Below, piece after piece: positions 1-64,000 of a stretch of 64,000 nucleotides of DNA (its first letter is position 1; each line of letters begins with the position of its first letter). The position numbers were made by a program, and so were the translations under genes. The notes beneath the pieces were generated by a model. It saw only the letters and a program-made list of their open reading frames with translations, did no database searches and was not told where the DNA came from. Location: positions 4,836,001 to 4,900,000 of the forward strand of contig CP109468.1 in NCBI GenBank assembly GCA_036227345.1. Reading direction: 5' to 3'. The stretch is from Streptomyces sp. NBC_01463 (GTDB taxonomy: Bacteria > Actinomycetota > Actinomycetes > Streptomycetales > Streptomycetaceae).

Positions 1-455
1 AGCAGATCGACATCCGAGGCGAACGCGGCGACCAGGGCCACCTTCTGCCGGTTGCCCTTCGAGTACGTCCGCCCCTTCTTCGTCGGGTCGAGCTCGAACC
101 GGTCGACGAGGTCGGCGCGCCGGGTCTCGTCGAGACCGCCGCGCAGCCGCCCGTACAGATCGATCACCTCGCCGCCGGAGAGGTTGCGCCACAGCGTGAC
201 GTCCCCGGGGACGTACGCCACCCGCCGGTGCAGGTCCACGGCGTCGCGCCAGGGATCGCGGCCGAGCAGCTGGGCCGCACCCGAGTCGGCCCGCAACAGG
301 CCCAGCAGGACCCGGATGGTGGTCGACTTCCCCGAGCCGTTGGGCCCGAGGAAGCCGTGGACCTCACCGGACTCGACGGTCAGGTCGAGCCCGTCCAGCG
401 CATGCGTCCGGCCGAACGACTTGTGCAGTCCGGCCACGGTGATTGCCTTCGTCAT
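1..455 (-). CDS. ABC transporter ATP-binding protein (5' part; 3' end outside window)
   Basis: The minus-strand reading from the ATG at 453-455 gives about 151 residues of an ABC ATPase that runs off the left edge. A Walker A motif GPNGSGKST lies near residue 40, and a signature-type segment [13 protein letters not shown] lies near residue 140. The Walker B and H-loop are outside the window. It would energise a membrane exporter or multi-subunit permease whose membrane partner is not visible here. It is divergent from the MarR/GbsR-like gene at 562. Its candidate promoter on the minus strand (TTCACA, 17 bp, TACGTT) overlaps the inverted repeat at 476-491, so control by the neighbouring regulator is a reasonable inference. 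The substrate is unknown. Confidence 0.9.
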
Positions 456-475
456 GATTCTGAACGTACGCTACT

Positions 476-491
476 TTCACAATTTTGTGAA
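476..491. promoter_or_regulatory. Inverted repeat, likely operator of the divergent regulator
   Basis: TTCACAA-TT-TTGTGAA is a 7-bp perfect dyad with a 2-bp centre. It lies in the 106-bp gap between the divergent ABC ATPase and MarR-like genes and overlaps a plausible -35 hexamer for the ABC gene. It is AT-rich in a GC-rich region. Binding by the protein encoded at 562-1125 is inferred from position only. Confidence 0.55.
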
Positions 492-561
492 GTTAAGGAA
501 GCGTATAAAGTCAGAGGCGTACGTGACCGGGGGACGCAGGGAGCAGGGAGGACGAGGACCG

Positions 562-1125
562 ATGAGCAGCGAGAGCGAGTCCGCAGGGGGAGCGCGCGAT
601 CCGTGGGGCGCCGGCCGGGAGCGCGGACAGCGGGACCCGGACGCGGTCGCGCGGTTCGTGGAGCGGTTCGCGTCCGAGATGACCGAGGCGGGGATGCAGC
701 GGATGGCCTCCCGCGTCTTCGCCGCCCTGCTCGCCGACGACGACGCCTCCATGACCTCGGCCGAGCTGGCCCTGGCCCTGCAGATCAGTCCCGCGGCCGT
801 GTCCGGCGCGATCAACTACCTCACCCAGGTCAGCATGGTCGGCCGCGAACGCGACCCGGGCTCGCGCCGTGACCGCTACCGCCTGCACAACGAGATCTGG
901 TACACCACGTTCGCCAGCCGCGACCGGGTGCTCACCCGCTGGGAGCAGACCCTCAGGGACGGGGCGCGCACCCTGGGCGAGCACACCCCGGCGGGCGCCA
1001 GGATCGCGGAGACGGCGGCGTTCTTCGAGTTCATGCAGTCGGAGCTGGGCGCGATGATGGACCGCTGGGAGGAACACCGCAAAACGCTCGACCTGCCGGC
1101 GGCTGAGGGCGCGCGGGACGCCTGA
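562..1125 (+). CDS. MarR/GbsR-family transcriptional regulator
   Basis: The 187-residue protein has a winged-helix core around residues 45-115, including SAELALALQISPAAVSGAIN as the recognition region, and a helical C-terminal tail (RWEEHRKTLDLP). This layout matches GbsR/MarR-like regulators that sit beside drug or lipid ABC exporters in actinomycetes. The ATG at 562 follows a purine-rich GAGGACGAGG stretch; longer in-frame starts upstream would run through the divergent promoter and are rejected. The gene is divergent from the ABC ATPase, and the inverted repeat at 476-491 is the obvious candidate operator. Ligand and targets are not deducible. Confidence 0.85.
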   Translation: MSSESESAGGARDPWGAGRERGQRDPDAVARFVERFASEMTEAGMQRMASRVFAALLADDDASMTSAELALALQISPAAVSGAINYLTQVSMVGRERDPGSRRDRYRLHNEIWYTTFASRDRVLTRWEQTLRDGARTLGEHTPAGARIAETAAFFEFMQSELGAMMDRWEEHRKTLDLPAAEGARDA

Positions 1126-1169
1126 ACGGCGGACCGAGGTGTCCGCCGTTCAGGCGCTTCGGTCCGGGC

Positions 1170-2027
1170 TCAGCCCTCCGCCTCCGGCAGCATCAGCCCC
1201 CAGGCCCCCGCCCGTACCGTCCACGTCCGGGTCCGTACCGGCCCCCCGACCTGTATGTCCGCGCGATAGCGGAAGTCCGCGCCGGAGACCGTGACGGCCT
1301 TGGCCTCCGTGGTGACCGGGGCGCCGTCCGGGGCGTGGATCGTCACCTCGGCGAGGCCGTCGTCGCCGCAGCCCGAGGTCACCGTCACCCATTCGACCGG
1401 TCGGCCCAGGTCGTTCAGCACGACGCCGTCCGCCTCGACGCGCAGGCGGTGCGTGGGCGCCTGTGCGGGGGGTGCCGAGGGGGTGGGGTGGACCAGGGTG
1501 CGGACCAGGGAGCGGCAGGTGTCCCAGACCGCGGTGACGCCCGCGCGGTCCGTCCGGACGCCCGGTGGGCCGGTCAGGGCCGGGATGCGCAGCGCGCCCA
1601 GGACGACGCCGTCGCTGTCGTCGACCAGCAGGTCCAGCCGGCGCACCACGCCGTCCAGTGCCGTCCGCGCCGCCGCCACCGCGCTCATCGGCACGCCGAG
1701 CGAACGGGCGAGTTCCAGCGCAGCCGCGGCGCCGACCGGGATGAGCGAGAGGGCGCTCATGGCCGGTTCTCGCTCCCGGTGGAGCAGGGACACCGCACGC
1801 CGCAGCGTCCGGTCGTCGCCGATCACCACCGGCCTCCGGGTGCCCCGGCGGGACAGGGCCCGGGCGAACTCCTCGGGGTTGTCGGGGAGGCAGATCTTGG
1901 CGTGCGAACCGGCGCTCAGCACGTCTTTGGCGATCCGGACGGACTCGCCGTCCGTCCGGCGGGCGACCGGATCGATCACCACCAGCAAATGGGGCGCACC
2001 GTTACCGGGGGGCTGGGCAGCCGACAC
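1170..2027 (-). CDS. Diacylglycerol kinase catalytic-domain-like protein
   Basis: The 285-residue protein starts at GTG 2027, which has a good GGAAGGA ribosome site 5 nt upstream; an upstream ATG at 2060 has none. Its N-terminal half resembles the diacylglycerol/sphingosine kinase fold: a nucleotide-binding start (HLLVVIDPVARR), a VIGDDRTLRRAVSLL segment where kinases have GGDGT, and SLIPVGAAAALELARSLG where kinases have PxGTGNDFAR. Both nucleotide-binding motifs are degenerate, so enzymatic activity is doubtful. The C-terminal half is beta-rich, as in the family. It is divergent from purA, an arrangement I recall from other streptomycetes. A role in lipid phosphorylation or lipid sensing is inference only. 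Confidence 0.7.
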   Translation of the reverse strand: MSAAQPPGNGAPHLLVVIDPVARRTDGESVRIAKDVLSAGSHAKICLPDNPEEFARALSRRGTRRPVVIGDDRTLRRAVSLLHREREPAMSALSLIPVGAAAALELARSLGVPMSAVAAARTALDGVVRRLDLLVDDSDGVVLGALRIPALTGPPGVRTDRAGVTAVWDTCRSLVRTLVHPTPSAPPAQAPTHRLRVEADGVVLNDLGRPVEWVTVTSGCGDDGLAEVTIHAPDGAPVTTEAKAVTVSGADFRYRADIQVGGPVRTRTWTVRAGAWGLMLPEAEG

Positions 2028-2061
2028 CTCGGTCCTTCCTCGGGTAGCATCTTGGTGCAAG

Positions 2062-2089
2062 AGCCCCTTGCGCTATTGCGCCAGGGGCT
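2062..2089. other. Hairpin in the purA upstream region
   Basis: AGCCCCTTGCGC, a TATT loop, then GCGCCAGGGGCT form a stem of 11 matched pairs out of 12. It lies between the divergent kinase-like gene and purA, so it is not at an obvious gene end. It could be a transcription attenuator or a relic terminator. Confidence 0.5.
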
Positions 2090-2136
2090 TCGTCTATTCC
2101 GGGGCACCCGGTTCGACGGTTCAGGCCTTGTCGTAC

Positions 2137-2161
2137 AACGTCGTACGGCATGTACGACGTT
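2137..2161. promoter_or_regulatory. Perfect inverted repeat upstream of purA
   Basis: AACGTCGTAC-GGCAT-GTACGACGTT is a perfect 10-bp dyad with a 5-nt spacer, 52 bp before the purA start codon. The sequence is unusual for the region (repeated GTAC and CGTAC words) and fits either an operator or an mRNA hairpin in the purA leader. No known regulator is assigned. Confidence 0.5.
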
Positions 2162-2213
2162 TACGTACGCCCCCTGACCTTGGACATGCCCCGCCCGGAA
2201 GGGGTGTACGCCT

Positions 2214-3497
2214 GTGCCCGCACTTGTGCTGCTCGGTGCTCAGTGGGGTGACGAGGGCAAGGGAAAGGCCACCGACCTCCTCGGTGGATCCGTGGACTAT
2301 GTGGTGCGCTACCAAGGCGGCAACAATGCCGGCCACACGGTGGTCGTCGGTGACCAGAAGTACGCACTTCATCTCCTCCCCTCCGGAATCCTTTCACCGG
2401 GGTGTACCCCGGTCATCGGTAACGGTGTCGTCGTCGACCCTGCGGTCCTGCTCTCCGAGCTGAGTGGGCTGAACGACCGCGGCGTGGACACGTCCAAGCT
2501 GCTGATCAGCGGTAACGCTCATTTGATCACCCCGTACAACGTCACCGTCGACAAGGTGACGGAACGGTTCCTCGGCAAGCGCAAGATCGGTACGACCGGC
2601 CGCGGTATCGGCCCGACGTACGCCGACAAGATCAACCGGGTCGGCATCCGCGTCCAGGACCTCTACGACGAGTCGATCCTGGAGCAGAAGGTCGAGGCGG
2701 CCCTGGAGCAGAAGAACCAGCTTCTGGCCAAGGTCTTCAACCGGCGCGCCATCGAGGCGGGCAAGGTCGTCGAGGACATGCTCCAGTACGCGGAGCAGAT
2801 CAAGCCCTTCGTCGCCGACACCACGCTGATCCTGAACAACGCCATCGACGAGGGCAAGGTCGTCCTCTTCGAGGGCGGCCAGGGCACGCTGCTCGACGTC
2901 GACCACGGCACGTACCCCTTCGTCACCTCGTCGAACCCGACCGCGGGCGGCGCCTGCACCGGTTCCGGTGTGGGACCGACGAAGATCAGCCGGGTCATCG
3001 GCATCCTCAAGGCCTATACGACGCGTGTCGGTGCCGGTCCGTTCCCGACGGAGCTGCTCGACGAGGACGGCGAGGCGCTGCGCCGGATCGGTGGCGAGCG
3101 CGGTGTCACCACCGGCCGTGACCGCCGCTGCGGCTGGTTCGACGCCCCGATCGCGCGGTACGCGACCCGGGTCAACGGCCTCACCGACTTCTTCCTCACC
3201 AAGCTGGACGTGCTGACCGGCTGGGAGCAGATCCCGGTGTGCGTGGCGTACGAGATCGACGGCAAGCGCGTCGAGGAGCTCCCGTACAACCAGACCGACT
3301 TCCACCACGCGAAGCCGGTCTACGAGATGCTGCCGGGCTGGTCGGAGGACATCACCAAGGCGAAGACCTTCGGTGAGCTGCCGAAGAACGCGCAGGGTTA
3401 CGTGAAGGCGCTGGAGGAGATGTCCGGCGCCCCGATCTCCGCGATCGGTGTCGGCCCCGGCCGGACCGAGACCATCGAGATCAACTCGTTCCTGTAG
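2214..3497 (+). CDS. purA: Adenylosuccinate synthetase
   Basis: The 427-residue cytosolic enzyme converts IMP, aspartate and GTP to adenylosuccinate, the first committed step to AMP. The N-terminus carries the GTP-binding signature [12 protein letters not shown] (residues 9-20), followed by NNAGHTVV, the IMP-site segment [14 protein letters not shown] and the C-terminal [11 protein letters not shown] region. Length is normal for the family. The start is GTG 2214 with a GGAAGGGG ribosome site. The gene stands alone, preceded by a perfect dyad at 2137-2161 and followed by a strong hairpin at 3533. Its last codons and stop are duplicated in a 23-bp tandem repeat. Confidence 0.98.
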
Positions 3498-3530
3498 GGA
3501 ACACCGTCTCGTTCCTGCAGGGAACACCGT
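3485..3530. repeat. 23-bp tandem duplication across the purA stop codon
   Basis: Two adjacent 23-bp units (3485-3507 and 3508-3530) differ at one base. In the first copy the unit contains the purA TAG stop; in the second the same position reads CAG. This looks like a recent slippage duplication that left the purA reading frame intact. Confidence 0.85.
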
Positions 3531-3532
3531 GA

Positions 3533-3569
3533 GGGGCGGCCGGTGCGCGGAGTGCGCGCCGGCCGCCCC
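3533..3569. terminator. Bidirectional intrinsic terminator
   Basis: An 11-bp perfect stem, GGGGCGGCCGG paired with CCGGCCGCCCC around a 15-nt loop, is followed by TTTC on the plus strand. It sits between the convergent ends of purA and the binding-protein gene and probably serves both. Confidence 0.85.
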
Positions 3570-3571
3570 TT

Positions 3572-5107
3572 TCATTCCTCCCCGCAGATCCGCAGCCCCT
3601 GAGGCGTCGCGCACGGCAGGTGTCCGTGGGTGCGGATGACGTCCTGGCCGCTGCCCCGGCTGAGGTAGGCGAGGAAGCTGGAGACCAGTGAGTCGGCGGG
3701 CGGGCTGCCGTACGTGTACGCGTACTCGATCTCCCGGTACGGATAGCTGCTGGTGGCGATCGTGTCGGCGGACGGGATGGCCCCGTCGATCGCGATCTGG
3801 TGCGCGCCGGGCGGTTTGGTGCCGGAGCGCAGTTCGCTGTAGCCGATCGCGCCGTCGAGCCGGCCGGTCTCGGCCAGGACCTGGTCCGTGGAGTCGAGTT
3901 CGCAGCGGATGACCGGGGCCTCGGGGTCGTCCTTCGTGGTGCAGTCGCGGGAGGACTGGGCGGGTTCGTTGCGGCCCAGCACGCGGCGCTGGAAGACCTC
4001 GCGGGTACCGGAGTTGGCGTCCCGGCTGACCAGGAGGACGGGGAGGTCCGGGCCGCCGAGCTGCCGCCAGTTGCGGATCTCGCCGCGGTAGACGGCGCGC
4101 ACGGTGGCGGTGGTCAGGTTCTTCAGTGGCACCTTGTCGTTGACGACGAGGCGGAACAGCGAGACGGCGACGCGGTTCTCGCGCAGCTGCGGGAAGCCGC
4201 TCGGCTTCGGACCGTCGGAGAGGGCCAGCAGGGCGGGCGATCCGGACTTCCCGGCCGCGGCGCCCCGTTCGGCCAGTTCCCGTATGCCGGCGGTGCTGCC
4301 GTGCGCGTCCACGGTGACGGTGGCGCCCTCGCACGCCCTGCCGTACTTCTCCGCCAGCTCCCGCAGGACCGGTTCGAACGCCGTGGAGCCGGTCACGGTC
4401 AGCTCGCCGCGGGCGCAGCCGATCGGGGGCGGGGTGTCGTCCCGTACCAGGATGATCGAGGCCAGCGTGATGACGCAGACGGTCAGGGCGACGGTGATGA
4501 AGCGCGCGGCCCGGCCGAACAGCGGCGGCTTCTCGTCCGGGCGGGCCGCGGTGTTCGGCCGCACCTCGCCGTCCCGGATGCCGCCGGTGATGCGGATGGG
4601 GCTGCCCACGTGCGAACCGGTCAGCAGGACCAGGAGTTTGAAGTGCTCGCCCCGGTTGAGCGGGACGCGCGGCAGCCGGATGAGGGAGCCGCTGCCGCGG
4701 AGCCCCTCGGACGGGGTGAAGTGCTCCATGAGGTGGTCGGCGCCCGGGGAGTGGGTGACGGCGATGCCGCGTACCCGCCGTTCGGTGAACTCGACCACCA
4801 GTCCGTGGAGTTGTCCGTCCGGTCCGGTGTAGTCGCCGCGGTCGACGGACTGCGAGCCGTCGTTCTCGATGCGGAGCAGGACGAGGGTGGCGTCGGCCAT
4901 GTCCGGGGTCTCGTCGAACAGGCCGAGCCGTACGTTGGCCCGCGCCTGGCTGACGTCGCTGCCGATGGGGGTGTCCATCTGGACGCGGTAGCCGATGCGT
5001 TTGCGGCGCGGGACCCGGCGCTCGTACCAGAGCACGCCCACGGAGGCGAGGACGCCCAGCACCGCGGTGAGCACGGCCACGATGTTCTCGGCGCTGAACC
5101 ACTCCAC
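3572..5107 (-). CDS. Membrane-anchored phosphate-binding (PstS-like) domain protein
   Basis: From GTG 5107 the protein has 511 residues. An N-terminal membrane helix (IVAVLTAVLGVLASVGVLWY) is followed by about 190 residues of a soluble domain, then a second membrane helix (FITVALTVCVITLASIILV). The C-terminal ~300 residues resemble the PstS-type solute-binding fold, with TVTGSTAFEPVLRELAEKYG at its start and an SRDANSGTREVF segment typical of phosphate ligands. The two helices imply that the binding domain is tethered outside the cell. No pst permease genes are adjacent, so this is probably a sensor or scavenging protein and not part of a classical transporter. The start is supported by a GAGGGGGA ribosome site. 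Confidence 0.75.
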   Translation of the reverse strand: MEWFSAENIVAVLTAVLGVLASVGVLWYERRVPRRKRIGYRVQMDTPIGSDVSQARANVRLGLFDETPDMADATLVLLRIENDGSQSVDRGDYTGPDGQLHGLVVEFTERRVRGIAVTHSPGADHLMEHFTPSEGLRGSGSLIRLPRVPLNRGEHFKLLVLLTGSHVGSPIRITGGIRDGEVRPNTAARPDEKPPLFGRAARFITVALTVCVITLASIILVRDDTPPPIGCARGELTVTGSTAFEPVLRELAEKYGRACEGATVTVDAHGSTAGIRELAERGAAAGKSGSPALLALSDGPKPSGFPQLRENRVAVSLFRLVVNDKVPLKNLTTATVRAVYRGEIRNWRQLGGPDLPVLLVSRDANSGTREVFQRRVLGRNEPAQSSRDCTTKDDPEAPVIRCELDSTDQVLAETGRLDGAIGYSELRSGTKPPGAHQIAIDGAIPSADTIATSSYPYREIEYAYTYGSPPADSLVSSFLAYLSRGSGQDVIRTHGHLPCATPQGLRICGEE

Positions 5108-5246
5108 GGCCCGTTCCCCCTCGGCTGCCGGACGTCTGTACGAGTGCGGGTCACCGTATGGGGCGCGGGGTGCGGGTGGCGGTGAGTACCGGGTCCCGTC
5201 GCCAGGTGTTCGTCCGCCGTTCGTCGCCGTTCGGAGAGCGGGGCAG

Positions 5247-5276
5247 TTGGTCCGGACCTTGACAGGTCCAGACCAA
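5247..5276 (+). promoter_or_regulatory. Chitinase promoter with DasR-like direct repeats
   Basis: TTGGTCCGGACC, then TTGACA, then GGTCCAGACCAA: a pair of near-repeats flanking a perfect -35 hexamer, with a possible -10 (TTGGGT) 18 bp further on. Streptomyces chitinase promoters are known for such repeats, and DasR recognises the related element with core TGGTCTAGACC. Control by N-acetylglucosamine through DasR is inferred. Confidence 0.75.
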
Positions 5277-5350
5277 TCGGGGTTGGGTGTCGGGATGCCC
5301 GGCGGCATGCGGAGCCCGTTCGGGCGCCCTGTCGAAGGAGTGAACAGCGC

Positions 5351-6225
5351 TTGAACCGCATCAAGAGCCTTCTGACCGCACTGGGTGCCGTCGTCGCGAC
5401 GGCGGTCCTCCTCCCCGTTCCCGCGCACGCGGCCCCCGCCGGCCCGGCCGGGTGCGCGCCCCTCTGGAGCTCCTCGACCGCCTACACGGCAGGCGGCACC
5501 GTCTCGCACCACGGCCGAACTGGACGGCCAAGTGGTGGACGCAGAACGAGAATCCGGGCGCCACCACCGTCTGGTCCGACCGCGGCGCCTGTACGGGAGG
5601 GGTCTCCGACTTCGTCATCAGCGAGGCGGAGTTCGACGAGATCTTCCCGGACCGCGACGCCTTCTACACGTACCAGGGCCTGATCGACGCCCTGCACGCC
5701 TACCCGCGCTTCGCGAACACCGGGACCGAGGCGACCAGGAGCCGGGAGGCCGCGGCGTTCCTGACGCACGCCGACTTCGAGTCGGTCGGCCTGCAGTACG
5801 TGAAGGAGATCAACGAGGCCAACTACTGGCGCAAGTGCGACTACAGCCAGCCGTTCGGGTGCCCGGCCGGCCAGACCGCGTACTACGGACGCGGCCCGAT
5901 CATGTTCAGCTGGAACTTCAACTACAAGGCCGCGGGCGACGCCCTCGGGCTCGACCTGCTGAACGACCCGTGGCTGGTGGAGCGCGATCCGTCGGTCGCC
6001 TGGCAGACCGCGCTCTGGTACTGGAACACCCAGAACGGCCCGGGCACCATGACCTCGCACGACGCCATGGTCGGCGGTGCGGGCTTCGGTGAGACCATCC
6101 GTTCGCTCAACGGGGCGCTGGAGTGCGACGGCGGCAACCCCGCGTCCGTGCAGGCGCGGGTCGCCAAGTACGAGCGGATCACCGGCGTCATCGGCACCGA
6201 CCCCGGTTCCGGACTCACCTGCTGA
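5351..6225 (+). pseudogene. GH19 chitinase, frameshifted tandem copy
   Basis: The first part (TTG 5351, signal peptide MNRIKSLLTALGAVVATAVL, then the start of a chitin-binding module) and the rest (from NWTAKWW on) are in different frames. Alignment by eye with the intact copy at 6543 indicates one base missing after about 5517. The catalytic segment also differs: the intact copy has SHETGG, this one has DFESVG at the same place, although both Glu positions remain. It keeps its own DasR-like promoter and a strong terminator. Either it is a decaying duplicate or the base is a sequencing error; the altered active site favours decay. Confidence 0.8.
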
Positions 6226-6284
6226 CCGCTCGCGGGCGTGCCCGGCACTGAACGGCCGGACAGTCCGGTGTCCCGCATGCTGGA

Positions 6285-6314
6285 CGCGCCCGAAGGTTTT
6301 TACCTTCGGGCGCG
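6285..6314 (+). terminator. Intrinsic terminator after the frameshifted chitinase
   Basis: GCGCCCGAAGGT, a TTTT loop and ACCTTCGGGCGC form a perfect 12-bp stem, extendable by one further C:G pair. It lies 60 bp after the stop codon. Confidence 0.85.
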
Positions 6315-6439
6315 CCGGGGTTCCGGCCCATGATCCGGACTGACTGCCTCCGGAATCACCGCTGTTGAGGGGTTCTTTCGGGGCGGGGAGCCCATTCGCG
6401 GGGGCGCGGGAGGGCAGCGTCCGGAAGGTTTCCTCACTA

Positions 6440-6467
6440 TGGTCTAGACCTTGACAGGTCCAGACCA
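6440..6467 (+). promoter_or_regulatory. Chitinase promoter with DasR-like direct repeats
   Basis: TGGTCTAGACC, then TTGACA, then GGTCCAGACCA, the same architecture as at 5247. The left half is identical to the core of the DasR responsive element, and it overlaps the -35 region of the intact chitinase gene. Confidence 0.8.
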
Positions 6468-6542
6468 TCACCGCTTGAGTGTCGGCACCCCCCATGGCGG
6501 CGCACCGATGAGCTCGGTGCGCCGCGCCGAAGGAGTGATCAC

Positions 6543-7436
6543 ATGATCAAACGCATCATGGGCCTGATCGCCGCGCTGGGCGCGGTCCTCGCGACGGTCG
6601 TCATTCTTCCCGCCACCACCGCCTCGGCGGCCGAGTGCGCGGCTGCCTGGAACTCCTCCTCCGTCTACACCGGCGGTGGCGCGGCCTCGTACAACGGGCA
6701 CAACTGGACCGCCAAGTGGTGGACCCAGAACGAGACCCCCGGCAGCTCCGACGTCTGGGCCGACCAGGGCAGCTGCGGAGGCGGCGGCACGGACCCGGGC
6801 GACCCGGGGTCCTCCGACGGCTTCGTCGTCAGCGAGGCGCAGTTCAACCAGATGTTCCCGGGCCGGAACTCCTTCTACACCTACAGCGGTCTGACCGCCG
6901 CCCTGAGCGCCTACCCGGGCTTCGCCAACACCGGCAGCGACGCGGTGAAGAAGCAGGAGGCCGCGGCCTTCCTCGCCAACGTCAGCCACGAGACCGGCGG
7001 TCTGGTGTACGTGGTCGAGCAGAACACGGCCAACTACCCGCACTACTGCGACACCAGCCAGTCCTACGGCTGCCCCGCCGGCACGGCCGCGTACTACGGC
7101 CGCGGGCCGATCCAGCTCAGCTGGAACTTCAACTACAAGGCCGCCGGTGACGCGCTCGGCATCGACCTGCTGGGCAACCCCTACCTGGTCGAGCAGGACG
7201 CGTCCGTGGCCTGGAAGACCGGCCTCTGGTACTGGAACACCCAGAACGGCCCGGGCACCATGACCCCCCACAACGCCATGGTGAACGGCGCCGGGTTCGG
7301 CGAGACGATCCGCTCCATCAACGGCTCGCTGGAGTGCAACGGCGGCAACCCCGCCCAGGTCCAGAGCCGCATCGACAAGTACCAGGCCTTCGTGCAGATC
7401 CTCGGCACCACGGCCGGCTCCAACCTCAGCTGCTGA
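6543..7436 (+). CDS. Secreted GH19 chitinase with N-terminal chitin-binding module
   Basis: The 297-residue protein has a signal peptide (residues 1-30, ending ATTASAA), a small CBM5/12-type module (ECAAAWNSSSVY ... NWTAKWWTQNE, about 31-75), a Gly/Pro linker, and a GH19 catalytic domain from about residue 92. SHETGG (Glu150) and Glu159 are the expected acid and base; YYGRGPIQLSWNFNY is the family signature. It hydrolyses chitin outside the cell with inversion. It is the intact partner of the frameshifted copy just upstream and has its own DasR-like promoter and a strong terminator. The ATG at 6543 is preceded by AAGGAG. Confidence 0.95.
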   Translation: MIKRIMGLIAALGAVLATVVILPATTASAAECAAAWNSSSVYTGGGAASYNGHNWTAKWWTQNETPGSSDVWADQGSCGGGGTDPGDPGSSDGFVVSEAQFNQMFPGRNSFYTYSGLTAALSAYPGFANTGSDAVKKQEAAAFLANVSHETGGLVYVVEQNTANYPHYCDTSQSYGCPAGTAAYYGRGPIQLSWNFNYKAAGDALGIDLLGNPYLVEQDASVAWKTGLWYWNTQNGPGTMTPHNAMVNGAGFGETIRSINGSLECNGGNPAQVQSRIDKYQAFVQILGTTAGSNLSC

Positions 7437-7454
7437 CCGGCTGAACTCCCGTGG

Positions 7455-7498
7455 AACGGGGGGTGCGTCGGGGCCGACGGCCCGGCGCACCCCCCGTT
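7455..7498. terminator. Bidirectional intrinsic terminator
   Basis: AACGGGGGGTGCG (7455-7467) pairs perfectly with CGCACCCCCCGTT (7486-7498). An outer pair of arms (GGCTGAAC/GTTCAGCC) extends the structure. It separates the convergent chitinase and PucR-type regulator genes. Confidence 0.8.
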
Positions 7499-7503
7499 GC
7501 GGT

Positions 7504-9033
7504 TCAGCCGCCGTCCGCCGCGAGGTCCAGCGCCCGGAACGCCAGCCACAGGTCGTAGCGGGCGCTGGGGGTCCGCAGGAGCGAGCGCTGGAGGACGGTC
7601 TCCAGCCGGGTCAGCCGCTTGCGCATACCGGGCACGGAGATGGCCAGCGCGTCCGCGGCCGGGCCGAGCTGGGCCTCGCACTCCAGCCAGGTACGCAGCG
7701 TGGTGCACGGATCCGCGGTGCCGCCGGCCTTCTCCGTCCCGCCTGCCGCCTCCGCTCCGCCGAGCGGCCGCAACTGCTGCACCGCCCAGGAATGGACCGC
7801 GGGCAGGAGCAGGATGTCGTCCAGTGAGTGCCCGGGCGGTCCGGACGGGCCCCCGCCCGGACCCGCCGGCCGCGGCAGGGCGGGCGTGGCGCGGATGCAC
7901 AGGGCGAGATCGAGGGCGGACTGGTCGGCCACCTTGTGCAGGTCCAGGCCCAGCAGTTCACCGATCAGCCGCAGCCGCGCGGAGAGCGTGTTGCGGTGGA
8001 TCTTCAGGTGCTCGGTCGCGTGCGAGGAGAACGCGAGCCAGGACGCGAGCGTGGCCGCCAGCTCCTGACTGCCCGGGTCCTGGCTGCGCCGCGGCAGATG
8101 GGCGAGCAGCGGGGCGAGGAGCGCATCCGCCCACAGGGCGCCCTCGGCGCCGGTCACCAGGGCGAGTCCGGGCGCGGCGCCGAAGCGGGCGACCCGCTCC
8201 GGCAGCCCGCGGGCGACGGCGAGCGCGTGGAACGCCTGGCGGTACGCGGTCGCGGTGTCGGGCAGCGCCACGTCCTCGCTGATGCCGACGACGCAGTCGT
8301 CCACCACCGAGGCGACGCGCGGGCCGAGCCGCGCGTCCGCCGGTTCGGGGCCCGCGGGCGCGATGAGGATCAGATGGTGTGCGTACACCGGGCACCGCAC
8401 GATCCAGGACCGGCCGCCGGAGAGCTCCGCGCAGACCCGGGCCACCTCGTCCCGGTCGCGGCCGGCGCACTCGACGACACAGACCCGGACCGGGTTCGGC
8501 AGGCTGGGCTTCAGGGCGCCCGCGACCTGGTGCGCGATCGACAGCTGGCCGGTCATCAGCAGGTGCAGCACCGCCTCCCGGCCGCGGGACTCCGCCAGGT
8601 CGACGCGGCGGCGCTTGCGCTCGACGGTCTCGGCGGCCCAGCACATGGCGAGCGGCAGGGCGGCGTCGGCGAGCAGGGTGGAGAGCCCGTCCGGCAGCGG
8701 GCGCCGGCCGACGACGGCGAGGACGGGCGGAGTGACGTCCGGCGGCCCGTCCAGGGCGAACAGCAGCGCGGTGTGCGGCCCCTTGTCGAAGGAGGAGGAA
8801 CGGGCGCCGAGCGCGGACAGCTCCCGTGCGCAGTCGGCAGCGAGGACGGCCGATCCGGCGCTCGCGGCATCGGGGACCCGGGCGACACCGTGCAGGACGG
8901 TGCCGTCGCCGTCGAGCAGTCCCGCCCAGCCGTCCGCGCGGCCCGACACCCAGCGCAGCAGCTCCTGCGAGCCGCCGGACCGGGCCAGTCCATGCATCCG
9001 AATGACGTCGTCCGCCCGTCTCCGCGCGTGCAC
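7504..9033 (-). CDS. PucR/CdaR-type transcriptional regulator
   Basis: The 509-residue protein has a C-terminal PucR-type helix-turn-helix around residues 350-375 (HLKIHRNTLSARLRLIGELLG). A second, weaker helical segment of the same type (ALAISVPGMRKRLTRLETVL) lies close to the C-terminus, so the DNA-binding region may be duplicated. The long N-terminal part has GAF-like character and no transmembrane segment. The GTG start at 9033 has a GGGGGAA site just upstream. Its targets are not deducible; the 31-bp-spaced direct repeats at 9083 and 9114 upstream of its start are candidate autoregulatory sites. Confidence 0.75.
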   Translation of the reverse strand: MHARRRADDVIRMHGLARSGGSQELLRWVSGRADGWAGLLDGDGTVLHGVARVPDAASAGSAVLAADCARELSALGARSSSFDKGPHTALLFALDGPPDVTPPVLAVVGRRPLPDGLSTLLADAALPLAMCWAAETVERKRRRVDLAESRGREAVLHLLMTGQLSIAHQVAGALKPSLPNPVRVCVVECAGRDRDEVARVCAELSGGRSWIVRCPVYAHHLILIAPAGPEPADARLGPRVASVVDDCVVGISEDVALPDTATAYRQAFHALAVARGLPERVARFGAAPGLALVTGAEGALWADALLAPLLAHLPRRSQDPGSQELAATLASWLAFSSHATEHLKIHRNTLSARLRLIGELLGLDLHKVADQSALDLALCIRATPALPRPAGPGGGPSGPPGHSLDDILLLPAVHSWAVQQLRPLGGAEAAGGTEKAGGTADPCTTLRTWLECEAQLGPAADALAISVPGMRKRLTRLETVLQRSLLRTPSARYDLWLAFRALDLAADGG

Positions 9034-9324
9034 TGTTCCCCCGCTCCCGCCGAAAACCGGAGTGCAGAGTACCGGTTTGGCTGTGCGAACTGATACCCCG
9101 GTCCGGCCACACCGTGCGAACTGAATCTTTCGCGTCGACTACCCCGCAACCTAGAGTCCGAACGCGGTTGCGGGCCTTTCGGGGGAGAGGCACGGGGGAC
9201 GACGGCAGCGGCTCACGGGGGTGGCCGCTGTCGTCGGCCGCAACCGCCTCTTCGTCGCGTTGTCAGTGGTGCCCCTTAACGTCGGAAGCCTGAAACGGCC
9301 GGCGTGCGAGGAGAGGTCACCACC
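9034..9324. other. Intergenic region with direct repeats and hairpins
   Basis: No gene is seen in this 291-bp stretch. GTGCGAACTGA occurs twice, at 9083-9093 and 9114-9124, about three helical turns apart. A hairpin with arms CCCGCAACC (9143-9151) and GGTTGCGGG (9166-9174) follows, then an imperfect longer hairpin around 9198-9235. Divergent promoters for the regulator and the clamp gene must lie here. Confidence 0.6.
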
Positions 9325-10449
9325 ATGGAGTTCCGGATCGAGCGCGGCCGGCTGGCCGACGCGGTGGCCTGGGCGGCCCGGGTGCTTCCCACCCGCTCTC
9401 CCGTTCCCGTGCTGGGCGGTCTGCTGCTGGAGGCCGCGGACGGCCGGCTCGGCATCTCCGGCCTCGACTACGAGGCGTCCGCCCGGATCGAGGTGGACGC
9501 CGAGACCGTACGGCCCGGCAAGGTGCTGGTCATGGGCCGCAGGCTGCTGGACGTGTGCCGGGTGCTGCCCGAGGGGGCGGTGGAATGCGCCGTGGAGGGC
9601 TCCCGGTTCACGGTGACGGGCAGCGGTGCGGGATTCGGTCTTTCGGTGCTGCCGCTCGACGACTATCCGGCGCTGCCGCCGCTGCCGGAGGTCCTCGGGG
9701 CGGTGGACGCAGGGGAGTTCGCGGCGGCCGTCGCGGACGTGACGGTGGCGGCGGGCCGGGACGACACCCTGCCGGCGCTGACCGGCATCCGGCTGGGGCT
9801 CGACGGCGACCGGATGACCCTGGCGGCCACCGACCGGTACCGCTTCGCGGTCCGCACGCTGGGGTGGAAGCCCGCGGCGGCGGACGTCACGGCCGATGTC
9901 CTGGTCTCGGCCCGCAGACTCTCCGAGATCGCCCGCTCCTTCGGCCATGCGGGCCTGGTCAGCCTCGCCCTGGACGGCGGGTCGGCCGGCTTCGAGCTGG
10001 CCGGGACGCGCACGACGGTCCGGCTCCTGGACGGCCGACTGCCGCGCCACGACAAGCTGTTCGCGATGGCGGACCCGGTCACGGCGGTGACCGAGCGCGA
10101 GCCCCTGGTCGAGGCGGTGAAGCGGGTCTCGGTGGTGGCGGACGGCGACAGTCCGCTCCAATTCGCCTTCCGTGACGGTTCGGTGCTTCTCCAGGCGGGT
10201 TACGAGGACGACGTGGCTTCCCAGCGGCTGCCCGCCGAACTGGTGGGCACCCAGGAGCTGACGGTCGCCTTCAATCCGTCGTACCTGATGGACGCGCTGT
10301 CCTCGTTCGACGCCCCGGTCATCCGGTTCCACCTGATGGGTCCGGGGCAGCGCGCCATGGTCACCGGGCATGCGACGCGGGAGGACGCGACGGGCCCGGC
10401 CGGGGGGACCCACCAGCACCTGCTCATGTCCGTCAAGCCGCTGATGTAG
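9325..10449 (+). CDS. DNA polymerase III beta sliding clamp paralogue
   Basis: The 374-residue protein opens with a clear DnaN pattern (ERGRLADAVAWAARVLPTR, then PVLGGLLLEA) and keeps family landmarks in all three clamp domains, such as LTGIRLGLDGDRMTLAATDR mid-protein and AFNPSYLMDALSSF near the end. The normal C-terminal hydrophobic end is replaced by HQHLLMSVKPLM after a Gly-rich insert. None of the usual origin-region partners (dnaA, recF, gyrB) is nearby, so this is best read as a second clamp beside the canonical dnaN elsewhere. A role in repair, lesion bypass or plasmid/phage functions is possible but inferred. The start at ATG 9325 is chosen by family N-termini. Confidence 0.85.
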   Translation: MEFRIERGRLADAVAWAARVLPTRSPVPVLGGLLLEAADGRLGISGLDYEASARIEVDAETVRPGKVLVMGRRLLDVCRVLPEGAVECAVEGSRFTVTGSGAGFGLSVLPLDDYPALPPLPEVLGAVDAGEFAAAVADVTVAAGRDDTLPALTGIRLGLDGDRMTLAATDRYRFAVRTLGWKPAAADVTADVLVSARRLSEIARSFGHAGLVSLALDGGSAGFELAGTRTTVRLLDGRLPRHDKLFAMADPVTAVTEREPLVEAVKRVSVVADGDSPLQFAFRDGSVLLQAGYEDDVASQRLPAELVGTQELTVAFNPSYLMDALSSFDAPVIRFHLMGPGQRAMVTGHATREDATGPAGGTHQHLLMSVKPLM

Positions 10450-10492
10450 GGGCGGGGTTCGCCGGTGCCGGGCTGGTGCGGCCTGAGCCGGG

Positions 10493-12571
10493 TCAGTCGG
10501 TCTTCGTGTACGTGAGCTTCTCGCCGGAGTCCGTGTTGAGACGGCTCAGGGTGCCGTCGGGGAGCAGGGTGAGCGTGGTGGCACTGCCCGGGGTGCAGGA
10601 CGTCATCGGTTCGCCCAGCGTCACCGTGGACGGCCCGACGCTGACCGGTTCGCCTTCGGACGGCACGGATGCCAGATCCGCCTGGAAGACGCAGCGGTAG
10701 GTGCCGCCGGTGTCCATGGGGCCCTCCGCGGTGAGGGTGAGGACGGCGTCGCCCACCTGGCCCTGCCGGATGACGAGTTCGCGGGTGGAGTGGCCGGCGG
10801 CGTTGTCGATGCTGCCGGACCAGGTGCCGAGGTACCCCTCCGGGATGCCGTCGTCGTCGCCGTTCTGCGCGTCGTCGCTTGGCGAGGGGTCCGGGGGACC
10901 GTCGGGGGACGGGGAGTTGGAGGAGTCGTCCGCCGGGGAGGGGCCGGCCGAGCGGGTGGGGTCGGCCGTGGTGGTCGCGTCGCGGTCGTTCATCAGGGCG
11001 TAGACGGACCCACCGGCCCCGATGGCGACGAGCACGGCGATCACGACGAGGGCGATGGTCGAACCGGTGCTCCGGCGCGCGGGCGCGGTCGGCTGCCCGC
11101 CGGCCGGGTGGGCCGGGCCGTACGGGGGCGTGGAGCCGAAGCCCGGCTGCTGCGGGTACCCGTACGCGTAGCCCTGGTTGGGGGCCGGCTGCTGCGGTAC
11201 GCCGTAGCCCTGGACCGGGTACGGCTGGGCGGGCTGCTGCGGATAGCCGTACGCGGGGAAGGACGCTCCGGGGAGGGACGGCTCGGCCGGAGAGGGCGCG
11301 GGCGGCGCGGCCGGGGCGGGTGTCTCGACGACGGTGGCCGGAGGGGCGGAGGGGGCGGAGGGTACGGGGGGCGCGGGCGCGACGGGGGGCGGACCTGCGG
11401 GGAGCTGCGGGGGGTTCGCGGCTGCCGCGTGGACGGGTGCCGTACCGCCGGGGGCGGCGTTGTCCGGAACGGCGTCGTGCGGGACGGCGTCGTGCGGAAC
11501 GGTGTCGTTCGGAACGGCGTCGGTCGGGACGCCATCGTTCGGAACGGTGTCAGCGGGTGCGGGTGCGGGTGCGGGTGCGGCTTCGGCCGGGGCGGTGTCC
11601 GCCGGTGCCGGTGCGGGTGCGGGCGGGACCGCGTCCATCGGGTCCTCCGAGTCCAGCAGGCCCACCGCGTGGCGGCCGAGCTGGGCGATGAGGGCGCCCG
11701 GCAGCCAGGGCTCCACGGTGTCGCCCCCGTCCAGCCGCGCCAGGATCTCGTCCGTCGAAGGACGGGCCCCGGGGTCCTTGTGCAGGCAGTGCCGGATCAG
11801 CTCCACGAGATCGGCCGGCACCCCGGTCAGGTCCGGGTCCTCCTGCGCGATCCGGAACATCAGCGCGTGCACCCCGCTGGCCGCCACGCCGAACGGCAGC
11901 CGGCCGGTCGCCGCGTACGCCAGCACCGAGCCCAGGCAGAACACGTCGCACGCGGTGGTGACGCGCTCGCCGCGCACCTGCTCGGGCGACATGAAGCCGG
12001 GGGAGCCGACCAGGGCGCCGGTGCGGGTGAGGCCGCCGTCGGTGACGGTGTCGAGTGCCCGGGCTATCCCGAAGTCGATGACGCGCGGGCCGTCGATCGT
12101 CAGCAGGATGTTGGACGGCTTGAGGTCGCGGTGGATGAGCCCGGCGGCGTGGATGGCGCGCAGCGCGTGGGCGAGGCCGGTGCCCAGGATGTGCACGGAG
12201 CGGTGGGGCAGTGGTCCGTACGCCCCCGGGGCCGGACCGGCCGAGGTGCTCGCGCGCCCCGAGACGGTGGCCTGGAGGGAGGGGCCCGCGACATACCCCG
12301 TGGCGACCCAGGGAACGGCGGCCTCGGTGTCGGCGTCCAGCACGGGCGCGGTCCAGGTCGAGCCGACCCGGCGGGCGGCCAGCACCTCCTGCCGGAACCG
12401 GTCGCGGAACTCCTGCCGCTCGGCGAGCTCCTCGCGGACCAGCTTGATCGCGACCACGCGGCCGCGGTCCGAGCGGGCCAGATAGACCTGGCCCATGCCG
12501 CCCGCCCCGAGCCGGCCCAGCAGCCGGTAGGCGCCGATGCGTTGCGGATCGGCGGACCCGAGCTTCTCCAT
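10493..12571 (-). CDS. Serine/threonine protein kinase with extracellular domain
   Basis: The 692-residue protein starts at ATG 12571 behind GGGGGAGGA. A Hanks-type kinase domain occupies about residues 10-280: GAGGMGQVYLA for the P-loop, VVAIKLV for the catalytic lysine, IHRDLKPSN for the catalytic loop, DFG and SPEQ. A Pro/Ala-rich, Gln/Tyr-rich cytoplasmic linker of about 230 residues follows and includes a repeated VPNDxVPxD pattern. One membrane helix (STIALVVIAVLVAIGAGGSV) then leads to a ~120-residue outer domain (YLGTWSGSIDNA ...) resembling lipocalin-like or copper-resistance beta folds. It probably senses an external cue; its substrates are unknown. It is convergent with the clamp gene. 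Confidence 0.93.
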   Translation of the reverse strand: MEKLGSADPQRIGAYRLLGRLGAGGMGQVYLARSDRGRVVAIKLVREELAERQEFRDRFRQEVLAARRVGSTWTAPVLDADTEAAVPWVATGYVAGPSLQATVSGRASTSAGPAPGAYGPLPHRSVHILGTGLAHALRAIHAAGLIHRDLKPSNILLTIDGPRVIDFGIARALDTVTDGGLTRTGALVGSPGFMSPEQVRGERVTTACDVFCLGSVLAYAATGRLPFGVAASGVHALMFRIAQEDPDLTGVPADLVELIRHCLHKDPGARPSTDEILARLDGGDTVEPWLPGALIAQLGRHAVGLLDSEDPMDAVPPAPAPAPADTAPAEAAPAPAPAPADTVPNDGVPTDAVPNDTVPHDAVPHDAVPDNAAPGGTAPVHAAAANPPQLPAGPPPVAPAPPVPSAPSAPPATVVETPAPAAPPAPSPAEPSLPGASFPAYGYPQQPAQPYPVQGYGVPQQPAPNQGYAYGYPQQPGFGSTPPYGPAHPAGGQPTAPARRSTGSTIALVVIAVLVAIGAGGSVYALMNDRDATTTADPTRSAGPSPADDSSNSPSPDGPPDPSPSDDAQNGDDDGIPEGYLGTWSGSIDNAAGHSTRELVIRQGQVGDAVLTLTAEGPMDTGGTYRCVFQADLASVPSEGEPVSVGPSTVTLGEPMTSCTPGSATTLTLLPDGTLSRLNTDSGEKLTYTKTD
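11463..11550. repeat. 15-bp tandem repeat array inside the kinase linker
   Basis: About six degenerate 15-bp units (consensus near GGAACGGCGTCGTGC on the plus strand) encode the VPNDA/VPHDA pentapeptide repeats of the kinase linker. Variation between units suggests in-frame slippage. Confidence 0.75.
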
Positions 12572-12828
12572 GGTGTGCAGTCCTCCCCCGTACGGCGACA
12601 CGCCGGACGGGGTCGAGAATAGCGGCGCGGTTCGCACCGGCGGGTGCCGGTGCGCGGGGGCGCGGTCCGGCGGGCACCGTGCCCCCGCACCCGGCGTGGG
12701 TCCGGGCCGCCGGTCCTTCCGTCACGGAGCGGGGGCCCGCGCAGACCCGACATCCTGCCGAACCAGGCGCTCCACGCCATACAAGGTGGCCATACCGGGC
12801 GCCGTCCGCCGCCGCCTACGCTCGTCGC

Positions 12829-14190
12829 ATGACCCCTCATCCCACGCCCGACTCCGCCGCCGGGGCGGCCGTGAAGGCCGCCGACCGCGCGCACGTGTTC
12901 CACTCCTGGTCCGCTCAGGGCCTGATCGACCCGCTCGCCGTCGCCGGCGCCGAGGGGTCGTACTTCTGGGACTACGACGGCAACCGCTACCTCGACTTCA
13001 CCAGCGGCCTCGTCTACACCAACATCGGTTACCAGCACCCCACCGTCGTCGCCGCGATCCAGGAGCAGGCGGGGAAGATGACGACCTTCGCGCCCGCCTT
13101 CGCGATCGAGTCGCGCTCCGAGGCCGCACGCCTCATCGCCGAGCGCACCCCCGGCGACCTGGACAAGATCTTCTTCACCAACGGCGGCGCGGAGGCCGTC
13201 GAGAACGCCGTCCGGATGGCCCGGCTGCACACCGGCCGTACGAAGGTGCTCTCCGCCTACCGCTCGTACCACGGCGCCACCTCCACCGCGATCAACCTGA
13301 CCGGTGACCCGCGCCGCTGGGCGTCGGACAACGGCTCCGCCGGCGTCGTCCGGTTCTGGGCCCCGTTCCTCTACCGCTCGCCGTTCTACGCGCAGACCGA
13401 GGCCGAGGAGTGCGCCCGCGCGCTCCAGCACCTGGAGGACACCCTCGCCTACGAGGGCCCGTCGACCATCGCCGCGATCATCCTGGAGACCATCCCGGGC
13501 ACGGCCGGCATCATGACGCCGCCGCCCGGCTACCTCGCCGGTGTCCGCGAGATCTGCGACCGGTACGGCATCGTCTTCGTCCTCGACGAGGTCATGGCCG
13601 GCTTCGGCCGCACCGGCAAGTGGTTCGCCGCCGACCACTTCGACGTCACGCCCGACCTGCTGACCTTCGCCAAGGGCGTGAACTCCGGATACGTGCCGCT
13701 CGGCGGCGTCGCCATCTCCGCCGAGATCGCCGCCACCTTCGACACCCGCCCCTACCCGGGCGGCCTCACCTACTCCGGCCACCCGCTGGCCTGCGCCGCC
13801 GCCGTCGCCACCATCCATGTGATGGAGGACGAGAAGGTCATCGAGAACGCCGCCCACATCGGCGAGAGCGTCCTCGGCCCCGGTCTGCGCGAGCTCGCCG
13901 CGAACCACCCGTCGGTCGGCGAGGTCCGCGGCCTCGGCGCGTTCTGGGCGCTGGAGCTGGTCCGCGACAAGGAGACCCGCGAGCCGCTGGTCCCGTACAA
14001 CGCGACGGGCGAGGCCAACGCGCCGATGGCGGCCTTCGGCGCCGCGGCGAAGAAGCACGGCCTGTGGCCCTTCATCAACATGAACCGCACCCACGCCGTC
14101 CCCGCCTGCAACGTCACCGAGGCCGAGGCCAAGGAGGGGCTGGCCGCGCTCGACGCCGCGCTGTCGGTGGCCGACGAACACACCGCGTAA
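12829..14190 (+). CDS. Class III (PLP-dependent) aminotransferase
   Basis: The 453-residue cytosolic enzyme is of the omega-amino acid/beta-alanine:pyruvate or taurine aminotransferase group. FFTNGGAEAVENAVRMAR is the cofactor phosphate region, LDEVMAGFGRTGKWFA contains the aspartate that contacts the pyridine ring, and FAKGVNSGYVPLGG contains the PLP lysine. GGLTYSGHPLACAAA and the C-terminal region are standard. A TACGCT -10 element ends 6 bp before the ATG, suggesting a leaderless transcript, so the longer upstream reading is rejected. The substrate cannot be fixed by eye; the GntR gene 66 bp downstream may regulate it, which suggests a catabolic role. Confidence 0.9.
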   Translation: MTPHPTPDSAAGAAVKAADRAHVFHSWSAQGLIDPLAVAGAEGSYFWDYDGNRYLDFTSGLVYTNIGYQHPTVVAAIQEQAGKMTTFAPAFAIESRSEAARLIAERTPGDLDKIFFTNGGAEAVENAVRMARLHTGRTKVLSAYRSYHGATSTAINLTGDPRRWASDNGSAGVVRFWAPFLYRSPFYAQTEAEECARALQHLEDTLAYEGPSTIAAIILETIPGTAGIMTPPPGYLAGVREICDRYGIVFVLDEVMAGFGRTGKWFAADHFDVTPDLLTFAKGVNSGYVPLGGVAISAEIAATFDTRPYPGGLTYSGHPLACAAAVATIHVMEDEKVIENAAHIGESVLGPGLRELAANHPSVGEVRGLGAFWALELVRDKETREPLVPYNATGEANAPMAAFGAAAKKHGLWPFINMNRTHAVPACNVTEAEAKEGLAALDAALSVADEHTA

Positions 14191-14256
14191 CGCCGCCGCG
14201 CCCCTCCCCGCGCCCTCGTCTAAGGTGACCCGAGGCCGAAACAGGGGAGGGGCGCC

Positions 14257-15021
14257 ATGCGCGCGAGCGGAGCTGTCACACGCAGTACGCTGCGGCAGCA
14301 GATCGCGGACGCGCTGCGTGACGAGGTGCTCGCCGGGCGTCTTCAGCCCGGCCGGGAGTTCACCGTCAAGCAGATCGCCGAGCAGTACGGCGTCTCCGCC
14401 ACGCCCGTCCGCGAGGCGCTCTTCGACCTCGCCGCACAGGGCCTGCTCGAATCCGACCAGCACCGCGGGTTCCGGGTGTACGAGTTCAGCGTCGCCGACT
14501 ACCGCGCGATGGTGGAGGCCCGCACCCTGGTCATGGACGGGGTCATCCGGGAGGTCTTCACCTCGCCGTCCCCCGGCGGAGCCCGGCAGACCGCCTACCG
14601 GGACGCGCTCGTCTCCGTACGCCGCCGCGCCGAGGAGGCCTCCCGCGCGGCGCGCGGCGGCGACCTGGACATCCTGATCGGCTACGACCTGCGCTTCTGG
14701 CGCGAGCTCGGCGCCCTCGTCGGCAACACCTACATCACCGACTTCCTCCACCGGCTGCGCGTCCAGGCCTGGGTGTTCGCCGTGCCGTACCTGCGGGGCG
14801 ACGCGGACGTACGGGACTGGCTCTGGAACGGGCACCCCGACCTCGTCGCCGCGATCTCGCACCGCGACCGCGACGCCCTGCGCGCGGCCGTCGAGGACTA
14901 CAACAACCACGCACTGAGCTGGGCGGACCGGCTGGCGGCCGGCGATCCGGCCCCGCCCGGGCCCGGCCCGGAGCCGGACGGACCGGACGGTTCCGCGGAC
15001 CCGGGGCGTCCGGAGGCCTGA
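14257..15021 (+). CDS. GntR-family regulator (FCD type)
   Basis: The 254-residue protein has an N-terminal GntR winged helix (TLRQQIADALRDEVLAGRL ... YGVSATPVREALFDLAAQGLL, residues 9-70) and a helical FCD-like ligand domain (residues 80-230) with several His/Asp residues typical of metal-assisted ligand binding. ATG 14257 follows GGGGAGGGG. It lies downstream of the aminotransferase and could respond to that enzyme's substrate or product. The C-terminal 25 residues are a low-complexity Pro/Gly/Asp tail. Confidence 0.88.
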   Translation: MRASGAVTRSTLRQQIADALRDEVLAGRLQPGREFTVKQIAEQYGVSATPVREALFDLAAQGLLESDQHRGFRVYEFSVADYRAMVEARTLVMDGVIREVFTSPSPGGARQTAYRDALVSVRRRAEEASRAARGGDLDILIGYDLRFWRELGALVGNTYITDFLHRLRVQAWVFAVPYLRGDADVRDWLWNGHPDLVAAISHRDRDALRAAVEDYNNHALSWADRLAAGDPAPPGPGPEPDGPDGSADPGRPEA

Positions 15022-15149
15022 GCGCGCGGGCGGCCGCGGCGGCCCGGCGAAGTCCGTCGTGAGGGAGCACTGTGCGCGACGTCCCGACCGCATTACGCTG
15101 TCCCGACCATCGCACCACCGCACGCATCCCCGCATGAGAGCGAGACTTC

Positions 15150-15800
15150 GTGGCCTGTGACCTGTGGCTGGTCCCCCTCGTCGATGTGCTGTGCCACAGC
15201 CCCGACAACCCGTTCGCCGATGAGATAGCCGTCTACGACAAAGCGCTGGGCGAGGCAGGGCTGCCGCCCGTACCCGTCTACGCCTACATGCCCGGCCTGA
15301 CCGGTGACGTGGCCCCGGTCGCGGGCTTCGACTACGACGCGCTGCACTTCCTGCGCCGCGCCTATCTCCTTCAGCTCAGCGGCCTCGCCGTCACCCCCGT
15401 CGACGAACTGGGCGGGGACTACGAGCAGTTGCTGGAGATGTTCGAGCCGACCGCCCAGCAGTCGCATCTGGTGTGGCACTACGACCACGCGGGCGCGTAC
15501 GTCCCCGTGGACTTCGCCGCGCCGCTGACCAACGACGACCTGCTGGAGGGCGGCGGCCCGCTCGGCTCGGCGCACGGGCTGCTGCGGGAGCTGGAGTTCG
15601 TCGCCGCGTCCATCGGCATCGATCCGGCCAATCCGCCGGCCGCCCCGCTGCCGCCCGCCGCGCCCACCTCGCTGGAGGAACCGGCGAGTCCGATCCCCTA
15701 CGACGACAACCCGTTCGCCCGGGAGCGCCACGTCTGGCTCGGCCTGCACGCGGCGGTCACCCGCAGCCTCGCCCAGGGCTCGATGATCATCTTCAGCTGA
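15150..15800 (+). CDS. Conserved hypothetical protein
   Basis: The 216-residue soluble protein starts at GTG 15150. It begins CDLWLVPLVDVLCHSPDNPF and has a compact acidic body without membrane segments or a recognisable catalytic motif. A Pro/Ala-rich stretch lies near residue 155. I recognise it as the kind of conserved protein found next to ybaB/recR in streptomycetes, but I cannot assign a function. It has its own upstream gap of 128 bp after the GntR gene and is convergent with the SLATT gene. Confidence 0.7.
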   Translation: MACDLWLVPLVDVLCHSPDNPFADEIAVYDKALGEAGLPPVPVYAYMPGLTGDVAPVAGFDYDALHFLRRAYLLQLSGLAVTPVDELGGDYEQLLEMFEPTAQQSHLVWHYDHAGAYVPVDFAAPLTNDDLLEGGGPLGSAHGLLRELEFVAASIGIDPANPPAAPLPPAAPTSLEEPASPIPYDDNPFARERHVWLGLHAAVTRSLAQGSMIIFS

Positions 15801-15853
15801 GAGGCCACCGGCCTCCCGGCCCCGCCGCCCCCGCGGTGCTCACCGGTGACCGG

Positions 15854-16651
15854 TCACCGCGGGGACTCCGGCGGCCGCTGCCGCGGCATGTTCGGCCGGC
15901 TCATCGACTGCAGCGGGAAGCGTCCCGGCTGCGCACCCGGCTCCGTACGCCCGCCGCCCGAACCCCCGGAGACCAGCGCCTGCATCCCCATCGGCGCGGG
16001 ACCGGCCCGGAACTCCACCATCCAGTCCGCGGTCTCCGACCGCACCAGCTCCGTGACGTCCTCCGAGAAGCGCCGCAGCACCCCCAGGCACCGCTCGGCC
16101 GCCTCGCTCGCCGTCCCCTCGGCCGGGCCGAGCACCTCGCGCACGCACTCCGAGGCCCAGTCGAACTGGAGCACCTGGAGCCGTCGCTGCACGGCCTGCG
16201 CCGTGGCGAGATTCCTTATCCACCCCGAGGTCAGTCCGAAGTAGCGGTCGCACGCCATGCACGCGGCGCCCAGCAGCAGCGACAGATACCCCCAGCCCGC
16301 CGCGCCGTGCAGCGCGCCGGTCAGATCGAGCAGCGGCAGCGCGGCGCCCGCGACGGCCCCGAAGGCGGTCCCCAGCCGCAGCGCCCTGGCGCCGCGCCGC
16401 TTCCACACCCGGTCGCCCAGATACCAGTCGGCGGTGCGCAGCGCGTCGGCCTCGACCCACCGGTACAGCTCGTCGAGCCGCTGCGCGGGTTCGCCCCAGT
16501 CGCCGAGCGGGAAGGGTGTCCCGGTCAGATCCCGGCTCCGCGCCTCATGGCTCCGAGCGCCGGAGCCCGTACCGGAAGGAGCGGCCGGGCCGGGCACACC
16601 GGATTCGTTGCGGGGCGGCCCTTCGGGCTGCATCTCCGGCTGACTCACCGG
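15854..16651 (-). CDS. SLATT-domain two-helix membrane protein
   Basis: From GTG 16651 (GAGGAG site 7 nt upstream) the protein has 265 residues. The central part, about residues 55-175, has the SLATT layout: an amphipathic helix (RLDELYRWVEADALRTADWYL), two adjacent membrane helices (TAFGAVAGAALPLLDL and GYLSLLLGAACMACDRYF), then a long helix (LATAQAVQRRLQVLQFDWA). SLATT proteins are predicted pore-forming effectors of nucleotide-signalling conflict systems, but this one is isolated from SMODS or SLOG partners and sits in a conserved housekeeping neighbourhood. An alternative start is ATG 16666. Its function remains open. Confidence 0.7.
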   Translation of the reverse strand, partial: PVSQPEMQPEGPPRNESGVPGPAAPSGTGSGARSHEARSRDLTGTPFPLGDWGEPAQRLDELYRWVEADALRTADWYLGDRVWKRRGARALRLGTAFGAVAGAALPLLDLTGALHGAAGWGYLSLLLGAACMACDRYFGLTSGWIRNLATAQAVQRRLQVLQFDWASECVREVLGPAEGTASEAAERCLGVLRRFSEDVTELVRSETADWMVEFRAGPAPMGMQALVSGGSGGGRTEPGAQPGRFPLQSMSRPNMPRQRPPESPR

Positions 16652-17026
16652 GGTACTCCTCTGCATGCTGCATAGCGACGCGTGTGCTCGACCGCGTACT
16701 CGACGATGGGCGGATCTCTGCTCTCCGTGCACTCACTGCTCACTGGCCCGGTGCGACCCGCAGTCCCCCTTGCGTAACCTTGCGTGACGGGAGATGCGCG
16801 TGCGTGTGCCGGGACGCATGCCCTTCCTACCGCCGAATGGTGGGCCATGGGGTCGAAATCGCGGTATTCCCGGGTGCGCAGGGCCTCTGGTCAGGTATAG
16901 GAGTCCAGCCATCGCCCACCCGAACTCACTCGAAAGAGTTGCTCGCCAGTGGGTGGGGCGCGCCGCCCGGGGAGCACGTAGGCTCGGCTTACCGAAACAT
17001 TTGTCGTCGAAATGCCTGGAGTGACC
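16652..17026. other. Intergenic region upstream of ybaB-recR
   Basis: This gap of about 375 bp separates the divergent SLATT gene and ybaB and should contain both promoters. I see no RNA gene or strong hairpin. Locally it is less GC-rich (around 16880-17015), as expected for promoter DNA. Confidence 0.5.
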
Positions 17027-17362
17027 GTGATTCCCGGTGGTGGTCAGCCCAATATGCAGCAGTTGCTGCAGCAGGCTCAGAAGATGCAGCAGGACCTCGC
17101 GGAGGCTCAGGAGGAGCTGGCCAGGACCGAGGTCGAGGGCCAGGCGGGCGGAGGCCTGGTGAAGGCGACGGTCACCGGCTCCGGTGAGCTGCGCGGCCTG
17201 GTCATCGACCCGAAGGCGGTGGACCCCGAGGACACCGAGACGCTCGCGGACCTCGTCGTGGCGGCGGTCCAGGCGGCGAACGAGAACGCCCAGCAGCTCC
17301 AGCAGCAGAAACTGGGCCCGCTGGCCCAGGGCCTGGGCGGCATGCCCGGCCTCCCCTTCTGA
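17027..17362 (+). CDS. YbaB/EbfC-family nucleoid-associated protein
   Basis: The 111-residue DNA-binding protein has a long N-terminal helix ([22 protein letters not shown]) and the [17 protein letters not shown] beta segment typical of the family; a Gln-rich C-terminal helix ends in PGLPF. GTG 17027 has a GGAG site 5 nt upstream and matches the usual I-PGGGQPN start; ATG 17012 is the alternative. It is linked to recR 121 bp downstream, the common ybaB-recR arrangement, and probably binds DNA as a dimer. Confidence 0.93.
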
Positions 17363-17483
17363 CCGCGGGCGCACCGCCCGCGGCCGCGGCCGTGTTCCGT
17401 ACGACCGCGGACGTACCCAAGACCGTACGTACCCCCTACGGTACGTACCACGACTCGGCCGACCCGGCCCGAAAGGCGTTCCG

Positions 17484-18083
17484 TTGTACGAAGGCGTGGT
17501 TCAGGACCTCATCGACGAACTGGGCAGGCTGCCCGGCGTCGGTCCCAAGAGCGCGCAGCGGATCGCCTTCCACATCCTGCAGGCCGAGCCGACGGACGTG
17601 CGCCGTCTCGCCCACGCCCTGCTGGAGGTCAAGGACAAGGTCCGTTTCTGCGCCGTCTGCGGCAACGTGGCCCAGCAGGAGGAGTGCGGGATCTGCCGCG
17701 ACCCGCGCCGGGACCGGACGGTCATCTGCGTGGTCGAGGAGCCGAAGGACGTCGTCGCGATCGAGCGGACCCGTGAGTTCCGGGGCCGTTACCACGTCCT
17801 GGGCGGGGCGATCAGCCCCATCGAGGGCGTCGGTCCCGACGATCTGCGCATCCGCGAGCTGCTGGCCCGGCTCGCCGACGGCTCCATCACCGAACTGATC
17901 CTGGCGACCGACCCCAACCTGGAGGGCGAGGCCACCGCGACGTACCTGGCGCGGATGGTCAAGCCGATGGGGCTGCGCGTCACCCGGCTGGCCAGCGGTC
18001 TGCCGGTGGGCGGCGACCTGGAGTACGCGGACGAGGTCACCCTCGGCCGCGCCTTCGAGGGGAGGCGCCTGCTCGATGTCTGA
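17484..18083 (+). CDS. recR: Recombination protein RecR
   Basis: The 199-residue protein acts with RecF/RecO in loading RecA at gaps. An N-terminal helix-hairpin-helix ([24 protein letters not shown]) is followed by the C4 zinc finger ([16 protein letters not shown], residues 57-72), a Toprim domain ([17 protein letters not shown] ... [17 protein letters not shown]) and the C-terminal Walker-like end. The family start LYEGVVQDL fits TTG 17484, preceded by GAAAGG. It is cotranscribed with ybaB and followed by the DUF5063 gene after 101 bp. Confidence 0.97.
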
Positions 18084-18184
18084 TCCTCTTCCGGCCGTTC
18101 TTCCGCGGTCTCACGACGGCTTTACGTTCAGCGCCGTTATCTTCGTCCCACCGTCTGCGACCGTGCCCATGGGAGGTCTCCTCG

Positions 18185-18844
18185 ATGTCTGACGCCACGC
18201 TGAACACAGTCACTCAGGACCCGGACGACTTCGCGGTCCAGATCGCCGACCAGATCAAGACGTTCATCGTCGCGGTCACCGAGGTGTCCCAGGTCGAGGA
18301 GCCCGAGGAGGCCGTACCGGTCCTGCTCCTCCAGGTCTCCCAGCTGCTGCTGGCCGGCGGCCGGCTCGGCGCGTACGAGGACATCCTTCCCGACGAGCGC
18401 TACGAGCCGGACCTCGGTGCCGAGCCGGACGCGGACGGCCTGCGCGAGCGGTTCGCCGCCCTGCTGGAGCCGATCGACGTCTACTCCGAGGTCTTCGACC
18501 CGTACGAGCCGCGCAAGGCCCCGGTCCCGGCCCGCATCTCCGACGACCTGGCCGACCTGGTCACGGACCTGCGCCACGGGCTGGCCCACTACGAGGAGGA
18601 CCGCACCACGGAGGCCCTGTGGTGGTGGCAGTTCTCCTACTTCTCCAACTGGGGCTCCACCGCCTCCGCCACCCTGCGCGCCCTGCAGTCCCTGATCGCC
18701 CACATCCGGCTCAACCAGCCCCTCCAGGAGCTCGACGGCCTGGACACCGACCAGGACGCCGGAGACGACGACCTGGCCGAGGAGGCGGGCCGCGTGATGG
18801 TCGAGGAGATCGCGGGCCCGCTGGGGCTGCGGCCGGTCAAGTAG
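18185..18844 (+). CDS. DUF5063-domain protein
   Basis: The 219-residue, strongly acidic cytosolic protein is all-helical by appearance, with a Trp-rich core (EALWWWQFSYFSNWGSTAS) and an Asp/Glu-rich C-terminus. It matches the DUF5063 proteins found after recR in actinomycetes. There are no catalytic motifs. ATG 18185 follows GGGAGG. Its function is unknown; the conserved position suggests a link to recR or to the amino acid genes downstream. Confidence 0.8.
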   Translation: MSDATLNTVTQDPDDFAVQIADQIKTFIVAVTEVSQVEEPEEAVPVLLLQVSQLLLAGGRLGAYEDILPDERYEPDLGAEPDADGLRERFAALLEPIDVYSEVFDPYEPRKAPVPARISDDLADLVTDLRHGLAHYEEDRTTEALWWWQFSYFSNWGSTASATLRALQSLIAHIRLNQPLQELDGLDTDQDAGDDDLAEEAGRVMVEEIAGPLGLRPVK

Positions 18845-19161
18845 GGGCGCCGAGGGGCCGGTTGCTGGCCCTCGGTAGCCGTCGCAGCGCAGGTCGGCGG
18901 CCGCATGAACCCCAGGTGCACGGCGTTGTCCTGCGCGGCGCCTGCCCGGACCGCGGAGCTCGCCGCTCGTCGTGTGGGCTGGGACACATAAGGGAGTGAC
19001 CGGGCGAACGGCGGGCAGCAGCCTCCTACGAGCAGTTCGGGGCGACACGCCGATGATCACGTGGTGAGCGGGACATCTCAGCATGTGATATCAGCGGGGC
19101 GTTTCCGGACTGCTCGTTAAACTGAGCCGACCGCGATAAATGGATTGAGCGAGGAGCGCAC
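18845..19161. other. Intergenic region upstream of aspartokinase
   Basis: This 317-bp gap contains no convincing gene or RNA. It presumably holds the aspartokinase promoter; a GATAAA element near 19133 is the best -10 candidate. A CACGTG palindrome occurs near 19058. Confidence 0.45.
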
Positions 19162-20433
19162 GTGGGCCTTGTCGTGCAGAAGTACGGAGGCTCCTCCGTA
19201 GCCGATGCCGAAGGCATCAAGCGTGTCGCCAAGCGAGTCGTCGACGCCAAGAAGAGCGGCAACCAGGTGGTTGTCGTGGTGTCAGCGATGGGCGACACGA
19301 CGGACGAGTTGATCGATCTCGCCGAGCAGGTATCTCCGATGCCGGCCGGGCGGGAGTTCGACATGCTGCTGACCGCCGGGGAGCGGATCTCCATGGCCCT
19401 GTTGGCGATGGCGATCAAAAACCTGGGCCACGAGGCCCAGTCGTTCACGGGCAGCCAGGCCGGTGTCATCACCGACTCGGTCCACAACAAAGCGCGCATC
19501 ATCGATGTCACGCCAGGCCGCATCCGGACCTCGATCGACGAGGGCAACATCGCCATCGTCGCCGGGTTCCAGGGGGTCAGCCAGGAGGGCAAGAACATCA
19601 CGACCCTCGGCCGCGGCGGGTCCGACACCACCGCTGTCGCGCTCGCGGCCGCGCTGGACGCCGAGGTCTGTGAGATCTACACCGATGTGGACGGTGTCTT
19701 CACCGCCGACCCGCGGGTCGTGAAGAAGGCCCGGAAGATCGACTGGATCTCCTTCGAGGACATGCTGGAGCTGGCCGCGTCCGGCTCCAAGGTGCTGCTG
19801 CACCGGTGCGTGGAGTACGCACGCCGCTACAACATCCCGATCCACGTCCGCTCGTCCTTCTCGGGACTGCGGGGCACCTGGGTCAGCAACGAGCCGCAAG
19901 GGGACCAGCAGGTGGAGCACGCCATCATCTCCGGAGTCGCCCACGACGTCTCCGAGGCCAAGGTCACGGTCGTCGGCGTGCCCGACAAGCCGGGCGAGGC
20001 GGCCGCGATCTTCCGTGCCATCGCGGACGCCGAGATCAACATGGACATGGTGGTGCAGAACGTCTCCGCCGCGTCCACCGGTCTCACCGACATCACGTTC
20101 ACGCTCCCCAAGGCGGAGGGCCGCAAGGCCATCGACGCCCTGGAGCGCAACCGGTCCACGATCGGCTTCGAATCGCTGCGCTACGACGACCAGATCGCCA
20201 AGATCTCCCTGGTCGGCGCGGGTATGAAGACCAACCCGGGGGTCACCGCGGGCTTCTTCGAGGCGCTGTCGGACGTCGGTGTGAACATCGAGCTCATCTC
20301 GACCTCCGAGATCCGCATCTCGGTGGTCACCCGCGCCGACGACGTCAACGAGGCCGTGCGCGCCGTGCACACCGCCTTCGGCCTCGACAGCGACTCCGAC
20401 GAGGCAGTCGTGTACGGGGGCACCGGCCGATGA
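19162..20433 (+). CDS. lysC: Aspartokinase
   Basis: The 423-residue enzyme phosphorylates aspartate, the entry to lysine, threonine, methionine and diaminopimelate. The N-terminal kinase domain shows [15 protein letters not shown], the [16 protein letters not shown] segment and [15 protein letters not shown]. Two C-terminal ACT domains ([17 protein letters not shown] and [14 protein letters not shown]) provide feedback control. Related actinobacterial genes encode an in-frame internal beta subunit, and the ACT half here could be translated in that way. GTG 19162 follows GAGGAG. The stop overlaps the asd start (ATGA), so the two pathway steps are translationally coupled. Confidence 0.97.
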
Positions 20434-21494
20434 CCGCACGCCGCCCTTCGCTCGCGGTCGTCGGCGCGACCGGGGCGATCGGTGGCGTCATGCTCCAGAT
20501 CCTCTCGCAGCACGCGGATGTCTGGGGCGAGGTGAGACTCATCGCCTCGCCGCGTTCGGCCGGCCGCAAGCTGGTCGTGCGCGGCGAGGAGACCGAGGTC
20601 CTCGAACTCACCGAGGACGTCTTCGACGACGTCGACGTGGCGCTGTTCCTGGTGCCCGACGAGGTGTCCGCACGCTGGGCGCCGCTCGCCGCTTCCAAGG
20701 GCGCCGTCGTCATCGACGACTCCGCGGCCTTCCGGCTGGAGGGGGACGTCCCGCTGGTCGTCCCCGAGATCAACCCCCATGCCGTACGGATCAGACCGCG
20801 CGGCATCGTCGCGAGCCCGAACTGCACCACGCTGGCGATGGTCGTCGCGGTCGGCGCCCTGCACGCCGAATTCGGCCTGCGGGAGCTGGTCGTCTCGTCC
20901 TACCAGGCCGTGAGCGGGGCCGGGCGCGAAGGCGTCGCCGCGCTGCGCGAGCAGCTGTCGATGGTGGCCGGCACCGAACTCGGTACGCAGCCGGGCGACG
21001 TACGCCGTGTCGTGGGCGACCTGGACGGCGGTCCGTTCGCCGCACCCGTCGCCCTCAACGTGGTGCCGTGGGCCGGTACGGACGCCGGTGACGGCTGGTC
21101 GTCCGAGGAGCTGGCGATCCGCGACGAGTGCCGCAAGATCCTCGATCTGCCGAGTCTGCGGGTCTCCGCGACCTGCGTGTACGTCCCCGTGATCGGCACG
21201 CACTCGATGTCCGTGCACGCCCGCTTCGAGAACGAGGTCGCCGTCGACCGGGCCCACGAGATCCTGGCGACCGCGCCCGGTGTGGTGCTGTACGACAGCC
21301 CGGGCGCCGGCGACTACCCCACTCCGTCCGATGTGGTGGGCACCGACCCGACCTGGGTCGGCCGGGTCCGCCGCTCGCTGGACGATCCCAGGGCGCTGGA
21401 ACTCTTCGTCTGCGGCGACAACCTCCGCAAGGGCGCGGCGCTGAACGTGGCGCAGATCGCCGAAGCGGTGGCTGTCGAATTTCCCCGGTCCTGA
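20430..21494 (+). CDS. asd: Aspartate-semialdehyde dehydrogenase
   Basis: The 354-residue enzyme reduces aspartyl phosphate to the semialdehyde with [21 protein letters not shown] is the nucleotide-binding turn, SPNCTT holds the catalytic cysteine, [13 protein letters not shown] is the family signature, and [12 protein letters not shown] carries the active-site His. It starts inside the stop of lysC with an ATGA overlap. No clear terminator follows within 200 bp. Confidence 0.97.
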
Positions 21495-21766
21495 TCGAAC
21501 CTGTTTTGTACGCTCTGTGAATGCCCTGTGAGCAAGTTGCTGGTCTGAACCTCTTGAGCTGGGACGTTGCGGTGTCCGACGATGACCTTTCGGTCCGTTG
21601 CAACCACCCGTCGGGTGGCAGGCGTCTAAGCGGTCACTTCTTGCGTGACGAGGCGCACATTCGGGGCATTTGGGGAAGAGCGGGTACGTATGAAGGCATA
21701 TCGCATGGTGTCAAACGCGGTGCCGTATGCGTACAACCCTGACGGGGGGAAGCGTGTCCAACTGGC

Positions 21767-22429
21767 GTGGCAGAGGTTCTCGATATCACAGTGGTGGGCC
21801 CCTTGCGCGGCGCTTCGGTGCGACCGCTCAGACGGCCCCGCGCGCCCGGCGGTATGCCGGTGATCGCGCCCATGCCCGCCGCTCGCCCGGCAGGGCTGCC
21901 GTCGCAGCGCGAGGGCGCTGAGGAGAGCGTGGCAGCCGGAACCACCGTCGACCATCTCACCGAGACCTATCGCGCCCACTACCGTTCGCTGCTCGGCCTC
22001 GCGGCCCTGCTGCTGGACGACACGGCGTCCTGTGAGGACGTCGTGCAGGAGGCGTTCATCCGCGTGCACTCGGCGCGCAACCGGGTACGGGAGCCCGAGA
22101 AGACACTCGCGTACCTGCGCCAGACCGTCGTCAACCTCTCCCGCTCCGCACTGCGACGCCGCATCCTCGGGCTGAAGCTGCTCTCCAAGCCCATGCCGGA
22201 CATGGCGAGCGCGGAGGAGGGCGCGTACGACCAGCTGGAGCGGGACGCGCTGATCAAGGCGATGCGGGGGCTGCAACGGCGCCAGCGGGAGGTGCTGGTG
22301 CTGCGTTACTTCGCGGACATGACCGAGGCGCAGGTCGCCGAGACGCTGGGGATCTCCCTGGGCTCGGTGAAGGCGTACGGGTCCCGGGGCATCGCGGCGC
22401 TGCGCGTGGTGATGGAGGCGCAGGCATGA
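21767..22429 (+). CDS. SigE-type (ECF) RNA polymerase sigma factor
   Basis: The 220-residue protein has a ~55-residue Pro/Arg-rich N-terminal extension, a sigma region 2 (YRAHYRSLLGLAALLLDD ... EDVVQEAFIRVH) and a sigma region 4 (LQRRQREVLVLRYFADMTEAQVAETLGISLGSVKAY). This is the SigE-family ECF arrangement of actinomycetes. It overlaps the next gene by ATGA, the usual place for its regulator. The GTG at 21767 is the longest start compatible with the family; internal ATGs (21855, 21873) are alternatives. The preceding 272-bp gap contains a 7-bp-arm hairpin at 21604-21618. Confidence 0.88.
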   Translation: MAEVLDITVVGPLRGASVRPLRRPRAPGGMPVIAPMPAARPAGLPSQREGAEESVAAGTTVDHLTETYRAHYRSLLGLAALLLDDTASCEDVVQEAFIRVHSARNRVREPEKTLAYLRQTVVNLSRSALRRRILGLKLLSKPMPDMASAEEGAYDQLERDALIKAMRGLQRRQREVLVLRYFADMTEAQVAETLGISLGSVKAYGSRGIAALRVVMEAQA

Positions 22430-23769
22430 GCCGGCGCCACGACCACGACCACGAAGAGGAACGCGGGCGCGAGGGCGGGAGCGGATACCGGCGCAGGCCC
22501 TCTCGCGGACATCGGATTGACCGGACTGGAAACGGAATTGTGAACCACGGGCCGGAGAACACCCCGCACACGGACCGCGCGGCCGGAGAGGGCGCGCAGC
22601 CCGTCGCCGGTGGGCCCACCGGCGACGGGAACGCCGACACCCCGGCGTTCGGCAGCACGGCCGCGCTCTTCGGCCGGGCCGCCGAGTCCTCGGGCGGCGC
22701 CCCCGGCGGCGACTTCCCGGGCAGCGCCTTCCCGGGCGGTGCGTCACTCGACGAGGACGCGTTGCGCCGGATGATGCGCGGTGCCGTGCAGGACCTGGAA
22801 CCCGGTGAGGGCACGCTCGACCAGCTGCACCGCGCGGTGCCCGCCCGGCGTGCGCGCCGGCGGCAGGCGCTCGTAGGAGTGGCCGCGGCCGCCCTGCTCA
22901 TCGGTACCGCGGTCCCCGCCTTCGTCCATGTCGCGGGCTCCGACGGCTCGAACACCGCCAGCCCCTCCATCGCCGGCCACGGCGAGCAGGCGCAGGGCGG
23001 CAACGGGGACGAGCCGGGCGCGGTCTCCGGCAACGGTGGCGGCACCGGTGGCGGCGACGGACAGCAGGGCGGCGACCACGGCCTCCCGGACGGTACGGCC
23101 ACCCCGTCGGACAGCAGCGGGCAGGGCGTGGACGGCGAGGTGTCCGCCGGGCCCGCGGACCCGGCCGCCAGCGCCGAGACCGTCATGCCGGCCTGCGCAC
23201 CCGAGCAGCTCGGAGTCGCATCGGCGAGCACCGGAGCGGCCGGTGCCGACGGCACGGTGTACGGAACCTTCCGCATCGCCAACGTGTCCGGCAAGAACTG
23301 CTCGGTGAGCAGCAGCGGCACGGTGGGCTTCCAGGCGGCGGGCGCGGCCGACCCGGCCAGGATCGTGGTCGTCCGGCACACCCAGGGGGACCCGGCGTCC
23401 GGACTGCCCGATCCGGGTGAGGAGGAGGCGACGGTCCTGCTGAAGCCGGACATGGTCTACGAGGTGCAGTTCGCCTGGGTGCCCCAGGACACCTGTCCGA
23501 CCACCGGCGGCTCACCCTCCCCGACACCCACGGACGGCGCGGCCGGCAGCACCGGGGTCGCGGCCGGGTCCACCACGGGCAGCGGGACCGGGGACGGCGA
23601 AACGGGTACGGAACCGCAGCTCGGCAGCGATGAGGGCGACGGCGCGGCACAGGGCAGCGTCTCCGTGCAGCACACGCCGGAGCCGGGTGCCCCGGTCGCC
23701 GAGACGAAGATCGCCAACGCCTGCGCGGGCACGATCTACCGGACGGGCGTGCTCGAACCCTCGTCGTAG
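22426..23769 (+). CDS. Probable anti-sigma or sigma-partner membrane protein
   Basis: The 447-residue protein overlaps the sigma gene by ATGA. A cytoplasmic N-terminal part includes a short conserved segment (EDALRRMMRGAVQDLEPGEGTLDQLHRAVPARRARRR) and is followed by one membrane helix (ALVGVAAAALLIGTAVPAFV, near residue 150). The rest is a long Gly/Ser/Thr/Pro-rich outer region with a DUF4232-like beta domain (CAPEQLGVASASTGAAGADG ... NVSGKNCSV). The layout fits an anti-sigma factor with an extracytoplasmic sensor, but no zinc-binding anti-sigma motif is visible. A GTG at 22540 is an alternative start. Confidence 0.7.
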   Translation: MSRRHDHDHEEERGREGGSGYRRRPSRGHRIDRTGNGIVNHGPENTPHTDRAAGEGAQPVAGGPTGDGNADTPAFGSTAALFGRAAESSGGAPGGDFPGSAFPGGASLDEDALRRMMRGAVQDLEPGEGTLDQLHRAVPARRARRRQALVGVAAAALLIGTAVPAFVHVAGSDGSNTASPSIAGHGEQAQGGNGDEPGAVSGNGGGTGGGDGQQGGDHGLPDGTATPSDSSGQGVDGEVSAGPADPAASAETVMPACAPEQLGVASASTGAAGADGTVYGTFRIANVSGKNCSVSSSGTVGFQAAGAADPARIVVVRHTQGDPASGLPDPGEEEATVLLKPDMVYEVQFAWVPQDTCPTTGGSPSPTPTDGAAGSTGVAAGSTTGSGTGDGETGTEPQLGSDEGDGAAQGSVSVQHTPEPGAPVAETKIANACAGTIYRTGVLEPSS

Positions 23770-23844
23770 GCGCGGGGGCAGGCGTCGTACACAGGCGTCG
23801 TTACAGGGGGCGGGGACGCGACTGCGGCCACGCGGGCGCCGGGT

Positions 23845-23869
23845 GCGGGCCCGTCGGGATGAGGCCCGC
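23845..23869. terminator. Short hairpin between convergent genes
   Basis: GCGGGCC and GGCCCGC (7-bp arms, 11-nt loop) lie between the convergent sigma-partner and SURF1 genes. It is a modest terminator candidate. Confidence 0.5.
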
Positions 23870-23874
23870 GGCGG

Positions 23875-24717
23875 TCAGGGGTTCGCCGGGGTCTCCTCGT
23901 CGGCGATCAGGCCGAGCCGCAGGTCCCGGGCCGCCTCGGCCTCGCGCCGGAGCAGCCGGAACCACATGAAGACCACGAACGCGGCGAAGACGAACCACTC
24001 GCCCGTGTAGCCGAGGTTCTGGAACGCCTTCAGGTCGAGCCCGCTGCCCTGCGGCGCCGCGGCCGGTACGGGGCGCAGACCGCCGCCGTCCTTGCCCGGG
24101 GCGTCGGTGAGCGCGGCGCCGGCGGTACCGGACGCGGGAGTGCGGGCACCGGTCTCCTGAAGGGTCACCCAGGCGTCGTACACGTCGTACGTGACGAGGT
24201 TGACCAGGGACGCGGCGCTGATCATCCCGACCTGGCCGTCGGGGAGGCCGCCCTTCGCGTCGACCCCGGCGGTGCCCGCGCTCTCCGAGGCCTGGAGGTC
24301 GCCGGTCACGGTGACCCGGCCGGTCGGCGCGGCCGGCACCGGGGTCTGTCCGGCCTTTCCGGGCAGCCAGCCGCGTACCACCGGCAGGGCCTTGCCGCCG
24401 TCGGTGCGCAGCATGTCCAGGACGTAGAAGCCGCTGCGGTCGTCCAGCTTCCTTCCGGGCACCAGGAACTGATCGGCGTACCGGCCGCTGGCGGTGGCGG
24501 GACGGCCGGAGGTCACCGTGTCGACGGGCAGCAGCTCGTCGAGCGGTTCGGCGGCCAGGCTGCCGGGGGCGGGCTGCTTCTCGGCGGCCTCGTGCGTCTG
24601 CACGCGGTCCTCGAAGCGGCCGAGCTGCCAGGTGCCCATGAACACGCAGAACGGGATGGCCAGCACGACGAAGAGGTTGATCCCCCACCATCGCGGGGTC
24701 AGCAGGAACCGGTACAC
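23875..24717 (-). CDS. SURF1-family cytochrome oxidase assembly protein
   Basis: The 280-residue protein has an N-terminal membrane helix (WWGINLFVVLAIPFCVFMGTWQLGRF) that ends in the SURF1 hallmark GTWQLGRF and a C-terminal helix (WFVFAAFVVFMWFRLLRRE). Between them is the periplasm-facing domain with PVVRGWLPG. SURF1 assists haem a insertion into cytochrome c oxidase subunit I. GTG 24717 matches the family start. It is convergent with the sigma-partner gene and stands alone. Confidence 0.9.
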   Translation of the reverse strand: MYRFLLTPRWWGINLFVVLAIPFCVFMGTWQLGRFEDRVQTHEAAEKQPAPGSLAAEPLDELLPVDTVTSGRPATASGRYADQFLVPGRKLDDRSGFYVLDMLRTDGGKALPVVRGWLPGKAGQTPVPAAPTGRVTVTGDLQASESAGTAGVDAKGGLPDGQVGMISAASLVNLVTYDVYDAWVTLQETGARTPASGTAGAALTDAPGKDGGGLRPVPAAAPQGSGLDLKAFQNLGYTGEWFVFAAFVVFMWFRLLRREAEAARDLRLGLIADEETPANP

Positions 24718-24833
24718 CCCTCCACGGTACGGTCCCCGCTCCGGCCCGCCGGAGCGGGGGCACCCCGGAAGCAGCCCTTTATACGGCTCCTACGCCACGC
24801 CCGTGCCGTGTCCCTCGCCTCTCCGTACCGCCG

Positions 24834-26684
24834 CTACGCCCCCTCGGCCGGGTCTCCCAGATGGCGCCGGGCGAAGTCGAGTTCCAGGCGCACCTGCTTG
24901 ATCCGCTCCTCCACGACGAGCGAGCCGTGGCCCGCGTCGTACCGGTAGACCTCGTGCACGGCGTCGCGGCCCTTCAGCCGGTCCACGTAGTTCTCCACCT
25001 GACGGATCGGGCAGCGCGGGTCGTTGACGCCCGCCGAGATGTAGACGGGTGCCCGCACGGCGTCGACGTACGTCAGGGGTGACGAGGCCTCGAACCGCTC
25101 GGGCACCTCCTCCGGTGTCCCGCCCAGCAGGGTGCGGTCCATCGCCTTCAGGGCCTCCATCTCGTCGTGGTACGCCGTGACGTAGTCCGCGACCGGGACC
25201 GCGGCCAGGCCCACGGCCCAGTCGCCGGGCTGTGTGCCGAGGCCGAGCAGCGTCAGATAGCCGCCCCAGGAGCCGCCCGCCAGGACCAGCTTCGCCGGGT
25301 CCGCGAGGCCGGACTTCACCGCCCACTCCCGGACCGCCGCGATGTCCTCCAGCTCGATCAGGCCGACCCGGTGCTTGAGCGCGTCCGTCCAGGCGCGCCC
25401 GTAGCCGGTCGAGCCGCGGTAGTTGACCCGGACCACCGCGTAGCCGTGGTCCACCCAGGCGGCGGGCCCGGCCGCGAACGCGTCGCTGTCGTGCCAGGTG
25501 GGTCCGCCGTGGATCTCGAAGACGGTCGGGAACGGGCCCTCGGCCGGAGCGGCCGGGCGCTGGACGAGCGCGTGGACACGGCCCCCGGGCCCGTCCACCC
25601 ACACGTCCTCGACCGGCACGGAGACCGGGGCCTTCGCCCCGGGCGGATCGAGCACCACGGCGCCGGTCGTCGAACGGACGACGGGCGGCTCGGCGGCCGA
25701 CGACCACAGGTACTCCACCGTGCCGTCCGGCCGGGCCGTGGCACCCGAGACCGAACCGGCGGGCGTCTCCACCCGCACCAGGGCGCCGTCCGCCGCGACG
25801 GGTTCGTACCGCCACAGCTCGCTGCGGGCCTCGAAGCCGTGCTCGACGAGGAGCGCGGAGCCGTCCGGATACCACTCGGCGCCCACATCGCCCGGCAGGT
25901 CGATGGCGAGGTCCGTCTCCGTGCCCGCGACCGGGTCCCAGATCATCGGCTCCCAGCGGCCGCGCCGCTGGTGCCCGACCAGCAGCCGGGTGTCCCCGGC
26001 GACCGGCGCGAAGCCGAGGACCGCCAGCCCCAGCTCCTTCGTGCCGCCCTCGGTGTCGTCCAGCTCCGCGACCGTGGTGCCGTCGGCACGCACCACCCGC
26101 AGCGCGGAGTGCATCGCGTCGCCGTGCTCCGTGTGCTCCAGCGCGATCAGCGTCCCGTCGTGCGACATGTCGCCGACCCCGGCCGACTCGCGGTGGCGGT
26201 AGATCTCCACGGGCGCGGCCCCGGGCCGTACGACATGGACCGTCGTGCCGTCCTCGTCCGTCGAACGGCCGATCACCGCCGTTCCGTCCCGTCCGATGGC
26301 GAGCCCGGCCGGATAGGACGGTTCGAGCCCGGGAGCCGCCGGCTCGTCCACAGTCACCTCCGCGCTCCCCTCGCCCCCGGCACTGAACGGCTGGCGCATC
26401 CACACCCCGAACTCGTCGCCGTCGGTGTCGCTGAACCACCAGACGGCCTCGCCGCCCGGCGTCAGCACGCCGTCCGTCGTCCCGTTCGGCCGGTCGGTCA
26501 CCTGGCGCTGCCCGCCCGTCGCCCGGTCCCATGCGTACAGCTCGTACGTCCCCGTCGCGTTGGAGACGAACAGCGCGCGGTCCGGTGCGTCCTCCGCCCA
26601 GTCGGGCAGCGACACCCGGGGGGCCCGGAAGCGCTGCTCCCACTCCGGGACGGAATCGGTCGTCGAACCAGTGGTCTCAGTCAT
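24834..26684 (-). CDS. S9-family prolyl oligopeptidase-type serine peptidase
   Basis: The 616-residue cytosolic enzyme has an N-terminal beta-propeller (about residues 30-370) and a C-terminal alpha/beta hydrolase domain. GGSWGGYL holds the nucleophilic serine, the NDPRCP segment the aspartate, and DAGHGSLV the histidine. FEIHGGPTWHDSDAFAAG is the oxyanion region. It should cleave small peptides or acylated amino acids. ATG 26684 follows a G-rich site. It is divergent from the methyltransferase gene with a 71-bp gap. Confidence 0.92.
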   Translation of the reverse strand: MTETTGSTTDSVPEWEQRFRAPRVSLPDWAEDAPDRALFVSNATGTYELYAWDRATGGQRQVTDRPNGTTDGVLTPGGEAVWWFSDTDGDEFGVWMRQPFSAGGEGSAEVTVDEPAAPGLEPSYPAGLAIGRDGTAVIGRSTDEDGTTVHVVRPGAAPVEIYRHRESAGVGDMSHDGTLIALEHTEHGDAMHSALRVVRADGTTVAELDDTEGGTKELGLAVLGFAPVAGDTRLLVGHQRRGRWEPMIWDPVAGTETDLAIDLPGDVGAEWYPDGSALLVEHGFEARSELWRYEPVAADGALVRVETPAGSVSGATARPDGTVEYLWSSAAEPPVVRSTTGAVVLDPPGAKAPVSVPVEDVWVDGPGGRVHALVQRPAAPAEGPFPTVFEIHGGPTWHDSDAFAAGPAAWVDHGYAVVRVNYRGSTGYGRAWTDALKHRVGLIELEDIAAVREWAVKSGLADPAKLVLAGGSWGGYLTLLGLGTQPGDWAVGLAAVPVADYVTAYHDEMEALKAMDRTLLGGTPEEVPERFEASSPLTYVDAVRAPVYISAGVNDPRCPIRQVENYVDRLKGRDAVHEVYRYDAGHGSLVVEERIKQVRLELDFARRHLGDPAEGA

Positions 26685-26755
26685 GCCCCCCATTCTGCGC
26701 CGGGCCGCCGACAAACCGTTCGCGTCGTCCGCAGCCTGTGGATAACCTCGCGGAC

Positions 26756-27595
26756 ATGCCTTCCCCGACACCCGCCGACTGGCGCGAGGCCAACCGCGCG
26801 ATGTGGGATGAGCGTGTGCCCATCCACGCCGAAAGCGACTTCTACGACCTCGACGCCTTCCGCGCGGGCAAGGAGGCCCTGCGCCCCTTCGAGCTGGCGG
26901 AGGTCGGGGACGTGACCGGGCGGACGCTGCTGCACCTGCAGTGCCACATCGGGGTCGACACCCTGTCCTGGGCCCGGCACGGCGCCGCGCAGGTCGTCGG
27001 CCTCGACTTCTCCGAACCGGCCGTCGAGACCGCCCGCTCGCTCGCCCGCGACCTGGGCCTCGGTCCGGACCGGGCGGCGTTCGTCGCCGCCGACGTCCAC
27101 GACGCGGCCGAGGCCGTGCCGGACTCCTCGTACGACATCGTCTACACGGGGATCGGCGCGCTGAACTGGCTGCCCGACATGGACCGCTGGGCCGAGACGG
27201 CGGCCTCGCTCGTCGCACCCGGCGGGTTCCTCTATCTGGCGGAGTTCCATCCGTTCACCGACTGCCTCGACGACGCGACCGGATCGAGGATCGTGCACGA
27301 CTACTTCAGCCGTGACGCGTGGGTGGACGAGACGCCGGGCACGTACGCCGACTTCGACGCGCCGACCGTCCACAACCGCAGCGTCGAGTGGCAGCATCCG
27401 GTGGGCAGCGTGGTCTCCGCCCTGTGCGCGGCCGGTCTGCGGATCGAGTTCCTGCACGAGCACGACGCCTCGCTCTTCGCCCGCTTCCCGGTGCTGGAGC
27501 ACCAGTCGGACGGCTTCTTCCGCTTCCCGGCGGAGCGGCCGCGGATCCCGCTGATGTACTCGATCAAGGCGACGCGGCCGGCCCCGTCCCGGTAG
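26756..27595 (+). CDS. SAM-dependent methyltransferase
   Basis: The 279-residue protein is a class I methyltransferase: LLHLQCHIGVDTLSWARHGA is motif I (a variant with CHIG where GxG is usual), VGLDFSEPAVETAR motif II, and DIVYTGIGALNWLPD the motif IV region. The N-terminal DWREANRAMWDERVPIH is shared with a subfamily of uncharacterised actinobacterial enzymes. A GATAAC -10 element lies about 10 bp before the ATG, suggesting a leaderless mRNA. Its substrate is unknown. Confidence 0.85.
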   Translation: MPSPTPADWREANRAMWDERVPIHAESDFYDLDAFRAGKEALRPFELAEVGDVTGRTLLHLQCHIGVDTLSWARHGAAQVVGLDFSEPAVETARSLARDLGLGPDRAAFVAADVHDAAEAVPDSSYDIVYTGIGALNWLPDMDRWAETAASLVAPGGFLYLAEFHPFTDCLDDATGSRIVHDYFSRDAWVDETPGTYADFDAPTVHNRSVEWQHPVGSVVSALCAAGLRIEFLHEHDASLFARFPVLEHQSDGFFRFPAERPRIPLMYSIKATRPAPSR

Positions 27596-27669
27596 GGGGC
27601 GGGGCGGGCCGCGGGGCCGGCTGTCAAGCGTGAGCCCGATTGTCAGTGGTGGGGTCCAGACTCGGATTC

Positions 27670-28083
27670 ATGACCACGTCTGCTGACTCGTCCGCCGGGC
27701 CGACCGCTGATCCGCGTGCCACGGTCGGGCGTTACTGGACCGCGGCCGATCTCCGTGACTGGGACACCTTCGCGGCGACACTGGCCGACGAGGTGGTGTA
27801 CGACCTGCCTCAGACGCGTGAGCGGATCCGCGGCAAGGAGCCGTACCTGGCCTTCAACCGGGAGTACCCGGGGGACTGGCGGGCGCGCGTCGAGCGGATC
27901 GTGGCCGACCGGGACGGGCGGCAGGTCGCCGTCCGGACGCTGTTCACGGTCGACGGACAGGAACTGCACGCCGTCCACTTCTTCACGTTCGACGCGCAGG
28001 GCCGGATCGACGGGATCACCGACTTCTGGCCCGAGCCCTACGAACCCCCGGCCGGCCGCGAACACCTCGTCGAGCGGTACTGA
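27670..28083 (+). CDS. SnoaL-like / NTF2-fold protein
   Basis: The 137-residue protein has the NTF2-like cone fold pattern: an N-terminal helix (ATVGRYWTAADLRDWDTFAATL), ADEVVYDLPQTRERIRGKEPYLAF as the first strand/helix pair, and a C-terminal sheet (AVRTLFTVDGQELHAVHFFTF ... GITDFWPEPYEPP). Such proteins are cyclases, isomerases or ligand binders; no specific catalytic set is recognisable. ATG 27670 is chosen over an upstream ATG at 27640, which lacks a ribosome site. Confidence 0.8.
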   Translation: MTTSADSSAGPTADPRATVGRYWTAADLRDWDTFAATLADEVVYDLPQTRERIRGKEPYLAFNREYPGDWRARVERIVADRDGRQVAVRTLFTVDGQELHAVHFFTFDAQGRIDGITDFWPEPYEPPAGREHLVERY

Positions 28084-28100
28084 GCCGAGCGGTACGACCC

Positions 28101-28715
28101 TCAGCCGGCCGGAACGGGGCCCGCCCGGTCCCACCCGGGGGCTCGGACGTCCACGCTGAGCGTGTTCATCGCGATCTCCTGGCCGCATGTCCGGCACACC
28201 CATGCCGCGTCCAGGTCGTGCGCATGACGCCCGCGGCCGTCCGCGCCGGTGCCCGGCTCAACAGCGTCCGGTTCGTGAGCGTGCCGTTCAGGGGCGTCCG
28301 GTTCGTGGACCATCACCACCGGCCGGTCCTCCCGCACCCACCGGTCGCCCCAGTCCAGCAGCGCCCGGATCACCGGAGCGAGCGCGCGCCCCGACTCGGT
28401 GAGGTGGTACTCGTGGCGCGGCGGCCGCTCGTTGTACGGGCGGCGCTCGACCACGTCCGCCTGTTCCAGTGAGCGCAGCCGGGCCGCCAGCCGGTCGCGC
28501 GGCGCGCCCGTGTTGCGCGCGATCGCCTCGAACCGGTGGTTGCCGAAGAAGATCTCCCGCACCGCGAGCAGCGCCCACTTCTCACCCACCACATGCAGTG
28601 CGGCCGCGGCGGAGCAGGGCCGGCCGGGCAGCCCCGCCGCCACCGCGGCGGGGGAGTCTGCGGGGGTGCCGGCTGGTGAGCCGGCGGGGGCTTCGGAATC
28701 GCGTGCGGCACTCAT
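28101..28715 (-). CDS. HxlR-family transcriptional regulator
   Basis: The 204-residue protein has a winged-helix HxlR domain (residues 33-130) with CSAAAALHVVGEKWALLAVREIFFG and RFEAIARNTGAPRDRLAARLRSL, ending RHEYHLTESGRALAPVI. The ~70-residue tail is His/Asp-rich with a CxxC (CRTCGQ), possibly binding metal. It is divergent from the MFS exporter and probably represses it through the symmetrical region at 28721-28756. Confidence 0.9.
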   Translation of the reverse strand: MSAARDSEAPAGSPAGTPADSPAAVAAGLPGRPCSAAAALHVVGEKWALLAVREIFFGNHRFEAIARNTGAPRDRLAARLRSLEQADVVERRPYNERPPRHEYHLTESGRALAPVIRALLDWGDRWVREDRPVVMVHEPDAPERHAHEPDAVEPGTGADGRGRHAHDLDAAWVCRTCGQEIAMNTLSVDVRAPGWDRAGPVPAG

Positions 28716-28720
28716 CCCTA

Positions 28721-28756
28721 CAAGGTTGCCATCTCAAACTCACTGGCGCTACCTTG
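28721..28756. promoter_or_regulatory. Divergent hxlR-type/MFS promoter with dyad symmetry
   Basis: CAAGGT (28721-28726) and ACCTTG (28751-28756) are inverted copies, and the inner GCCA/TGGC words extend the symmetry. A TACCTT -10 for the MFS gene lies within the right half, close to its ATG. It is the natural operator for the HxlR protein; this is inference. Confidence 0.5.
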
Positions 28757-28761
28757 CCGTC

Positions 28762-30198
28762 ATGACGGTTGGAGAATCAAACTCACCCCTGCCCGGGGCC
28801 GCCGCGCCCCCTGTGGAGACCCCCGTCCCCGCCGCCCCGCGCGCCACCGTGTGGATCGTCTCGGCCGGTGTCTTCGTCGTGAATCTCGACCTGTTCATCG
28901 TCAATGTCGCGGTCCCCGCCCTGGGTGCCGCGTTCGACGGCAGCTCCCTGGCCTCGCTGTCCTGGGTCCTCAACGCGTACGCGATCGTCTTCGCCGCCCT
29001 GCTGGTCGTCGCCGGCCGGCTGGCCGACCGCTTCGGGCACCGCCGGGGGTTCCTGCTCGGGCTCGGCGTCTTCACCGTCGCCTCCGCGCTCTGCGCGCTC
29101 GCCACCGGCGTCGGATGGCTGGTCGCCGCCCGCGCGCTCCAGGCCGTCGGGGCCGCCGCGCTCATGCCGACCTCGCTGGCGCTGCTGCTCGTCACCACCC
29201 CGCCCGGGCGGCGCCCCCGGGCCATCCGCGGCTGGGCCGCGATCGGCGGGATAGCCGCCGGGCTCGGGCCCGTCATCGGCGGGCTGCTGGTGGCGGCGGA
29301 CTGGCGCTGGGTGTTCCTCGTCAACGTGCCGGTCGGCGTGGCCGGGCTGGTCGCCGGAGCGCGGCTGCTGCCGGACGCCCGCCCGCACCGCGAAGGGCCC
29401 TTCCCCGACCTGGCCGGAGCCGTTCTGCTCACCCTCGCCATCGGCGCCCTGGCGCTGGGCCTGGTCAAGGCCGATGTCTGGGGCTGGGGTTCGGCGCGCG
29501 TGCTGGGCTCGCTGGCGGCCGCCGTACTGCTCACCGCGGCCTTCTGGCTCCGCTCGGCCCGGCACCCCGCCCCCGTCGTCGAGCTGCCGCTGCTGCGTAC
29601 GCCCTCCTTCGCCGCCGCGACGCTCGCCGCGCTGCTCTTCACGGCAGCCTTCGCGGCGATGCTGCTCACCTCGGTGCTCTGGTGCCAGCAGGTGTGGGGG
29701 TACTCGGCGATCCGGACCGGACTGGCCATCGCCCCGGGGCCGTTGGTCGTCCCGCTGCTGGCGGTGGCGTCGGGGCCGGTCGTCCGCCGGCTCGGTGCCG
29801 GCGGCACCGCCGCCCTGGGCTGTCTGCTGTTCGGGACGGGGCTGGCCTGGTGGGCCGTGGCGCTCGGCGTGGCTCCGCACTACGCGTCCGGCTTCCTGCC
29901 CGGCATGATGATCACCGGTGTCGGGGTGGGACTCGCGCTCCCCACCCTGGTCGGCGCGGCTGCGGCGGCGCTGCCGCCGACCCGGTTCGCCACCGGCTCG
30001 GCGGTGACCACGATGGCCCGCCAGACCGGCTCCGTCCTCGGCGTCGCCCTGATGGTCACCCTGCTGGGCGCCCCGCGTACCCCGGCGCTCGCCGTGGACG
30101 GGTTCCGCCAGGGCTGGTGGGCGGCGGCCGCCGCGTCCGTGCTGGCCGCGGCGACCGCCTCGGCACTGCACCGGCGCGCGGCCGCCGCCCGTACCTGA
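28762..30198 (+). CDS. MFS drug exporter (DHA2, 14-helix type)
   Basis: The 478-residue membrane protein has about 14 hydrophobic helices. VVNLDLFIVNVAVPALGAAF is the family motif near the start, LADRFGHRRGFLLG is motif A and GGIAAGLGPVIGGLL motif C, the antiporter signature. It would extrude a drug-like compound using the proton gradient. It is divergent from the HxlR regulator and ends at a very strong terminator. The short -10 to ATG distance suggests a leaderless transcript. Confidence 0.93.
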   Translation: MTVGESNSPLPGAAAPPVETPVPAAPRATVWIVSAGVFVVNLDLFIVNVAVPALGAAFDGSSLASLSWVLNAYAIVFAALLVVAGRLADRFGHRRGFLLGLGVFTVASALCALATGVGWLVAARALQAVGAAALMPTSLALLLVTTPPGRRPRAIRGWAAIGGIAAGLGPVIGGLLVAADWRWVFLVNVPVGVAGLVAGARLLPDARPHREGPFPDLAGAVLLTLAIGALALGLVKADVWGWGSARVLGSLAAAVLLTAAFWLRSARHPAPVVELPLLRTPSFAAATLAALLFTAAFAAMLLTSVLWCQQVWGYSAIRTGLAIAPGPLVVPLLAVASGPVVRRLGAGGTAALGCLLFGTGLAWWAVALGVAPHYASGFLPGMMITGVGVGLALPTLVGAAAAALPPTRFATGSAVTTMARQTGSVLGVALMVTLLGAPRTPALAVDGFRQGWWAAAAASVLAAATASALHRRAAAART

Positions 30199-30204
30199 AC
30201 ACGA

Positions 30205-30259
30205 CGGAGGCGCGGCATCACTCCGGAGCCGGGAACTCCGGAGTGATGCCGCGCCTCCG
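30205..30259. terminator. Very long perfect hairpin, bidirectional terminator
   Basis: A 24-bp perfect stem (30205-30228 with 30236-30259) closes a 7-nt loop. It lies between the convergent MFS and GDSL esterase genes. The arms start CGGAGGCGCGG and end CCGCGCCTCCG. Confidence 0.9.
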
Positions 30260-30270
30260 CTTCCGTACAG

Positions 30271-31077
30271 CTACGCGACCGAACTGAAGGCGGGCAGATA
30301 GCCGCCCGACTGTCCCACGGCCTTGGGGTGGTACGAGTTGTAGACCGGGATCGAGACGCTGTGGATCCATGCGTCACCGGAGCACAGCTCGTGCCCGGTG
30401 AACTCGTCGACGACGCTGGAGAAGGTGAACCCGGCATTCGCCGCCTGCTTGGCGATGACGCCGTTCAGCACGTCGGACGCGTCGTTGATGGCGGTGCGCT
30501 CCGCCTCCGAGAGACCGGCGATGCAATTGCCGCCGATCTTGTAGAACCGGGGGTAGCCCAGCACCACGACATGCGCCGCGGGCGCCTTCGCGTGGATGGA
30601 CGAGTAGAGCGAGCTCAGACCGGACGGAAGTGTGCTGTTCATCTTCCCGACAGCCCCGTTCACGGCGGCGAGGCAGGTGGCCTCGCCGGACAGCACGCAG
30701 TCCTGCATGACATCGGCGAACCCGACGTCATTGCCGCCCGCGGTGACGCTGACCAGCGAGGTGGAAGAGCTCAGCGAGCCGAGCTGGCTGCTCGCCACGG
30801 ACCCCGAGGTGGCGCCCGAACAGGCGACGAAGGCGAACGACGAAGGGGAGTTCGCCGCCGCCCAGAGGGAGGGGTAGGCGTTGGTGCTGCGGCGGCAGTC
30901 ACCGCTGTCGGACAGATAGTCCCCGGCGCCGACGCCGGACGAGTACGAGTCGCCCAGGGCGACGTACCCGCCGGCGGCGGCCGAGGAGGTGGCCGAGGCC
31001 GGCTGGGCCACGCCCAGAGCAGCGACGGCGGCGAGGATCAGAGTGGATGCGGACGCCCAGAATCTCCGTACTGACAT
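30271..31077 (-). CDS. Secreted GDSL/SGNH esterase or lipase
   Basis: The 268-residue protein has a signal peptide (MSVRRFWASASTLILAAVAA, cleaved after ASA) and the SGNH blocks: GDSYSSG with the catalytic Ser, GGND with the oxyanion Asn, and YHPKAVGQ with the catalytic His. Six cysteines (CRRS, VACSG, DCVL, TCLA, NCIA, LCSG) suit three disulphides, as in secreted streptomycete lipases. The start ATG 31077 has GGAGG 10 nt upstream. It probably hydrolyses acyl esters outside the cell. Confidence 0.93.
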   Translation of the reverse strand: MSVRRFWASASTLILAAVAALGVAQPASATSSAAAGGYVALGDSYSSGVGAGDYLSDSGDCRRSTNAYPSLWAAANSPSSFAFVACSGATSGSVASSQLGSLSSSTSLVSVTAGGNDVGFADVMQDCVLSGEATCLAAVNGAVGKMNSTLPSGLSSLYSSIHAKAPAAHVVVLGYPRFYKIGGNCIAGLSEAERTAINDASDVLNGVIAKQAANAGFTFSSVVDEFTGHELCSGDAWIHSVSIPVYNSYHPKAVGQSGGYLPAFSSVA

Positions 31078-31338
31078 GGCTGTCAGGCCTCCGAAGTGTG
31101 GGGGGTGGGTGGGGGGTTGATGGAGCGTCACCCGTTCTAGCAGCTTCCGGTACCAGTCGGTAATAGCCATGCGGGAACCCGTCGGATTTGCCCGAATGAT
31201 CGTTCGGTACTCGTAGCTCCGCGCGTAGATAAACCTTGAACTCCCCCTGAAACAAAGGTTTTTACGACTACCCGCTCATCACTTCACAGGTTCCCGGATC
31301 CGGGGTTCGCGGGCTCCGGAGAGGGGGAGGAGGCGCCT
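31078..31338. other. Intergenic region upstream of the esterase
   Basis: The 261-bp gap between the esterase start and the end of the cbiD-type gene is less GC-rich around 31140-31290. It holds the esterase promoter; no gene or RNA is recognised. Confidence 0.4.
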
Positions 31339-32454
31339 TCAGCGCACGCTGCTGCGCCCGACCACCGCGCCCGCCCGGTCGATGCAGATGACGTCGACGG
31401 CGACCGGCGCGCCCCGCAGCACCGACAGCGCCTCGTCCCGCGCCGCGACGGCCACCAGGTCACCCAGCGGAACACCGCGCGCCCGGCACAACTGAAGTGC
31501 CGCCAGGCCCGTGTTGGCGGCCGCAACCCCGGCGGCCAGCTCCTCGTCCGCGCCGCCCCGCCGGGCCAGCCCGGCCAGGAAGGACGTGTCGACCTGGGAA
31601 CGCCCGGAGTGCAGGTCGAGATGGCCGGCGGCGAGCTTCGACAGCTTGGCGAACCCGCCGCAGACGGTGAGCCGCTCCACCGGATGACGGCGTACGTACT
31701 TGAGGACGGCGCCCGCGAAGTCGCCCATGTCCAGCAGGGCGATCTCCGGCAGCCCGTACTCGGCCACCACGGTCTTCTCCGAGGTGGAGCCCGTGCACCC
31801 GGCCACATGGGTCTGTCCGTCGGCCCGCGCCACGTCCACACCCCGGCGGATCGAGTCGATCCACGCCGAGCAGGAGTAGGGCACCACGACACCGGTCGTG
31901 CCGAGGATGGAGAGACCGCCCAGGATGCCCAGGCGCGGATTCCAGGTGGAGCGCGCGATCTCCTCACCGTGGTCCACGGAGAGCGTGACCTCGACGTCCC
32001 CCGCGCCCCCGTGCGCCGCCGCGACCCTGCCGATGTGCTCCCGCATCATCCGGCGGGGCACCGGGTTGACGGCGGGCTCGCCGACATCGAGCGGCAGGCC
32101 GGGCAGCGTGACCGTGCCCACGCCCGCACCGGCCCGGAACACCACCCCCGAGCCGGCCGGCAGTAGCCGCACGGTGGACCGTACGAGAGCGCCGTGCGTG
32201 ACGTCGGGGTCGTCGCCCGCGTCCTTGACGATCCCCGCCGTGGCCCGCCCCTCGCGCAGCTCCTCCACCGCGAGCGCGAAGGCGGGGGTCTGCCCGCCGG
32301 GCAGGGTGATCGTCACCGGGTCGGGGAAGCCGCCGGTCAGCAGGGCCGTGTACGCGGCCGTGGTGGCGGCCGTCGCACAGGCGCCGGTGGTCCAGCCGGG
32401 CCGCAGACCGGTGTGCTTGAGTTGGGCGCCGCGGCCGCCCGTCGACTCACCCAT
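31339..32454 (-). CDS. cbiD: Cobalt-precorrin-5B C1-methyltransferase
   Basis: The 371-residue enzyme belongs to the CbiD family, which methylates C1 of the corrin ring in the anaerobic branch. LRPGWTTGACATAATTAAY near the N-terminus is the family signature; KDAGDDPDVTHGALV, GILGGLSILGTTGVVVPYS and FAKLSKLAAGHLDLHS are also typical. Only 11 bp separate its start from that of the divergent cobK gene. Occurrence beside cobK and cobH shows a corrin-ring cluster; other ring genes are not in the window. Confidence 0.95.
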   Translation of the reverse strand: MGESTGGRGAQLKHTGLRPGWTTGACATAATTAAYTALLTGGFPDPVTITLPGGQTPAFALAVEELREGRATAGIVKDAGDDPDVTHGALVRSTVRLLPAGSGVVFRAGAGVGTVTLPGLPLDVGEPAVNPVPRRMMREHIGRVAAAHGGAGDVEVTLSVDHGEEIARSTWNPRLGILGGLSILGTTGVVVPYSCSAWIDSIRRGVDVARADGQTHVAGCTGSTSEKTVVAEYGLPEIALLDMGDFAGAVLKYVRRHPVERLTVCGGFAKLSKLAAGHLDLHSGRSQVDTSFLAGLARRGGADEELAAGVAAANTGLAALQLCRARGVPLGDLVAVAARDEALSVLRGAPVAVDVICIDRAGAVVGRSSVR

Positions 32455-32465
32455 GGAGGGACCCG

Positions 32466-33221
32466 ATGCACGTGCTCGTACTCGGCGGGACGACGGAAGC
32501 CCGCCGGCTGGCCGGGCTGCTGGTGGCGGAGCTGCCGGCGGGGTCCCGGGTGACCAGCTCGCTGGCCGGGCGGGTGGCCGGGCCGAGGCTGCCGCCGGGC
32601 GAGGTGCGCATCGGCGGTTTCGGCGGAGCCGACGGCCTGGCCGCATGGCTGCGTACGCACCGGGTGGATGCGCTCATCGACGCCACCCATCCTTTCGCCC
32701 AGACGATCAGTTTCCACGCGGCCGCCGGTGCCGCTGCCGCCCATGTTCCTCTCCTCGCGCTCCGCCGCCCCGGCTGGGTGCCCGGCGCGGGCGACGACTG
32801 GCACCCGGCCGCCTCACTGGAGGAGGCCGCGGCGGTCCTTCCGTCGCTCGGGCGACGGGTGTTCCTCACGACCGGGCGCACGGGGCTCGCCGCCTTCGCC
32901 GGGCTGGACGGGCTGTGGTTCCTGGCGCGGTCGGTGGAGGCGCCCGGACCGCCGTACCCCGCGCACCTGGAGACCCTGCTGGACCGGGGACCCTTCACCC
33001 TCGAAGGGGAGCGCGAGCTGATCCGCCGCCACCGCATCGACGTCCTCGTCACGAAGGACAGCGGCGGCGACGCGACCGCGCCCAAACTCGCCGCGGCCCG
33101 CGAGGCGCGGATCCCCGTGGTCGTGGTCCGCCGGCCGCCGGTCCCGGCGGGGGTGACGGTGGCGGGCACCCCGGAGGAGGCCGTCAGCCGGCTGCGCGCC
33201 CGCCTCGGCCACCCGCGCTGA
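32466..33221 (+). CDS. cobK: Precorrin-6A (cobalt-precorrin-6A) reductase
   Basis: The 251-residue enzyme starts MHVLVLGGTTEARRLA, the CobK/CbiJ signature, and contains ALIDATHPFAQTIS and LVTKDSGGDATAPKLAAARE near the end. It reduces the corrin ring at C18-C19 with NADPH. GGAGGG lies 4 nt upstream of ATG 32466 and directly abuts the cbiD start codon, so the promoters of the two divergent genes must lie within each other's coding regions. Confidence 0.95.
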   Translation: MHVLVLGGTTEARRLAGLLVAELPAGSRVTSSLAGRVAGPRLPPGEVRIGGFGGADGLAAWLRTHRVDALIDATHPFAQTISFHAAAGAAAAHVPLLALRRPGWVPGAGDDWHPAASLEEAAAVLPSLGRRVFLTTGRTGLAAFAGLDGLWFLARSVEAPGPPYPAHLETLLDRGPFTLEGERELIRRHRIDVLVTKDSGGDATAPKLAAAREARIPVVVVRRPPVPAGVTVAGTPEEAVSRLRARLGHPR

Positions 33222-33233
33222 CCGGCCGGCGGC

Positions 33234-33860
33234 TCACTCCTCCTCGCTGGCCAGTGCGTTGACGGCCGAGGCCGCCATCGCACTGCCGCCCCGCCGGCCG
33301 CGCACGATCAGATGCGCCAGCCCGGACGGGTGCGCGGCCAGGGCGTCCTTGGACTCGGCCGCACCGACGAAGCCGACCGGCACACCGATGACGGCGGCCG
33401 GGCGCGGCGCCCCCTCCTCGATCAGTTCGAGCAGCCGGAACAGCGCGGTGGGTGCGTTCCCGACGGCGACGACCGCCCCGTCCAGCCGGTCGCGCCACAG
33501 TTCCAGGGCGGCGGCGCTGCGGGTCGTACCGAGCTCCGCCGCGAGACCGGGCACCGCGGGATCGGACAGGGTGCACACCACCTCGTTGTCCGCGGGCAGC
33601 CGCCGCCGCGTGATGCCGCTCGCCACCATCGCCACGTCGCACAGGATCGGCGCACCGCCCCGCAGCGCCGCACGGGCGCTGCTCACCACGTCCGGGGTGA
33701 AGGCGAGATCGCGCACGAGGTCGACCATGCCGCAGGCGTGGATCATGCGGACCGCGACCTGGCTCACATCGGCCGGCAGGCCCGCCAGATCCGCCTCGGC
33801 CCGGATGGTGGCGAAGGACTGGCGATAGATGGCCGGTCCGTCCTTCTCGTACTGGTGCAC
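33234..33860 (-). CDS. cobH: Precorrin-8X methylmutase
   Basis: From GTG 33860 the protein has 208 residues, the usual length. [17 protein letters not shown] contains the catalytic histidine, [14 protein letters not shown] and [23 protein letters not shown] are family blocks, and [18 protein letters not shown] completes the signature. It moves the C11 methyl to C12, giving hydrogenobyrinate or the cobalt form. It is convergent with cobK at a 12-bp gap. Upstream in-frame ATGs give a low-complexity extension and are rejected. Confidence 0.93.
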
Positions 33861-34013
33861 AGTGCTGCCGCTCTCGTCTCGTCGTCTCGCCCGCTCGCCG
33901 CGCGCGGGCCCAGGGAGGGCCGTGGTGGGGCCGTGGGGGAGGGCCGTAGTGGGGGACCGTACGGGCCGGACCGAGGTTATCGGCCCGGGCACCGGCTTCC
34001 GGCGGCCGACCGG

Positions 34014-34556
34014 TTAGTCGGCCTCCTGCCGCTTCCGGGAGGCGTAGGAACGGGACTTGTTGCGGTTCCCGCACACCCTCATCGAGCACCACCGGCGGCT
34101 GCGGTTCTTGGACACGTCCCAGAACGCCCAGGCGCAGGTGTGCTCCGCGCAGCGCTTGAGCCGGGCGGCGTCCCCGGTCGTGTTGAGCTCGTTCCAGGCG
34201 ATCGCCAGAGCGGCCAGCGGCGCGCGCTCCGGAGGCAGCCCGGCCGGGGCGGTCAGCGGGCCGCGTGCCGTGACGAGCACGGGGTGCGCGGCCAGCACCC
34301 GGTCGGCCGCTTCGAGCAGGCCCGGGTCGGGGGTGTCGCCGACGTGCGCGCCCAACTCCTCGCGGATGCCCGCGCGCAGGGCCAGATAGCTCGCGTGGAC
34401 GTCGGCGGGCATCTCACCGGGGGCGTCGGACAGACCCCGGTCCCTGAGCCAGGCGGACAGCCCGGCCGCAGTGGCGATCTCGTCGCTCGCCTCCTCCACG
34501 TCGACCGTGTTCGCGAAGGCCTCCACCAGGACGGCCGAGGCCGGTGGTTCCAGCAT
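34014..34556 (-). CDS. CGNR zinc-finger (ABATE-domain) regulator
   Basis: The 180-residue protein has an N-terminal helical stress-sensing (ABATE-like) domain and a C-terminal CGNR zinc finger: CAEHTCAWAFWDVSKNRSRRWCSMRVCGNRNKSR, written here by position as residues about 136-168, with four cysteines and the CGNR tetrad. It is divergent from an MFS gene whose upstream region has a 12-bp perfect dyad. Regulation of that exporter is inferred. Confidence 0.9.
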   Translation of the reverse strand: MLEPPASAVLVEAFANTVDVEEASDEIATAAGLSAWLRDRGLSDAPGEMPADVHASYLALRAGIREELGAHVGDTPDPGLLEAADRVLAAHPVLVTARGPLTAPAGLPPERAPLAALAIAWNELNTTGDAARLKRCAEHTCAWAFWDVSKNRSRRWCSMRVCGNRNKSRSYASRKRQEAD

Positions 34557-34710
34557 CGCGCGTCACCTTCTCCCGCTCTCGCGCATCCCGATCCCGTACA
34601 TCCCGATCCCGCGTATCCCGATCTCGTACGGCCGCTCTCGAATCTCCAGACATTCTACCGGCTAAACGCTTTACCGGTTGCGCGGCGATGGAGGCGTACG
34701 GCACAGTGCT

Positions 34711-34738
34711 CTCACCGCCTAAGCCGTTAGGCGGTGAG
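34711..34738. promoter_or_regulatory. 12-bp perfect inverted repeat upstream of the MFS gene
   Basis: CTCACCGCCTAA-GCCG-TTAGGCGGTGAG lies 40 bp before the MFS start. A second, weaker symmetrical element (CCGG-C-TAAA-CGC-TTTA-CCGG) lies near 34658-34677. Both sit in the gap shared with the CGNR gene and are good operator candidates. Confidence 0.6.
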
Positions 34739-34778
34739 ATCGTGAACCAGTGAATCGTGATCCAGTGAGGGGATGGTC

Positions 34779-36071
34779 ATGGCCACAGCGGTGCCCGAGC
34801 GAACCGGAAGCGCCAGGACAACCGGCACGATGACCGGCGGGGCGTCGAAGGACGGTCCCGCCGCGGATTCCGGCCTTCGCAACACCGCCGTCCTGGTCGG
34901 CTTCACTGCCGCGACCAACCTCGCCGACGGCGTGATGAAGATGGCCCTCCCGCTGCTCGCCGCCCGGCTCACCGGCTCGCCCGCTCAGGTCACGGCCGTC
35001 TCGCTGACCCTCACGCTGCCCTGGCTGCTCGTCGCGCTGCACATCGGTGTGCTCGTCGACCGCTTCGACCGGCGAGGACTGCTCTGGATCGCGAACGGGA
35101 TGCGGCTGGCCGCCATGGGCTGGCTCACCTTCTCCGTCCTGACCGAAGGCATCACGCTCGGCCGGCTCCTCGCCGCCGGGGTGGTCCTCGGCGTCGCCGA
35201 CGTGGTGGCCTCGACCTCGGCATCCGCGCTGGTCCCGGCCGCGGTGCCGCCGGCGGGGCGGGAGCGGGCCAACGCCTGGATGGTGGGGGCCGAGACGGTG
35301 GGCCAGGAGTTCGCGGGCCCGTTCGTCGGCGGACTGCTGCTGGCGGCCGGAACCGGCCTGGCCCTGGGCCTGATCAGCGTCTCCTACGCGGTCGCCGCCC
35401 TCGCCCTCCTGCTGCTGGTGGGCCGCTTCCGGCCCACGGGGCCGGCCGCCGGTACGGCTCCCGTCCCGGTGAACAGCCGGATCGCCGAGGGCCTGCGCTT
35501 CCTCTGGCGCGACCCGCTGCTGCGCACACTGTCGCTGATCGTCGCCGTCCTGTCCGCCGTCTGGGGTGCCTGGCTGGCGGTCATGCCGCTCTACGCCAGG
35601 CAGGCCATGGACCTCGGCCCGCAGCAGTACGGCATTCTGCTCAGCGCCCTCGGCATCGGCGGACTGACCGGCGCGGTCACCGTGACCTGGGTCAACCGGC
35701 TGCTCGGTGCCCGGCGGGCGATGCTCGCCGACCTGATCGGCACCACCGCGATGGTGGCGCTGCCCGCCCTGACCACCAGCATCTGGGCGGTGGCGGCCGG
35801 GGCCTTCCTCGGCGGCATGGGCGGCACACTCTGGTCGGTCAACGCCCGCACCCTGACCCAGCGCAGGGTCCCGGACGAGATGCTCGGCCGTTACGGCGCG
35901 GCGGCCCGTCTCTTCAACTTCGGCGCCATGCCGCTGGGCGCGGCCCTGGTCGGCCTGCTCGCCGAACTGGGCGGCATCCGGGCGGCATTCGGGATGTTCG
36001 CACTGGTCACGGCGGCGACGCCGGTGCTGTTCGTCCGGAGCGTCGGCCGGTCCGCCCTGGAAACCCGCTGA
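34779..36071 (+). CDS. MFS transporter (12-helix, DHA3-like)
   Basis: The 430-residue protein has about 12 membrane helices, with LADGVMKMALPLLAARLTGSP at the first helix and VDRFDRRGLLWIANGMRLAAM in the motif A position. The pattern matches MefA/macrolide-type efflux proteins. ATG 34779 is chosen because GAGGGG lies 6 nt upstream; the ATG two codons earlier is too close. It is divergent from the CGNR regulator. Confidence 0.88.
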   Translation: MATAVPERTGSARTTGTMTGGASKDGPAADSGLRNTAVLVGFTAATNLADGVMKMALPLLAARLTGSPAQVTAVSLTLTLPWLLVALHIGVLVDRFDRRGLLWIANGMRLAAMGWLTFSVLTEGITLGRLLAAGVVLGVADVVASTSASALVPAAVPPAGRERANAWMVGAETVGQEFAGPFVGGLLLAAGTGLALGLISVSYAVAALALLLLVGRFRPTGPAAGTAPVPVNSRIAEGLRFLWRDPLLRTLSLIVAVLSAVWGAWLAVMPLYARQAMDLGPQQYGILLSALGIGGLTGAVTVTWVNRLLGARRAMLADLIGTTAMVALPALTTSIWAVAAGAFLGGMGGTLWSVNARTLTQRRVPDEMLGRYGAAARLFNFGAMPLGAALVGLLAELGGIRAAFGMFALVTAATPVLFVRSVGRSALETR

Positions 36072-36082
36072 CGGTGACCGAC

Positions 36083-36098
36083 GGCCGCCGCGGCGGCC
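36083..36098. terminator. GC-rich palindrome between convergent genes
   Basis: GGCCGCCGCGGCGGCC is a perfect 16-bp palindrome 12 bp after the MFS stop, before the convergent PIG-L gene. It may act as a terminator, although it lacks a loop and U-tract. Confidence 0.35.
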
Positions 36099-36143
36099 CC
36101 GGCACACACCGGCCTCCGCGGCGGCAGCCCCCGGCGGACCGGA

Positions 36144-36977
36144 TCAGCGCAGTCCGGCGAAGAGATCGGTCTCGGGGACGGCCGCTCCGGTGGAGTCCTT
36201 GACCCGGACGAAGGTCTCCAGGCCCATGAACTCGCCGAACCTCTCCTTGCCCATCTTGAGGAAGAAGATGTTCTCGCCCTGACTGGCGTGCGCGGCCAGC
36301 GCGTCGAACTTCTGGCCGCTGAACGCGGTGGTGTCCACCCAGGTGGTGACCTCGTCGTCGGGAAGGCCGATCTTGGCCATCGCGGCGACCTCGGCGGGAT
36401 CCGGCTCCGGCATGTCCTCGTGGAACTCGCGCATGGTCTCCCCGAACCGCTGCATCATCGAGCGCGGCATCGTCGTCCAGTACACCTTCGGCGTCAGCGA
36501 GACCATCTCCAGCGCGGCCATGGTGATCCGGTGGGCCTGGATGTGGTCGGGGTGGCCGTAGAAGCCGTTCTCGTCGTAGGTGACGACCACATCGGGCCGG
36601 TAGTGCCGCATGAGCTCCGCGAGACGGGCGGCGCCCTCCTCCACGGGGGTCTGCCAGAAGGACCCGGGGGCGTCGTTGCTCGGCCAGCCGATCATCCCGG
36701 AGTCGGCGTAGTCCAGCGTCTCCAGATCGCTGATCCTCAGGACCTCGCAGCTCGCTTCGAGTTCCTTGCGGCGCATCTGCGCGACGGCCGCCGGATCATG
36801 CCCGGGCTCACCCGGCTTGACACCCCCCGCCCCGTCCCCGCAACCGCCGTCGGTACAGGTCACGAGGACCGTACGGATGCCTTCCGCCGCGTACTGCGCG
36901 AGGACCCCGCCGGTACCGGTGGCCTCGTCGTCGGGGTGGGCGTGCACAGCCATGAGCGTCAAGGGCCGGTCAGTCAT
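36144..36977 (-). CDS. PIG-L family deacetylase (mycothiol amidase-like)
   Basis: The 277-residue enzyme shows AVHAHPDDEATGTGGVLAQY with the zinc-binding AHPDDE motif, a DENGFYGHPDHIQAH block with the third zinc histidine, and no membrane segment. The family hydrolyses N-acetylglucosaminyl lipids, mycothiol or its S-conjugates. It is close to Mca/MshB in length, but specificity cannot be set by eye. Its start overlaps no other gene, and the divergent region to 37306 is non-coding. Confidence 0.88.
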   Translation of the reverse strand: MTDRPLTLMAVHAHPDDEATGTGGVLAQYAAEGIRTVLVTCTDGGCGDGAGGVKPGEPGHDPAAVAQMRRKELEASCEVLRISDLETLDYADSGMIGWPSNDAPGSFWQTPVEEGAARLAELMRHYRPDVVVTYDENGFYGHPDHIQAHRITMAALEMVSLTPKVYWTTMPRSMMQRFGETMREFHEDMPEPDPAEVAAMAKIGLPDDEVTTWVDTTAFSGQKFDALAAHASQGENIFFLKMGKERFGEFMGLETFVRVKDSTGAAVPETDLFAGLR

Positions 36978-37306
36978 GAAGATCCTCCTGCGTGAGTACG
37001 GCGTGGTCCGGGCGGGCGCGGCGGTACCGCGGCCCCGGGGCCCGGATCGGTCCCGGCGGAGCGGCCGGCCTTACGGCCCCGCGTTCCCGGCCGTGCGGCA
37101 CCGGCCCCCGGTCGTGCAACCGCGCCGACCGGACCGGCTGTTCCCGGCGCCGTTAATTCGGTTGTGCGGCGACGAGGCGGCCTGCATCCTGGACCGAGTT
37201 GTGCGGCTACGAGTGCTGCCTGGGCCCGAGGAGGCTGAAGAGATGTCCGTCACTGTGCTGCGGCATGCCCGCGTCAGCCTCACTTCTTTCCCCAGGAGCT
37301 CATCAG
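36978..37306. other. Intergenic region with a spaced direct repeat
   Basis: No gene is seen. GTTGTGCGGCGACGAG (37161-37176) and GTTGTGCGGCTACGAG (37198-37213) differ at one base and start 37 bp apart. They may be regulator sites for the RIO-type kinase gene. Confidence 0.5.
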
Positions 37307-38233
37307 ATGTCTTCCGACGTCTTCCGTACCCACCACACATCCTCTGACTTCACCGACGAGCGCCCGGCCGCGCCGGCCGGCGACGGGTCCGCACCGGACA
37401 TCGCCGACGCCTTCGTCTTCCGTTTCGACACGGTCCAGGAACAGCTCGGCCCCGACCAGCGCTGGTCCAGCTGGCTGGACGTCGAGCGCGGCTGCCGCGG
37501 CCCGGAACCACGCCCCGACTGGGTGGTGACGGAACAGGCCGCGATCGACACCGAACTCGGCATCCTCAAGACCGGCAAGGAGGCCGACGTCTTCCTGCTC
37601 GAACGAGCAGTGGAGCAGATCGGTGACAGCCCGGCACGACGGTCCCTGCTGGCCGCCAAGCGGTACCGCACCGACGAACACCGCTCCTTCCACCGCAGCG
37701 CCTCGTACGTCGAGGGCCGCCGCGTGCGCAACAGCCGCGACAGCCGGGCGATGGCGAAGAAGTCCGCGCACGGCAAGAGCGTGGCGGCCGGGCAATGGGC
37801 GTACGCGGAGTGGGAGGCGCTCTGCCGCCTCTGGAAAGCCGGTGTCCCCGTGCCCTACCCCGTACAGGTGGACGGCACCGAGCTGCTCATGGAGTTCATC
37901 GACGACGGCGACGGCGGTGCGGCTCCACGCCTTGCGCAGGTCCGGCCCAAGGGGGAGCTGCTCGCGTCGTACTTCGAACAGCTTCGGGACGGGATGCGCG
38001 AACTGGCCCGGGCGGGACTGGCCCACGGCGACCTGTCGCCGTACAACGTGCTGGCGCAGGGCGACCGCATCGTGATGATCGACCTGCCCCAGGTGGTCGA
38101 CATCGTCGGCAACCCGAAGGGCATGGACTTCCTGATGCGGGACTGCCACAACATGTGCACGTGGTTCACGAACCGCGGCCTGGAGACCGACGAGCAGGAG
38201 CTGTTCGCCGACCTCCTGGCCATGGTCTTCTGA
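37307..38233 (+). CDS. RIO-type atypical protein kinase
   Basis: The 308-residue protein has a RIO1-like kinase domain from about residue 80: GILKTGKEADVFLLERA (the flexible loop and STGKEA-like P-loop), LLAAKRYRT (catalytic lysine), LAHGDLSPYNVL (catalytic loop) and MIDLPQVVD (metal-binding Asp). Eukaryal and archaeal RIO kinases act in ribosome maturation; the bacterial role is unclear. ATG 37307 follows AGGAG. Confidence 0.88.
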   Translation: MSSDVFRTHHTSSDFTDERPAAPAGDGSAPDIADAFVFRFDTVQEQLGPDQRWSSWLDVERGCRGPEPRPDWVVTEQAAIDTELGILKTGKEADVFLLERAVEQIGDSPARRSLLAAKRYRTDEHRSFHRSASYVEGRRVRNSRDSRAMAKKSAHGKSVAAGQWAYAEWEALCRLWKAGVPVPYPVQVDGTELLMEFIDDGDGGAAPRLAQVRPKGELLASYFEQLRDGMRELARAGLAHGDLSPYNVLAQGDRIVMIDLPQVVDIVGNPKGMDFLMRDCHNMCTWFTNRGLETDEQELFADLLAMVF

Positions 38234-38339
38234 GGAACAGGGGCGGAGGCCGAGGCGGTGGAGGCCCCGGTGAGCACCCGACAATCACGGTGCGGGAAGT
38301 GTGGGGCGCCCGGGTCCGCTGCCGCCGCACCATGGCGGC

Positions 38340-39152
38340 ATGGATGACAAGACCCTGGTGTCCCGCTTCCTCCGCGACGGCTTCGTGAAACTGAAGGGCG
38401 CCGTGGCGCCGCGCGTGGCCGAGCACTGCGCGCGGCTGCTGTGGCGGGAGACCGGCTGCGACCCTGACGACCCGGCGACCTGGACACAGCCCGTGCACCG
38501 GGTGGCCGGCATGGCGCAGGGCCCGTTCGCCGCGGCGCCCAACTCGCCTGCCCTGCACCACGCGTACGACCTGCTCGTCGGCGCGGGGCGGTGGGAGCCG
38601 CGGTACTCGCTGGGCACGTTCCCGCTGCGCTTCCCGCACGAGGACGAGCCGGACGACGCGGGCTGGCACATCGAAGGGAGCTATCTGCCGGAGGGTGAGA
38701 CCTGGTACTTCACCAATCTGCGCTCCCGGGGCCGGGCCCTGCTGATGCTGTTCCTGTTCAGCGAGGTGGGTGAGGAGGACGCCCCGACGCGTATCCGGGT
38801 CGGCTCGCACCTCGACGTACCGAAGGTGCTGGAGAAGTACGCGGAGGAGGGGGCCGACGGACCGACGCTCGCCCCCGACCTGGTGGCGGCCTCCGCCCAC
38901 CGCCCGTTGGCCCTCGCCACCGGGTCCCCGGGCGACGTGTTCCTGTGCCACCCCTTCCTGGTCCACGCGGCACAGCCCCACCACGGACGGCGGCCGCGCT
39001 TCATGGCCCAGCCGCCACTGATGCCGGCCGCCCCGTACGAACTGGAGCGGGCCGACGGAGCGTACTCACCGGTGGAGACGGCGATCCGCCGGGGCCTGGG
39101 ACGGGACGTCCCCGGTCCGGGAGGGGGTGGCACCGACCGCGGTGACGGATAG
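38340..39152 (+). CDS. Phytanoyl-CoA dioxygenase (PhyH)-like protein
   Basis: The 270-residue protein begins FLRDGFVKLKGAVAP, a strong PhyH-type start, and has the double-stranded beta-helix pattern of Fe(II)/2-oxoglutarate oxygenases. The first metal motif reads WHIEGSY, so it has H-x-E where H-x-D is usual; the distal His lies in FLVHAAQPH and the 2-oxoglutarate Arg is probably in GRRPRFMAQP. Substrate unknown. It is the last intact gene before the degenerate region. Confidence 0.82.
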   Translation: MDDKTLVSRFLRDGFVKLKGAVAPRVAEHCARLLWRETGCDPDDPATWTQPVHRVAGMAQGPFAAAPNSPALHHAYDLLVGAGRWEPRYSLGTFPLRFPHEDEPDDAGWHIEGSYLPEGETWYFTNLRSRGRALLMLFLFSEVGEEDAPTRIRVGSHLDVPKVLEKYAEEGADGPTLAPDLVAASAHRPLALATGSPGDVFLCHPFLVHAAQPHHGRRPRFMAQPPLMPAAPYELERADGAYSPVETAIRRGLGRDVPGPGGGGTDRGDG

Positions 39153-39825
39153 CCGAAACAGTGGGCCTTTTCAACGTGGCCACGACCGAGTGACGCCGGG
39201 GTCACGACGGCTCATCTACGCCCGCGCCGCCGGCCTCTCCACGTCGAACTGCTCGTGGAGGTGCTCCAGCGCCCGGGCGACGACCTCGGTGAGCGGGTCG
39301 GCGCCGATCTCCTCCGGTAAAGGCCTGTCGAGGTAGCGCCCTCCTGACCGCCCGAGCGGCGCGGCGGGACCACCAGTCGGCGGGCCAGGGCCCCTGCCGC
39401 CTCGTTGCCGCGGTCCGTCCGCACGATGTGGAGAGAGTCGTCTCAGGCACCCGGCATGTCAGCCAAGTTGTGCAACGCCCACTGAACCGCTGCGGATCGA
39501 TGGAGGCCCGGGTGAGGCTTCGCACTGACAGCGGTGGGTACATCCGCAAGTATGGACGCCGGCGCATGGATATCGCTGATAGCTACGGGGATCGTCCTGC
39601 TCATCGGGGCGGGGCTCATCTGCTACGAGCATGGGGGATCCGGCGCGAACCAGAGCCGGGAGCATGACCTGGGTCCGGACCACACCAGCGGCGGAGGCGG
39701 AGGCGGCTGACGCCCACGGTTGGGCCGAACCGCCTCGGCCCGAACCTGTCGCCGATCAGGACCGCGCTGCAGCAGAGCATCGAACAACGGCCTGGATCTC
39801 GTCGGACTCTCCTCGCGATAGATCG
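39153..39825. other. Degenerate region without intact genes
   Basis: No complete gene is convincing. A minus-strand stretch ending at 39216 (ADPLTEVVARALEHLHEQF...ARA, stop at 39216-39218) looks like the C-terminal end of a lost gene. Reading frames on both strands are otherwise short and lack ribosome sites. Together with the transposase remnant it marks a junction zone. Confidence 0.5.
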
Positions 39826-40182
39826 GTGTGAGTGGTCGGCCCGGCTGTCGCCGACCCGGTCGCACTCCGCCAGAGAGCCATCGAGCAGAACGTGATCAGG
39901 GTCGGCCTCGCGCAGAGTGCGCAGCAGGCCGGGCGCGTGGTCGACCGGCATGTCGTCGACGGCTGCCACGTAGGCGTGCGCGGTGCCGACGGAGATGCCG
40001 AACCCGGCAGCGAGCTGGGCGAGAGTGTCGTGCCGCCGCAGGCACACCAGGCCGGCCAGGGCACGCTGGTGCGGCGGGAGCTTGCAGCGGCGGTCACCCT
40101 CGCGGGTGACGATGAGCATGGTGACCCACTCGACCAGGGCATGAGGCAGGTCGAGTGCGGCTGAATACGGATCCAACGCGGC
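39826..40182 (-). pseudogene. Truncated IS5-family-type transposase
   Basis: The reading [20 protein letters not shown] ... [24 protein letters not shown] ... [20 protein letters not shown] matches the N-terminal half of the DDE transposases common in Streptomyces, including the first Asp (LLDG). It breaks off after RADHSH, where the intact protein continues with the catalytic core. No terminal inverted repeats could be matched. It is a relic, not a mobile element. Confidence 0.75.
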
Positions 40183-40297
40183 GTCTGTGCTTGTGGGTTG
40201 AGACCTCGAACACCTCCCCAACGGCACGGGAGCCTCGTGCGTTGCGCACACCGCCGGCATCACCCGATCAGTGGCGACTACGAAACAGCTCAGTGGG

Positions 40298-40329
40298 TGA
40301 GGCGCCTGTCGAAGACGACAGGCGCCTCA
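40298..40329. terminator. Strong hairpin at the cluster's left border
   Basis: TGAGGCGCCTGTCG, an AAGA loop and CGACAGGCGCCTCA form a perfect 14-bp stem. No intact gene ends here, so it may be left from a deleted gene or insulate the cluster. Confidence 0.7.
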
Positions 40330-41085
40330 GTCGTGTTGTGGCCCGGGCGGACATCCCCGGCGGCCTTGGCCCCGCAGGGCCTGACAGGAATGGCCCGGAA
40401 AGCCCCTGGCCCCCCTGTCCCCGGGGCCCGGCGGTCGTTCGGGAACCCCGGACCGAAGGAGGCGTGGGAGTCCGAGTTCTTAGACGGATAAGCAAAGAGG
40501 ATCGTTCCGTAATTCGCAATCAATTCTCAGTAAAGAATCCGGGACTCGCGGGGATATTGAGACTCATGCGAAATGGGGAAGTCTGTCGGATCGTTGATGC
40601 TTGAACCTCCTTGCCGCACTACGTGACCTTGTGGGGCGAAATCGTTCGGACCAGAGCAAGCCAGATGGCTTGAATCAGTCTTGCGGGGCCGGGGCGAAAG
40701 ACGAGGATGAGTTGGTGTAGCCAGCAATAACCGCCCTCTTGAGATTCAGCCTGTGGCGGTTCGACCGAAATCGGGACGGGTAGTGGTTCGACGACAGGGA
40801 CTTCAGGCGGAGGGCTCATCGCGGCGGCCGTTCCCTCGCGCTCTGTTACTCGGCGTTCCAAGGCGTGAGGGGTGGCTGCTCGCTGTCCCGGAAGCTTCAC
40901 ATTTCGGTAGGGCGTACGGGCGGCGAGGTTACATCTCGGGCTGAGGGAGGATCGCGAGCTTGAATCCGCGAGACGAGGCTGCCGCTCCTTTGGGTATGCC
41001 TCCATTCGTTGGCGAGTTGCCCGATCGGCAACCCAATGAATCCACTTCACCAATCGGTCCAAGAACGGGCGCAGACGGGGGAATA
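40330..41085. other. Non-coding region upstream of the cluster regulator
   Basis: About 750 bp with no convincing gene and noticeably lower GC from 40480 on. It contains CTCCTTTGGGTATGCCT at 40985-41001, nearly identical to a site at 49545, and the inverted repeat GTTGCC-CGATC-GGCAAC at 41016-41032. Both are likely control sites of the LuxR-type gene. A minus-strand reading of 147 residues (40619-41062) has no ribosome site or recognisable domain and is not called. Confidence 0.55.
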
Positions 41086-41727
41086 ATGGCTGAAAAAGAT
41101 ATGAAGAGTCGCAACGTACTGATACTCGTAGGGGGTGAAGTCGTACGCACCGGGCTCGAGGCCCTGTTGCTGCGACTGCCTCGGATCGGCGAGGTCCGTG
41201 CGTGTGGACAGGACACCCTTTGTTCGGAGTTGGCCACCGGCTCGTGGGATGTACTGATCGTGGCCTTCGAGCAATGGAGAATGCTGGGCGCGCACGCGGA
41301 CTCCGGGCCCCTGCCCGTCGTCCTGGTGCTGGGCGACGAGGTACCCGACCAACACGGCGATCTGTACGCCTCGCTGCCGGCCGACGGCTTCATCTCACTG
41401 GCCGATCTGTCCCAGCAGTCCCTGGAGGATGTGATCACCCGGGCGATGGCCGGCGAGATGCCCATGCCGGCCTCACTGGCGCGCCGGCTGCTCGCCGCCA
41501 ACCCGACGCGCATCACCGGCGGCGACGTCCGGACGGTCTCCCTCACCCCGCGGGAGACCGAGACCCTGTCGCTGCTGGCGAACGGGCTGAGCAACAAGCA
41601 GATCGCCCGCGCCATGAGCATTTCCAGCCATGGGGCCAAGCGGCTGGTCGGTTCACTGCTCCTGAAACTGGGGGTCAACAACCGAACCGCCGCTGTCATC
41701 ACGGCTCTCAAGGCCGGGCTCGTCTGA
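41086..41727 (+). CDS. LuxR/NarL-type regulator with atypical receiver domain
   Basis: From ATG 41086 (GGGGGA just upstream) the protein has 213 residues: a receiver-like N-terminal domain and a LuxR helix-turn-helix (LTPRETETLSLLANGLSNKQIARAMSIS ... KRLVGSLLLKLGV). The receiver lacks the acidic pair at its start (LVGGEVVRTGL) and has VAFEQ where the phosphorylated Asp is expected, so it is a pseudo-receiver probably controlled by a ligand or not at all. It is the only regulator seen in the cluster and probably its activator. Its 3' end overlaps the convergent C45 gene by 20 bp. An upstream ATG at 40960 would place the conserved cis element inside the gene and is rejected. Confidence 0.88.
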   Translation: MAEKDMKSRNVLILVGGEVVRTGLEALLLRLPRIGEVRACGQDTLCSELATGSWDVLIVAFEQWRMLGAHADSGPLPVVLVLGDEVPDQHGDLYASLPADGFISLADLSQQSLEDVITRAMAGEMPMPASLARRLLAANPTRITGGDVRTVSLTPRETETLSLLANGLSNKQIARAMSISSHGAKRLVGSLLLKLGVNNRTAAVITALKAGLV

Positions 41728-42829
41728 CGCCGGCCTCCGGGGCCGTCCGGGCATCAGGGGTCGCCCTGAAGCTCTGCGTCCCCGAGGACGGCACATCGGC
41801 CGGGCGGACGTGCAGTTCGCCCTGGGCCGGCAGCATCACCACCGCGGCCACCGTGCGCTCCTTGCGGATGTCGCCGTTTCCCGGGACGTGGAGCGGTGGG
41901 GTGGAGAGCAGCGAGAAGTGATCCTCGGCGCTCGCCGACGGGGGCAGGTCCGCCTGCCCCCGTCGGCACGCCTCCAGCCTGCGCACCGACGACCTACGGG
42001 CGAACGGGTTGATCCGGTCCCCCGGCGCCAGGTCGGGATGCAGGAAGTGGTTCGTGTGCTCCAGCCGGTCGCCCGTCATGGTGCGTATCTCGTCGCCCAG
42101 GACCTCCACCCAGGCGGTCGTCCGCCTGTCGCACAGCATGAACGAGCGTGAGCTCGCCAGCGGAAGTTCCCGAATGATCGCGACGGCGTCCGCGACGGAG
42201 TCGGCGGTGTCCAGCAGGTGGCGTATCGCCAGATACGGCGGGACTCCCGGCCGCCACTCCCCGCCGAGCACCAGGTTCAGGCCCACGGCCAGCCCCCGGT
42301 TGTTGATGCCGAGATAGCCGAGCAGGCCCCCGAAGCTCAGCAGCAGCGACTGCCGGCCCCCGGCACGGGTGATGTCCAGCACGGCGAGCCGGTCGTCCAG
42401 GTTGCCGTTGAGATCCACGGTCTGGGCGAGGACGGGAGCCGCCGCGGCCCCCGTTCCCGTACGGGCGTACGTGGTGCAGTCGCCCGAGGTCCGCACCGTG
42501 CGGTAGCCGAGCAGTTCGCGCCGGATCTGCAGCAGCACCGCCTCCTCGCGGGTGATCCCCGCGCCCTCGGCGAGGCCCGTGATCTCTTCGGCCAGCTCCG
42601 GCAGCGCTGCCGTGATCACCGCGTCGTGAGCGGCGATCACCGGGCGCAGTGCCTCCAGCGTGACCGGGCGGGGCAGCAGGTGCCCGAGGCGGGCCAGCCG
42701 GTCGTCGAGGAACGAGCGCAGCGCGCCCGACAGCGCCCGGCCGTGGCACAGCCCCGCCTCGTACGCGGTGCCCGAGGCGCGCACGAAGGGGATCACCGGT
42801 GCCGACCGCGGTCCGGGCTCCGGGCTCAT
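41708..42829 (-). CDS. Peptidase C45 / acyl-CoA:6-APA acyltransferase-like protein
   Basis: The 373-residue Ntn-hydrolase-type enzyme has the family order: GTAYEAGLCHGRALSG near the N-terminus, GITREEAVLLQIRREL, then SGDCTTYA with the nucleophilic Cys that becomes N-terminal after autocleavage, followed by AQTVDLNGNLDDRLAVLDI and GLLGYLGINNRGLAVGLNL. Such enzymes exchange or hydrolyse acyl groups on amines. ATG 42829 overlaps the GNAT stop (ATGA). In the cluster it could remove or swap a protecting acyl group on nitrogen; this is inference. It is the last gene of the minus-strand operon. Confidence 0.88.
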   Translation of the reverse strand: MSPEPGPRSAPVIPFVRASGTAYEAGLCHGRALSGALRSFLDDRLARLGHLLPRPVTLEALRPVIAAHDAVITAALPELAEEITGLAEGAGITREEAVLLQIRRELLGYRTVRTSGDCTTYARTGTGAAAAPVLAQTVDLNGNLDDRLAVLDITRAGGRQSLLLSFGGLLGYLGINNRGLAVGLNLVLGGEWRPGVPPYLAIRHLLDTADSVADAVAIIRELPLASSRSFMLCDRRTTAWVEVLGDEIRTMTGDRLEHTNHFLHPDLAPGDRINPFARRSSVRRLEACRRGQADLPPSASAEDHFSLLSTPPLHVPGNGDIRKERTVAAVVMLPAQGELHVRPADVPSSGTQSFRATPDARTAPEAGVRRARP

Positions 42830-43458
42830 CGCCTGGCGTCCGCCGAGACCTTGGGACTCTTGGCCAGCTGTTCCTTCACCCAGGGCCACTCGGCGCCCAG
42901 CACGCTGAAGAACACCGCGTCACGGCGGCGGTTGCCGGGCATCGGGTTGAAGCTGCGCAGGATGCCCTCCTCGACGGCGCCGATGTTGCGCAGTCCGCTG
43001 CGTGCCTGGACGTTGAGCGCATCCGTCTTGAACTCGACCCGTTCGGCTTTCAGTTGTTCGAACGCGTGCTGCAACAGCAGGTACTTGGCCCAGCGGTTGA
43101 TGCCCTGCCCGCGGAAGTCGCTGCCGAGCCAGGACCAGCCGATCTCCAGCCGGCCGTCCTGCTGGGCCAGGTTGCCGTAGCTCATGCTCCCCGCGATCCG
43201 CCCGCTCTGCTTGTCCGTGATCACGAAGACGGCGCGGCGTCCGGCCCGGTGGTCTTCCAGCGTGGCGTCGAAGAAGGCGTGGAAGTCCTCGTCATCGTCG
43301 ACGCGGCTGACGAAGTAGCGCCAGATGTGGGGATCCATCGCGATCGCGTGCAGCCCGTCGCGGTCGCCGGCCTCGATCGGCCGCAGCCGTACGTCCTCGT
43401 TCTCCAGCGTCGTCGTCGCGGTGTCCCACCAGCGCCGTACGTGTGTGTCACCGGGCAT
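42826..43458 (-). CDS. GNAT N-acyltransferase (RimJ/RimL type)
   Basis: The 210-residue protein has the GNAT pattern: VRLRPIEAGDRDGLHAIAMDP at the N-terminus, IGWSWLGSDFRGQGINRWAKYLL with the acyl-CoA-binding R/Q-G-x-G loop, and NVQARSGLRNIGAVEEGILR near the end. It transfers an acyl group from CoA (or a carrier) to an amine. It overlaps the ligase gene by 11 bp and C45 by 4 bp. In the triacsin pathway an N-acyltransferase modifies the hydrazino acid, so acylation of a hydrazine nitrogen is plausible here. Confidence 0.87.
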   Translation of the reverse strand: MPGDTHVRRWWDTATTTLENEDVRLRPIEAGDRDGLHAIAMDPHIWRYFVSRVDDDEDFHAFFDATLEDHRAGRRAVFVITDKQSGRIAGSMSYGNLAQQDGRLEIGWSWLGSDFRGQGINRWAKYLLLQHAFEQLKAERVEFKTDALNVQARSGLRNIGAVEEGILRSFNPMPGNRRRDAVFFSVLGAEWPWVKEQLAKSPKVSADARR

Positions 43459-44983
43459 GGATGCCTCCCTGGCTGTCGTCGATCTGGGCCCGCACGGCCT
43501 CTTGGATCTTCTTGCGTTGAGGTTTGAACTGTGAGGTCAGCAGGCCGTTCTCGATACTGAAGCGCTCTTTGGCCACCACGACCCGGCGGATCTTCTCATC
43601 CTTGCCGAAGGCGGCGTTGGACCGCGCGAGCTGGTCGGCGATGGCCGCCTCGTCGGCGGGGTCACCGGCGGGGGAGACCACCGCGATCAGCTGCGTACGG
43701 CTCGGGCACAGGACCACGCACTCCTCGATCGCGGGGCTCTGCTTCATGTAGTCCTCCAGGGGACGGACCATGATCTTCCGCGCGTCCTCCAGCACGATGA
43801 CGTCGTCCGCCCGGCCCTGGATGTACAGGAAGCCGTCCTCGTCGAGATGACCGATGTCACCGGTGCGCACGATGCCCGGTTCGCTGAACACCCGCTCGGA
43901 CGTCCCTTCGGGGGCGTACAGATAGCGGTCGGCCACCGGGTGGACACTGCGCACGCTGATCACGCCGTTCTCGTCGAACAGCACTTCCTTGCCCGGCACC
44001 ACCTGACCGACGCTGCCCAGCCGGTGCGCACCCGGATGGTTCTTGCTGACGATGCAGGTCTCGTTGAGGCCGTAACCCTCGAATATCGGCACACCGATGT
44101 CGGTGAAGAAGCGCAGCACCGTCTCGGCCGCGGGAGCGGAGCCGGTCCACAGGTAGCGGATGCGGTCACCCAGCAGCCGGTCGGCGGCAGCGCGCAGACC
44201 GGCCGTCGTCGGCGGGCCGTCGGCGGCCCTGCGGGCCCGCGACTCGATACGCTGCTGGGCGATCTTGTAGAAGGCTGGCACGCCCATGACCACGGTGGGG
44301 CGGGCTTGGCGCAGCGCCGAGAACGCCGTCTCATAGGCGCTGAGTGTGACGTCGTGACCATGACGCAGCGCGGAGTAGATCCAGTACCGCTGCTGGAGCA
44401 GTGACAGCGGCAGGAACACGAACACGTCGTCGCCGGGGCCGTGCGCGAACATGCTGTGCGCCGCGCGCAGGGAGCTGTCGATGCTCCCGGCGGTGGCGGC
44501 CAGACCCTTGGGTTCACCGGTGCTGCCCGACGTGAACTTGATGGTGGTCGACTCGTCGGAGGCGTACTCCACGGGATCGGGTGCCGCGTCCGGCTCCGTC
44601 GACGCCACGAGCTTGGACACCTCGTCGATCGGCAGGACACCGTCGCCGTGCCCGTCCCGGTCGGTGAAGAGCAGCTTCAGCCCGTAGCGCGCGAGGAGGG
44701 CAGGTCCGGGGTCGAACTTCCCCGGCTCCAGTCCGGCGGTCACCGCCTTCAGCCGCAGCGCCGCGAGGTCGAGCAGCACCCACTCAGGGCAGTTGGCCGA
44801 CAGGATGCCGATCCGGTCGCCGGCGCGCACACCGAGCCGCGCCAGGGCCACCGCGAGCCGGCCGGACTGCTCGTACAGCTCCGTCAGGCCGAGGGAGCGG
44901 GAGTCGCCGGGGCCGATGAAACGGAGGCGATGGCCCGGTGCCGGCGGATGCCCGAGGACATGGGCGAGTACGGAGTCGCTCAT
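43448..44983 (-). CDS. AMP-forming acyl ligase (ANL superfamily)
   Basis: The 511-residue enzyme has the adenylation core: FTSGSTGEPKGLA (P-loop), GYGLNET (A5 region), RTGDIGHLDEDGFLYIQGR (A7/A8) and the C-terminal NGLLTSQFKPQRKKI with the catalytic lysine. It activates a carboxylic acid as the acyl-AMP for transfer to CoA or a carrier protein. ATG 44983 overlaps the cupin-MetRS stop (ATGA). The hydrazino acid released by the upstream enzymes, loaded on the carrier at 49673, is the most economical substrate guess. Confidence 0.9.
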   Translation of the reverse strand: MSDSVLAHVLGHPPAPGHRLRFIGPGDSRSLGLTELYEQSGRLAVALARLGVRAGDRIGILSANCPEWVLLDLAALRLKAVTAGLEPGKFDPGPALLARYGLKLLFTDRDGHGDGVLPIDEVSKLVASTEPDAAPDPVEYASDESTTIKFTSGSTGEPKGLAATAGSIDSSLRAAHSMFAHGPGDDVFVFLPLSLLQQRYWIYSALRHGHDVTLSAYETAFSALRQARPTVVMGVPAFYKIAQQRIESRARRAADGPPTTAGLRAAADRLLGDRIRYLWTGSAPAAETVLRFFTDIGVPIFEGYGLNETCIVSKNHPGAHRLGSVGQVVPGKEVLFDENGVISVRSVHPVADRYLYAPEGTSERVFSEPGIVRTGDIGHLDEDGFLYIQGRADDVIVLEDARKIMVRPLEDYMKQSPAIEECVVLCPSRTQLIAVVSPAGDPADEAAIADQLARSNAAFGKDEKIRRVVVAKERFSIENGLLTSQFKPQRKKIQEAVRAQIDDSQGGIHAR

Positions 44984-47004
44984 CGTTCGCCCCGGTCCGT
45001 GGTGAAGAAGACCTGGCCGCTCAGGTCGACGACGCTGCCCGCGGGCAGCAGGGTCGAGGTCGCGGGCCACTCACTGGCCGGCGGCATGCCCAGGGCCGTG
45101 GCCAGCCTCTCCGCGAAACGCGGCATGACCGGCGTCGCGCACATCGCGAGAAGCCGTGCCGCGCACAGCTCCAGGGCGATCGTGGTGCGGTTCTCGTCGG
45201 ACCACTTCTCGCTCTGTGCGGTCCTCGCCTCCACCCGGGAGAACCGGATGGCGTCCGCGACGATTCCGCTCAGCTCGTCGGCGGCCTGGTTGAGCGAGAA
45301 GGCGTCGGGCCCGAGCGCCGCGGTGAGCGCGGCGAGCCGGCCGTTGAGCCGGGCGAGGAAGGCGGTCTGCTCCCGCGTCCAGATCCCGGCGTCCGGGGCC
45401 CGCCCGGCGTGGTCCTTCTCGATCCGGCCGCCCAGGTCCTGCAGCCACGCCTGCCAGCCGCCGGTCAACTCCTCGTCCAGGACGGCCCCGTAGGCAGCGT
45501 GCCGGAAGTCCGTGCGCCGCCCCTCCGGGCGGGTGCGGGACAGGAAGAAGCGGACGGCGTCCACGCTGTCCGGACCGAGGATCTCCTTCCCCCACACCGC
45601 GTGGCGACGGCTGGTGGAGAACTTCTCGCCCTCCAGGAGGTAGAACTCGTTGACGTGATAGTCCACGTCGGGCGTCCACCCGGGATGGGCCAGCTTGTAC
45701 AGGACCGGGTACAGCATCGAGTGGTAGAAGCTGTTGTCGTACCCGAAGAAGTGGACGATCTTCCAGTCCGCTCCGGGGGCGCCGGCCCGCCAGTCGCGAC
45801 CGTTGGCACGCCCGATCGCCTCGATCCCGTACAGGAAGCCGTACGACATCTCCGGCCAGACCCAGATGACCTGTTCCCCCTCGGCGTCCGACGAGGCCGG
45901 GGCAACGCCCCAGGACGAGGGGTGGGTGAGGGCGATGTCGAGGCGGTCGCGGCCCAGGAGCCGGTCGGTCAGTTCCCGCAGCCGGGCGGGCACGCGCCCC
46001 AGGCGGTGATGCTCGGCCAGGTCGGTGCCGAACTCGTGCAGCGGCAGGGAGTAGCGGGTGACCGAGCCCTGTTCCGGAACCAGGTCCGAGCGCCCCGAGC
46101 GGGCGCCGCCCAGCTCGGCGCAGTTGTTGGGCTCACCGCACTCCTCGCAGATGTTGCCGCCCGCCGGTGCCGCGCACGACGGGCAGGAGCCGTGCACGTC
46201 GACCTCGTACAGGTACTCGCCCGACCCGGCGTCGAACAACGCCGGGCCCGGCCTCGGCTCCACTCTGCCGGAGGCCACCACGCGGTCGAAGAACGCCCGC
46301 AGTCCCTCGGCGTACTCGGCGTTCCCCGCCGTCGTCGTGTACTGGTCGGGGTGGATGTCCATCAGCGCCAGCGTCGCCGCGATCTCCGCGCCGTAATGGG
46401 CCGCGGTCTCGGCCGAGGTGCGTCCCTCGCGCCGTGCCGCCTCGGTCACATAGCTCTGGTGGTCGTCGCTGCCGGTGATGTGCCAGGCGTCCGCGCCGTT
46501 CATCCGCTGGAAGCGCACATAGGCGTCGGCCCCCAGGTAGGGGCCCGACAGATGCCCCAGGTGCAGATCGCCGTTGGGTGTCGGAGGGGTCGAGAAGACG
46601 AACCGCGGACGGTGGCCGAGCCGTGCCCCGCCGCCGTCCGCGGCCGCGGTGGAGGCCCGCCGGGCGTCGCGCCAGTAGAAGGTGGCGAACACCAGGTCGT
46701 CGCTGCCGTGGTTCTCGAGCACATGGGTGTCGAAGGGTTCGAAGAGCGCCACGACGCCCGGCGCGGCCGGGTGCCGCACCTGTCCGTTCACGACGATCTC
46801 GCCGCGTCCGGAGACGATCACGAAGACCTCGTTCTCGTCGTGCTGGTGGGCCATGGACGACGCTCCCGGCACGACCCGGCCCCAGCCGGTGTGGACGCCG
46901 ACGTCACCGGAGCCGCCGGGCCCGGGGCTGCCGAGGTCCAGGTCGCTCATGTCGATGCCCAGCGCCGCCCGAAGGGCCGCGGGGTCGTAGGCACTGATCT
47001 TCAC
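44980..47004 (-). CDS. Cupin-MetRS fusion hydrazine synthetase
   Basis: The 674-residue protein joins a cupin (about residues 30-110; MAHQHDENEVFVIVSGRGEI with H53, H55, E59, and THVLEN with H94) to a methionyl-tRNA-synthetase-like part from residue 133. The latter keeps the HIGH motif as HLGH (148-151), a four-cysteine zinc knuckle (C274, C277, C286, C289) and KFSTS (461-465) in place of KMSKS, but not a usable anticodon tail. Such fusions (Spb40, Tri28) condense an N-hydroxylated lysine with an activated amino acid and rearrange it to an N-N bond. GTG 47004 overlaps the oxidase stop (GTGA), with AAGGAG 6 nt upstream. Confidence 0.93.
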   Translation of the reverse strand: MKISAYDPAALRAALGIDMSDLDLGSPGPGGSGDVGVHTGWGRVVPGASSMAHQHDENEVFVIVSGRGEIVVNGQVRHPAAPGVVALFEPFDTHVLENHGSDDLVFATFYWRDARRASTAAADGGGARLGHRPRFVFSTPPTPNGDLHLGHLSGPYLGADAYVRFQRMNGADAWHITGSDDHQSYVTEAARREGRTSAETAAHYGAEIAATLALMDIHPDQYTTTAGNAEYAEGLRAFFDRVVASGRVEPRPGPALFDAGSGEYLYEVDVHGSCPSCAAPAGGNICEECGEPNNCAELGGARSGRSDLVPEQGSVTRYSLPLHEFGTDLAEHHRLGRVPARLRELTDRLLGRDRLDIALTHPSSWGVAPASSDAEGEQVIWVWPEMSYGFLYGIEAIGRANGRDWRAGAPGADWKIVHFFGYDNSFYHSMLYPVLYKLAHPGWTPDVDYHVNEFYLLEGEKFSTSRRHAVWGKEILGPDSVDAVRFFLSRTRPEGRRTDFRHAAYGAVLDEELTGGWQAWLQDLGGRIEKDHAGRAPDAGIWTREQTAFLARLNGRLAALTAALGPDAFSLNQAADELSGIVADAIRFSRVEARTAQSEKWSDENRTTIALELCAARLLAMCATPVMPRFAERLATALGMPPASEWPATSTLLPAGSVVDLSGQVFFTTDRGER

Positions 47005-48086
47005 AGGGTGCTCCTTCGGTACGCGGGACCACTCGGCAGGCCGAGCAGATCGGCCGTCTCCGCGGCTGTCGCCGGGGCGAGCCGGTAGCCGGATCCATTG
47101 GCGGCGCCCGCGAACACGACGCGGTCGTACGGGTCGAGCGAGCGGATCAGGGGTTCGGCCGTGGTGCTGTACGCATCGCAGAAGACGCGGCCCGAGACAC
47201 AGCTCCCCGCCAGGTCCGGCGCGTAGCGGCCGAGGACCTCACGGGCCTCGGCCAGGTCCCGGGGAAGCAGTCCGGCCCGCAGCTCGTCCGGGTCGACGTC
47301 CCACTCCCGGCATGTGTAGCTGAACAGCCAGTGGCCGGCGTACCCCAACGGCAGCAGGAAGGCGTCCTCGTCGTGGAAGGAGACCACCGGGGCGTCCGGC
47401 TCCGGCTGCCGCTCGACGTGCAGGGCGACGACCTTCTTCACCCGGGCGCCGAGCGGCTCGACCAGGCCGCCCCACGCGGGATCGGCCAGCCACGGCCCGG
47501 GAGCCAGGACGACCCGTCCCGCGGTCACGGTGTCACCGGAGCCCAGCCGGAGGGCCACGGACGACGTCCCGGGCTCCACGGCCGTCACCCGCACCCCTTC
47601 GAGGAAGCGGACACCGGGGCGCAGCTCCCGGGCCAGCAGCCGCGTGAGGCCCGGCACGTCCGCGTACTGGCAGCCCGCCACCGACCACACCCCGCAGCCC
47701 GCCGGCGGCAGCACCGGGCTGCCGGCCACGACCAGCTCCTTCGGGTCCGCGGCCGCCGGAGCGGCGTCGGGAAGATGCACTTCGCGCAGCCCGGGTTCGG
47801 ACTCCAGCGCCGCCACCACGTACATGTCGCGGTCGTGGATGGGCACGTCGGACCGCTGTTCCCGCAGGGTCCGGTAGAAGTCCTGGCTGTAGGCCGTCAT
47901 GCGCCGTACCCGCTCGGTCGCCCCTCGGGGGAAGTGCAGCCCGGCCGAGCGGCGGCTCGCACCGGAGGCCACGGCGTCGCGCTCCACGACGAGGACGGAG
48001 AGGCCCGGATCGCGCCGGACCACCTCCCGGGCGATCATGACTCCGGCGATGCCGGCACCCACGATCGCGATGTCCGCTGTCTCCAA
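47001..48086 (-). CDS. FAD-dependent amine oxidoreductase (glycine oxidase/DAO type)
   Basis: The 361-residue protein has a Rossmann start (IAIVGAGIAGVMIAREV), SGASRRSAGLHFPRG after it, and the DAO-family C-terminus (VVFAGAANGSGYRLAPATA). Homologues in hydrazine pathways oxidise the secondary amine of the N6-(carboxymethylamino)lysine-type intermediate and release the hydrazino acid and a semialdehyde. TTG 48086 is chosen since AGGAGG lies 10 nt upstream; the gap to the monooxygenase stop is 5 bp. The next gene overlaps by GTGA. Confidence 0.9.
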   Translation of the reverse strand: METADIAIVGAGIAGVMIAREVVRRDPGLSVLVVERDAVASGASRRSAGLHFPRGATERVRRMTAYSQDFYRTLREQRSDVPIHDRDMYVVAALESEPGLREVHLPDAAPAAADPKELVVAGSPVLPPAGCGVWSVAGCQYADVPGLTRLLARELRPGVRFLEGVRVTAVEPGTSSVALRLGSGDTVTAGRVVLAPGPWLADPAWGGLVEPLGARVKKVVALHVERQPEPDAPVVSFHDEDAFLLPLGYAGHWLFSYTCREWDVDPDELRAGLLPRDLAEAREVLGRYAPDLAGSCVSGRVFCDAYSTTAEPLIRSLDPYDRVVFAGAANGSGYRLAPATAAETADLLGLPSGPAYRRSTL

Positions 48087-48091
48087 GGTGT

Positions 48092-49420
48092 TCAGGCCTC
48101 CTGGTCTTCGACGCCGGGCTGGTCGGCCGCCCACTGAACGAAGGACGGGTACGGATCGGGGGTGCGGGTGCCGAGTATCCGGTCGGCGATCCGCCGGCTG
48201 CGCCAGGCGTTGAGGCTCAGATTGGGGTCGGCGAGGCCGCGCTGCTGCCGTGCCGCGTTCTGCAGGAAGATGTTGCGGTCGGCAGGGCCGTCCCACTGCA
48301 CGGCGAAGTCACGGTCGATCCGGTACTCCGTGCCCGCCCGCTCCAGGCGCTCCGCGAGGGGGGCGAGGAAGTCGGTGCCGACCGGCCGGAAGCCGGTGGC
48401 CCAGACGACGGTGTCGCAGGCCAGCGTCTCGGCGGCGAAGGGCTGCTCGTGGTGGTCCAGCGTCAGCTCCCAGCCACTGGTGTCGCTGCCCTTGACCTCG
48501 CGCACGTGCCGGTTCGGCAACAGGCCGAATCCGCCTCGCGGCCGGCCGGCCAGGACGAACCGGAGGAAGTAGAGGCGCTGGTAGATCTCCCGCAGAGTCG
48601 ACTCGGAGATCCCGTCGCTGGTCAGCACCTGCCGTTCCGTGAACGCGCCACGCGCGTCACCGTCGAGCGAGGCGAAGTAGTCCGAGTGGGCCGGCACGTA
48701 GTACTCGTTGGTGAACGGCGAGTCGTCGATGGGCAGGAAGTTGGCCCGCCGGGACACCCACGTCACCTGAGCGGGACGCTCGGAATCCGGCCGGGAGATC
48801 AGGTCGAGGAACGCCTCGGCACCGGACTGCCCCCCGCCGACCACGCAGACGCGTCTGCCCGCGAGCTCCGCCGCCCGTGGGGCGAAGTCGGCGACGTGGA
48901 ACTGGGTCCGGCCGAGGGCGTCGCGGGCCGCCGGCGGCACCCAGGCACGGCTGCCGACGCCGATCGCGATGTTGTCCGCCCGCACCACACGTCGGTCGGT
49001 GTGCACGACGAAGTGCTCGTCGAACTCCACGGACAGCACCTTCTCGCCGAAGGTGACGTTCTCGTTGCGGCGGCTCGCCCACTCCAGGTAGTTGCGGAAC
49101 TCCTGGCGGGGTACGGCATCGAAACTGGCGTTGAGGAAGTGGTAGATCCTGCCGCTCGCGTGCAGATAGGACAGGAAGGAGAACGGGTTCGTCGGATCGG
49201 CCAGGGTCACAAGGTCCTTGAACAGGGAGACCTGAAGCAAGGCGCCGTGCAGCTGCTGGCCGTCGTGCCAACTGAAGTGTTCCTTCTTGTCGACGAAGAG
49301 GTTCGGAACGTCCGGTCGCCCGTGCAGCAATGAAGCCAGGCTCAGGTTCGCCGGACCGGCACCTACGCCGACACAACGGAAATGCGGAACGGCCCGCCGA
49401 GAATTCATCTCACCAACCAT
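48092..49420 (-). CDS. Lysine/ornithine N-monooxygenase
   Basis: The 442-residue flavoenzyme has FRCVGVGAGPANLSLASLL (FAD site), LLQVSLFKDLVTLADPTNPFSFLSYL (substrate region common to L-lysine and L-ornithine hydroxylases), VCVVGGGQSGAEAFLDL (NADPH site) and VVWATGFRPVG. It hydroxylates a side-chain amine with O2 and NADPH. With the next two genes the likely substrate is lysine N6, giving the hydroxylamine needed for N-N bond formation. It is the first gene of the operon. ATG 49420 is the longest start; ATG 49408 is an alternative. Confidence 0.95.
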   Translation of the reverse strand: MVGEMNSRRAVPHFRCVGVGAGPANLSLASLLHGRPDVPNLFVDKKEHFSWHDGQQLHGALLQVSLFKDLVTLADPTNPFSFLSYLHASGRIYHFLNASFDAVPRQEFRNYLEWASRRNENVTFGEKVLSVEFDEHFVVHTDRRVVRADNIAIGVGSRAWVPPAARDALGRTQFHVADFAPRAAELAGRRVCVVGGGQSGAEAFLDLISRPDSERPAQVTWVSRRANFLPIDDSPFTNEYYVPAHSDYFASLDGDARGAFTERQVLTSDGISESTLREIYQRLYFLRFVLAGRPRGGFGLLPNRHVREVKGSDTSGWELTLDHHEQPFAAETLACDTVVWATGFRPVGTDFLAPLAERLERAGTEYRIDRDFAVQWDGPADRNIFLQNAARQQRGLADPNLSLNAWRSRRIADRILGTRTPDPYPSFVQWAADQPGVEDQEA

Positions 49421-49672
49421 CAGATGTCGGGTGCCGTCATGGCGGACAGCGCAGACGCCAACGGCCTCTGCACACGAGGTCCCTCTCAGTGCGGTCTGAC
49501 AGTGACCACCCCAGCGTTCAGCACTCCCGCCAGGATTGGCAGCCCTCCTTGGGGTATGCCTATCCCGTCAGGTCTGTGGTGCGTCCTTACGAGCCTTGTC
49601 GGTCTGCGGTGTCCCGGGCGAGCGTTGTCCTGTCACACCGCTGGGTCCGGTCGAGGAAAGGGGGGCACCGTC
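49421..49672. promoter_or_regulatory. Divergent promoter region of the two main operons
   Basis: The 252-bp gap separates the monooxygenase and carrier-protein genes and must hold both operon promoters. CTCCTTGGGGTATGCCT at 49545-49561 matches 16 of 17 bases of the element upstream of the LuxR-type gene. It is the best candidate activator site. Confidence 0.65.
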
Positions 49673-49966
49673 ATGGACGAAACGGCCTCGCACACTGTCG
49701 CCAACGGTTCACAGGGCACGCACGGCGTCGCCGACGTGGTGATCACGGCACTGGCGGACATGCTCAAGCGGCCGGCGGAGACCCTCTCCCCGGACGCGCG
49801 TCTCGTCCAGGACCTGGACTTCGATTCGACGAGTTTCCTGGAGCTCCTCCTGCGCCTGGAGGACGACCTCGACACGGAGTTCGACCCCGACACGTTCGGC
49901 GCCGGCGGCTTCGAGACCGTCGCCAGCCTGATCGGTTACGTCGGCGAACAGAGCGGACAACGATGA
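49673..49966 (+). CDS. Acyl carrier protein (first)
   Basis: The 97-residue protein has the carrier core LSPDARLVQDLDFDSTSFLELLLRLE, with Ser52 as the phosphopantetheine site (the usual DSL reads DST). ATG 49673 follows a GGAAAGGGGGG stretch. Its stop overlaps the next gene (ATGA). As the first gene opposite the hydrazine operon it is the likely acceptor for the ligase product. Confidence 0.9.
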   Translation: MDETASHTVANGSQGTHGVADVVITALADMLKRPAETLSPDARLVQDLDFDSTSFLELLLRLEDDLDTEFDPDTFGAGGFETVASLIGYVGEQSGQR

Positions 49967-50676
49967 CGCGGGCCGAAGCCGCGTACAGCACCACAACCCG
50001 CCCGCCCGGGCCGTACCGCGCCGCCCGTGACCACGAGCCGCGCGCGGCGCTGGACGGACTGCACGCGGCGGTCGCCGACGATGCGCTCGTGTGCGGCCCC
50101 TCCGGCCACGCCGTGGCCTCGGCCGAACGCGTGGCATCGGCCCGACGGACCTGGCAGAACGGGGAGTTCGCGGAGTTCACCGCCGGATCGGGGGCCGGGC
50201 CGTACCCCCTCGGCGCGCCGGTCCTGGCCGAGCTGGGCATCGTGGCACTGCGCTGCGCGCCCCCGCGCCCCGCCGATGCCGGCCCGCCCGCGGACCCCGG
50301 CCCCGGAGACGGCTGGCAGCTCGGACTGCTCCGGCTGCGGCTGGGACTGTCCGAACGGCTCCGCGACGCCGTTCTCACGCACCTGCGCGAGCGGTCCTTC
50401 GGCGACACCCCGCTGCTCCAGCACCAGTTGCTGAGAGGCGCGCTCGCCGACGTCACCATCGAGCACCTGGAAGTGCACGGCATGCTGGACGAGGCACGGC
50501 TCGGCCCCGCCGCTGTCGCCGAGCTGCACCGCAAGCTCGGCCGGGCGGACCGGATCCTGCTGAGGTCGTTCGGCGCCGCCGGGTTCCTCGCCACGGGACC
50601 GGGGGCGTACGCCTGCCTCAGCGAACTGCTCGGCGACGTCTACGCGTTGCGCACGACGACGGAGACCGGCCGGTGA
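49963..50676 (+). CDS. Unknown protein, acyl-CoA-dehydrogenase-like C-terminal region
   Basis: The 237-residue protein is coupled by overlaps on both sides (ATGA, GTGA). Its N-terminal half has no recognisable motif. Its C-terminal half is helical (IEHLEVHGMLDEARLGPAAVAELHRKLGRADRILLRSFGAAGFLATGPGA, residues about 165-215) and resembles the helical bundle of acyl-CoA dehydrogenases but lacks the catalytic Glu segment. It may be the partner subunit of the dehydrogenase encoded next. The assignment is weak. Confidence 0.6.
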   Translation: MTRAEAAYSTTTRPPGPYRAARDHEPRAALDGLHAAVADDALVCGPSGHAVASAERVASARRTWQNGEFAEFTAGSGAGPYPLGAPVLAELGIVALRCAPPRPADAGPPADPGPGDGWQLGLLRLRLGLSERLRDAVLTHLRERSFGDTPLLQHQLLRGALADVTIEHLEVHGMLDEARLGPAAVAELHRKLGRADRILLRSFGAAGFLATGPGAYACLSELLGDVYALRTTTETGR

Positions 50677-51869
50677 CCGACCTGGACCCGTGGCGCCCCC
50701 TGCGGGAGCAGACCCGGCGAGCGGCCGCCGAGCTGCGTTCCCACGCGCTGTCGGCCGAGCGGGACCCCGACACGGTGGTCCGGCTCGCCGGACTCGAGCT
50801 GCCGCTGCGGCTGGCGACGCTGTGCGTCCCGAGGGAGTTCAACCCCTTCCCGCCGACCGCCGACGGCCGCCGCTACGACCTGACCCGGATCATGGACCAG
50901 GCGGTGTTCTTCGAGGAGGCCGCCTGGGGCGACATGGGCCTCGTCCTGGCCGCCCCCGGCTGTCTGCTGTCGGGCGCGATGGTGGCCCGCCTCGGCGACC
51001 GGACGCAGCAGGAGTGGTTCTACGGACGGCTCGTCGAGCGACGGCCCTCCTGGACCTTCCTCGCGATGACCGAGCCGGCCCATGGTTCGGACGGGGCCGG
51101 CGTGCAGGCGGAGCTGACCGTCTCCCCCGACGACTCGGAGCCCTGCCGGCTGAACGGCACGAAGACCTTCATCGGGAACGCCGCACGGGCCGACACCGGC
51201 GTCGTCGTGGCGCGCACAGGTCCCGGTCCGCTCGGAATCCGGTCGGTGCTGGTGGACACCGGGACCCCCGGATTCACCGCCGCGCACCTGGCCACGGTCG
51301 GACTCGGAGGCCTTCTGGGCACCATGACCTTCGACGACGTGGAGATCCCGCGCAGCCGCCTGCTCGGCTCGCACCTGCCCGCCACCCGGCGCGGCATGTG
51401 GGGCTGGATGACCGCCTTCAACGGTCTGCGCACCGTCGTCGCCGCGATGGGCGTCGGACTCGCGCGCGCCGCGTACGAGTACGTACGGGACGAGCGGCCG
51501 GCGCTCCACGGCACGGCACGGCACCGGCTGGACGCGATCGGTGCACGCATCGAGTCGGTGCGACGGCTGACGCACCGGGCCGCCGCGGCCGTCGACCACA
51601 ACCCTGCGGACGGTGCGCTCGCCTCCGCGGCCAAGGCCGCCGCGGCCCGGCTGGCGGAGGACGTCACCCAGGAGTCCCTGACGTTCTTCGGCCCGGGGGC
51701 CCGGCTGGACCATCCACTGCTCGACAAGTGGGCCAGGGACGCCCTGGGGATGGAGTTCATGGAGGGCACCGGCAACATCCAGCGGCTCAACGTCGCGGGA
51801 GCCCTCCTGCGTGGATCACTCGACCCGGCCGGTTGCCCGCCCGCCACGGCGGAGGGCGTCCGCTCATGA
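50673..51869 (+). CDS. Acyl-CoA (acyl-ACP) dehydrogenase
   Basis: The 398-residue flavoenzyme shows FLAMTEPAHGSDGAGVQAEL (FAD/substrate block), RLNGTKTFIGNAARAD and the C-terminal MEFMEGTGNIQRLNVAG, where the Glu of EGT is at the catalytic-base position. It starts at GTG 50673 inside the stop of the preceding gene. In hydrazine-derived pathways such dehydrogenases oxidise carrier-bound hydrazines, so both C-C and N-N desaturation are possible roles. Overlap with the PPTase gene is ATGA. Confidence 0.9.
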   Translation: MTDLDPWRPLREQTRRAAAELRSHALSAERDPDTVVRLAGLELPLRLATLCVPREFNPFPPTADGRRYDLTRIMDQAVFFEEAAWGDMGLVLAAPGCLLSGAMVARLGDRTQQEWFYGRLVERRPSWTFLAMTEPAHGSDGAGVQAELTVSPDDSEPCRLNGTKTFIGNAARADTGVVVARTGPGPLGIRSVLVDTGTPGFTAAHLATVGLGGLLGTMTFDDVEIPRSRLLGSHLPATRRGMWGWMTAFNGLRTVVAAMGVGLARAAYEYVRDERPALHGTARHRLDAIGARIESVRRLTHRAAAAVDHNPADGALASAAKAAAARLAEDVTQESLTFFGPGARLDHPLLDKWARDALGMEFMEGTGNIQRLNVAGALLRGSLDPAGCPPATAEGVRS

Positions 51870-52639
51870 ACGTGGAGAACCCCGACGTGGTGCAGGTGTG
51901 GCACATCGACCTCGACGAGCCGTCCGCCGCCACCGTGCACCGACTGGAGCAGCTGCTGTCGCCCGAGGAGACCGAGCGCCGCCGATCCTTTGCCGGGGAC
52001 CTGGCCCGCAGCCGGTTCACCGTCTCCCACGGGGCGGTCCGGCTGCTCCTTGGCCACCGGCTCGGCGTTCCGCCCCGTGCCGTCCGGCTGCGCAGCGGGA
52101 CCTGGGGAAAGCCCGAGGCCCTGGCGCCGCGCGGCAGACCGGCGCCGCGCTTCAGCCTCACGCACTCCCGAGGGCACGCGCTGTTCGCACTCACCGGACG
52201 GCGCGCCGTGGGCATCGACCTGGAGTACCACGAGGGGCGGTCCACAACGGCGCTTGCCGCACGTCACTTCCCCGCGGCGGAAGGAGCGGCCGTCCGCCGC
52301 CGCGGACCGCACGGCGGACCTCTCTTCGTACGGCTGTGGACCCGCAAGGAGGCATGCGTGAAGGCGGTGGGAGCCCGGCTGGCCGAGGGGCTCGCCCTGC
52401 CCACCGCGGGCACCGGACCCGGCCTGCTCGTCAGCGATCCGGCCGGACGGCTGCCCGGCCCCTGGCGCGTGCGCGACCTGACGGCACCGGCGGGATGCGG
52501 CGCCGCCGTGGCCCTGGCCGGGGCCGCCCCGTACCGCGTCATCGAGCACCGCTTCGCCCCCGCCGAGCACGACGGCGGTGCGGAACTCCCGGCCGGCGCT
52601 CAAACATTCTGTGTCTGGAGGCACGCACATGAAGACTGA
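51866..52639 (+). CDS. Sfp-type 4'-phosphopantetheinyl transferase
   Basis: The 257-residue enzyme has FSLTHSRGHALFAL, VGIDLEYHEGR (magnesium site) and RLWTRKEACVKAVG (W-x-x-K-E-A), the defining motifs. It activates the carriers encoded around it by adding phosphopantetheine from CoA. ATG 51866 overlaps the dehydrogenase stop. A dedicated PPTase supports a carrier-based, self-contained pathway. Confidence 0.93.
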   Translation: MNVENPDVVQVWHIDLDEPSAATVHRLEQLLSPEETERRRSFAGDLARSRFTVSHGAVRLLLGHRLGVPPRAVRLRSGTWGKPEALAPRGRPAPRFSLTHSRGHALFALTGRRAVGIDLEYHEGRSTTALAARHFPAAEGAAVRRRGPHGGPLFVRLWTRKEACVKAVGARLAEGLALPTAGTGPGLLVSDPAGRLPGPWRVRDLTAPAGCGAAVALAGAAPYRVIEHRFAPAEHDGGAELPAGAQTFCVWRHAHED

Positions 52640-53672
52640 CGCCCGGATCACGATTGCGGCGGCCGGACTCTGGCTGCCGCCCCGGCGTGAATCGGCGGCC
52701 GACGTGGGAAGCACCCCGCAGAAGGCCGGGTACGACTCGGTCGCCGTCTCGGACGACACCGCCCCACCCGACATGGCCGTGCACGCCGCGACCACCGCCC
52801 TCGAAAGCGCGGGGTGGGACGGCGGGCGACTGGACCTGCTGCTGCACGCCTGGGCCTACCACCAGGGGCACGACTACTGGTCGGCACCCCACTACGTGGC
52901 GGACCGCCTCGGAGCCGCCCGTGCCCTGCCGATCGGCATCCAGCAGATCTGCAACGGCGGCGGTGCGGCGCTCCAGACCGCGGCCGCCCACCTGCTCGCG
53001 GACGCCGGCACGAGCCACGCCCTGGTGACCACCGCGGACCGGTTCTGCGCGCCCGGCTTCGACCGCTGGCGCGGCGACCTGGGAGTCTCCTACGGCGACG
53101 GCGCCAGCGCCCTGCTGCTGTGCCGCACCGGCACGGCCGAGACGCCACGAGGACTCAGCCTGCTGGCCATCGCCTCGCGTGCGGCGTCGCAGCTGGAGAA
53201 GATGAACCGGGGCCAGGACGACTTCTCGCCCGCGGCCCGCTCCAACGGCGAACAGGTCGATGTGCGCCGGACCAAGAAGGCGTACCTGCGCGAGCACGGC
53301 GTCGCCGGGTTCCGCGAGATCGAGCAGGACAGTCTGCGCTCGGTGGTGACGGCGGCGCTCACCGAGGCCGGGGTGCCGGGCGACGATCCGGCCCTGCGCT
53401 GGTGCGTGCTGCCCAGGCTGCGCACCGATGCGCTGGAGTCCTCGTACCTGCCCCTGCTGGGCGACGTGACCACCGCCAAGATGCTGGACGTGGGACGCAC
53501 CACCGGGCACCTCGGCGCGGGTGATCTGCCCGCCGGCATTGCGGAGTTGATGGACCGAGACCTGCTGGAGCCCGGGGAGCGGGCGCTGGTCCTCGGCACG
53601 GGATCGGGGTTCACCTGGTCCTGTGCGGTGGTGGAACGTCCGATGGCGGCGGTTGCGGAGGAGCCCGCGTGA
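52629..53672 (+). CDS. KASIII-like condensing or acyl-transfer enzyme
   Basis: The 347-residue thiolase-fold protein has the reactive Cys108 in IGIQQICNGGGAALQ. The FabH His motif (HQAN) reads VLPRLRTDA, without His, and the Asn motif (GNTSAAS) reads GHLGAGD. GHLGA-type motifs occur in KASIII relatives that transfer acyl groups to O or N nucleophiles, so ester or amide formation is as likely as chain initiation. ATG 52629 has GGAGG 7 nt upstream and overlaps the PPTase end by 11 bp. Confidence 0.85.
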   Translation: MKTDARITIAAAGLWLPPRRESAADVGSTPQKAGYDSVAVSDDTAPPDMAVHAATTALESAGWDGGRLDLLLHAWAYHQGHDYWSAPHYVADRLGAARALPIGIQQICNGGGAALQTAAAHLLADAGTSHALVTTADRFCAPGFDRWRGDLGVSYGDGASALLLCRTGTAETPRGLSLLAIASRAASQLEKMNRGQDDFSPAARSNGEQVDVRRTKKAYLREHGVAGFREIEQDSLRSVVTAALTEAGVPGDDPALRWCVLPRLRTDALESSYLPLLGDVTTAKMLDVGRTTGHLGAGDLPAGIAELMDRDLLEPGERALVLGTGSGFTWSCAVVERPMAAVAEEPA

Positions 53673-54367
53673 ACATCTTCGTCTCCGGACGCGGCGCCTT
53701 CGCCGTCCAGGTCGCCGAAGCCCTTCAGGAGGGCGGCCACTCCCTCTCCGGAGTGGCGGCGCCCCGGATGCGCAAGGGGCACAGCACCGAGAGCAACCCG
53801 CTGTCCTGGGACAGGCTGCGTTCCTGGGCGCTGCCCAGGAACATTCCCTGGACCGACGCCGACGCACTGCGGTCCATGCACGTGCCGAAGGACGTCGACA
53901 TCATCGTCGCCGCCCACTCCCACGCCTTCATCGGCCGGCACACCAGGGCCCGGGCGGCGGTCGCCACGATCGGATACCACCCCAGCCTGCTGCCCCTGCA
54001 CCGCGGGCGCGACGCGATCCGCTGGACCATCCGCGACGGCGACAAGGCGACCGGCGGCACCGTCTACCACCTCACCGAACGCACCGACGGCGGACCCATC
54101 GCGGCCCAGGAGCACGTCCTGGTGCCGCCGGGCTCGACGGCGCAGAGCCTGTGGCGCGAGCACCTGGCGCCGCTCGGCGTGCGGCTGCTGCTGAAGGTGG
54201 TGAACGACCTCGCCAAGGGCCGTCGGGTCGAGGTGCCCCAGGACGAGCGGCTGGCCACCTGGGAGCCCGCCATGGACGCGGCCCCGCTCTTCAAACCCGA
54301 ACTGACCGCCCTGCCAGGGGCGGTCTCCGTGCAGGGCGACAAATGGGCCCTGCACGCCGAACTCTGA
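53669..54367 (+). CDS. Formyltransferase / formyl-THF hydrolase-fold enzyme
   Basis: The 232-residue protein carries ATIGYHPSLLPLHRGRDAIRWTIRDGD and YHLTERTDGGPIAAQE, the core of folate-dependent formyltransferases, with catalytic His and Asp present. The Asn two residues before the His in PurN and Fmt is Gly here; the YHPSLLP context is closer to the hydrolase domain of formyl-THF dehydrogenase. The long C-terminal tRNA-binding domain of Fmt is absent, so a small-molecule substrate is expected. GTG 53669 overlaps the KASIII stop. Confidence 0.85.
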   Translation: MNIFVSGRGAFAVQVAEALQEGGHSLSGVAAPRMRKGHSTESNPLSWDRLRSWALPRNIPWTDADALRSMHVPKDVDIIVAAHSHAFIGRHTRARAAVATIGYHPSLLPLHRGRDAIRWTIRDGDKATGGTVYHLTERTDGGPIAAQEHVLVPPGSTAQSLWREHLAPLGVRLLLKVVNDLAKGRRVEVPQDERLATWEPAMDAAPLFKPELTALPGAVSVQGDKWALHAEL

Positions 54368-54417
54368 GGGCCGTCCGACGGCCCGTTCCAACGCCGACTC
54401 GCCCCGGAGGGGACACC

Positions 54418-54663
54418 ATGCCGGAAATCGTGGACGACCGCATCGCCGAAGTACTGCGGCGGGTCGCCGAGCTGCCCGACTCGTTCGAGATCAAGGGCTC
54501 CCAGGAGCTGAAGGCCGACCTCGCGATCGACTCACTGAAGATGATCGACGTGATCATCCAGGTGGAGGGGGAACTCGGCATCGAGATGGGTGACGACTTC
54601 TCCCGTGAACTGCTCACCGTCACGGACCTGCAGCACCACGCCGAACGGCTGGCCGCCGGCTGA
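54418..54663 (+). CDS. Acyl carrier protein (second)
   Basis: The 81-residue protein has LKADLAIDSLKMIDVIIQVEGELGIEM with Ser39 as the attachment site; it resembles fatty-acid/polyketide type II carriers. ATG 54418 follows GGAGGGG. It is followed by the KS pair, so it probably carries the growing chain. Confidence 0.92.
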   Translation: MPEIVDDRIAEVLRRVAELPDSFEIKGSQELKADLAIDSLKMIDVIIQVEGELGIEMGDDFSRELLTVTDLQHHAERLAAG

Positions 54664-54702
54664 GCCGCCACGCACCGGCCCGCACCACCTTCGGAGAGGG
54701 CA

Positions 54703-55518
54703 ATGTTCACATTCACTCTGAGAGAGGTCACCCTGTGCTCCCCGGAGCACAAGGACCACACCGGCGACCTCACCGGGCTGCCGTCCGATCTGCACGACGT
54801 GATCGGAACCGGCGGCGACCAGTTCAGGGACTGGTTCACCCGGCTGTGCCTCTATCTCGTGCTCAAGAGCGACGCGCCCGCCGGCCCGGGTGACGACACC
54901 GTCGTCATCGGTACCGAGTACGGCAACTCCGCCGCACTGGCACGGCTGCAGCAGGAAGGGATGGAGCGCGGCCGGATGCTGTCGGCTCAGGTCTTCCCCA
55001 ACGCCACGTCCGGTTCGGCCTCCGCGTTCACCAACATCAAGATCGGTGCCAAGGGCCGGAACATGACGCTCAACGCCGGCCGGCTGACGCCGGTGATGGC
55101 GTTGTGGGAGACGCTCTCGGCCCTGGCGACCGGCCGCTCAGCCACCAGCCACGTGCTGGTGGGGGACACATACTCCGCACAGGCGCTGGAGGACGTCCGC
55201 GCACACGGCACCGAGAGTTCCTGCCGGCCCGGCGTCGTGCACGCCCGGTTCGAGCGCGGCGACACCTACACGGCCCGGTTCGACTTCGCCGGCCCGTCCC
55301 ACCGCGACGCGACGGACGCGGACCCGCCGGGCGGGCGGGACCGTAACGGCGCGTTCGCCTTCGCCGAATTCCTCACGGCACTGCGGGAGCTGGCGCCCGG
55401 CGCGAGCACCCGACTGGAGTGCCGGGACGGCGACCGGCGGGCCGCCGTGACCGTGACCCACGCCGACACCACAGGACCGGACACCGATCCGGGCCACAAT
55501 CCGGGGAGGTCTCGGTGA
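54703..55518 (+). CDS. Truncated ketosynthase-like protein without catalytic Cys
   Basis: The 271-residue protein matches the N-terminal half of ketosynthases (DDTVVIGTEYGNSAALARL, SGSASAFTNIKIGAKGRNMTLNAG, SHVLVGDTYSAQALEDV), but the active-site Cys position is in LNAGRL, with Gly. The C-terminal half with both His residues is missing and is replaced by a short beta region. Its position before an intact KS and the GTGA coupling suggest a heterodimer like the KS-chain-length-factor pairs of type II PKS. Confidence 0.8.
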   Translation: MFTFTLREVTLCSPEHKDHTGDLTGLPSDLHDVIGTGGDQFRDWFTRLCLYLVLKSDAPAGPGDDTVVIGTEYGNSAALARLQQEGMERGRMLSAQVFPNATSGSASAFTNIKIGAKGRNMTLNAGRLTPVMALWETLSALATGRSATSHVLVGDTYSAQALEDVRAHGTESSCRPGVVHARFERGDTYTARFDFAGPSHRDATDADPPGGRDRNGAFAFAEFLTALRELAPGASTRLECRDGDRRAAVTVTHADTTGPDTDPGHNPGRSR

Positions 55519-56702
55519 GCAGCACACCGGTCCGGCTGTACGTCACCGGCCTGGGGGCCATCTCACCCGCCGGCGCAGGCGCGGACGCCCTCTGGAAGGA
55601 CCTGAGCACCGGCACGTCCCGTTTCGTCGAGCTGGCGCCGGAGTACGCCGGGATGAAACCGGGCGTGCTCGGCGGGCGCGTGCCGCAGGACGCCCGCGAG
55701 ACCGCTCTGCGCCGTCTGGGCCTGCCCGCGGGCGCCCCGGCGCGCACGGCGTCGCTGTTCGCGGAGTACGCCGCTCTGGAGGCCGTCGCCGACGCGGGTC
55801 TGCGCCCCGGTGACGAGACCCTGCGCAATGCCCTGGTGTGCGTCGGGACCAGCGACGGTCAGGCGGATGCCTTGGAGGACGCCGTGGCCGGCCGCGGGGC
55901 CGGGGCGGACAGCTTCCGCAGTTGCTCGATCTCCGACGGGGTGGCCCGCTCCGTCGGCGCCGCAGGCCCGGCGTTCGTCGTGCAGAACACCTGCGCCTCG
56001 GCCAACGTGGCGCTTTCCTGTGCCATCGAGATGCTCCGGGCCGGTGTCACGGACGTCGCCGTGGTGGGCGGCTGCGATCCGTACTCGGTGAAGAACATCA
56101 TCGGCTTCAGCAGCCTCCAGGCGATCGGCCCGACACCGTGCCGCCCGTTCACGAGGAGCAGGCGCTACGTCACACCGTCGGAGGGGGCCGGCATCCTGGT
56201 CCTGCAGACCGAGCGCGCCCTGCGGGACGGGCAGGAACCGTACGCCGAGCTGCTCGCCTCGTCCGTAGGGAACGACGCCAGCCACCCGACCGCACCCGAC
56301 CGCGCGGGTGTCGCCGCCTGCCACCGCCTCGCGCTGTCGGAGGCGGGGCTCGAGGCGGACGACATCGACGTGATCTTCGCCCACGGCACGGGCAGCCGGG
56401 CCAACGACGCCATCGAGGGGGAGCTGTTCGCCGAGCAGTACCCGCGGGCGGCCGTCACCGCGGTCAAGGGCACCATCGGCCACCTCATGGGGGCCGCCGG
56501 AGCCGCGGGCGCGGTCGCCGCCTGCCTCAGCCTGAGGCACCGGCTGGTCCCGCCCACAGCCGTCGATCCGGCGGATGTGGAGCCCGGCATGAACCTGGTC
56601 ACCGGTGCGCCGTTGGCCATGCCGGGGATGCGGTACGTGCAGAGCAACGCCTTCGGGTTCGGCGGCAACAACGCCATCGCCGTCTTCCGGAGCCCGTCGT
56701 GA
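55515..56702 (+). CDS. Beta-ketoacyl-ACP synthase (KAS II type)
   Basis: The 395-residue enzyme has the full Cys-His-His set: VVQNTCASANVAL (Cys160), FAHGTGSRANDAIE and VKGTIGHLMGAAGAAG, plus the C-terminal FGFGGNNAI. It performs decarboxylative condensation on a carrier-bound chain. GTG 55515 lies in the stop of the KS-like gene, and its own stop overlaps the hydratase gene. Confidence 0.94.
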   Translation: MSSTPVRLYVTGLGAISPAGAGADALWKDLSTGTSRFVELAPEYAGMKPGVLGGRVPQDARETALRRLGLPAGAPARTASLFAEYAALEAVADAGLRPGDETLRNALVCVGTSDGQADALEDAVAGRGAGADSFRSCSISDGVARSVGAAGPAFVVQNTCASANVALSCAIEMLRAGVTDVAVVGGCDPYSVKNIIGFSSLQAIGPTPCRPFTRSRRYVTPSEGAGILVLQTERALRDGQEPYAELLASSVGNDASHPTAPDRAGVAACHRLALSEAGLEADDIDVIFAHGTGSRANDAIEGELFAEQYPRAAVTAVKGTIGHLMGAAGAAGAVAACLSLRHRLVPPTAVDPADVEPGMNLVTGAPLAMPGMRYVQSNAFGFGGNNAIAVFRSPS

Positions 56703-57553
56703 CAGCCGGGCCGGGAGAGGCGGCCGCACCCGTCGTGACAGCCGCACCCGGGGCGGCGGCCGGGTCCGCTGACACGGCCGGGCCGCTGCGGCTGACCAGG
56801 GACGGTCCGCTGGCCGTGCTGACGATGGACAGCCCGCCGCTGAATCTGTTCGACGCGGCCATGTGGAGTGCCTGGGACGACGCCGTGCGGCGGCTCGCAG
56901 CCGATCCGCCGCGAGCCCTGCTCGTCCGGGCGGAGGGGCGCGTCGTCAGCGCCGGCGTCGATGTGGACGTCTTCGCCCGGATGGATCCGGCCGAGGCCGA
57001 GGAGTTCTGGCGCCAACGGATGGGTATCACCCAGGAGCTCGAGCGGCTGCCCTGTCCCACGGTGTTCGCCGCACACTCGCTGACGCTCACCGCCGCCTTC
57101 GAACTGGCCCTGGCCTGCGACCTCGTGGTCGCCACCGAAGGGGCCCGGTTCGGACTCGTCGAGCAGCGGGTGGGTTTCACCCCGGCGATGGGCGGCACCC
57201 AGCGCCTGGCGCAGCGTGCCGGACCCTCCAGGGCCCGCGAACTCGTCATGACGGGTGAGCTGTACCGCGGGTCGACGCTGGCCCAGTGGGGCGTGGTGAA
57301 CGCCCTGTTCGGGCAGTCGACCTTCCACGCCGACGCCCATGCGTACGCGCTGCGTCTGGCCGAGGGTCCCACGCGGGCGCACGCGGCGACCAAGGCGGTG
57401 GTGCGCTCCTTCCTGGACGGCGGGGTGCCGGCGGCGGACAGGATGCTGCCGGCGCTGGCGGCGAAGGTCACCCGAACCGAGGACCACCGCCGTGCCGTCA
57501 CCGCGTTCCTCACGGACGGCCCCCAGCACGAGACCCCCTACCGCGGACGCTGA
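56699..57553 (+). CDS. Enoyl-CoA hydratase/isomerase (crotonase)
   Basis: The 284-residue protein has a ~28-residue Ala/Pro-rich N-terminal tail, then LTMDSPPLNLFDAAM, the oxyanion loop VVSAGVDVDVF, and AAFELALACDLVVATEGARFGLVEQRVGFTPAMGG with both catalytic Glu positions occupied. It could hydrate, dehydrate or isomerise the chain made by the KAS enzymes. GTG 56699 overlaps the KAS II stop. It is the last gene of this operon before a terminator. Confidence 0.9.
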   Translation: MTAGPGEAAAPVVTAAPGAAAGSADTAGPLRLTRDGPLAVLTMDSPPLNLFDAAMWSAWDDAVRRLAADPPRALLVRAEGRVVSAGVDVDVFARMDPAEAEEFWRQRMGITQELERLPCPTVFAAHSLTLTAAFELALACDLVVATEGARFGLVEQRVGFTPAMGGTQRLAQRAGPSRARELVMTGELYRGSTLAQWGVVNALFGQSTFHADAHAYALRLAEGPTRAHAATKAVVRSFLDGGVPAADRMLPALAAKVTRTEDHRRAVTAFLTDGPQHETPYRGR

Positions 57554-57631
57554 CACGTCCCGAAGCACCGAAGCACCGAAGCACCGACGCACCGACCTCC
57601 GACGCACCGCCCCCCGATTCACCGGACTCAC
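57554..57631. repeat. Short CCGAAGCA(C) tandem repeats after the hydratase gene
   Basis: The sequence GAAGCACC occurs three times in a row at 57561-57590, followed by related GACGCACCG words. It is a non-coding low-complexity spacer between the gene and its terminator. Confidence 0.6.
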
Positions 57632-57659
57632 AGCCCCCGGCCACGACTGGCCGGGGGCT
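57632..57659 (+). terminator. Intrinsic terminator ending the first plus-strand operon
   Basis: AGCCCCCGGCCA, a CGAC loop and TGGCCGGGGGCT form a perfect 12-bp stem. Confidence 0.9.
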
Positions 57660-57741
57660 CGTCGGCGTACCCGGACACCGCCCCCGCGCACGGGGGAGAC
57701 GGAGGGGCGGCCTGGTGGAGCGGCAGGGTTAACGCTCAGGT

Positions 57742-57791
57742 AGCCATACCCGAATCGGCTGGTTGTCGGCCCCATGCCCGGCCCGTAGTGT
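57742..57791 (+). promoter_or_regulatory. Promoter of the second plus-strand operon with candidate activator site
   Basis: TTGTCG (57763-57768) and TAGTGT (57786-57791) are spaced by exactly 17 bp, a good primary-sigma promoter. AGCCATACCC at 57742-57751, just upstream of the -35, is the reverse complement of GGGTATGGCT, close to the GGGTATGCCT core of the shared element at 40985 and 49545. Confidence 0.65.
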
Positions 57792-57896
57792 CTTGTGACA
57801 GCGGTAACGCGATCACAGATCAGCGACGCACACCCCCCAATCCTCCGTGCGACGGTTCCGCCTGCCCTTCATCCGCATGACCGAGGTGGGAGAAGA

Positions 57897-58865
57897 GTGT
57901 CCGAAAGTCCACAGCTCACCGATCCCAGCTGCTACCACTCGTCGTTCGCGGCCGTGCTGAGGTCCGTGGACCCCACGGCGGACCCGGTTGCCGCGCTCGG
58001 CAGGAATGCCGCCACCTCCGCGCGCCTCGACGACGAGGGACTGCTGAAGTTCGCAGACCCGGTCGAGCCGCTCGGGGAGTCCCTCCGCAGAAGCGGCTAC
58101 TCGCTGGTGCGTCACCCCGTCGGCGCGGCGGAGGACTGGCGGGAGGCCGAGCACGCCCTGGACGAGGGCCGCACGATCGCGGTGGCCGCCGACTACTTCC
58201 ACCTTCCCCACTACTGGCCCGGACAGGGCCGCATCCATGCACTGCACGTGGTCGCGCTGCACAGCCCGGACCGCGACGAGGGCACGGTGGGGATCAGGGA
58301 CCTCGGAGACGTCATCCACTTCGACGGCGAGATCCCGGCCACCGACCTCCGTGCGGCGATGCACGGTAGTGACCTGGGCCAGGCGTGGTACGAGCTGCGT
58401 GCGGCCGACCCGTTCACCTACGAACCATCCCAGCTGGCTTGGCAGTTGACCGGCCCGGGGAGCGAGTGGCTCAGCGGCACCGAGCTGGTCGGCGCCCTGC
58501 GGGACGGGCTCGACGACTATCTGGAACGGGTCGCCTCCCGTGGGCGCGCGAGCACCGCCGGCCAGTCCGGGTGGGGCCTGGGACAGCGGCTGCCGCTCGG
58601 ACTGTGGTGGTACCACCACACGCTGCGCTGGTTCGCCCGTCACCTCCGGGCGGAAACGGACTCGCCGGTCCCGTACGAGCACGTGGAGCTTGCCGCGGAC
58701 GACGTACTGGCGATCCGGAACCTGATCATGAGGCTGGGCGCGATGGGCGCCGCCAATCCGCGCGCCGGAACCTTCCGCAAGCAGTTGGAATCGCGGCTGG
58801 CTGATGCCACGGCGAATCTGGAGGCGGCCGGCGCGCGGACCGGCAGGTCGGGAGCCACCCCATGA
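57897..58865 (+). CDS. BtrH-like carrier-dependent N-acyltransferase
   Basis: The 322-residue protein has a papain-like N-terminal domain: Cys12 in DPSCYHSSF, His in GRIHALHVVALH (His114/117) and Asp in VGIRDLGD (about 135). This order matches BtrH of butirosin biosynthesis, which moves an aminoacyl side chain from a carrier protein to an amine. The C-terminal ~150 residues are helical. GTG 57897 follows GTGGGAGAAGA. Aminoacyl-carrier made three genes downstream is its natural donor; this is inference. Confidence 0.75.
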   Translation: MSESPQLTDPSCYHSSFAAVLRSVDPTADPVAALGRNAATSARLDDEGLLKFADPVEPLGESLRRSGYSLVRHPVGAAEDWREAEHALDEGRTIAVAADYFHLPHYWPGQGRIHALHVVALHSPDRDEGTVGIRDLGDVIHFDGEIPATDLRAAMHGSDLGQAWYELRAADPFTYEPSQLAWQLTGPGSEWLSGTELVGALRDGLDDYLERVASRGRASTAGQSGWGLGQRLPLGLWWYHHTLRWFARHLRAETDSPVPYEHVELAADDVLAIRNLIMRLGAMGAANPRAGTFRKQLESRLADATANLEAAGARTGRSGATP

Positions 58866-59440
58866 ACACACCGCTCCCCCTTCCGCCCCTCGTGGACGGC
58901 GTCGCCCTCGATCTCGCACCGCACCGCAACAACGCCGGGTGCCTCGCCCGTTCGCTGATCGTGGCCGAGGGGCTCGACGGCTTCGGCCGCGCCTTCTCCA
59001 CAAGCGGACTCGATGCCGCTGCCACCGCCCTCGGGCTCCCCGCCCAGTGGGGCGAGGGTGAACCGGACAACGTGGCGTGCGAAGGCCAGACCGTGGACGT
59101 CGGCGCACTCGCGCGGGTGACCGCGGTGCGGGTCGCGGGCGTGGCGTCCGGCGGAACCACCGCCGGGGTCTTCCGGCTGCACGGCGACGACGGGACCGTC
59201 ACTCCGGTCCGGTTAAGGCTGGCCGACTTCCTGTCCCGGCAGCCGGCCGAGGACAGCACCCTGTTCGCCGAGGCCGACTTCCTCTACGACATCGGCGGCC
59301 GGACCCAGCGCAAGGCACAGCCCCGGATCTGGCTGGCCACCGTACGACTTTCCGAACCGGCGCCCTGTACCCGGCTGGAGCTCCCGGTCAACCCCGATCT
59401 CCACCTCTTCGGCATCTGGCTGACTCCCGACGGCAGTTGA
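58862..59440 (+). CDS. Unknown beta-rich protein with a TTA codon
   Basis: The 192-residue protein is coupled to the BtrH-like gene (ATGA). It has alternating strands (LARVTAVRVAGVASGGTTAGVFRLHG ... RIWLATVRLSEPAPCTRLELP) reminiscent of galactose-binding or NPCBM-type sandwiches, without catalytic motifs. Codon 118 (59213-59215) is TTA, the rare Leu codon read by the bldA tRNA, so its synthesis should depend on development. Its function is unknown. Confidence 0.75.
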   Translation: MNTPLPLPPLVDGVALDLAPHRNNAGCLARSLIVAEGLDGFGRAFSTSGLDAAATALGLPAQWGEGEPDNVACEGQTVDVGALARVTAVRVAGVASGGTTAGVFRLHGDDGTVTPVRLRLADFLSRQPAEDSTLFAEADFLYDIGGRTQRKAQPRIWLATVRLSEPAPCTRLELPVNPDLHLFGIWLTPDGS

Positions 59441-59507
59441 AGTCCGCCCACCACCGCACCGTCCGCAACCTCGTCAAAGGGGCCTTTCCACACAGGGGGA
59501 CTTCGTC

Positions 59508-60278
59508 ATGCCCACAGCAGGTACAGAGCTGTCCATCAACGGACACGCAAGGTACGACCTGGCAGAGCACTTCGGCATCACCGAGAACGACGACAACTAC
59601 CGGACCCTGCGCGCGGCGTACGACGAACTGCCCGCCGACCCCTACGCGCCGGGCTCCGGACGCTACCGCCGCTACGCGCGCGGACTGTTCCTGCCCTGGT
59701 CCAGGGAGTTCAGCTGGATGCCGGCCACCGAGTCCCAGCGCAGCAACGGGATGCACGGTTACTACCAGGGCGACCACAACCCCGAGTACCCGGGAGTCGT
59801 ACGCGACCTGGCCGCCATCTCCGACGAGTCGTGCGCCAACCAACTGTTGCTCGACATGGTCCAGTTCGACTTCGAGCAGACCCGCTGGAGCGAGGACGAC
59901 CGGGTCTGGCCGCTGTTCGTCGGCGTGCACCTGATCAAGCTGCACATCGAGGACGACGGCAGGGAGGCCGTCTCCTCGCCCAACGAGCTCCACCAGGACG
60001 GCGAGCCCTATGTCTTCGCCCATCTGATCTACAAGCACAACGCCGAGGGCGGGAACAACGTCATCGCCACGCCCGCCTACCGGGGCAAGCAGCCGGAGGA
60101 CGTGCCCCCGGCGGACCGGCTCGCGGAGTTCCAGATGAACCGGCCACTGGAGACCTACGCCGTGACCGACCATCTCGTCAGCCACTACGTGGGCCCCATC
60201 CGCAAGGGGCCCGACGCCGGGCCCGGTGAGCGCGCCATCGTGCTCACCGACTGGGTCCCCATGCGCCACCGCATCTGA
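59508..60278 (+). CDS. 2OG-Fe(II) amino-acid dioxygenase (PF10014-like)
   Basis: The 256-residue protein shows NELHQDGEPYVFAHLIYKHN with the H162-x-D164 metal motif, GGNNVIATP, a distal His in TDHLVSHYVGPI (222 or 226) and GERAIVLTDW with Arg242 for 2-oxoglutarate. This pattern fits the family of L-isoleucine dioxygenase, which hydroxylates free aliphatic amino acids. ATG 59508 follows AGGGGGA. It may hydroxylate the amino acid that is loaded by the ligase next door or an intermediate of the hydrazine branch. Confidence 0.82.
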   Translation: MPTAGTELSINGHARYDLAEHFGITENDDNYRTLRAAYDELPADPYAPGSGRYRRYARGLFLPWSREFSWMPATESQRSNGMHGYYQGDHNPEYPGVVRDLAAISDESCANQLLLDMVQFDFEQTRWSEDDRVWPLFVGVHLIKLHIEDDGREAVSSPNELHQDGEPYVFAHLIYKHNAEGGNNVIATPAYRGKQPEDVPPADRLAEFQMNRPLETYAVTDHLVSHYVGPIRKGPDAGPGERAIVLTDWVPMRHRI

Positions 60279-60314
60279 CCGTCCGAGACAGACTCGCATC
60301 CAGAGAGGTGCACA

Positions 60315-61463
60315 GTGTTGGTGCGCTATCACCACAAACGTGCTGTCACGGCAGCGTCCGCCGATGAACTGCGGAAGGCGCTCGCCTTCTACTACGGCTC
60401 CGACGCCGTCCTGGTGCGCCAAGAGGACGAGGGCGTCCTGGTCGAGGTCGGCGGCAGTCTCACCGAGCTCGAACTGAGCGACATCGTCCGGCACTTCCTG
60501 CGCGGGCACCGGGACGTACCCGTCCGTGTGATCGCGGAGCACGGACCCGCCGCCGGGGCCGCGCGGCCGGTAAGTCTGCCACCGGCCGACGACCGGATCG
60601 CGATCAGCGGGGGCACCTACCTCCAGGGACCGGAGTGGAACGACGCCCTGGAACGGACCCGGCAGCTCGTGTACGAACGGGTCGCCGCCGACTTCGACGC
60701 GCCACGGCTCACCGGTTCGGCGCAGATCCCGCGCGAGGTCCTGCTCCGCGCGGGCTACTACCGGAAGTTCCCCAACCTGGTGAACGCGGTGTCCCGGATC
60801 AGACCGGACTACTGGGACGGGGTCACCGTCTCCCGGCTGCGGCCCGGACAGAGCGAGGCGCTCGCCTCGTTCTACGAACCGTCGGACCTCGTCCTCAACC
60901 CGGTGACCTGCTACCACGTCTACTCCAACGCGCTGGAACTGCGCCGGCGTCACGGCACGGACCTGTTCGCCATTGAGGGACCGGTCTTCCGGCACGAGGC
61001 GCACAACCACAACGCGACGCGGCTCGCGGAGTTCCGGATGTTCGAACTCGTGCGCCTCGGGCGGAGCGAGGAGGTGCGGGCGGAGTTCGACCGGCTGCTC
61101 GACTCCTTCTGCCGCTTCTTCGTGTCTCTCGGTCTGCCGCACCGGGTGGTCAGCGCTTCCGACGCCTTCTTCGGTGACGACCCCTCGTTGTCCAGGGACG
61201 CGCAGCTGCTCAACGGCAGCAAGTTCGAGGTACGGGTGCCCCTGGCCGAGGGCGAGCTGTCGGTGGCCAGCGTCAACGCCCACGGCGAAGTCTTCGCGGA
61301 CGCCTTCGGGCTGCGCGAGGCGGCGGGGATCGAGGCCACCTGCTGTGCCGGCATCGGTCTCGACCGGCTGGCCTACGCCCTGCTCGCGCACGGTCTGCTG
61401 CCGACAGAGGCGGCTCCCGCGGACCCGGACCTGATCACCGCCGACACCCCGACTGAGATGTGA
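60315..61463 (+). CDS. Class II tRNA-synthetase-like amino acid:carrier-protein ligase
   Basis: The 382-residue protein resembles the catalytic core of atypical SerRS: TCYHVYSN (C199), FRHEAHNHNATRLAEFRMFE (motif 2, R226-E228 and E244) and ATCCAGIGLDRLAYAL (C343/344, motif 3). The Cys-Glu-Cys zinc set and absence of a tRNA-binding domain match amino acid:[carrier protein] ligases, which load mainly glycine or alanine. An ~85-residue N-terminal extension is unusual. GTG 60315 is chosen; in-frame TTG/GTG follow at once. The GTGA overlap with a carrier gene supports the assignment. Confidence 0.87.
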   Translation: MLVRYHHKRAVTAASADELRKALAFYYGSDAVLVRQEDEGVLVEVGGSLTELELSDIVRHFLRGHRDVPVRVIAEHGPAAGAARPVSLPPADDRIAISGGTYLQGPEWNDALERTRQLVYERVAADFDAPRLTGSAQIPREVLLRAGYYRKFPNLVNAVSRIRPDYWDGVTVSRLRPGQSEALASFYEPSDLVLNPVTCYHVYSNALELRRRHGTDLFAIEGPVFRHEAHNHNATRLAEFRMFELVRLGRSEEVRAEFDRLLDSFCRFFVSLGLPHRVVSASDAFFGDDPSLSRDAQLLNGSKFEVRVPLAEGELSVASVNAHGEVFADAFGLREAAGIEATCCAGIGLDRLAYALLAHGLLPTEAAPADPDLITADTPTEM

Positions 61464-61720
61464 GTGCCATGGAAGACATCACCGTGGTCGTGAACGACCT
61501 TCTCGGACAGCTCGCGGCGGCCCGCGACGTCCCGGCCGACTCGGAACCCGACCGGATCGTCGTCAGCTCACTCGACCAGATGCGCTTCCTGGTCGGCCTG
61601 GAGGAGCGGCTCGACACGATGCTGGATGTCGGCGACACCCTGCCGTTCGACCTGACCGGACGAGAGGCGCTGGTGAAGAGCGTGCTGACCCTTCTGCAGG
61701 AATCCGGACTGGCAGAGTGA
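61460..61720 (+). CDS. Aminoacyl carrier protein (third)
   Basis: The 86-residue protein has RIVVSSLDQMRFLVGLEERLDTML with Ser37 as the likely attachment site; the Asp that normally precedes it is Ser. It is coupled by GTGA to the ligase gene and should accept the aminoacyl group. ATG 61469 is an alternative start. Confidence 0.87.
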   Translation: MSAMEDITVVVNDLLGQLAAARDVPADSEPDRIVVSSLDQMRFLVGLEERLDTMLDVGDTLPFDLTGREALVKSVLTLLQESGLAE

Positions 61721-61754
61721 GTGGTCCCAGTCGCCCATTGCCCGAGGAGAGTTG

Positions 61755-63158
61755 ATGGCCGGACCGCGGGTTCGCCTGGACCTGGAGACGACCCGGGAGG
61801 TCGTCCGGGTCTCCCTGCCGCTGATGCTGGGCATGGCCGGCAACCTGATCATGATGCTCGTCGACCGGATCTGCCTGGCCCGGTACTCGGAGGACACCCT
61901 GAAGGCCTCGGGGCCGGCGGTCTTCACGGCGGGCACCCTGATCATGGTGATCACCGGGACGGTGGGCATCACCCGGTCGTACGTGGCCCAGGCGCACGGC
62001 CGCAAGGACCGGGACGCCACCATGGAGGAGGGTGCCAACGGGCTTCTGCTGGCGCTGATCCTCGCCATCGTGCTCCTCGCCACCACCCCGCTGGTGGCCC
62101 GGGTGCCCGACCTGAGCGGACAGCCGGCCCACATCAGGGCCCTGGAGTCGCAGTTCCTGACGCTGTCCACCAGCTACGGCGCCGTGATGGCCCTGAACAT
62201 GGCCATGTCCTCGTACTTCAACGGCACGGCCCGCACCAGGGTCCCCATGACCGTGGGCCTCATCGGTCAAGCCGTCGGCATCGTCGTGATCCCCGGCCTC
62301 GTGTTCGGACGCTTCGGGCTGCCGGAGATGGGGATGCGCGGTTCGGCCATCGGCACGCTCGTCGCGGTCGGCGTCATGTTCGCCGGATACGCGATCTGCC
62401 TGCCCAAGGGCTTCTTCGTGAGCTTCCTCCGCCTGCTCGGGCAGGGGGTGCGCGCGATCACCGAGAAGCTGTGGCTGCGGCTGCGCAGGGGTGCCCCGTC
62501 GGGTGGCGGGGCCGGACTCGACGAGCTCGGCAACACGTCCTTCGTCTGGCTGGCCGGTGTCCTCGGCCCGGTGGCGCTGGCCGCCAACAACGTCGCCGTC
62601 TCGCTGAACTACGTGGCCGTCATCCCGCCCATCGGCTTGGCCCTGGGCTGCAACGTGCTCTGCGGCAACGCGCTCGGCGCGGGGCGCCATGACCGCGTGC
62701 CGCACATCGTGCGGGTCACCCTGGGTGTCGCCGGCGTGTATGTCGGGCTGATCGTGTTCCTCCAGATCGTCACGCCGAAGCTGCTCCTGTACCCCTTCGG
62801 CCTCGACCAGGTGGAAGCGGCGGCCGTCGGCAGCGCCGTCGACACGTCCCGCATGCTGTGGACCTACGCGATCGCGTTCATGTTCTCCATCGTCGCCACC
62901 GCGGTCCTGGACTGCTTCGGGCTCGCCAGGTTCGGGTTCCTGGCCCGCGTGGTGGTGATGTGGGGACTCAGTGTCCCCACCATCTGTCTGATCACTCTGA
63001 CCCATCGCGGCGAGACGGGACTGCTCCCGCTCGTCTGGGCGGTCTACTCGGCCTTCGAGGCCGTGATCGCCGCCGTGTGCTTCTGGCGTATCCGCCGGGC
63101 CGTCGCGGGCCGGGAGAACGCACTCGTGAAAGTGGCGGCGGTTCCGGAAGCCGTCTGA
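61755..63158 (+). CDS. MATE-family efflux transporter
   Basis: The 467-residue membrane protein has about 12 helices in two halves: VRVSLPLMLGMAGNLIMMLVDRICLARYS opens the first and GNTSFVWLAGVLGPVALAANNVAVSLNYVAVIPPIGLALG opens the second (described by residues 18-46 and about 258-300). It would export the product or a toxic hydrazine intermediate using Na+ or H+. ATG 61755 with GAGGAG 5 nt upstream is preferred to the adjacent TTG. Confidence 0.9.
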   Translation: MAGPRVRLDLETTREVVRVSLPLMLGMAGNLIMMLVDRICLARYSEDTLKASGPAVFTAGTLIMVITGTVGITRSYVAQAHGRKDRDATMEEGANGLLLALILAIVLLATTPLVARVPDLSGQPAHIRALESQFLTLSTSYGAVMALNMAMSSYFNGTARTRVPMTVGLIGQAVGIVVIPGLVFGRFGLPEMGMRGSAIGTLVAVGVMFAGYAICLPKGFFVSFLRLLGQGVRAITEKLWLRLRRGAPSGGGAGLDELGNTSFVWLAGVLGPVALAANNVAVSLNYVAVIPPIGLALGCNVLCGNALGAGRHDRVPHIVRVTLGVAGVYVGLIVFLQIVTPKLLLYPFGLDQVEAAAVGSAVDTSRMLWTYAIAFMFSIVATAVLDCFGLARFGFLARVVVMWGLSVPTICLITLTHRGETGLLPLVWAVYSAFEAVIAAVCFWRIRRAVAGRENALVKVAAVPEAV

Positions 63159-63202
63159 CACCGCACCGCCGACCCCTGTTGCTGAGGAGAGTTGAGACGC
63201 CT

Positions 63203-64000
63203 GTGAATGTGCTGATCCTCGGGCACGAGGAAGACTGCCGCGACTACATCGACTACGCGGCCGAGCGTGGCTTCGATGTGCGGTTCCTCGCTCCGCCACG
63301 ACTGGCCGGAATCGACCGGGCCGACTGGCAGCGCACCGTCGCCGACAGTGCCCGGGACACCCTGGACCTGTCCGATGTCGACGATGTCGTCTCCTTCCAC
63401 GACGGATACCAGATCCAGCTGGAGCTCCTGCGTACGGAACTCGGCCTGCCCGCACGCGACATCGACACCCTGCTGAGCCTGACGGACAAGACCCTGTTCA
63501 AGGCGCACCCCGCGATCCGCGACCACATCACCCGGCACATCGAGCTCTCGCCCTCGCTGCGGGCACCCGAGGCACTGGCCCTGGTGACCGAAGCCGGCCT
63601 GCGCTTCCCGCTGGTGCTCAAGCCGTCCAACGGCTTCTACAGCGCGGGTGTCGTCAAGGTGGACGACCCCGCGGGATTCGCCAAGGCGCTCATCCAGACC
63701 AAGCGCGTCTGCACGGTCCTGAAGGAGAGCACGGGCAAGAGCGTGCTGCTCGCCGAGGAGTACCTCGACGGCAAGGAGTACGCGGTCGACGGCATGATCA
63801 GCGGTGGCCGGGTGCTGCCCCTGCAACTGCACCGCAAGCTGCCCGATCTCGTCGGACCGCTGTTCCACGAAATCGCCTACCTCACCGAGCCGTTCGACGA
63901 GGAGAAGGGCGCGAGGTTCAAGGCCCTGCTCGACACGGTGGTGCCCGCCCTCGGCCTGGACGAGTCGCCCTTCCACGCCGAGTTCAGGTTCGACGGCGAG
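63203..64000 (+). CDS. ATP-grasp ligase (5' part; continues beyond window)
   Basis: At least 266 residues from GTG 63203. VLILGHEEDCRDYIDYAAERG is the N-terminal domain start; LSLTDKTLFKAHP, LRFPLVLKPSNGFYSAGVVKV and VLLAEEYLDGKEYAVDGMISG are ATP-grasp landmarks (ATP-binding Lys and the acidic hinge). Magnesium-site residues lie beyond the edge. The family forms amide bonds from acyl phosphates, so it may join the hydrazine unit or an amino acid to the product. Confidence 0.9.
   Translation, partial: MNVLILGHEEDCRDYIDYAAERGFDVRFLAPPRLAGIDRADWQRTVADSARDTLDLSDVDDVVSFHDGYQIQLELLRTELGLPARDIDTLLSLTDKTLFKAHPAIRDHITRHIELSPSLRAPEALALVTEAGLRFPLVLKPSNGFYSAGVVKVDDPAGFAKALIQTKRVCTVLKESTGKSVLLAEEYLDGKEYAVDGMISGGRVLPLQLHRKLPDLVGPLFHEIAYLTEPFDEEKGARFKALLDTVVPALGLDESPFHAEFRFDGE

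Follow-up and report, generated by a model that had tools for sequence, protein, structure and literature searches.

Natural products with a nitrogen–nitrogen bond are, to our knowledge, few and reactive, and we know of carrier-bound hydrazone chemistry from only a few pathways. In a 64,000-nucleotide stretch of the Streptomyces sp. NBC_01463 genome, called the window below, genes predicted for N–N bond formation lie divergent from genes for carriers, KAS-type enzymes and a BtrH-like transferase. What kind of product does this combination encode, and do the genes belong to one pathway?

Results

A cluster of 28 genes in two interleaved blocks

The cluster consists of 28 neighbouring genes, g37 to g64, from position 41101 of the window to 68212; its last 4.2 kb, past the window end, were read from the host genome. 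The first-pass annotation covered the genes up to the window end at 64000; beyond that point the cluster continues with genes for an aminotransferase, a thioesterase, a second phosphopantetheinyl transferase (PPTase) and another BtrH-like protein, weaker than the first. Its statement that the enzymes are stand-alone, with no NRPS or modular PKS, is correct for all 28 genes. The same annotation omitted g45, g49 (formyltransferase-like), g51 (CLF-like), g53 (enoyl-CoA hydratase), g55 and a MATE exporter. We scanned the 28 proteins with Pfam and also ran NCBIfam models; 24 had a Pfam match, the exceptions being g45, g51, g55 and g58.

Genes g38–g43 overlap or touch on the minus strand and diverge from the plus-strand genes opposite; adjacent genes of the cluster often overlap or nearly touch. 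All 28 genes have a match, in identical order, in strain GKU 895 (on its draft contig g47 is called as two pieces and the g55 match is partial), so the cluster is not a chance assembly. Block A (13 genes, g37–g47 and g54–g55) holds the regulator, the N–N genes, succinyltransferase, ligase, C45 peptidase, carrier, dehydrogenase pair, PPTase, and the BtrH-like transferase with its partner. Block B (13 genes, g50–g53 and g56–g64) holds a KS/CLF-like pair, aminoacyl:carrier ligase, dioxygenase, ATP-grasp enzyme, aminotransferase, thioesterase and the second BtrH-like protein. By these ranges g48 and g49 (2/28) fall outside both blocks. The blocks are interleaved, in GKU 895 as well. Gene content and order, homology, counterparts of metal and active-site residues and the shared occurrence of the blocks were read directly.

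A predicted hydrazine-forming set

Block A begins with g37, a LuxR-family regulator (41101–41727, plus strand; GerE, 1.2e-13), which has a homologue near block A genes at 56% identity in Streptomyces sp. NBC_00868 and genome G612, and at 80% in GKU 895. On the minus strand, g43 (48092–49420; PF13434 Lys_Orn_oxgnase, 1.6e-91) encodes a predicted lysine N6-monooxygenase, g42 (47001–48086; PF01266, 1.1e-34; start codon TTG at 48086 or GTG at 48296) a DAO-type flavin oxidase predicted to release hydrazinoacetate, and g41 (44980–47004; tRNA-synt_1g 4e-55, Cupin_2 1.8e-10) a cupin–MetRS fusion, the predicted N–N bond-forming hydrazine synthetase. Pfam and locus comparison agree that these three co-occur. 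By family and homology the set also includes an AMP-ligase, predicted to load succinyl-hydrazinoacetate onto carrier g44 (g40, 43448–44983; PF00501, 2.1e-44), a GNAT, predicted to be the hydrazinoacetate succinyltransferase (g39, 42826–43458; PF13302, 1.7e-21), and a C45-type peptidase, the predicted succinyl remover (g38, 41708–42796; NF040521, 3.3e-65, above cut-off).

The six genes g38–g43 occur together, at 49–72% identity, in 21 of the 23 close cupin–MetRS loci of the genus (N–N loci below); g42 and g43 were each found in 23/23, and g38, g39 (63–72%) and g40 (55–63%) each in 21/23. Residues H53, H55, E59 and H94 of g41 correspond to the zinc ligands D63, H65, E69 and H103 of the characterized cupin RHS1, a match judged by sequence spacing, which agrees within one residue; HLGH and KFSTS motifs are present. 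Because the set recurs in 21/23 loci and the cupin zinc ligands have counterparts, homology gives good support to the prediction that g43, g41 and g42 convert lysine and glycine to hydrazinoacetic acid (HAA). The chemistry of this set has been published for azaserine (PMC10445470) and for dob (PMC13061610). At the level of gene sets, compared via relatives, we found no difference from the HAA pathway (Spb38-40, Tri26-28, AzsL-N, DobG/E/F): the three enzymes are likewise in one operon and the zinc ligands are in register by spacing. The coupled operon and its likeness to s56-p1 and triacsin, both proposed at first pass, are supported by the touching genes and by homology.

Carrier, dehydrogenase pair and BtrH-like transferase

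The plus-strand part of block A opens with g44 (49673–49966; PF00550, 1.2e-10), the predicted carrier of the N–N acyl unit. It is followed by g45 (49963–50676), a truncated acyl-CoA-dehydrogenase-like partner of g46; by g46 (50673–51869; PF00441/PF02770), of acyl-CoA-dehydrogenase type and predicted to oxidize hydrazine to hydrazone on g44; and by PPTase g47 (51866–52639; PF01648, 2.9e-11). Genomes G003, NBC_00868 and G612 hold homologues of g44 (52–57%) and g46 (51–55%). For g45, all 13 PDB profile matches listed at E up to 1 were acyl-CoA dehydrogenases (best 0.0095). Its AF2 model (pLDDT 77.8) gave 26 Foldseek matches at E up to 0.001, acyl-CoA-dehydrogenase-type flavoproteins by title, at a query TM of only 0.40–0.56. 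At least six proteins, own included, are homologous to g45, the one of G003 not being among the matches listed.

As reference for the known carrier, dehydrogenase and KASIII we used the azs-like locus of genome G251, which is not the published strain and whose proteins were named by position and size. The AzsQ-like carrier, a family found in 20/23 N–N loci, has no Pfam match in G251 and no BLAST match to g44, g50 or g58. The AzsF-like dehydrogenase (18/23 loci) is 27% identical to g46, and the AzsD-like protein (18/23 loci) aligns with g48 in short chance pieces only (best E 0.42). By sequence, the cluster therefore appears to hold no orthologues of the AzsQ/Tri30-type carrier, AzsF/Tri22-type dehydrogenase or AzsD/Tri13-type KASIII, and the hydrazone step is proposed by analogy.

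The BtrH-like acyltransferase g54 (57897–58865, plus strand) matches PF14399, the BtrH N-terminal domain, at 6.5e-5, and g64 (ending at 68212) at 0.0088, both under the cut-off. Gene g54 goes with block A, and g54-like genes occur in 2/384 genus genomes at 1e-20 and in 3/394 family genomes at 1e-30, own included in both. Its protein has at least 13 homologues, with PF14399 in 7/13 among the matches listed. Gene g55 (58862–59440, plus strand) is called its partner from its position beside g54, and a g55-like sequence adjoins the g54-like gene in 7/7 loci examined.

KAS-type enzymes and block B

Gene g48 (52629–53672, plus strand, as are all genes to g60) encodes a KASIII-like acyltransferase of the DpsC/CerJ/ChlB3 group. 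DpsC leads its PDB ranking (3.4e-51), followed by ChlB3 and CerJ, and a Cys aligns at the acyl site. No 280–380 aa protein of the 23 N–N loci matched it at E ≤ 1e-3, nor was a counterpart seen in the relatives of either block. Homologues of 40–53% identity occur in 8/101 genus genomes at 1e-60, own included, and the own genome holds two further copies. Next to it, g49 (53669–54367; PF00551, 8.7e-19) is a formyltransferase-fold protein; its nearest solved structure is the 10-formyl-THF dehydrogenase N domain (4qpd, 4.4e-18, His and Asp aligned). The family is common (3570 proteins at 1e-3), and relatives at 78% and 81% lie in two loci with KS-like genes.

Block B starts with g50 (54418–54663; PF00550, 1.7e-4), the acyl carrier protein of the KS/CLF-like pair. 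Ketosynthase g52 (55515–56702; PF00109/PF02801) is nearest to the KS of highly reducing type II PKSs, with the ishigamide KS as best PDB match (6kxd_A, 1.8e-49), and its Cys, His and His were read by eye. Tentatively, g51 (54703–55518) is its CLF/KS-beta-like partner: the top three Foldseek matches are chain B of the ishigamide KS/CLF, at E 0.027–0.076 with none at 0.001, from a model with pLDDT of only 55.5; the PDB profile search returned unrelated proteins only, and no active-site Cys was seen in the alignment. Unlike ishigamide-type systems, the 28 proteins contain no ketoreductase domain by Pfam and a single ECH-type protein, enoyl-CoA hydratase-like g53 (56699–57553; PF00378, 1.4e-32).

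Further along, g56 (59508–60278; PF10014, 1.1e-26; HilB model 3e-13, under cut-off) is a 2OG-Fe dioxygenase and predicted amino acid hydroxylase. The amino acid:carrier protein ligase g57 (60315–61463) shares by sequence the SerRS-like catalytic core of ligase 3mey (3.5e-24), matching only from residue 98 on. The Cys, Glu and Cys of 3mey, which we take to be zinc ligands, are all aligned in g57, and model NF005479 matches at 1.1e-34, under the cut-off. The 83-aa g58 (61469–61720) is presumed to be its aminoacyl carrier from its size, its place beside g57 and an SSL motif seen by eye. Then come MATE exporter g59 (61755–63158; PF01554, 1.3e-29) and ATP-grasp ligase g60 (63203–64417, crossing the window end at 64000; PF13535, 1.5e-23). 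Between g60 and 68212 lie class III aminotransferase g61 (PF00202, 4.7e-60), thioesterase g62 (PF00975, 6.4e-26) and the second PPTase, g63 (PF01648, 1.3e-11). The first-pass list of divergent genes, comprising carriers g44, g50 and g58, KAS-type g48 and g52, g46, g47, g54, g56, g57 and g60, was recovered in full, g58 having no Pfam match and g54 lying under the PF14399 cut-off.

Each block occurs elsewhere

Genes g38–g47 occur in the same divergent layout (PPTase–dehydrogenase–g45–carrier opposite NMO–DAO–cupin-MetRS–ligase–GNAT–C45) on a plasmid of NBC_00868 (NZ_CP108815.1; 39–70%) and in G003, each with g54–g55; in NBC_00868 some 13 kb separate this pair from the other block A genes. In place of block B, both have glycogen-synthase-like, SIS and carbamoyltransferase genes around block A, and G003 also has glutamate mutase genes nearby; these surroundings are sugar-type clusters. 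The 39.8 kb examined of G612 contain the carrier, g45, g46, g47, g54 and g55, no match to g38–g39 or g41–g43, and for g40 nothing beyond a match at 26%. The carrier–dehydrogenase–transferase part can thus work with a different acyl group and is not strictly tied to hydrazine. In NBC_00715 and G425, g54–g55 are present while the stretch examined has no N–N genes.

Block B has nine sister loci, in S. alanosinicus, S. tropicalis, S. populi, NRRL S-118 and others. Genes g50–g53 and g56–g59 are present in 9/9 (g50 at 57–64%, g58 following g57), g60-like and g62-like sequences in 8/9 each and g63-like in 7/9; among the sister genomes g61 occurs in 5/8 and g64 in 8/8. The nine loci gave no match to g38–g39 or g41–g43 in the stretch examined, and matches to g40 of 24–27% in 7/9, in or at their NRPS. 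No cupin–MetRS match at 1e-50 was found in 7/8 sister genomes searched; the remaining one has a 34% match, on a different contig from its g64 homologue. Unlike here, the sister loci have their thioesterase within a C-A-T-TE NRPS (from scans of L042 and L043) and also carry a FabG-like reductase (from scans of L038, L042 and L043).

No match found among described clusters

None of the described azaserine, dob and N-nitroglycine clusters has this gene set, nor does triacsin as far as the azaserine paper describes it, and we found no paper in the open-licence literature that describes the combination; the first-pass annotation had not recognized it either. In PMC13061610, 129 clusters of hydrazone type are described, five further architectures among them, and the present cluster may already be on that list. 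Homologues of GNAT, AMP-ligase and C45 peptidase (52–72%) occur in loci of the general kind of the triacsin/azaserine/dob hydrazonoacetyl-carrier cassette. Judged against the one azs-like locus, carrier, dehydrogenase and KASIII differ here, and g45, the BtrH-like transferase and g55 are extra. The azaserine Cy-A-CP NRPS, carrier fused to cupin–MetRS, HDO and P450 have no counterpart among the 28 proteins by Pfam, nor do the type I PKS Dob2 and diiron oxidase Dob3 of dob. A 1096–1121 aa protein that follows the cupin–MetRS gene in G251 and G149 (family in 13/23 loci) and the HDO-type family (12/23 N–N loci) are absent here. Pfam also revealed no diazo-forming oxidase domain in the cluster and no saccharopine dehydrogenase among the 28 proteins.

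Discussion

We consider it probable that the cluster directs an N–N natural product without a described match, in which blocks A and B, as two older gene sets, are joined and a BtrH-type enzyme transfers a hydrazonoacetyl group to an amine. Hydrazinoacetic acid from g43, g41 and g42 would be succinylated by g39 and loaded by g40 onto g44. The g46/g45 pair would oxidize it to the hydrazone on the carrier, g38 would take off the succinyl group, and g54 with g55 would pass the carrier-bound hydrazonoacetyl group to the amine. The discrete enzymes of block B would build the acceptor, an amino-acid-like molecule: g57 may load an amino acid onto g58, g56 hydroxylate it, and g52/g51, working with g50 and g53, attach a short ketide; amination would fall to g61, amide formation to g60, release to g62 and export to g59. 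All substrates, the order of steps and the acceptor are proposed here, with guesses for both the acyl acceptor and the amino acid that g57 would load. As candidate transferase, g48 would do equally well. We infer that the group stays a hydrazone because none of the 24 Pfam-matched proteins has an FDO, HDO or P450 domain.

A dob-like route is the strongest competitor, though we think it rather unlikely. Here g48 would move the hydrazonoacetyl group to ACP g50, and g52/g51 with malonate would give 4-hydrazono-3-oxobutanoyl-ACP, followed by amination by g61 or pyridazinone closure. The N–N unit would then be a ketide starter, not an amide cap. The kinship of g48 with DpsC/CerJ/ChlB3 acyltransferases and the closeness of ACP, KS and CLF-like genes fit this route, and an equivalent condensation is published for Dob2 (PMC13061610). 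Among the clusters compared, g48 is present in this one and in GKU 895 and missing from the sister block B loci, but this is a weak clue because similar genes turn up fairly often in the genus. Moreover, the KS/CLF-like pair, ACP and ECH occur equally in 9/9 sister loci without N–N genes in the stretch examined, which means that they natively use a different starter, and g54/g55 would be left without a role. That two unrelated pathways merely adjoin, block A for a hydrazone amide and block B for a product of its own, is improbable: each block is found without the other elsewhere, but here they are interleaved, with many neighbouring genes overlapping or almost touching, and the arrangement is kept in GKU 895 with 28/28 genes in order. 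A disguised azaserine, N-nitroglycine or triacsin cluster would yield a diazo, nitramine or N-hydroxytriazene product. Such clusters have HAA synthesis and the succinylation set in common with this one (PMC10445470, PMC13274452), but the missing Cy-A-CP NRPS, cupin–MetRS-fused carrier, HDO/FDO/P450, saccharopine dehydrogenase and AzsQ-, AzsF- and AzsD-like proteins, the last three judged against the azs-like locus of G251, make this reading very improbable.

Returning to BtrH-type transfer to an amine, we tentatively suggest that g44, g45/g46 and the BtrH-type enzyme with g55 form a portable module that would make a hydrazonoacetyl thioester and put the group on sugar amines in some clusters and here on an amino acid assembled by discrete KS/CLF and the aminoacyl:carrier ligase. 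This would give a hydrazonoacetamide, and we found no described cluster for products of that class. With a C1 unit from g49, ring counting would allow closure to a 1,2,4-triazinone, which is pure speculation.

The same N–N start thus appears joined here to another carrier, dehydrogenase and transfer enzyme, and apparently added to a pathway that other Streptomyces carry by itself. Testable questions follow, namely BtrH-type hydrazonoacyl transfer, the role of the split dehydrogenase and the block B product, for which the sister block B clusters are natural controls without the N–N part. Its product may be a nitrogen–nitrogen compound of a new kind.

Extent and conservation of the cluster

The first-pass annotation had placed a hydrazine-forming cluster at 41086-64000. 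The cluster itself held up, but its right end did not: the 28 genes g37 to g64 occupy 41101-68212. Beyond the window (bases 4836001-4900000 of a 9.0-Mb contig), a further 36 kb downstream were read, and genes on the extended stretch were called with a purpose-made codon model. The left operon runs leftward through g43 (NMO), g42 (DAO oxidase), g41 (cupin-MetRS), g40 (AMP-ligase), g39 (GNAT) and g38 (C45 peptidase); the right operon runs rightward from g44 through g64. We refer to the N-N genes with carrier g44, g45-g47 and g54/g55 as part of block A, and to g50-g53 and g56-g64 as block B.

A contig of strain GKU 895 (MWJO01000072, 43,788 bases) matched 28/28 genes with the order kept, at 59-89% identity. 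Its cluster has one extra gene, of the DDAH family (PF19420), placed before g64. The flanks of the two clusters appear different, and the borders were set by the stretch conserved in GKU 895. Chance ORFs were rejected on the complete match, and two independent clusters on the conserved interleaving of the blocks. On this draft contig g47 was called as two pieces and the best g55 piece covers 42%, which may reflect sequencing error or decay. Transposase-like ORFs, judged by eye, lie directly upstream of the orthologous cluster (2574-5806 of the GKU 895 contig).

Beyond the window, a 73-base direct repeat (98.6%) is present at 68317-68389 and 75247-75319 (8317-8389 and 15247-15319 of stretch L002); its right copy overlaps part of a tRNA-Pro(CGG) gene. 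The repeats enclose ≈ 6.9 kb of lower G+C (61-67%), with PIN/DUF433-like genes immediately after g64. The segment has the look of an integrated element; the few genes inspected in it included no recognisable integrase.

Predicted N-N bond formation and departure from the azaserine-type cassette

The N-N genes matched PF13434, PF01266, PF09334 and a cupin family. In the cupin part of g41, His53, His55, Glu59 and His94 correspond to Asp63, His65, Glu69 and His103 of RHS1, a match made by spacing (equal within one residue) and not by structural alignment. The zinc ligands of RHS1 were mutated in PMC8664883.

The genus draws comprised 392 genomes for g41, 384 for g54 and g57, and 101 for g48 and g49. 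At 1e-60, g41 matched in 74/392 genomes; many weaker matches begin after the cupin part. For comparison we used 23 non-self cupin-MetRS loci from 22 genomes (59-68% identity; matches of 55% or less were set aside), each taken with up to 40 kb. Twenty stretches were ≈ 39-40 kb, and those of G251, G149 and one G147 locus were 37.0, 32.9 and 19.9 kb; absences are less sure because of these limited lengths. Homologues were counted at E values up to 1e-8 with more than half of the query covered. NMO and DAO oxidase were present in all 23 loci, and g38, g39 and g40 additionally in 21. In PMC10445470 and PMC13061610, the counterparts of g38, g39 and g40 in azaserine and dob are assigned to desuccinylation, succinylation of hydrazinoacetic acid (HAA) and loading, respectively. 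We consider it very likely that the cluster forms HAA.

The remaining genes depart from the azaserine type. The azs-like set is represented by the locus of G251, one of the 23, where the saccharopine dehydrogenase, acyl-CoA dehydrogenase, HDO-type protein and KASIII were confirmed by Pfam; its AzsQ-like carrier (93 aa, without a Pfam match) was named from its position between ligase and GNAT. When families across the 23 loci were joined at 40% identity or more, AzsQ-like proteins occurred in 20 loci, AzsF-like in 18, AzsD-like in 18, a large NRPS-sized protein in 13 and HDO-type proteins in 12. None of these families was found in the window. Against the G251 proteins, g44 gave no match to the AzsQ-like carrier, g46 had 27% identity to the AzsF-like protein, and g48 gave chance pieces only with the AzsD-like protein. 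An azaserine, triacsin or dob cluster was rejected, as parts are missing or non-orthologous; what is said here of triacsin and s56-p1 follows the accounts of other papers.

FDO, HDO and P450 domains, which papers describe as making diazo or nitramine groups, were not found in the cluster, where g55 and g58 are without assignment. A hydrazone or ring-closed end product is therefore likelier. PMC13061610 describes 129 mined clusters and five architectures besides azaserine, triacsin and s56-p1. The present cluster would pass the Pfam filter described there, provided its genome was in that set, and is possibly on that list already.

The g44-g47 and g54-g55 module

One of the 23 loci, in G003, contains homologues of g44 (57%), g45 (41%), g46 (53%), g47 (45%), g54 (47%) and g55 (50%) in the layout of the window. 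The same layout, with annotation, is found on plasmid NZ_CP108815.1 of Streptomyces sp. NBC_00868. Both clusters are surrounded by glycogen-synthase-like and SIS genes, so the acyl acceptor in these two is plausibly a sugar amine.

About 8000 candidates were scored in each of the homology searches with g45 and g54. No Pfam domain was detected in g45, and at least six homologues, its own entry included, were recovered, among them proteins of GKU 895, S. bobili and Amycolatopsis; the G003 homologue was not among the matches listed. Searching the PDB with a g45 profile gave 13 matches at E 0.0095 to 0.74, every one of them an acyl-CoA dehydrogenase. The g45 model (pLDDT 77.8) gave 26 Foldseek matches at E values up to 0.001, all acyl-CoA-dehydrogenase-type flavoproteins by title and with ColB1 and Fic32-33 among the top ones, at query TM-scores of only 0.40-0.56. 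In our interpretation, g45 and g46 together form a split dehydrogenase.

A weak BtrH match (Pfam) was obtained for g54. Matches to it occurred in 2/384 genus genomes at 1e-20 (its own and G003), 3/394 in a family draw at 1e-30 (its own, G612 and G425) and two of 72,556 plasmid records. A g55-like sequence adjoins it in all seven loci (window, GKU 895, G003, NBC_00868, NBC_00715, G612 and G425). G612 has g44-g47, g54 and g55, and NBC_00715 and G425 have g54-g55-like genes (G425 with a partial g46-like match), all three without N-N genes in the 37-40 kb fetched. These parts thus appear to serve other acyl groups as well, which counts against a BtrH-type transfer of a hydrazonoacetyl group; the main rival is a KS-starter route in place of transfer by g54/g55.

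At 11521-18691 of the G612 locus (L102), a carrier, a dehydrogenase pair, a PPTase and BtrH-g55 genes lie near sugar genes, an ATP-grasp gene and a decarboxylase-like gene, with no N-N genes. Here the transfer module probably carries another acyl group.

Block B and its sister loci

The g57 protein aligns to the aminoacyl:carrier ligase 3mey, including Cys, Glu and Cys, which we take to be its zinc ligands. The closest relative of g52 is the ishigamide KS; its NCBIfam matches include AmcF, below cut-off. The model of g51 was poor (pLDDT 55.5), and its best three Foldseek matches were the ishigamide CLF chain (E 0.027-0.076). A g51 profile against the PDB matched only laccase and hydroxyisourate hydrolase (E 0.0036 and worse), taken as chance; this result lends no support to the CLF reading. 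We call g51 CLF-like with lower confidence. In the cispentacin pathway, as outlined in PMC10698177, a KS acts with a partner that lacks known motifs in a single C2 elongation, and a class III aminotransferase then acts on the carrier; this is a precedent for elongation by such a pair followed by amination on the carrier.

In the genome collection, g57 picked out 10 loci, one in GKU 895 and nine sister loci. Each of the nine has g50-g53 and g56-g59; a g60-like gene and a g62-like sequence each occur in eight and a g63-like gene in seven. In the eight sister genomes searched (L036, on a short contig, was excluded), g64 was found in 8/8 and g61 in 5/8. Seven of the eight gave no cupin-MetRS at 1e-50; the other had a 34% match, on a different contig from its g64 homologue. 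At 1e-40, g57 matched in 6/384 genus genomes, its own included, and of the five others only G221 was among the cupin-MetRS matches, at 34%. These five overlap the sister genomes (at least G221, G119, G266 and G293 share contig numbers with G705, G707, G702 and G700) and are not independent. Among plasmids, g57 had a single weak match, at 34.5% over 65% of its length.

The counterpart of g62 in seven sister loci is the C terminus of a larger protein (1282-1319 aa), a C-A-T-TE NRPS in both loci scanned (L042 and L043). The present cluster may have dropped the C-A-T part and retained the TE, or the reverse may have occurred. Adenylation motifs of the sister NRPSs, read by eye, gave no confident specificity code. 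A FabG-like reductase is present in three scanned sister loci (L038, L042 and L043) and looks present in five more. Searches of open-licence papers for the block B product yielded no description of such a cluster.

Three of the sister block B loci, and likewise the GKU 895 cluster, carry a dimethylargininase-like gene (L041:3799-4656, NF045659 at 3.9e-135, above cut-off; L035:16840-17679, PF19420; L042 and L044 by resemblance); gene calling gave none in the window cluster. Its presence in block B loci hints at a block B building block derived from arginine.

Genes g48 and g49

Neither gene was found at the corresponding place in block A loci or in block B loci, yet as families the two are not rare. 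Homologues of g48 (40-53%) occur in 8/101 genus genomes, its own included, with two further copies in its own genome. Relatives of g49 at 78% and 81% were found in two of 100 other genomes, and many in the protein database. Both g49-relative loci examined hold KS-like genes; membership of a common family, with two close relatives near KS-like genes, gives little information on the role of g49. The protein resembles the N domain of 10-formyl-THF dehydrogenase, which hands formyl to a carrier-like domain. In two Streptomyces genomes, a conserved locus (L124:891-12532 and L125:900-12576) encodes two KS-like proteins (≈ 2000 and 595 aa), an AMP-ligase-like protein and a g49-like formyltransferase.

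Proposed route

Block A would make a carrier-bound hydrazonoacetyl group, and formation of the hydrazone on g44 is a probable step. The g54/g55 pair would then transfer this group to the amine of the block B product; for a BtrH-type reaction at this point we regard the chances as even. Taken as a whole, we somewhat favour the reading in which a hydrazonoacetyl group from block A would be moved by g54/g55 onto a block B amine.
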